Positions 1 through 31,687 of a stretch of 31,687 nt of DNA are shown here, in pieces. The position numbers and the translations under genes are program-made. Location of the stretch: NCBI GenBank assembly GCA_004335835.1, contig RWJK01001525.1, forward strand, positions 43,210-74,896, given 5' to 3'. The notes under the pieces are model-generated. The model was not told where the DNA came from. It saw only the letters and a list, made by a program, of their open reading frames with translations, and searched no databases. How positions within the stretch are numbered: the first letter of the stretch is position 1; each line of letters starts with the position of its first letter. The DNA comes from Scenedesmus sp. ARA3 (lineage: Eukaryota; Chlorophyta; Chlorophyceae; Sphaeropleales; Scenedesmaceae).

Positions 1-54
<54 letters not shown>
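1..54. repeat. (GCA)18 trinucleotide repeat at the window edge
   Basis: An uninterrupted GCA/CAG run that begins at or before the left edge, so its full length is unknown. It lies just beyond the stop codon of the minus-strand IQ-motif gene, where its 3' UTR would be, reading as TGC/CTG on that strand. No coding role is visible. Confidence 0.95.
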
Positions 55-55
<1 letters not shown>

Positions 56-68
56 GTTTCAGTGTCAG

Positions 69-2141
69 CTACTCAGTGCTTAGCTCTGCAGGAACGTGCA
101 TTGCGTCTTTGATGAGGCGGTGGCGGTGCAGCCGCCATGTAGCCTGCAAGGGAGCAGCAGCATACGCAGCATGGTGTGTCAGGGAGGCAACACCTTGTAG
201 TTTGCTCAAAGGGTTGTCGCCGCAATGGCTGTTCTGCAGTAGCCGCGCTTATCAAGTGTTGCAGGAACCGCATTCCAGCGAACTGGCAGTTGCAGCAGCT
301 CAACGTACGCATAATCAGCCGGTGCACCTGCACGCAACAGCATGCCGTATGTGCACCTCAGTTTTTGAAACTGAGGCAGGGGCCCTGCCTCATCGTGGCT
401 GCTGTTCCCCAGCTGCTGTGTGCAGTTGTCTAACCCATCAACCCTCTCACCTGAATCATGCGTGCAGCAGCGTGCTTTATGTCCAGCTCAGTCACCCTGC
501 CCCGCAACTTGGCTCGCTTCTCAGCCAGCAGCTCCCGCCACCCTGCCTCAGCCTGATCTACTGCACCCTCCTCAACCAACTCAATCAGCTGCCAGGACTC
601 TGCTGCTGCTCGAGCTGCTGCATCTAGAGATAGACCGGGCTGGTACGGCCTTGGGGAGGCTTCGGGGCTCAGCCGGGCTGCTACTGCTGGCGGCGCTGCT
701 CGCAAGGTGCCCAGAAGCCTGTAGGAAGCACACCATAGCAGCGATACAGCAACAGCAACGTGATAACATGCTTGATGCATATGGAGGGCTCAGTTGCGCT
801 GCTGCTGCAGGCAGCGCTGCTCTCAGGGTAACCAGCAGCCTGCAGGCAGCAAAGCAGTGCAGTGATGCACATGCAGAGTTGACACAGCATTTGTGTGTGG
901 AAAGCTCTGGACCTAGTGTAGCTGCTGCCAGCTGTTGTGAGGCTTGTGGCTTGTTTATGTTGGCCAACTGTAAGCAGCGTTGTTGACTACTGCTGCCGCT
1001 GCTGCTGCTGCCGCTGCTGCTGCTGGTGTTCTGCTCACCTGAAGTGGCCCCAGTCATCCCTGTCTGTCTTTTCCTTCTGTTCAGCTGTGCGCTTGGCAGC
1101 AGTGCCCGCCACACGGCCTGAGGCATTGCTGGCTTGCACAGGCTTGCTGCTGCTGCTGCTGCCTTGGCTAGCTGGGGATGCTGTGGATGCTGCAGCTAAT
1201 GCGGCCGGCTGCTGCTGCTGCTGCCGCTGCTGTGGTGCTTGAGCGGCGGGTGTTTGACTGCAGCAACAGCACACACAGCAAGTGGGTCAGGCATCAGTCA
1301 TGCATGTACCACATTCCAGCTGTAAGATACGAAATTGTATGGTCTGGCTGCGTAGCTGGCTGTATGTGCAACCTCAGCTATGAGAGGTACACACCCTTGG
1401 CAGCAGCTGCAAATGCTCTTATGCATGCAGATCATGCTGCACAGCTAGCAATAGCCTGCACTAGGTGGCAAGCTAGTTGCGCGTACAGTATCAGCTGCGT
1501 TGAGCAGTCACCCACCTTGGCAGCAGCTGTCCTGCCTCATACTCTTTCTGGGCTTGAGAGAGGTTGTGGGATGCACCATGCAAAATGTCAAGCACCTGCA
1601 GGCATGTGCGATAATTGTGCCCTGTATATGAATGTAATTTTTTGATGGCATATGAAAAGCCAGCTACTGCTGCACTGCTGCTTCGGAGCGCCCTCCTAAT
1701 GTAGAGAAATCTGCGCCAGCTTGCAGCTGTACAGCACATGTGCTGCTGTCGTGCACCAGTTGCTTTTGTGATGCACAGCAATGTGTTGCGTGGGTATGCA
1801 TAGGCCTTAGCAAACGAATGTGCTGGTTGAACGAGAACATGTATGCTGCAATTATGCGCTGCCGTGTACTGCTGCTGTGTGTACTTGCATGTACACATAT
1901 GCAGGTAGGAACAGCTGTGCTACACATGGGTACCCATGGCTGTATGATGTGCGCCACTGGCTGTAGGTAAACTCACCTCACGAGTAACAATGATGCGTTT
2001 TGCTGCGTTTTTGAACTTCTTGAACGCAGACTTGTCTGACACTCGCAGGCTGCCTTCATCCTGTTCACTGTGCAGAAGTTTGCCATCCACATGGGCCGCG
2101 ACAGCCCGCTGCTCCTGTGCCTTGGTGTTATTTTCGTTCAT
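69..2141 (-). CDS. Unrecognised protein with a C-terminal IQ motif (5 exons)
   Basis: Exons in transcript order are 1977-2141, 1516-1595, 1039-1257, 451-718 and 69-143. They total 807 bases, or 268 residues plus TAG, with every GT-AG join in phase. I do not recognise the family. The first 55 residues (MNENNTKAQEQRAVAAHVDG onward) are charged and end in a lysine-rich stretch. Exon 3 is a low-complexity Q/A/S linker ending KTDRDDWGHFR. Exon 4 looks helical, with WQLIELVEEGAVDQAEAGW and RELLAEKRAKLRGRV. The join of exons 4 and 5 creates ARMIQATWRLHRHRL (IQ at about residues 243-244), which fits the calmodulin/light-chain-binding IQ pattern IQxxxR. A calmodulin-binding or cytoskeletal role is inference. 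The start is the first ATG of a phase-compatible exon; upstream exons cannot be excluded. Exon 4 has an extra acceptor-side copy in the preceding intron. Confidence 0.72.
770..862 (-). repeat. Decayed upstream copy of the exon 4 acceptor edge (IQ gene)
   Basis: On the minus strand the segment reads CTGCAG, then GCTGCTGGTTACCCTGAGAG, then a C/G-rich stretch. It parallels the true exon 4 start (CTACAG, then GCTTCTGGGCACCTTGCGAG, at 718 downward) about 123 bases away. The true exon keeps the open frame into the IQ region; this copy does not join to it. Confidence 0.6.
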
Positions 2142-2520
2142 TCTGAGCTATTATAGCAACCTTAGAGCGGTGGTGGCCATCTTGCAGTCCATGACAACAT
2201 GAAACTGCCGAGGAGCCATGTGTTCCAAGCACGCATATGCAAGACTGTAATAAAGGGCAAGTATGTATCATTATGTTCAAACATAATTGACTGAGCCTGC
2301 ACAACCCTTGACAGAGTCACTACAATGTCACTGCCGTGCATCGAGCAGGCCTACAAGCCCACAAAACATATAAAAGTAAATTTTAAACAAACATAATACT
2401 TTCTGAAGAAGCTGCTTGCTGCAGACGTACTGTGGGCGTGGTGACAAAATTACGTGAATATGCAAGTGCATCGGCATGCGGCATATCGGACTAGAGGTTG
2501 TCGAAGGACCAGTCACAGAC
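2142..2520. other. Divergent promoter region, no gene seen
   Basis: Lies between the start codon of the minus-strand IQ gene (2141) and the TATA box of the plus-strand agmatine deiminase gene. It includes an A/T-rich patch around 2365-2400. I see no supportable reading frame; it probably holds regulatory sequence for both genes. Confidence 0.5.
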
Positions 2521-2523
2521 GCC

Positions 2524-2530
2524 TATATAA
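2524..2530 (+). promoter_or_regulatory. TATA box of the agmatine deiminase gene
   Basis: TATATAA sits 342 bases before the start codon, followed by a pyrimidine-rich stretch (CCTCTTCCTTCTTCTCTTG around 2572-2590) suited to a transcription start and leader. A start about 30 bases downstream would give a spliced 5' UTR, since a good intron (2675-2860) lies between here and the ATG. Confidence 0.6.
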
Positions 2531-2674
2531 GAGATCCAGTCTACCCTAACCAGCAACAAGGCATCCTGCTCCTCTTCCTTCTTCTCTTGTACTGTTCGTC
2601 AGTCACAACCGCGCACTGAACTCTCACGCGAGCCACGTGAACCCACCTCTTCAGCTTGATACCTCGATCAAACA

Positions 2675-2860
2675 GTGAGTTCCTCCAGCTCGCTCTATCT
2701 CTGCATCGCTAGGGCAGCAGCAGCCTGCGTCCAACCAGACCTGCTGCTGTAGTACATCACGTGGGCCTTGTGCCTACACATTGCGAACTGTCTGCTCCGC
2801 AGCTTTGATCGTGTTCGATCAACCCCTTACTAACGCAGCGTCGTTTTCTGCTTCATGCAG
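2675..2860 (+). other. 5'-UTR intron with a TACTAAC branch site
   Basis: Donor GTGAGT at 2675 and acceptor TTCATGCAG ending at 2860, six bases before the ATG that opens the agmatine deiminase gene. A perfect TACTAAC lies at 2828-2834, with its branch A 27 bases from the acceptor, followed by a T-rich tract. This is the most canonical intron in the window and contrasts with the CTG-rich acceptors elsewhere. Confidence 0.65.
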
Positions 2861-2865
2861 TCGCC

Positions 2866-7886
<5,021 letters not shown>

Positions 7887-8880
7887 GCGCTGCAGTGTGT
7901 GCTGCAGCAGCCTGCTGGGTCAATGATCAGTGCAGAAACATAATTAGCAGCCGGCGCAGCATGCAGAATCGCCGGCTGATTGGGTATCAGGCATTTGTTC
8001 AATTCACTTGGAGAGTGCATATTGTACTTGTCCCTGCTGGTGACTCGCCAGCGGTGACTCACCAGTGATGTGACATCACGGTGATGTGCCACAGTCATGC
8101 AGCTTGCTGTGGAATCCTGCAACAACTTGTGTCATGGAACAGCCTGTTCCAACTGAGTTGCAAGGTTTGCTGCGGCTATGCCTGCCTGCAGTAAGTGCAG
8201 TTGCCGGTGGCAGGCCAAGCTGCTTTGGGTGTGTGAATCCCGCCTTGACAAACCAACCACCTGTGGCCTTGTACTGCAGCACTCACACTTGATGCTCGGT
8301 TACCCTGTCCCTCTGCGCCGAGAGTGCGCAGAGAGACTTTTGCAGCAAAGAGATGGTGATGCTAAACTGCTGATTCGGATATCTGTTGTGGGTGAAGCTT
8401 TGTTTGAGGGTTGTTGATGGTCAAAGTGAGGGCAGGGTTCGCGTATGCACATCAATCTGTTGTGCTGCATGTGAAGCGCAGTTGGACAGTAGGCGCACGC
8501 AGTCGTTGCACTGTGAAGCAACACATGTAACCTCTCCCTCTTCATCTACTTTGGTTGTTCCCAGCCATGCAGCTGAGTCATGAGGACTATTGAAAACCTG
8601 CTTATAAGCAAGACCACATGCGGAAGAAAGCTTGTCCCTAGTGAGGGAGCTGTGATCAGTTTGACACTTTTCAAATGCATAACAAGCCCCTTGGCGCTCC
8701 CTCTTCCGCACCAGCTGGATGTGTCAGAAGCTTCGCACCACAATGAAGCCGCTTATTGTTGTAGGGTTTGTATTATAGTTCCCTCGTGACCGAGGCGCTA
8801 TCGCATAACCATCGGCAATTCAGAGCGTAATCCACGGCAGCAGCAGCAGCAGCACCAGCACAATCAGTACCTCCAAACAC
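7887..8880. other. Intergenic region, no gene seen
   Basis: Between the deiminase stop and the WD40 gene start. It holds the deiminase 3' UTR, a TGTAA at 8526-8530 that could be its poly(A) signal, and presumably the WD40 promoter. A short (CAG)n lies at 8838-8853. The small open frames show no family resemblance. Confidence 0.5.
8526..8530 (+). terminator. Candidate TGTAA poly(A) signal
   Basis: The chlorophyte-type motif TGTAA lies 640 bases past the deiminase stop and about 350 bases before the next start codon. A long 3' UTR is common in green algae, but a five-base match alone is weak. Confidence 0.3.
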
Positions 8881-11755
8881 ATGAATATAGAGCAGGATCG
8901 CCTAGAATCCCGCATAGTTAACCAAATTCAAGATATCGGCCTTTCAGAGTTCAGGCGGCAGGCACTCAAAGGCCTCAAGCTGAAGACAGTAATCAAGGTA
9001 CAGCAGCACAGTACACAGCACCAGCCAGGCCATTTTTTTGCAACAGCGCACACATAAGATGCTGCAACAGCATAGCAGGTAGCTGAGTCATATTGTATTA
9101 CTCCTAATCAGTCGCATAAGGGTGCACACTCACTGCTGTGGTGCCTGGCTGTGCTTGCAGGAGAGCCACTGCTCAGCTGTACAGGCGCTGGCTTTCAACT
9201 TGTGTGATGCAGGCTGCCGCAACTTGTTTGCCACAGTCGGCAAGGATCAGGTAACGACAGTAGATGCTATTATTGAGTGTGGATGGGTGTTTGTCTATTA
9301 CAAGGATGCAAGCTGCAGTGCATGCCTGCATGCTGTCATGTTTGCACCCTGCAAACACCCAAGCAGCATGCGCTTTGCAAGCAACCCCTCTGCAGTGCTT
9401 ATCAGCTTTCCTGCAGGAGCATATGCTGTCAGTCTCCCTTTCACTGCACCACCTATGCATAGGTGCTGTACAGGCATGCCTGCAGGAGCAATCGCTGACA
9501 TGCCGCACTGCTGTTTCGTACTGCGCTTCATGCAGGCAACAATCTATGATGACCAGCACATGTCAGATCACATTGCTGTGGTGGCAAGCCTGTCTCTGTC
9601 AGACAGCATAGAGCAGGCACAGGTGTGTGTGCTTTGCTGCGTTGCTGTCAGGTGGCCTCACTTGGCCTGCAGTAGATGCAGCACAGCTGTGCAGCAATCA
9701 CTGCTTCAAGCGCAGCAGTGCCACCAACTGTGCCTTGCGCTGTCCATTTATCAATCGTGCTTGGCATGGGAAAGGATGTGCGTGCAGAGGAGTTGAGCAG
9801 ACATGTGCCGTGCTATTCTGTGTGCATGTCTTGCAGGATGCGTTTCAAGTGTGCTGCTGGGTCAACTGCAGCGGCCTGAGCAGGCACCCCTACGGAGATG
9901 CATTGCTGGTGAGGGCAGCTGGCACACAGTCAAATATCATGAATGGCGAGTCAGAAGGATAACTCAAGTAGTATGGCGCATGCTCTTGTATGTGCTGTTG
10001 TCTGCTTGTGTGGCTGCTTCAAATGACCATGTTGCATGGCTCTTTACATACATACACATGCCAGGAGTGTAGCTGCTCCAAATTCAGCTGCTGCAGGCTG
10101 TGAGTCAGATGCTGCCCTGGCACACACGTTCTGCGAGTATAACCATGCCTTGTATATCACATTTAATACCAGTAACCAATGCTGAGCAGTGCTTCCACTT
10201 TGCTTGATGCAGGCTGTAGCGGGCTCCGACCCCCACATACACATCATCAGCGTAGCAGAAGCAGCAGCAGTGGCTCAGCTGCCGCTACCCCCAGGGGCCT
10301 CTGCAGTGGAGCTCTCTGCAGCAGCAGAGCAGCCAGGGCTCCTGCTGGTGCTGTGTAGAGATGGCACGCTGCAGCTGTGGCAGGTGGCCAGCGGGCTGTG
10401 CTGCTGCAGCATCCAGACAGATGCCTTTGCAGTGGTAAGAGGAGAAGGATACTGTTAACAATAGCAAATCAAGCATGCAATCACGGGATGAACAGGCATC
10501 TCCACATGCTGCATGGTGCCTGGCACTGCCTAGATCTGCACAGCAAGTAGCAGCAACTGCACACATACATGCAGGGGTCTTCCTGTGAGTGATGAGGCAT
10601 GCAGAACAAATGCAATATGCTGTGGGCACAACCGCGCAGAGCCTCACTGTGTCTGTTGCAAGCGCAGCATCCCTGTACATACCACACGCTGCTTTCAAAC
10701 AGGCACAGACATACACTGCGCCATCAGGCATGCAGGCAACGCTGGTTAAACCTCTGCCATGCTGTGCTGTGGTGTGCTGCGCAGCGCTATGCTGCGCTGT
10801 CCGTGCTGCACTGTGCTGCTCTGTGCTGCGCTGTGCTGCGCTGTGCTGTGCCGTGCTGTGACGTGCCGTGCTGTGCCGTGCCGTGCTGTGCTGTGCTGCT
10901 CTGCACCAGGTGCTGCACCCACAGGGCCATTACGCGATAACATCCAGCAGGACTGGCAAGCCCAGCAGCTGGGACCTGCAGCCAGTGCTGCATGCAGCCG
11001 CTCAAGTGGCAGCAGCAGCAGCAGGAGCAGCAGGGTCGGACCCCAGCAGCGGGGATGTTGAAGAGCCAGCAGCAGCGGCGGCAGCGCTGGCAGCGGCAGC
11101 AGCTGCTGTGGTGAAATCGCCACTGCAACTTGAGCAATGTGGCCTGGAAGGTAGTGCAGTGGACTGCATGCGATTCCTGACAGGTGGGCCTGCGGCATGA
11201 TCTTTACATAAAACTTTCAAAGCATGCTTTACACACATACAGTGGACTGTATGCGCTTCCTGTCAGGTGTGTGGCTGCGGCTTCAAGTGGCTTTTGACGT
11301 TGCACAAGGTGCACAGCAACAGCACACTGCCTGCGTGCCTGCTGTAGCATGACAACAGCAGTGCAGCGGACTGCATGCGCTTCTTAACATGTGTGCAGGT
11401 CTGGCAATGCATTGCGCCAAGGTGCAAAACTAATTGACAAGTGCACAACAACACAATGACACGATAACAGCAGCGCATGCAGGACAGGGAGGGGGGTAAA
11501 GGGGGAAAGATCCTAATTAAAAAGTTCTCAGATGGGCCTGAAACTTTGTGTGCTTGGTCTACATGATCAGCAGCAACTAGATGTGCAAGTAGAAGGACCA
11601 GCTGCCGGCCAGCTGGTGTGGACCACGCAAGCCAGAGCTGTGCAGTTCGTGTGCAGTGCTTGCTGCCAAGCCTTACTGAACACAGCATTGCTTGCAGGTG
11701 CGTGACTGTGCATTTGCCATGCCTACAATTGTCATTTTAAAGTTGCCGCCGCCGC

Positions 11756-11802
<47 letters not shown>

Positions 11803-12136
11803 ACACGCTCGCCGCCAGAACTGCAGACGGCCGCATGGCCGCGTTGCAGCTGCCATCAGGCAAGCGGCTGAGCAGCTGGCGTGTCAACAGAATGCCGCTT
11901 CCAAGCAAGAATAGCTTCATGTTTAATGCACCAATAAAGCCAAGTGTGCTGCTGCTGCTGCTGCCGCTGCTGCTGCTGCTGCTGTTGCAGGCGACACGAT
12001 CGCCGCCAAAACAGCAGACGGCCGCATGCCGTGTTGCAGCTGCCCTCAGGCAAGCGCCTGAGCAGCTGGCGTGTCAACAAATTGCCGCTTCCTACCAAGG
12101 GTTGCTTAAAGTTTGATGCACCAACCAAGCCAAGAG

Positions 12137-12171
<35 letters not shown>

Positions 12172-12175
12172 ATGC

Positions 12176-12225
<50 letters not shown>

Positions 12226-12226
12226 A

Positions 12227-12259
<33 letters not shown>

Positions 12260-12844
12260 AGGCGACACGCTCGCCGCCAAAACAGCAGACGGCCGCATGG
12301 CCGTGCTCCAGCTGCCATCAGGCAAGCGTCTCAGCAGCTGGCGAATACCTGGCTGCTCTCACAGCACAGCTAGCTACAGCAGCCGCTGCTGCTTCGGGCA
12401 CACACGGGATGGCCAGTACATCTGTGTAGGTAAGGGTGCAGCTGGAGCTCAGGGAAGCGACACGCAATGTAGGGTGCGTGGTTGAGTGTGGGTTTGCCAG
12501 CTGCTGCCAGTTTTGAGTTTATGTTGGTTACTTGATAGGTGTGTTGGAGGCAAGGTGGAGGACGCTACTGCGTTTCACGTATGCCACCTGACACGTCACT
12601 GCTGCTGCTGCTGCTGGTGCCTCTGCTGTTGGCAGGCAACCACAATGCAGCCGCGTACGTGTTTGACACGCTGACTGGTAGCCAGCTGGCTCGGGTTGAG
12701 GCAATAAAGGTGCAGGGCTCAGTAAGGGCAGCAGGGCTCTCAGAGGACTGCAGGCACCTGGTGATGGTGGCTGGCAGTGGCTACGTGTTCAGGTTTGAGC
12801 ACACACCGGCAGCAGCGGCAGCAGCAGCGGAGGAGCAGCTTTGA
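8881..12844 (+). CDS. WD40 beta-propeller protein, EED/FIE-like (9 exons)
   Basis: Exons: 8881-8997, 9161-9250, 9536-9622, 9837-9908, 10213-10434, 10910-11183, about 11593-11697, 12262-12429, 12636-12844. The model is 447 residues; all joins are in phase, but the exon 7 acceptor is a weak guess among three. EED/FIE (Polycomb repressive complex 2) is the best match I can see: ESHCSAVQALAFN...NLFATVGKDQATIYDD parallels the first EED blade, GDALLAVAGSDPHIHIISV the second, LLLVLCRDGTLQLWQV a typical blade end, and AGLSEDCRHLVMVAGSGYVFRFEH the closing blade. An ORC-associated LRWD1-type propeller is the main alternative. If EED-like, it would help bind or spread histone H3K27 methylation in the nucleus (inference). 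An Ala-rich insert follows WDLQPV in exon 6. Exons 6, 8 and 9 have tandem edge copies. Confidence 0.75.
10746..10905 (+). repeat. TGCTG/TGCCG pentanucleotide array ending at an acceptor
   Basis: About 160 bases of imperfect GCTGT, GCTGC and GCCGT units in the intron before exon 6 of the WD40 gene. The array runs almost to the acceptor (CTGCACCAG, exon from 10910). Several stop-free shadow frames arise from it and were discarded. Confidence 0.85.
11150..11400 (+). repeat. Donor-edge copies of WD40 exon 6
   Basis: The exon 6 end GTGGACTGCATGCGATTCCT with its donor (11158-11190) recurs at about 11240-11272 (GTGGACTGTATGCGCTTCCT, donor GTGTGT) and more weakly at 11366-11400 (GCGGACTGCATGCGCTTCTT). 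All extra copies lie downstream of the full exon. Confidence 0.8.
11758..12345 (+). repeat. Three acceptor-edge copies of WD40 exon 8 with expanding CTG tracts
   Basis: A unit of CTG tract, acceptor and the exon 8 start (encoding GDTLAAKTADGRMAVLQLPSG) occurs three times, with GACACG at 11802, 11993 and 12264. Copy 1 has lost the acceptor AG (CTGGTGACAC). Copy 2 keeps CAG but has a one-base deletion after ATG that breaks the frame. Copy 3 is intact and continues into the rest of the exon. The CTG tract before copy 3 is the longest (about 12139-12260, with a few interruptions). Confidence 0.88.
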
Positions 12845-12905
12845 GTGGCAGCTGGCATTCTTCGCCACTGGCGCTCTTCGCCAGCGTTGCCACTGGTGAC
12901 AGCAG

Positions 12906-13084
12906 GTGTAGCTATGGCTTGGTTTGCAACCGTGGTTGAGGCAATCAAGGTGCAGGGTTCTGTGAGGGCAGCAGGGCTGTCAGAGGACTGCCGACACCTG
13001 GTGATGGTGGCTGGCAGCGGCTATGTATTCAGGTTCGAGCACACACCGGCGGCAGCAGCAGATAGTGCAGAGGAGCAGCTTTGA
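12906..13084 (+). other. Intact duplicate of the last WD40 exon; possible alternative 3' exon
   Basis: A tandem copy of the last exon lies 240 bases downstream of the first (GAGGCAAT at 12698 and 12938). It is preceded by GACAGCAG at 12905. Joining exon 8 to 12906 keeps phase and reads GVAMAWFATVVEAIKVQG, then the conserved SVRAAGLSEDCRHLVMVAG, a C-terminus close to the original and a stop at 13082-13084. It would lack the NHNAAAYVFDTLTG strand of the regular exon. The frame has stayed open, with mostly silent changes. Confidence 0.6.
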
Positions 13085-13204
13085 CTGGGGCTGCCAGTGG
13101 GGCTACTCGCCAGTGTTCCTACTGGCGACAGCACCATGTGGGACAGTCAGGCAAGCATTGCCATGGCTTGTTTGGTGACTTACCATGTCGAACATGATGA
13201 CACT

Positions 13205-13580
13205 GATCATGACGAGGGCAGGGCTGCGTGAGGGCAGCGGGGCTGTCAGAGGACTGCAGGCACCTGGTGATGGTGGCAGGCATTAGTGTTGATGTGTAGG
13301 TTTGTTAAGCAAACGCCAGCGACAGCAGCAGCAGATGTGAAGAGGAGCAGCTGTGACTGGCAGCGCTGGCGCAAGTGACATCACCCTTGGAAGACATTCT
13401 GGCATATGTTGCTATGGATATATGGTGGCAAGATCATAATCAATGGTGGGGAGGGCAGCTGGGATGTCGGAGGACTGCAGGCACCCGCTTTTGGTGGCTG
13501 GCAGTGGTTATGTCTTCAGGTTTTAAGCATACGCCAGCCACAGCAGCAGCAGATGTGAAGAGGAGCAGCTTCAAGTAGAA
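13205..13580 (+). pseudogene. Third and fourth decayed copies of the last WD40 exon
   Basis: CAGAGGACTGCAGGCACCTG recurs at 13247 and, altered, at about 13468, each followed by remnants of the GTGATGGTGGCTGG and AGCACACACC parts. Both have lost the reading frame. Together with 12698 and 12938 this makes four copies of decreasing quality moving downstream. Confidence 0.75.
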
Positions 13581-15877
13581 GCTGCCGACGGGGATATAAA
13601 ATGACGAATTCTAGACAAAGCCAGGATGCCGAAGCACGCTGGTCATGCACAGCTGCGCACCTTCAAGCAATGCTGATATTCTGTAGCGTGGTCAAACTGA
13701 GGGTTGGGGCTAGTGACAACACAATTTTTAGACATCTGAATGATGGCTTGACCTGGCCCGCATTGTGCATGCATCTGCATGCGGCATGCGCATGTGACAC
13801 GATTGTTTCGATTGTGCAAAGAGTTACATGCCTTCAAGCAAAGAGTTACATGCTACACAGACTTGGCTACAGCCAGCTGGCTCTGTAGCTACTGAGCACC
13901 AACTGTGCACCAACAGCGAGTGCGAGTGGTCACAGAAGGTACACATCACTAGTTGACATCGTGTCCTAAGCCCAACCCTAAAACCAGGCCCAGCCTTGCT
14001 CCTGATATCATATCGATAAGATGCAAACGCCAATGTGAAAGTGCTGTACAGTGCAGCAGATCCTGCAACACAAGTCGCCGCTCAATCTGAGGCAGCACAA
14101 AACTGATTGCTCGACTCGCTTGCTATGCCATGCAGCAGCCCGCACGCGCGATGGCTCTCTTGCTGACAGGCAGCTAAACACACACACACACACGCTGCAA
14201 AGCCTCTGCGCAGCCTGCTGTGGCACAGACAAGACTGCTGCGCAATGTCTGCTCGCAGTGCATGCACCAGCTGAACATGCACAGAAAACGCATGACAAAC
14301 ACACTTGAACAGCGCACTGCCTTCACTAAGCAAGGTATTTCAGCAAAGGCTCTCAAGTGCAGCGGAAAGCAGGCGCAACTCCTCACACCACAATGCACCC
14401 CAGACATACTGTAGCTTCAACCATCATGTACACGAGTACACTCAAGCCAGCAACGCACGCCCCGCCTCTGCCTCTCTAGCACACACAGTAGCAGAGTACA
14501 CAAGCGATCCAGAAAGGCCGCTGTGGTGCAGTCGAGTGCAGTGCAGGCTTTGCGGCGCTCCCCACAACCTTCAAGCACCTTGGAAGCACCTGGGGTGCAT
14601 CCGTGCTCCGCTCCGGTCCTGGCTGAGAGCGATGCAACAATGCGCAAAATCACCGGCACCAGCGGAGCTGCACCTATGAAGCACTGTAACCAATGCGCTT
14701 CAGGTGGCTGCAGCACCACGACCTGTCCTGAAACTTGGACACTCAGCACTCTCTCAGACAATGGCACGCAGACACAGAGCTACACACAGCAGCACACTCA
14801 GAGAACAGACACATGCACACCTGAAAAAAAACACCAGCAGCAGCATCAGCACTACGCATGCTGCTCGAGAGCCACTGTGTGCCTCCATTTGTATTAAACT
14901 GCCAGACACATGGCTGTCTTGTGCAGCAGTGCTGGACAGCTGGTGAGAACTCTTCACTGGTCTCTCTCCTCACTGTGAACTTCAGCACACAACCACTCTT
15001 CACGGTGTGAAGTATGCACACCAGGCCGAGTTCAGCTTGGTGAGTCAGCTGCACAGCTATCAGCTTAAGGGTTGTGACAGCGCCAGATGCCAGACAACAA
15101 CCAGCCAGCAGGTCCAAAGAAAAAGAATCAGGCCCACCAGATAGCCGCCAGTGGATGCCTGCCGCGGGATTTAAACTGAGCACTCTGCAGAGCCTTGTCA
15201 GAGCATCAAACAACTTTATCTATGCCTGCAGACATATGCATGCGCAGCCTCTGCAGCTCTCTTGGCAATCCACACAGAGCTGTGCAACTGTACGAAGGGC
15301 TTGCATTGCATTGCATTGCATAGCATAGCATACACAGCACAGCATATAGACATTGCCACCTGGAAGCCATACAGCCAACTGACGGCTGATGGCATGTGAT
15401 GTAAGTTGATTCCCTGCACGAGATTCCCAGGCTGCGTGCGTAAGGTAATGCACATGCGATTGCGTTGCAACCCCAGTGCCTCCAGCAAGACACAAACACG
15501 CACTCAACGAAGCTCTGCTGATTGAGACACACTCACAAAGGCACTCATACTTCTTTGAGCTGTACACATGCTGTGCCGACCTCCCAAAATCCTAATACCC
15601 AGCACTCCTGCATGCGCACGACTACTGATTGAACACCTCTTGAACCAGGACGCCAGCATGCGCCGACAGACCAGCACCGCTGATGCAAGCGCAGCCGCCA
15701 TACAGCAGCGCAAAAACTGCAGCAGCAACAGCAACAGCTGCTGCCACAATCTGACAGCAGCAGCAGCAGCATCACATAACATACAAGGCGCGTACACTCC
15801 GCAAAGGGTCACAGCTGCCAGTTGACACTGCAGCAGCAGCACTGTACCCGGCCTTCAGCGGACCTTGACAGCAGCCG
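13581..15877. other. Gene-poor stretch of about 2.3 kb
   Basis: Between the last remnant of the WD40 gene and the stop of the minus-strand Q-rich gene; the two genes converge here, so it should contain both 3' UTRs. It holds a (CA)n run at about 14177-14193 and a GCATT/GCATA pentamer repeat at about 15303-15335. Open frames on both strands, the longest at 14743-15213 minus, lack recognisable domains and consistent splice sites, so none is called. Confidence 0.5.
15303..15335. repeat. (GCATT)n/(GCATA)n pentamer repeat
   Basis: Three or four GCATT units followed by GCATA units in the gene-poor stretch. No function seen. Confidence 0.85.
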
Positions 15878-17489
15878 TTACTGCTGTACAGCAATGGCAG
15901 GTGCAGCAGTGGCACCGCACATGCCAGCAGCAGCAGCATCAGCACTAGCCACAGGCGCCGGCCTAGCAACACCTTCCTGACCAGCCGCCGCTGCAGCCTG
16001 CTGCTGCTGCTGCTGCACGTGCAGCTGCTGATCTCTCATCTTGCCATCCTTCTGAGGCACGTCGTGCTGCTGCTGCTGCGGCGCATCAAGGCAGCCCTGA
16101 CTCCCCTCTTGCTGCTGCTGCTGCTGCTGTGCTGCTGCTGCTGCTGCCGCAGCCTCACCCTCCTGCCTGCTCAATGCAGCGAGGCCTGCGGCTGCCTCCT
16201 GCATTGTGGAATCGCTGCTGCCGTTACTGCCAGCTGCACCAGGAGACCGCTGCTGCACAGCACCTTGTGCAGCAACAGCAGGCGATGCCGGCTGCTGCTG
16301 CTGCTGCTGCCCAGCAGCAGGATTTTGCCCCGCTGCTGCTGCAGCCACACCCTGCTGCTGCTGCTGCTGCAGTGCTGCTGTCCCTGCCATGCCCGTTGGG
16401 TCAAGCGTGGCAGCAGCAGCAGCGCACATGTTGCCGTCAGCAGCAGCCGTCTCGTTTGGGACCATCCCAGCTGGCAAATCATTCCTGCTGCCCTGTGTGT
16501 TGACTGTCAAGCCAGCATGCTGCTGTGCCATCTGTGCATAGCCGTTTGGGCCCATCATACCAGCCTGCTGCTGCTGCTGCATTGCATGCTGCTGCATTGC
16601 TGGCAGGCCCATGCCCTGCTGCATCATCTGCTGCTGCTGCTGCTGCTGCGCTGCTGCTGCCATTGCCATCTCCTGCTGCTGCCCATAGTACTGCTGCTGC
16701 TGCTGGTCGTACTGCTGCTGTCCGTTTGGTAGCATCATCGGGAGCATGTTAGGCACGCCGCACTGCACCATCTGCTGCTGCTGTGCATACATCTCTGCAC
16801 TCAGCATGCCTCCAGATGCTGCTGCTGACATGCCCTGGCCAGAGGGGCTGCTATCAGGACACAGCATGCCGCTGCTGCTGCCAGCATGAGTCAGCGAAGG
16901 CAGGCCTGCAAACTGCATGCCTGCAGCGGCGGCTGCAGCAGCCTGTGCATATGCTTCATCAGCAACATTCTGAAGCCGGCGGCTGTAGACAGGCGCGGAC
17001 CACAGGTGTACCGGCACCTGAGGCGCCTCTGCGCTGCCGATCCACTCCACATCCACCTCCAGCCTGCAGGAAATAACATGAAAATAACAGGAACAGTAAC
17101 AGGTAAGTAACAACCAGCCAGCATGGGTCAGGTGCTAACAGGTGCTGGTGACTGCTTTAAGAGGTGCGATGGCACATACCAGCACACACAAGTGCTCTGC
17201 AAGGATACTGCAAACGCGCAAGCAAACTGTTCAAGGATACTTTGCTGGTGACGGTGCATGCCGCAATTGCGCCAGGGAACTGTACTACTGTAACCAACAA
17301 TGCGCCAGCACTTGCTGCCACAGCTTGCCTCAACTAACAGCCTCAACTAACAGCCAAGAGCACTCCACTGCCGTGCTGCTGCTGCTGCATCCACTCACGT
17401 CTTGGGCAGGATGACTGTGCCGTGCTTCTGCATGGTCCGGTGCAGCCTGCTGACCAGGTCCCGCATGCCACTCTCAGTCACCAGCCGAA

Positions 17490-17524
<35 letters not shown>

Positions 17525-20029
17525 GCATAATTCAGTACAGCAGCCGCCCTCCAGTGCAAGTTGCATGCCTGTTGCTGCCGTCAACGCGCCATTGCACAAC
17601 ATGCAGCTGCACTCAGCCATGCAGCACGAGTGACTGGAATTGCCACTAACACAGCAGCAGCAGCAGCAGCAGCAGCAGGAGCCCACCTTGTTGCTGCCCA
17701 GCCCCCAGCGCGCCGTTGCAACATGCAGCAGCCTAGCTACAGAGGACAGATCTTCGTTTATTCAAAAGCCGCCAACACAACATGCTAGACTGTCCAACTT
17801 TACAACAGCAACAGCAGCAGCAGCAGCAGGCGGCTCACCTTGTTGCTGCCCAGCCCCCAGCGCGCCAGGTGTGGGCAGCTCAGCTACAAACAACATGTCA
17901 CACAAAATGCATCAACACAGCAGCAGCAGCAGCAGCAGCAGCAGGCGGCTCACCTTGTTGCTGCCCAGCCCCCAGCGCGCCAGGTGAGGGCACTGCTGCA
18001 GCATGTATGCCTTCATGGCCTTAACCTCCTCGATGTACTGCTCACTGGACACCGCCTTGGTGGTCAGGCAGTTCTCCACCTGCAGATGGCACAGATGTGG
18101 GCAGGCAGATATGGCGTTATGTGGTGCGGCTTTGTGGTGTCGTATGGTGGTGTACAGGCAGTGGCCAAGACAGGGTCAAGGGGAGCAGTAAGAAGTTGAA
18201 CAAGGCGAGAAGCGAGTACACGACATGGGACAGGGCGCCAATGCACACCAGTACTGCACAGCAGCAAGACCCGGATTTGGGACAGCCCTTTCTGAAGCTG
18301 AGCAGAACCACATGCTGCAGCCTTGCACCATGTGAAGCAGCTGCGGCAAACAAATCATACTGATACTAAGCAACACCCTGGCAGCAGCACACAAGCACTC
18401 TCACCATCTTGAGCAGCTCCTGTGAAATGGCATCCCACTGTGCAGCCCACAACAAGAGCCTAGCCCCTGTTCATACTAAGCAGCAGCAGCTGCCGCACCA
18501 TAACTTGTGGCAGCAGCAGCACTCACCATCTTGAGCAGCTCCTGCGGGATAGCATCCCTGTGCTGCCAGCTGCGCACGCCGTAGATCGGGATCGCGTCGT
18601 TCGGCAGGAACAGGTACTTCTCAAACACGCCGCAGCGCGCCAACTCCACGCGGTACACCATCACGTCATCACCATGCAGCACCGACTTGCCGCGCACTTT
18701 GGTCAGCCGCAGGCTGAAGTCTGATCCTGCACTGATCATGGGGATGGGGCCACATGGCAGCATCTGAGGCAGCCCTGGCATCATGTGACCCATGTGACCT
18801 GGCATGACGCCGGCCATGTGGGCGGCAGCAGCAGCAGCAGCGGCCGCCGCGCCCTGCATTGCCAGGGCCTGCTGCTGCTGCTGCTGCTGCTGGGTGAGGT
18901 AGCCGAGCGCAGCAGCGGAGTTGGCGGCAGCCTGCTGCTGCTGCAGGGGCTGCTGCTGCTGCTGGGCAGGCTGCTGCTGCTGCGGGACCTGCTGCTGCTG
19001 CTGCTGCTGTGGCGGCTCGGAGCGCTGCCGCTTGCGGCTGCCTTCAACAGCTGAAAGGTCGGTTGCAGATGAGCGGCGGCGGTAGCCGCTGCTGCCGTTG
19101 CCATTGCTGCCTGTGCCATTGGCAGCTGCTGCAGCAGCATCACTGCCGTCAGTGGCAGCTGCAGCGACTGCAGCGGCCTGCGCTGCAGCAGCTGCAGCCG
19201 GGTGTATGTCATTGACTGGCGCTTCTTGCTGCTGCTGCTGCTGAGGTGGCTGCAGCTGCTGAGCCTGCTGTGGCGGTGCCTGCTGCTGCTGCTGCTGCTG
19301 CTGGGCCTGTTGCTGCTGAGCAGCCTGCTGTTGCTGAGCAGCTTGCTGCTGCTGGGCCTGTTGTTGCTGAGCAGCCTGCTGTTGCTGAGCAGCCTGCTGC
19401 TGCTGTTGCTGCTGCTGAGCAGCCTGCTGCTGGGCTTGTTGTTGTTGCTGCTGCTGCTGCTGCTGCTGTGCGGCGGGTGGCGCATTGCCTGCAGCAGCAG
19501 CAGGGTAGCCGCCACCATTTGCGCTGCCATGCTGCTGCTGCTGCTGCTGCGCAGCCGCGCCGGAGCCGCCGCCACCATTCAGCAGCGCAGGATGCTGCTG
19601 CATCATGGCTGTTGGTGTTGGTGTGGAAGTCAGAACTGGCCCTCCCCCTGCTGCTGTGGCAGTGCTGCCACTGAGACCCATTTGAGAGGCCTCGGCAGCA
19701 GTCAGGTGGTGCGGCATGTCTGCAGAGGGCACTCCTGCGAACAGCATGTTCTCAGTGGTGCGTGCTGCATTGCTGACAATGTTGAGAAAGCCGCTTAGCA
19801 CCTGCAGCTGCTGGTGCATCTGCTTGTTTTCATTCTCCAGGTGGGCCTTGTAGCTCTCCAGGTGCTGCAGGCGCTCTAAAAGAGCATGCATAGCAGGGTC
19901 ATTGCTGGCAGCGAGCTGGCCTGTCTGCAGGGGAGGCAGCTGCACTGCCAGCTGCTGCATGGAAGGGCCCGATAAATTGAGCTCGTGTTGCTGCACGGGC
20001 ATCTGCTGAATCCCGCCCAGGCCATCCAT
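15878..20029 (-). CDS. Large glutamine-rich protein with an unrecognised globular region (4 exons)
   Basis: Exons in transcript order are 18527-20029, 17954-18079, 17399-17490 and 15878-17063: 2,907 bases, 968 residues, all in phase. I do not recognise the family. Visible parts in order: a coiled coil at about 46-88 (ALLERLQHLESYKAHLENEN); Q-, A- and S-rich sequence to about 430 with a basic SRKRQR that could be a nuclear signal; a compact non-repetitive region at about 437-615 spread over all four exons (DFSLRLTKVRGKSVLHGDD, VFEKYLFLPNDAIPIYGVR, VENCLTTKAVSSEQYIEEV, MRDLVSRLHRTMQKHGTVI, LEVDVEWIGSAEAPQVPVH); then a Q/M/A-rich tail. The composition suggests a transcriptional regulator (inference). 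The frame stays open upstream of the chosen ATG back to about 20102 without another ATG, so a 5' exon could extend the N-terminus. Exons 1 and 2 have donor-edge copies downstream. Confidence 0.8.
17494..17520 (-). repeat. CTG tract before the exon 3 acceptor of the Q-rich gene
   Basis: Reads (CAG)n on the plus strand, so CTG on the coding strand, ending in CCAG directly before exon 3 (GTTCGGCTGGTGAC). Confidence 0.85.
17650..17985 (-). repeat. Donor-edge copies of exon 2 of the Q-rich gene, each with a CTG tract
   Basis: The exon 2 end plus donor (plus-strand CACCTTGTTGCTGCCCAGCC, shared by all three) lies at 17951 for the real exon, then at 17836 and 17684. Each is followed in transcription by its own (CTG)n run of roughly 6 to 9 units. 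Only the 17951 copy continues into the full 126-base exon, so the other two are extra copies downstream. Confidence 0.88.
18400..18450 (-). repeat. Donor-edge copy of exon 1 of the Q-rich gene
   Basis: Plus-strand CTCACCATCTTGAGCAGCTC, at 18401 onward, repeats the true exon 1 end and donor found at 18522 onward, about 121 bases apart. The copy diverges after about 40 bases. Confidence 0.82.
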
Positions 20030-22401
20030 GTAGCTGCTGTACTGCTGTGGTGTGGTAGGGACCGTCAGTGTGCCGCACGCCTCGGTGCAGGCGCAGCGTT
20101 TAGCTAGCGCCTACACAGCCCGCAGATAAACTTGCAGACTCGGGCCGGCACCTGCAGAAATGAGGCATGCGGATCAGGCACCAGCCCTCGGAACCAAGGC
20201 ATCGGGCGTGTTGGAAGCCTAGTAGCGAGCAAGCCCATCCAAATATACTAAAATTACCGGACGACTCACTTGTAATTGCCTCGCGCTGTAGTATGGGCTC
20301 CTTACTATGTGAGGAAGCCAATTCCAGACTTCATTGACGCCATTATTGGCAATTCCAAAACTGTTTGCTTGCCGTATAAATGCTTTCTGAAGCAGAGGCG
20401 GATGACGAGGAGCACGCAAAACCGTAGTTGGTATTGAACGTTGGAAGGGCGATTAGGCACAATATCATGTGCACCACAGCCGGCAAACCCTCCCTGCCAG
20501 CTGTAGTTAATGCGCAGTGTACACCAGCTGGGAGCGGCCTCAGCTGTGCGAGTACTTGAGGATGTTTCCTAAAACACTAAAACTAACAACCCCCACCCAT
20601 CAGGCGAATGCTACAATCAGCGACAAGTAACTTTGGGCTATAATGTATCTCTAACAATGCTCGTTAGCGGTGCCTACGCCGCACCTGTTGGGGGAGGGGC
20701 GTGCTAACTTCAGCAAGCGTCGTTCGCTGCCTGTTGCGCTATCAGTAAAATGCAAAGACATTCTACATGCTGTAAAAGATGAAAGAGGCACTACTGATGG
20801 CCTTAGAGGCTCTAGCGGGTGTAGAAGGTTTCCCAGTTGGAAAGTCTACAATTGGTGTGTCACCCCAACCTGTCCTGGATGCCGGCTGTGCCCGTCTCAA
20901 AATGATCTCACAAGAATACATACAGTTTGCCGGCACAGCAGTAGCCACACACGCCAAATAAGCCCTCCGGGTCAGATGAGCTCGCACTCACCGGGGCACG
21001 CACTTACGCCGCACCGTGGTATACGGGTTCGCTGCGCATCAAGAGCAATGTTGAAAACAATTGAAAAACCTGGCAAAAGACATGCTCTATCACAGGCAGC
21101 GAGGGTATTCTGAAAACTTGCAGTGTTGCTGACTGTCTGCAAGCGAACAGGCACATCGTTGATGTGTTGCGATGGTTACCAATGCTAAAGTATTTTCAGT
21201 GGCTGAGAGAACATCTTTGAGCCTCTGCTGAATGCCACCCAGCCTCAATTTGTGCAGTTGCACACCATGCTGATCATGAGGATGTGCACAGGTTTCCAGT
21301 ATTCTCAAGCTTGAGTGCTCCTGTTTGGGTGCTTTACAATGCAATGGCGTACAGCACCTCCTGCCAAGACAACCAGAAATGCCCGCGTGACGCCAGCACG
21401 CCAACTGCTGATCAGCGTACTGCAGTGCTGCTAGTAGCTGGCAGCAGCACCAACCCTGCTACCCCTGTAGTGATCCATGACTCAGGATCCCACTGAAGTA
21501 TCTGGCAGATACCGGATCTGCAGTGACTGCAGGCCGTGCACTACACAGCAGCATCCATACTGGGCGTGTTACACATTACTATGCATCCAAGAAAGCAGGG
21601 AAAACTGCGCACTGTGCTCGAGCTACAGCACAGCAGCGAACCACTGCTGCTGCCTGTGCTGCTATGCTGTCACTCACACACACACATAAAATGCAAACTC
21701 TCCCTTTACATACCAATCCACAACACCGGCCTGTTGCTGCTGCAAAAAACTTGGCTGAACCCCTGAACTGGCGGAGCACTGTAATCTCACACGCCAAGCA
21801 GGCGACGGCACCGAAGGCTGCAACCTTGAAGCAACACACCAGCACCGCTTGCTGCAAAACATAACATGCACAGAATGCATCCGGTGCATGTTCTTGAGCG
21901 CTGCTGACAAGCATGCAAAGCAGTTACTGCTCTATCGCATTGCTTCTGCTTCGTGCTGGCTCTCTGCTTGCATAGCTCCACAGCCTCAAGCTGATGACAG
22001 AGCGTTTGCATACGGCATGTAAGCATCCCGATCACACTCACTGTGCATAGGCACACCTGCAACACAATGCTCAGCATACTTGCAAGTATGCCTGACATCT
22101 TCAGCCTGACAGCTGCCTTCTGCCAACACAACTGGCGCTGCCGACAACACCCCACTGCTGCACGACTGGTCGCTGCCATGCTGGCAGATCCATCCATCCC
22201 CAAAGTGTGCAGCGTGTGACACAACGTACCACATCTCTGGCACTGCGGTGCTGCCCCTGCAGCTGTTCAGGCCTTCCAAAGCACACCATCCAGCAGCAGC
22301 TGCGCAATACTGTAGCATGCTGCCGCTGCTGCTGCCGCTGCTGCCGCTGCTGCTGCCGCTGCTGCCGCCGCTGCTGCTGCCACTGCTGCACCAGCCGCTG
22401 C
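20030..22401. other. Intergenic region of about 2.4 kb, no gene supported
   Basis: Between the start of the Q-rich gene and the stop of U1-70K, both on the minus strand. It should hold the Q-rich gene's promoter and leader (a patch at 20220-20460 is visibly more A/T-rich) and the U1-70K 3' UTR. On the minus strand TGTAA occurs at 21706-21710, some 690 bases past the U1-70K stop. A (CTGCCG)n-like stretch lies at 22320-22385. Short open frames show no family resemblance. Confidence 0.45.
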
Positions 22402-22474
22402 TTAGTAGTCCCTGTCCCTGCCTCGCGGACGCTCCTCTTCATGCCGCCCGCGCTTGTAATCCCTGCAGCAGCGT

Positions 22475-22507
<33 letters not shown>

Positions 22508-25500
22508 TGCCTCTCAACTTGCACCAAAGTCACAGTACAGCTCACACAACAAGTGCGCAGATGCTGATGGCACTGCTGCTAGCTATAAATCAGCAATCAA
22601 CATCAATCAAAACACATGCCAAAGCAGCACCGGCGTCAACATAATCCATGTCGAGCCCTGGCATATCAGACATCACCCTCACCTGCCAGGTGACGCTTCA
22701 CGAGGCCGCTTGTCCCGGTCGCTCCTCTCCCTCTCCCGCCCAAAGTCCCTGTCCCTTCCCCTGTCCCTATCTCTGTCCCTGTCCCGGCTGCCCTCGTAGC
22801 CGCCGCCGCGTGGTGGGCCGCGATCTGCAAACCGATCAGGCGGTGGGCCGCGCATGTCCCGGCCGCCGCCGCCACGGTAGTCTGCAGGTGGCCCGCGCTC
22901 GTAGTCGCGAGGTGGACCGCGGGGATCCTCGCGCCTGTTATGTTACATAACATACCATAGTTTGACCAGGGTTGACCGATGACAGACGACGGTTGACCGA
23001 TGAACCAAGGGTCGCCAATGACGAGACCAGACGCCGTGTAGACAGCACCAGGAGAGACCCCCGTACCAAGGGTGGATGTAAAGCCAGCAGCAGTGCATAA
23101 CAATGCCGAGGTAGCACAGTCACCAGTGCAAAAACAAGATACAGGCGGAGCAGCTGTAAGCGCTAGCATGTGACGCAAGCAGGCCCAGAGGAGAGCAGTG
23201 CTGGGGATGTGGCTGCTGCTGCTGCTGCTGTTGCTGCACAGCCTTGTGGGACGAGGGTGAACGCCCTGCACCCCACTGCTGTTACAAGCTGCTTACGTAG
23301 CCCTGTGTCTTAAGCTGTGGTGCTGCTGCGGACAGTGTGCGAGGCGGCTTACCGTCGACACACTTACCACTGCACTTACCCAAACCCCGCAGTTTGCTGT
23401 GCAGCATGTTGGTGACTTTGAGACGACTTGTTGTTGTTGAGAAGAAAGAGCCAGCAGCGTAGAGCATGGAGAGACACTCGGGTTGCTTTGCATTACCTTT
23501 GGCTGCCGACCCCAGCTGCTTGTGCTGTACCTGACCACGTGTTCTGCTGCAACACTGTCGAATACCTTTTGACTGCTGCTGCTGCTGCTGCTCATTCCAT
23601 CACTGCACCATTGCCGGCTGTCAACTGCACTGTGTGCGCATTACCTTTTGCTGCCATCCTGATGTTTTTTTGGGCTGTGTTTCAAAGCAGCCAGCGCTGC
23701 AACATGCACGCTGATCAAGTGTATGTTTTGGCACAGCACGCAAACACATCCCCCGGAGAACTGAGCACAACTGCACTACCCACATACACAGCGCAAGGAC
23801 CCACATACAGCAAGCTCTTTCCACCTGCATACTTTGCTGCAACCAGCTGATCTCTCGCATAAAAACATGCAAGCAACTGCCCCGTCTGCTGCCACGTATC
23901 GTGCTGTCAGCTGCAACTGCCTCGCACCACAGCCATCCACAGCCAAGCACCTGGACACTGCGGCACACCCAAAACAGCTGCGCAACATGCAGTCCACAGC
24001 AGCTGCACACACCACACTGTATCTGCAACTGCTCTGCACCTGTGCTGTACCGCAGCAGAGTCAAACCTGCACCTGCCAAACCTGCACCTGCTCTGCCACA
24101 AGCGCTGCAGCAGCCACTGTACCTGATGGGTGCCTCTGCTGGCGGCAGTGTGGTGCCGCGTGCTGCTGCCTCTGCCATGAGCTTCTTACGAGGCTCCTTG
24201 GCTGCGCGTGTGTCGCCGCCCAGCCCGCCACCCAGCCGCATGGGGCGCCTGCAGAGAGCAATGGTGGCAGCAAGCACACACATATATGAGACACATATAA
24301 GAAACCACAAAAACATAGCCGCAGGATGGAGTGCTGCATGATGTTGAGTGTGCGGAGCCCCTTGGCTTCCTGTGTGTCGCCACCCATCCGCATGGGGCGC
24401 CTGCAGCATCATACAGTGTGCGAAGACGCGGCCGCAAGCGCACATTAACATGAGAATCACATGATGTCTGAGAGCTGCATGAAGGTGAGTGTGCCTGACT
24501 CCTTGGCTGCCCGGCTCACCACCCAGCCGCACGCGGCGCCTGCGATAACAGAGAGACTGCAATCAGAAATCAACGAGCCTGCACACATGCTAGTGAAATG
24601 TCCGATTGTCCACGTCCACAGCGATGCACAACCCTAAGCGCGGCAGTCATCACACAGCCACCCAACAGCCACCGAGATTCCCATGCTGCCCCACACTACG
24701 CACATCACACCTCAAAAGCGTTCAAGGGTGTGCATCGTGTTCTACGGTGCTCACCGTCCTTTTCTGGTCTCAGACCTTGTGTTCAACCTGTTGTGGCTCA
24801 TATTATCTAAGATGGTACCAGGACTCACATGTAAGTATCCGCTCTAAAAGCATAAAGCAACATGCAATAACAACAGCAGCGCACCAGTTGTCCACGGTGC
24901 GCCCCCGCTCCACGTCCACCAGGATGCGCCGCCCCTCCACCTTGCGGCCGTCTGCGTTCTTGTAGGCCTCCTTCATGTCCTTCTTGTGCTCGTACTCGAT
25001 GAACGCATAGCCGCGTGGCTTGTCTGCAGAAGTGGTTATAACGGCAGTGCATTGCATGCATTAGAACACAGTGGATTGTAGCGGTGGTTTGCTTAGGCCT
25101 CCTTCATGTCCTTGTGCTCATAATCAATAAACGCATAGCCGCGCGGCTTGTCTGCAAGCAGCATTAAAAATGGCAGTGCATTGAGTGGATGAGACAGCCG
25201 TGAATGGGTAGCATTGAATGCACCAAATAGCATGCGTGCGTTAGCTGCGCTGCTGTGCAGTGCCAGGCGCCTCACCCGTGTTCCTGTCGTGCACCAGGCG
25301 GATGCGCTTGATGGGGCCAAACTCCTCAAACTCGTGGCGCAGCTTGCGCTCCGTGACCTCGTAGCTCAGCCGCGGCACAAACAGCGTCTTGTACGCGTCG
25401 CCCTGCGCAAGCAGCGATGAAAGAGGGAGAGAAAGAGGGGTTGGTACGATTGGTTGAAAGCATCACAGCATGTTATGCTGACTTCGTAGCTCAGGAGCGG

Positions 25501-27965
25501 CACAAACAGCGTATTGTACGCGTCGCCCTGCGCACGAAAGATACATGAGATAGGGGCAAGATGCCAGTGACAGAGCAGCGATGGTGGCAGCAAGCGGCGG
25601 TAGTGCAGCAGGCGCGGGCGATCACGCGTGCGATGATGATGCAGCAGGCGCAGCATTACAGTATGCAACAACTGCTGCGAAGCAACTGCAAGCTGTAAAG
25701 CTGTACGAGGACAATTGTGACTTGCTATACGGACCAAGAACCAGAGCCAGACGTGGCAGGGTGGCGTGCCAAAGAAACGCACAGCATCACTGCAGTACGC
25801 CACATTTGCAGCGGACACCTGCAGGAGCCTCGGCTTCCGTCCCAGCAGTTTGCAGTGTGCTGTACACGCCATGCAGCTGCTGGTGAATGTACAGCCGAGG
25901 TAACGCCTCAACTACAGGAGAGCCTCGAATGCAGGTGTCTAGTGCTGCTGCTGGCAACGCGGCTCACCTCATTATGGGGTCAACTGCAGGGTTGAAGCTG
26001 GCGTACCAATGCAGTAGCTTGCTTCAAAGCCTCATGACAAACATGTTTAATGCACTAATGAATGATGTATAGCACATGCTGCCAAGGTGGCATACCTCAA
26101 TCACGGGGTCAACTGCAGGGTTCCGTTGCTCAGGAGGCCGGATATGCGCTATGCAATGATGCTCAACGTTACATACATGCAGTCCTCTGCCGCACAGGCT
26201 CACCTCAATCATGGGGTCATCTGCAGGGTTGAAGGTGGCCGCCTTCTCTTCTAGCTCCTTCTTGTTCTGCAGCGGGCAGCAGCAGCAGCAGGCAGCAGGA
26301 GCAGCAGCAGCAGCGACGTATGTGAGAAACGATACACAAGCAACCACAGCACACAGCATTGGACTGGCCCTGTCCACATCACCACAACACAGCAATGTTG
26401 TCCCTGTCTGTGTGGATTCCCAGTGCACAGCTATCGCCGCTTCGACACTCGCCCAGCTGCACACAGCACATGCTGCATGCTTGCCCTGCTACAGCTGTGA
26501 TTGCTACATACAAGTTGAGTGCACCCTGCTGCTGCCTCTGCCAGCGCAGCAGCAAGCAACACCTGCTGCTGCTCAACAACAATGAGGTGGTGTGGTACAG
26601 ATGCATCTCGCTACTGCTACTGCTGCTGCTGCTGCTGCGCACCTTCTCAACCTTCCAGTCATGCAGCCGCTTCTTCCTGCAAGCAGCAACAACAGCAGTG
26701 CGGACTCGTTAGCAATGCACACCACACCATTGTAACAATTGCAGCAGGCGCGCCGCCCACGCAAACGCGGCAATGGTGCCTAGCCCTTGTTCATATGCAG
26801 TGTGGCCAAACATAGACTACAAAGCTGACATAACACAACTATGGAGTCAACAGTTGCAGAAAGGTGTCGTTGCACACAACTGTTGCTCCTGCAAACTCTA
26901 TTTCACTTGGTAACCTGTCGAGCTGCTGTGTGTCTTGCTCACCATACCGCTGCAACAGCAATGCAAATGACGCTTGTTTAGCAGTGTACCCTGAGACACC
27001 CCCCTCCCTCCCTGCAGGCTCACTTTTCCAGCTTTGTCTCATCATCCAGCCGCACTTGCAGCTCCAGCTCCTTGTTGCGGAACAGCCGCGGCTGCGGCAG
27101 CTCGCCTGATGTTGCTGCGCTGGGCGGCTCGTACTCTGCATCACCCGGAGACGCAAACTGCGCCACCAGCGAGCCGATGCCTGCAGGAAAAGTGGCAAGA
27201 AACAATGCAGTCACACCAAAAGACATTATTGCAGAGATGTAGATGTGTGGCGGCTCGTACTCTGCATCACCCGGAGACGCAAACTGCGCCACCAGCGCGC
27301 CAATGCCTGCAGGAAAAGTGGCAATGACACAAGTGACATACCAGTTTAATTTAAGGGTTGCAGAGGTCTGAATGTGTGGCGACTCGTACTCGGCATCGCC
27401 GGGTGACGCAAAGTGCGCCACCAGCGCACCGATGCCTGAAGAGTGTGGCGGAAATGTCAGGCAGAGATATTGAAAACACACATGGCAGAGACCGCTGCTG
27501 CGCTGGGCGGCTCGTTCTTGGTGTCAGTGGGGCACGCAAGCTGCGTCACCAGCGCTCCAAAGACTGCATACACGCCAATATCAACATACATTTCGCTGCT
27601 GCAGCTCCAGGACTGCGATCACTACTGTGCTCAGCTGCACCCCAGAAGCACCGCGGTAGACAGCATGCTACCGCTACCGCTGCTGCTGCTGCCACTGTAC
27701 GCACAACTGCAGCTGCAGCACCATCACTACAACAGCGCAGCACGGCACCGTGCCACCTAAGCACGCGCGCACCTGTGTACGGAAGCTTGGGCTTCTTTTT
27801 TGGCTTGGCATTTTCAGCAATGAAGCGCAGTGGAGGCCCGGGTGCAAACAGCCGCACCAGCTTTTCCGGCAAGCCTGTGGGGTGGCCTGTCTTCACACTC
27901 TCCTTCATCATCTTGGTCATGACGGAGCGGGAGGGCCGCCGCCAATCCCCCGGTGGCCCGTTCAT
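22402..27965 (-). CDS. SNRNP70: U1 small nuclear ribonucleoprotein 70 kDa (9 exons)
   Basis: Core protein of U1 snRNP; binds stem-loop I of U1 snRNA and helps define 5' splice sites. Exons in transcript order: 27773-27965, 27024-27180, 26643-26676, 26204-26266, 25276-25402, 24885-25023, 24123-24248, 22683-22934, 22402-22462; 1,152 bases, 383 residues, every join in phase. The N-terminal family region is clear ([51 protein letters not shown]). The RRM spans about 150-235 with RNP2 LFVPRL (156-161) and RNP1 RGYAFIEY (195-202), followed by the hallmark [20 protein letters not shown]. The tail is RD/RG-rich ([13 protein letters not shown]) and ends RPRGRDRDY. Start: ATG at 27965; an in-frame ATG at 27992 would add MTTTAAAAA. 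Exons 2, 4, 5, 6 and 7 have edge copies in introns. Confidence 0.95.
24350..24545 (-). repeat. Two acceptor-edge copies of U1-70K exon 7
   Basis: The exon 7 start ([19 protein letters not shown]; plus-strand CGCATGGGGCGC at 24238 onward) recurs at about 24352-24400, and more decayed at about 24494-24541. Spacing is roughly 151 and 139 bases, with a CTGCAG-type acceptor kept in the nearer copy. Both lie upstream of the real exon in transcription. Confidence 0.85.
25095..25160 (-). repeat. Acceptor-edge copy of U1-70K exon 6 (RNP1 region)
   Basis: Encodes [19 protein letters not shown] behind an apparent CTGCAG-type acceptor. It matches the real exon 6 start at 25023 downward apart from a one-codon deletion and E-to-D, then ends. 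Upstream of the real exon in transcription. Confidence 0.88.
25483..25536 (-). repeat. Acceptor-edge copy of U1-70K exon 5 (RNP2 region)
   Basis: Plus-strand GGCACAAACAGCGTATTGTA through CGCGTCGCCCTGCGCA repeats the exon 5 start (encoding [10 protein letters not shown], here [10 protein letters not shown]) about 127 bases upstream in transcription. Confidence 0.87.
25970..26135 (-). repeat. Two donor-edge copies of U1-70K exon 4
   Basis: The exon 4 end (encoding [10 protein letters not shown]) and donor recur at about 26096-26130 and 25978-26010, 108 and 118 bases downstream in transcription. The codons now read as in NPAVDPVIE. The nearer copy has TATGAGGTATG where the donor should be, while the farther copy keeps GTGAGC. 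Confidence 0.85.
27244..27570 (-). repeat. Three acceptor-edge copies of U1-70K exon 2
   Basis: The exon 2 start ([19 protein letters not shown]) recurs three times upstream in transcription. The plus-strand CGGCTCG-type anchors lie at 27125 (real), 27251, 27380 and 27508: spacing 126, 129 and 128 bases. The first two copies read [20 protein letters not shown] and [20 protein letters not shown]; the last is degraded. The nearest copy keeps a CTGCAG acceptor; the next has TTCAG. Confidence 0.9.
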
Positions 27966-27992
27966 GGCTGCTGCTGCGGCAGTGGTGGTCAA

Positions 27993-29000
27993 ATGTGGTC
28001 AAACGTTGAAATAATTGGTGTATGACTGGTGTAGCGCAACAGGAAGTGGCTATGGGTTGCACGTGAGGGAGCGTACCGAGGGGTGCAGGAGACTGGGGCA
28101 GCTGCTGTGGCTTTGGGATGTGCCAAGGGATCCAATGCTGCACACTGCTGTGATGCTGAGGTGCTTGCAGGATATGGCGTGTTCTGTTGTTGAGGGAAGT
28201 ACGCAGCTGTGTCCCGAGGCTGAAGAGATCAGGCGAAGGCACCAAAGCAGCAAGCAGGCAGAGCACAGCAGCAGCACGGGAGACATGCAATGACACGCAC
28301 CGAATGCTACGGCTGTTGCGGTTCTGCATTTGTAAGTATCTTAAAATGTTTGTATGATAGCCATGCCTCACCTGTTGCTCGCGAGCTGCCTCACCAGGCC
28401 AAAGGTACGCAAAGCTGCTCTCGCCCGCTGCTGCACGCCCGGCAGCTTGTGTTTCTACAACCAGATCGTACTAAGTTAAATATGTGATACCCAGACAGGA
28501 CTTTGCTGGGAGATCTGCTGCCTAGTGCTCAGCAGGGAACAACAGCAGCAGCAGTCGTGTCTTCTGCTGCAACTTTCAAGAATGGTGTTAAGCAGGGCTA
28601 ACAAACATAGCACACGAGCCAGCTTAATCGATGATACAGTGCCACGCGCAATGGAAGGGCTGTGCTGCTGTCACTCAGCTAGGGTCTAGCCACCCCCGGG
28701 ATTGCCATGTAACCCCTGCTCTGCTGCCGTCGGGGCATACTCCACACTCTGCTTGAAACAGTTTTGCTGGAGTAAGGGTCATCACGTCAGCCTGTGTCAA
28801 GTTCATTCAAAAACCAGGCACATACAGCGAGGCTGCAGCTTGTTACACTGAAGTGGTGTCTACACGTCCAGCCAGCGGCAGTGCACCAACACCCCCTGGC
28901 ATGGCCCACCAACCTAGATGCGTGATGCGTATGCACAGCCCCTGACTGCTTTGTAGGCTGCATTGCCCCATCAAACCCATATCATGGCGATACCAAAATT
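27993..29000. other. Intergenic region, no gene seen
   Basis: Holds the U1-70K promoter and leader on one side and the 3' UTR of the ALKBH1-type gene on the other. Short frames on both strands lack recognisable features. Confidence 0.5.
28843..28847 (-). terminator. Candidate TGTAA poly(A) signal of the ALKBH1-type gene
   Basis: TGTAA on the minus strand (plus-strand TTACA) 154 bases past the stop codon, a plausible distance for the chlorophyte signal. Confidence 0.45.
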
Positions 29001-29454
29001 TCACAGCGAAGAGCGCACGCTGATGTTCACCCTGCACTGCTGCATGTGCTTCAGCACTGCACCATACTCTGCCTCCCCCAACACCTCAACCGCCTTCGCC
29101 ACCTCCCCCTGAACCTCACCACACACGCCACTTACAATGCTGCTACTGCTGATGACGGTGCTACTAACACTGTCAGTAACGTCATTTGTAACACCCTCCC
29201 AGCTGCCAAGCACACGTGGCACACCATGGTAGCAAGCCCTCGCAGGGCCCCCAAGCACAGCCACATCACCACTACGCAGCAGCAGCGCCGTCGGCTGCTG
29301 CTGCCTGCTGGGACCACCAATAAGGAACACAGCAGCACAGCCAAGGCTCATTGTAACAATCGGTTGTAACAAGTCCCGCTCCACGTCATCTTTGTGGCCG
29401 TTGAGGGTGTCACCGGGATGGTAGTAATTGACAAGTGCCACATTCGGCCTGAAC

Positions 29455-29493
<39 letters not shown>

Positions 29494-30729
29494 GGCGTGC
29501 TATCTAGACTTGCCGCCGCCTCTGCATCTGCTGCTCCGCTGTCCTGGCTGCCCCCACCGCAGCCACTGCTGCTGCTGCATGCTCGTGCTGCCAGTGCTGC
29601 AAAGTGCTCTGCCAGCTGCACTAGCTCACCAGGCAGCGGCCTGTGTGGCTCGTGCGGCTCATATACTCGCAATGTCCAGTTGTAAGGTGGACCCAAGCTA
29701 GCCCAGCGCAGCTTGCGCAGCAGCACTGACGCCTGCGGCCCGCTGCCACCTGGCGCCCATACTGTGCTGCTGCTGCTGCCGCGGCCACACTGCTGAGCTG
29801 TTGCTGTTGGTGCTGTTGAGGGTGCTAGACTGCCAGCACAGCAGCAGCTGCTGCAGCCACTGCATGCAGCGGCATACTGCCCTGGAGCGGTTGTGGACCC
29901 AGCTCTGCATGGGTGCTGACAGTGCTGCTGCTGTTGCTGCTGTTGCTGGTCTATCTGCTGCTGCTGTTGCTGGTCTATTTGCGGCTGCTGCTGCTGCCCA
30001 TCTCCCTGCCATTCTACTTGCTGCTGCTGCTCATCTACATGCCGTTCCTCTTGTTGCTGCCTTTGCTGCTGCTGACTCTGCCGCACACCTGGCTGCTGCT
30101 GCAGTGACAGCCCTGCCTGTGCTGCATCAAACAGCCCCCTAAGCTGCATGCCGTATGCTGCTGTGTGGTTGGTGCGGGTGGGTGGCTCGGGCCACTCAGC
30201 TACGGCACCACGCATCAGCTGCAGCTGCAGCTGCAGTGGCAGCGCAGCAGGAAACACTGCCAGCCCTGGATGGCTTTGGAAAGTCAATGCTGTTACGCTG
30301 GAGCTTCCACAGCACTGCTGCTGCTGCTGCAGCTGCTGCTGCTGCTGCTGCTGCTGATTGTTGTGCTGCTCAATCACACTGGCGGTGCTCCAATGCGGCT
30401 GCAGCACAGGTGGAAGTGTGCACTGCAGAGTGTGCACGGTGATGCCGTCGCTGCTGCCTGGCGCTCTGACATCAATGACATCTGACAGATCAGTCGGCTG
30501 TGCTACTAGCTTCCCTCCCCGCACACGCCCGTTCCTGTATTGCACAGAGCAGTGCAGCAGCATGCATACGGGAGAACAGGGCGTCGAAACAAGAGGCATG
30601 CAGATGTGGTGATGCAGCATCTGTGCTACTGATGCAGACAGAAAGCGTGGCAGGCTACATGTCATACAGTGCGGCGAACTTTGCAAAACCACCGGGGCAC
30701 GCTGCACATATGACAGCTGTTCCCTGCTG

Positions 30730-30762
<33 letters not shown>

Positions 30763-30898
30763 AAGCTGCTGCCACCATTCACTTTTTCTTCTTCAAGCGC
30801 TGCTGCATGTGCAGCTGGTACTTCTTTTCTGCAATGCGGAAGGCTGTCTCAGACAGAGAGGACGCCTCCTCTGCGTGCTCGTATGGCCCTTCCGCCAT
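29001..30898 (-). CDS. ALKBH1: ALKBH1-type 2-oxoglutarate/Fe(II) dioxygenase with polyQ insert (2 exons)
   Basis: AlkB-family oxidative demethylase; the ALKBH1 subfamily is known for acting on methylated bases in DNA and tRNA. Exons 30783-30898 and 29001-30534 total 1,650 bases, 549 residues. The N-terminus (SETAFRIAEKKYQ, then LVAQPTDLSDVIDV) parallels the ALKBH1 AFRKLFRFY...DLEGVIDF region. SHPGLAVFPAALP and LLRKLRWASLGPPYNW match further family blocks. The catalytic core has NYYHPGDTLNGHKDD (Fe ligands His419 and Asp421), SLGCAAVFLIGG, LRSGDVAVLGGPARACYHGV (distal ligand His475) and the 2OG-binding RxNxTxR-like RVNISVR (540-546) at the C-terminus. A polyQ-rich insert of over 100 residues separates the N-terminal block from LLRKLRW, and an Ala run precedes FRPNVALVNYY. 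The short intron carries a (CAG)n run on the coding strand. Start: first ATG of a phase-compatible exon (MAEGPYEHAEEASS). Confidence 0.9.
29458..29491 (-). repeat. Coding (GCA)n run giving poly-alanine
   Basis: Reads GCA on the coding strand of the ALKBH1-type gene and encodes about 12 alanines just before the Fe-binding core. The frame is kept. Confidence 0.9.
30730..30762 (-). repeat. (CAG)n run in the ALKBH1-type intron
   Basis: About 11 units in the only intron, close to the donor (GTGAAT at 30782). On the coding strand it is CAG, not CTG, and it lies near the donor, unlike the CTG tracts found before acceptors. Confidence 0.88.
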
Positions 30899-30954
30899 TG
30901 TCGGCGAGCTGACACAGCTTTGTTGCTGCTCCGACACAAAACACAACACAATTA

Positions 30955-30973
30955 GAATATTCGATATAATAAA
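30955..30973 (-). promoter_or_regulatory. A/T-rich TATA-like element upstream of the ALKBH1-type gene
   Basis: The minus strand reads TTATTATATCGAATATTC about 57-75 bases before the start codon. It is one of the few strongly A/T-rich spots near a gene start, so a core promoter is plausible. Confidence 0.4.
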
Positions 30974-31624
30974 GAGAGGTAAGTCAAACACAGGTGATGC
31001 GGGCAACAGCTCTGGTCATCATTTGAAACACTGTCACTTTTGCAGGGCTCAAGGCTCCAGTGTTGCCGCCCTCTGACAGGCACTCGCTTGACAACAGCAG
31101 TCCTTGGAGCCGCTGGCTTCTGTGCATCAGCTTCACAAAAGTCAGCCTGCGTGCTGTGCTGTACTGCACACTTGGCATTCTGTTGGACTTCAGTGCCGGA
31201 TCATCCGTGCAGTGCTGTACATATGGACAGTCTAGCAAGAAAATCGCAAAGCTGTTCGTGCAGTACTACTGTAGTACACAACAGGTGCAATACACAACAG
31301 GTGCAGGCATGTATGAGAACCCCAGACAACCCAGCAGACTCCCTGCCAGCCTGATCAAAGGAACATGCGCGCCGCGGCGTTTCGAGCGGCTACTGCCAGG
31401 GTTGCAGTACTGCAACACTAGTGCAAGAAATGCCTGGACAGACACTGTCTTCTTCTGAGGAAGCTGCAGACGGCTTAGGTCAAGCTGCAATTTGAAGTGA
31501 CTTCTCGCCACATGTAGGCCCCTCTGTGTGAAGGCATAGTGACATGGTCAGCACGCCAAGAAGCCTGCTTGGCAACAAGAGTGAAGCACATGGAACACCT
31601 CGGGACACTGATGGGGGCAATAAG
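30974..31624. other. Intergenic region, no gene seen
   Basis: Between the ALKBH1-type promoter and the tRNA gene. It contains a small direct repeat (CACAACAGGTGCA twice, about 31277-31303). No supportable reading frame. Confidence 0.5.
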
Positions 31625-31687
31625 TGCTCTCGTCCAGGTTCGAACTGGAGACCTTTCGCGTGTGAGGCGAACGTGATAACCAACTAC
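31625..31687 (-). tRNA. tRNA-Val (CAC), 5' end beyond the window
   Basis: On the minus strand the visible part covers the D-arm remnant GTAGTTGGTTATCAC, an anticodon stem TTCGC/GCGAA around loop CTCACAC (anticodon CAC), a T-arm TCCAG-TTCGAAC-CTGGA containing the B-box core GTTCGAACC, and the acceptor 3' strand CGAGAGC followed by A. The 5' acceptor strand, expected to be GCTCTCG, lies past the right edge. CCA is not encoded. No intron is seen in the visible part. Confidence 0.88.

What the first reader, a model, noticed from the sequence alone, without database searches (positions are those of the whole stretch)
770..27570. Exon-edge tandem duplication in five unrelated genes, with a strict polarity rule
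At least 14 exon edges across five genes have one to four extra tandem copies of a short unit spanning the exon-intron boundary. In every case I could read, donor-spanning copies lie downstream of the intact exon and acceptor-spanning copies lie upstream. The extra copies therefore always stay inside the intron and leave one clean exon. Unit lengths are about 95-270 bases and copies run from near-identical to decayed. This is what repeated short tandem duplication across splice sites, tolerated only when intronic, would leave. It also supplies ready-made acceptor/donor pairs, so it could be a running source of new introns, mini-exons or poison exons in this lineage. Intron gain by duplication of AGGT-containing exon sequence is a published idea; a genome in which it recurs at so many junctions would be a strong natural case.
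Basis: partly seen in the sequence, partly recalled or inferred. Interest (0 to 1): 0.88.

Follow-up and report, generated by a model that had tools for sequence, protein, structure and literature searches.

The report
Exon-edge duplications fill algal introns
In this green alga's DNA, short stretches of roughly a hundred letters have been copied in place so often that many introns carry extra broken pieces of the neighbouring exon; the pieces are likely harmless leftovers, and they would make introns longer without changing the protein.

Summary
In the window I count 15 splice edges plus one last-exon end with one to four extra tandem copies. The window is not special: evenly sampled contigs of the same assembly hold 93 such arrays in 187 kb (5.0 per 10 kb) against 17 in the window (5.4 per 10 kb). 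Of 701 predicted exon edges, 96 have a nearby copy; recognisable extra-copy DNA is about 15% of the complete introns. Proteins match Tetradesmus obliquus.

The 'strict polarity rule' is geometry: a tandem duplication across an edge always leaves the partial copy on the intron side. Copies look neutral: frameshifts in about 20 of 91, no amino-acid constraint, sequences private to one locus. Proteins from contigs of spliced size for three genes (14 such edges) skip every copy. The fall of identity at the splice site is largely what one frozen plus one free copy would give, but a strong indel deficit in the exon half is unexplained.

Best reading: a frequent, likely non-targeted mutational process (units mostly 100-140 bp) whose exon-edge products survive because they are spliced out. 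Intron gain and mini-exons find no support here.

The parts
3326..3789 (+). agmatine deiminase exon 2 donor, 104-bp unit, 4 extra copies (40-nt exon piece + ~64-nt intron piece each; last intron piece diverged)
   Evidence: exon 2 = 3218-3364; clean junction in P0001
4042..4299 (+). agmatine deiminase exon 3 donor, 2 extra copies (spacings ~113 and ~95 bp)
   Evidence: exon 3 = 3988-4086; P0001
5020..5559 (+). agmatine deiminase exon 5 donor, 2-3 extra copies (unit 134-138 bp), last one strongly decayed
   Evidence: exon 5 = 4956-5073; P0001
5724..5894 (+). agmatine deiminase exon 6 donor, 1 extra copy (spacing 112)
   Evidence: exon 6 = 5693-5766; P0001
6339..6467 (+). agmatine deiminase exon 8 acceptor, 1 extra partial copy upstream (spacing 98)
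   Evidence: exon 8 starts 6433; P0001
11153..11396 (+). WD40-like gene, donor with 2 decayed extra copies (11240, 11360)
   Evidence: splice site read by eye
11805..12343 (+). WD40-like gene, acceptor of exon near 12261 with 2 extra copies upstream; CTG tracts between
   Evidence: read by eye
12694..13575 (+). WD40-like gene, end of last exon with stop codon; three copies DOWNSTREAM of the gene (not intronic)
17685..17992 (-). Gln-rich gene, donor of exon 17954-18079, 2 extra copies downstream in the gene
18379..18567 (-). Gln-rich gene, donor of the exon whose low end is 18527, 1 extra copy
24215..24543 (-). U1-70K exon 24123-24248 acceptor, extra copies upstream in the gene
   Evidence: clean junction in P0123
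24963..25194 (-). U1-70K exon 24885-25023 acceptor, 1 extra copy (spacing 131), 3-bp gap
   Evidence: P0123
25354..25534 (-). U1-70K exon 25276-25402 acceptor, 1 extra copy (spacing 125)
   Evidence: P0123
25949..26239 (-). U1-70K exon 26204-26266 donor, 2 extra copies downstream in the gene
   Evidence: P0123
27113..27568 (-). U1-70K exon 27024-27180 acceptor, 3 extra copies upstream in the gene (spacing 126-129 bp)
   Evidence: P0123
665..869 (-). weakly supported minus-strand gene, acceptor-side copy (spacing 121, 77% identity)
   Evidence: exon called only, not

Best explanation
Short tandem duplications, mostly with units of 100-140 bp, recur throughout this genome, and those that span an exon edge leave partial exon copies in the intron, where they are likely tolerated because splicing removes them. 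Shown here: the arrays, their density in the sample, their private (non-dispersed) sequences, the geometric origin of the side rule, clean splicing in proteins from contigs of spliced size for three genes, and lack of protein constraint on the copies. Inferred: the duplications are made without regard to splice sites by replication slippage or break repair (for example fill-in at staggered breaks); the exon half stays recognisable longer because its parent copy is held by selection on the protein while the intron half drifts in both copies; the process lengthens introns.
For: Same density in evenly sampled contigs as in the window. Arrays occur without exon label too: 38 intron-only and 22 intergenic-only of 110 units, with similar unit length (medians 116.5 and 138 against 126 bp) and similarly partial alignment (aligned/unit 0.55 and 0.62 against 0.53, P = 0.35). 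Exon-only 0 against 3.3 expected. In 35 pairs whose alignment covers both halves: exon half 8.0%, intron half 16.0% substitutions, the upper end of the 1.5-2-fold expected for one free copy against two. Copies: N/S codon changes 191/112 = 1.71 against 1.37 expected for a neutral copy beside a parent free only at synonymous sites; frameshifting gaps in 20 of 91. Intron halves significantly homologous (P<0.01) in 27 of 59 testable pairs, and at P<0.05 in 10 of 13 when the exon half is >=95% identical, which supports tandem origin. Clean junctions at 14 edges in P0001, P0123, P0241. Units private to one locus.
Against: One-edge units are twice the random-placement expectation (43 against 20.6); I read this as longer visibility of edge copies, but a preference for edges is not excluded. 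Indels are 11 times rarer in the exon half (0.48% against 5.4% per site), where about 2 times is expected. In 32 pairs picked by homology of the intron half the contrast is larger: 7.5% against 18.1% substitutions, 0.58% against 8.5% indels; full-length pairs labelled non-coding show 3.4% indels at 14.6% substitutions (20 pairs). Codon-position differences of 6.0/5.1/15.5% are steeper than a strictly neutral copy predicts. In 32 of 59 testable pairs the intron half is not homologous at P<0.01. Exon labels come from my own self-trained gene finder, which missed genes and called intronic copies as exons; some 'non-coding' units visibly contain exon-like sequence (for example in L004 and L006), so that control is impure.
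Confidence: 0.82

Rival explanations
1. The copies are functional splicing elements (decoy splice sites or alternative mini-exons) kept by selection.
For: Identity steps down at the splice site, and in realigned pairs the copy keeps the GT at 0.92/0.92 and the AG at 0.91/0.97; far fewer indels than flanking intron; the four exon-2 copies of agmatine deiminase each have an AG and a GT, and the gene finder called these and several other copies exons; the exon-5 (57 nt) and exon-6 (36 nt) copies would keep the frame.
Against: No amino-acid constraint, frameshifting gaps in 20 of 91 copies; no clear enrichment of a second splice site at the inner end; with fixed-offset projection the inherited splice dinucleotide is present in only 37 of 53 donor and 23 of 32 acceptor copies; the exon-2 copies (40 nt) and exon-3 copy (38 nt) would shift the frame; proteins from spliced-size contigs skip all copies at 14 edges.
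Confidence: 0.06
2. Copying is delimited by the splice site itself, for example an RNA- or R-loop-guided event that copies exon sequence up to the junction.
For: Outer ends of the aligned blocks peak 0-18 bp past the splice site; only 8 of 59 donor-side and 4 of 39 acceptor-side blocks stop at negative values, and 10 rows show an exon-internal piece copied outside; the identity step; the indel contrast.
Against: Intron halves are homologous in 27 of 59 testable pairs and in most of the youngest; some arrays duplicate exon and intron halves equally well (for example in L008, L052 and exon 2 of the window gene); units labelled non-coding show the same partial alignment.
Confidence: 0.06
3. A mobile intron-like element (introner or other transposon) with target-site duplications.
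For: Repeated acquisition of similar-sized insertions in introns.
Against: Four array regions find only their own place in the 87-Mb assembly plus one 39-bp match (that search skips simple repeats and very common words); 107 of 110 units have no match in other sampled loci, the other three only 19-40 bp.
Confidence: 0.02
4. Assembly artefact (falsely repeated reads).
For: The assembly is fragmented (1,567 contigs); one unit in L052 is identical over 52 + 63 bp.
Against: Copies differ from their parents by 0 to about 30%, with indels of their own; that is not what duplicated reads give.
Confidence: 0.03

Closest known systems
Intron gain by tandem genomic duplication (AGGT model; reviewed in PMC3443670, potato case PMC4974935, Drosophila cases PMC2891723)
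   Same: Short tandem duplication in a coding gene that spliceosomal splicing hides from the mRNA.
   Different: There the duplicated segment is exonic and a new intron appears; here the unit spans an existing splice site and only lengthens an existing intron. PMC3443670 and PMC2891723: passages seen; PMC4974935: listings with start of abstract only.
Small tandem duplications from fill-in at staggered breaks (CST-Pol alpha, PMC8355091)
   Same: Small head-to-tail duplications in wild-type cells at breaks with overhangs.
   Different: Experimental breaks in mammalian cells; no link to this alga was tested. Passages seen.
Tandem repeats near intron-exon junctions in Chlamydomonas and Volvox (PMC3887541)
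   Same: Green-algal introns rich in tandem repeats towards intron ends.
   Different: That survey used units of 1-50 bp only; the passages seen do not relate the repeats to copies of the adjacent exon.
Tandem exon duplication / mutually exclusive exons
   Same: Extra copies of exon sequence in tandem.
   Different: Here copies are mostly partial, have one inherited splice site and no frame constraint; units with two or more edges were 5 of 110. Family recalled, no paper seen.

Membership tests
Intron gain by tandem genomic duplication | duplicated unit lies in exon sequence and carries a proto-splice site | tested here: not met
   0 of 110 units exon-only; 43 span one existing edge. Proto-splice motifs were not scanned
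Intron gain by tandem genomic duplication | a new intron position appears | not testable with these tools
   no genomic DNA of related algae was reachable
Tandem exon duplication / alternative exons | copy is a complete exon with both splice sites | tested here: not met
   inner-end AG 23 of 53 against 21 of 53 in the parent, inner-end GT 10 of 32 against 5 of 32 within 3 bp but 15 against 15 within 6 bp; two-or-more-edge units 5 of 110; some single copies do have both sites
Tandem exon duplication / alternative exons | copies kept in frame and under protein constraint | tested here: not met
   frameshifting gaps in 20 of 91, N/S 1.71 in 67 ungapped copies
Introner / transposable element | related copies dispersed over the genome | tested here: not met
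Short tandem duplications (minisatellite-like arrays) of general mutational origin | head-to-tail local copies, also outside exon edges | tested here: met
Break-repair tandem duplications | junction signature (little or defined microhomology) | tested here: inconclusive
   only one young full-length two-copy pair passed the filter (L013, 7 bp shared with one mismatch)

The most novel reading that the evidence does not exclude
This alga has a mutational process that copies exon edges up to the splice junction itself, likely coupled to transcription or R-loops, so that it continuously seeds introns with ready splice sites and is a main driver of long introns in this lineage.
Probability: 0.07. 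Interest if true: 0.85.

Novelty: new variant of a known kind. Interest (0 to 1): 0.5.

Why it matters
If the density holds genome-wide, this is a natural laboratory for three questions: how fast short tandem duplications arise, how splicing discards competing splice sites, and how introns lengthen. In the sample 69 of 172 complete predicted introns carry extra-copy DNA (median 456 bp, mean 536; 343 and 368 bp after removing it) against median 270, mean 386 bp in the other 103; the extra DNA is about 15% of the sequence of these introns. Part of the difference is length bias, since long introns are hit more often. A published table gives T. obliquus a mean intron of 462 bp against 230-302 bp in four other green algae (PMC5966456, passage). 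There is a practical side: gene finders can mistake the copies for exons, as mine did (30 such calls relabelled). If neutral, intronic copies are fossils of exon sequence that could help date substitutions.

Tried and rejected
Neutral tandem duplication was first doubted because many intron halves looked unalignable (59 of 96 at z<=4 against block shuffles); a null drawn from other arrays showed homology at P<0.01 in 27 of 59 testable pairs, and alignments covering both halves gave about a two-fold substitution ratio, so I returned to it. Splice-delimited copying was considered from the identity step and outer-end peak, then down-weighted. Protein constraint on copies was considered from codon-position differences and rejected; there, the equal-length global alignment may add some 1-bp gaps, so 20 of 91 is approximate. 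Wrong-side copies: 31 loose rows and 9 of 254 stricter rows in five loci (L006, L018, L020, L021, L030). From the listing I judge most to be arrays of three or more copies or copies that the gene finder called exons, but I did not settle each. One search also lists 53 rows in which both copies touch one predicted exon (array members and repeat proteins, not sorted further). L015 was dropped as satellite-like before these counts; L001 and L002 were not used. Some of the 30 WD40 loci overlap, so a few of the 96 of 701 edges may be counted twice. A first gene finder over-called tiny exons and was replaced. Scripts failed and were corrected.

Full report
What was checked. The window lies at the end of contig 1143 (43,210-74,896) of an 87.27-Mb, 1,567-contig assembly. 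Protein searches place it at or next to Tetradesmus obliquus: the 279-aa U1-70K query is identical to part of the annotated T. obliquus protein P0121 and differs at one residue from P0122.

Observation. TRF, the repeat finder and masked self-BLAST confirm the arrays. The agmatine deiminase gene was resolved to 11 exons encoding an uninterrupted 439-aa protein that matches solved agmatine deiminases over residues 60-434. Five of its edges have extra copies. The two 'genes' at 22-28 kb are one, U1-70K, with five such edges. With the WD40-like gene (2), the Gln-rich gene (2) and a weakly supported minus-strand gene (1) I count 15 splice edges, plus the end of the WD40-like gene's last exon, whose copies lie downstream of the stop codon.

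Is it more than chance, and is it local? Simulated order-2 sequence gave 0 hits for all 51 scanned sequences. Twenty stretches (nineteen of 10 kb, one of 6.8 kb, each from base 5,001 of every 80th contig) were taken (L003-L022); L015 was set aside as satellite-like. The other 19 (186.8 kb) hold 93 units, the window 17; three of the 19 hold none (L005, L007, L016). So the window is ordinary for its genome.

Gene models. No annotation was available, so I trained a splice-aware hidden Markov gene finder on the held loci. Against my hand-read agmatine deiminase gene (part of which seeded its training) it gets 7 of 11 exons exactly, 3 with wrong edges and misses exon 3; it called intronic copies as exons and missed genes in some loci. 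Every genome-wide number below depends on it.

Edges. In 50 sequences (window, 19 sampled loci, 30 WD40-centred loci, some overlapping), 96 of 701 predicted edges have a copy within 700 bp: 57 donors, 39 acceptors. Spacing clusters at about 104-138 bp, with a second cluster at 229-256 bp.

Polarity. A tandem duplication of a segment X|Y that spans a donor turns E-X|Y-I into E-X|Y-X'|Y-I: the exon body touches only the first X and the remaining intron only the last Y. The partial copy is therefore always downstream for donors and upstream for acceptors; a toy simulation only restates this definition (6,750 of 6,750). The side rule carries no information on selection. What does is which site is spliced and how often units fall inside exons.

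Which site is spliced. P0001 (439 aa, longest contig 1,670 nt) differs from the window gene at residue 27 only and so runs through all ten junctions; P0123 (longest contig 2,002 nt) is identical over the 264 residues that cover the six upstream U1-70K junctions; P0241 (longest contig 1,576 nt) matches the alcohol dehydrogenase of locus L003 with one mismatch in two pieces of 118 and 183 residues. The genomic coding spans are about 5.0, 3.8 and at least 4.1 kb, so these contigs must come from spliced RNA; that inference is mine, since the database gives only the source label 'lgn' and the contig length. Fourteen edges with copies (5 + 5 + 4) are spliced cleanly. Isoforms that use copies cannot be excluded.

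Placement. Of 110 units: one edge 43 (expected 20.6), two or more edges 5 (4.0), exon-only 0 (3.3), intron-only 38 (43.6), gene end 2 (2.0), intergenic-only 22 (36.0). Unit length modulo 3 is even in one-edge units (15/13/15 for remainders 0/1/2). Exon-only depletion is as expected from selection, but the numbers are small. The two-fold edge excess I attribute to slower visible decay; a true preference is not excluded.

Decay. In 53 donor and 32 acceptor pairs chosen for exon-part identity of at least 0.8, identity is 0.79-1.00 on the exon side, 0.75-1.00 in the splice consensus and 0.50-0.83 beyond it in gap-optimised alignments. In the 35 pairs whose alignment covers both halves, exon halves differ at 8.0% and intron halves at 16.0% of sites; 1.5-2-fold is expected if the exon's parent copy is held and everything else drifts. 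In 32 pairs picked by intron-half homology the ratio is 2.4 (7.5% against 18.1%). Units labelled non-coding show equally partial alignment (median aligned/unit 0.55 and 0.62 against 0.53; P = 0.35), with the caveat that some contain missed exons. Indels are 11- to 15-fold rarer in the exon half, more than the two-fold expected. This is not explained; sequence composition or ascertainment are only possibilities.

Constraint. In 67 ungapped copies, 191 codons differ non-synonymously and 112 synonymously from the parent; the ratio 1.71 exceeds the 1.37 expected for a neutral copy beside a parent free only at synonymous sites. There are 4 stops, against at most about 10 expected. Gaps that shift the frame were found in 20 of 91 copies, a figure that the alignment method may inflate. 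The copies do not behave as protein-coding elements.

Not mobile. Four array regions match only their own place in the assembly, apart from one 39-bp match; 107 of 110 units match no other sampled locus.

Consequences. Array spans cover 22% of intron, 20% of exon and 11% of other bases in the sample; recognisable extra-copy DNA is 15% of the sequence of 172 complete introns, 69 of which carry some. Published mean intron length in T. obliquus is 462 bp against 230-302 bp in four other green algae (PMC5966456, passage). That the arrays explain the difference is a hypothesis.

Literature. Nine full-text searches showed no paper describing exon-edge tandem copies as a genome-wide pattern in this alga. 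I saw at most 15 rows of each, some out of hundreds or thousands, and passages of PMC3443670, PMC2891723, PMC8355091, PMC3887541 and PMC5966456; subscription papers are mostly not in that library. Intron gain by tandem duplication is well published; what is added here is its frequent, apparently neutral by-product at existing splice sites.

Verdict. Real, genome-wide in the sample and not found described in the searches made, but mechanistically ordinary on present evidence: a high rate of short tandem duplication seen through the filter of splicing. The polarity rule is a tautology, and the intron-gain and mini-exon ideas find no support in the data available. After re-checking, confidence was lowered by 0.01 for the impure non-coding control and the contrast.

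Noticed in passing
window 24122-22935 (minus strand), intron after U1-70K exon 24123-24248: The protein P0123 from a spliced-size contig and proteins from two other algal transcript sets (P0124, P0125) all read on past this exon (shared residues IRYS), so retention of this intron in U1-70K looks conserved.
   Followed up: partly
window 27024-27180 and copies at 27249-27568: The window's exon and T. obliquus protein P0121 read GIGS where protein P0122 reads GIGA; the intronic copies at 27249 and 27378 also encode Ala (read by eye). This could be an old polymorphism or conversion from a copy into the exon; the related protein P0124 has Ser.
   Followed up: partly
window 3942-3987, 4896-4955, 6399-6432, 12137-12260: Long CTG runs end in or near ctgcag at intron 3' ends, so a trinucleotide repeat seems to supply the acceptor region.
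   Followed up: no
window 30783-30898 (minus strand): Both annotated T. obliquus U1-70K proteins begin with residues (MAEGPYEHAEE...) encoded here, beside an AlkB-like reading frame (label recalled, not searched), about 3 kb upstream of the U1-70K start; possibly an annotation fusion.
   Followed up: no
L015: A locus dominated by many near and far repeats (108 and 109 pairs), satellite-like; left out of the counts.
   Followed up: no
window 5079-5552: TTGACCA-type 11-bp repeats fill the intron after agmatine deiminase exon 5; a 39-bp piece matches contig 1380 at 92%.
   Followed up: no
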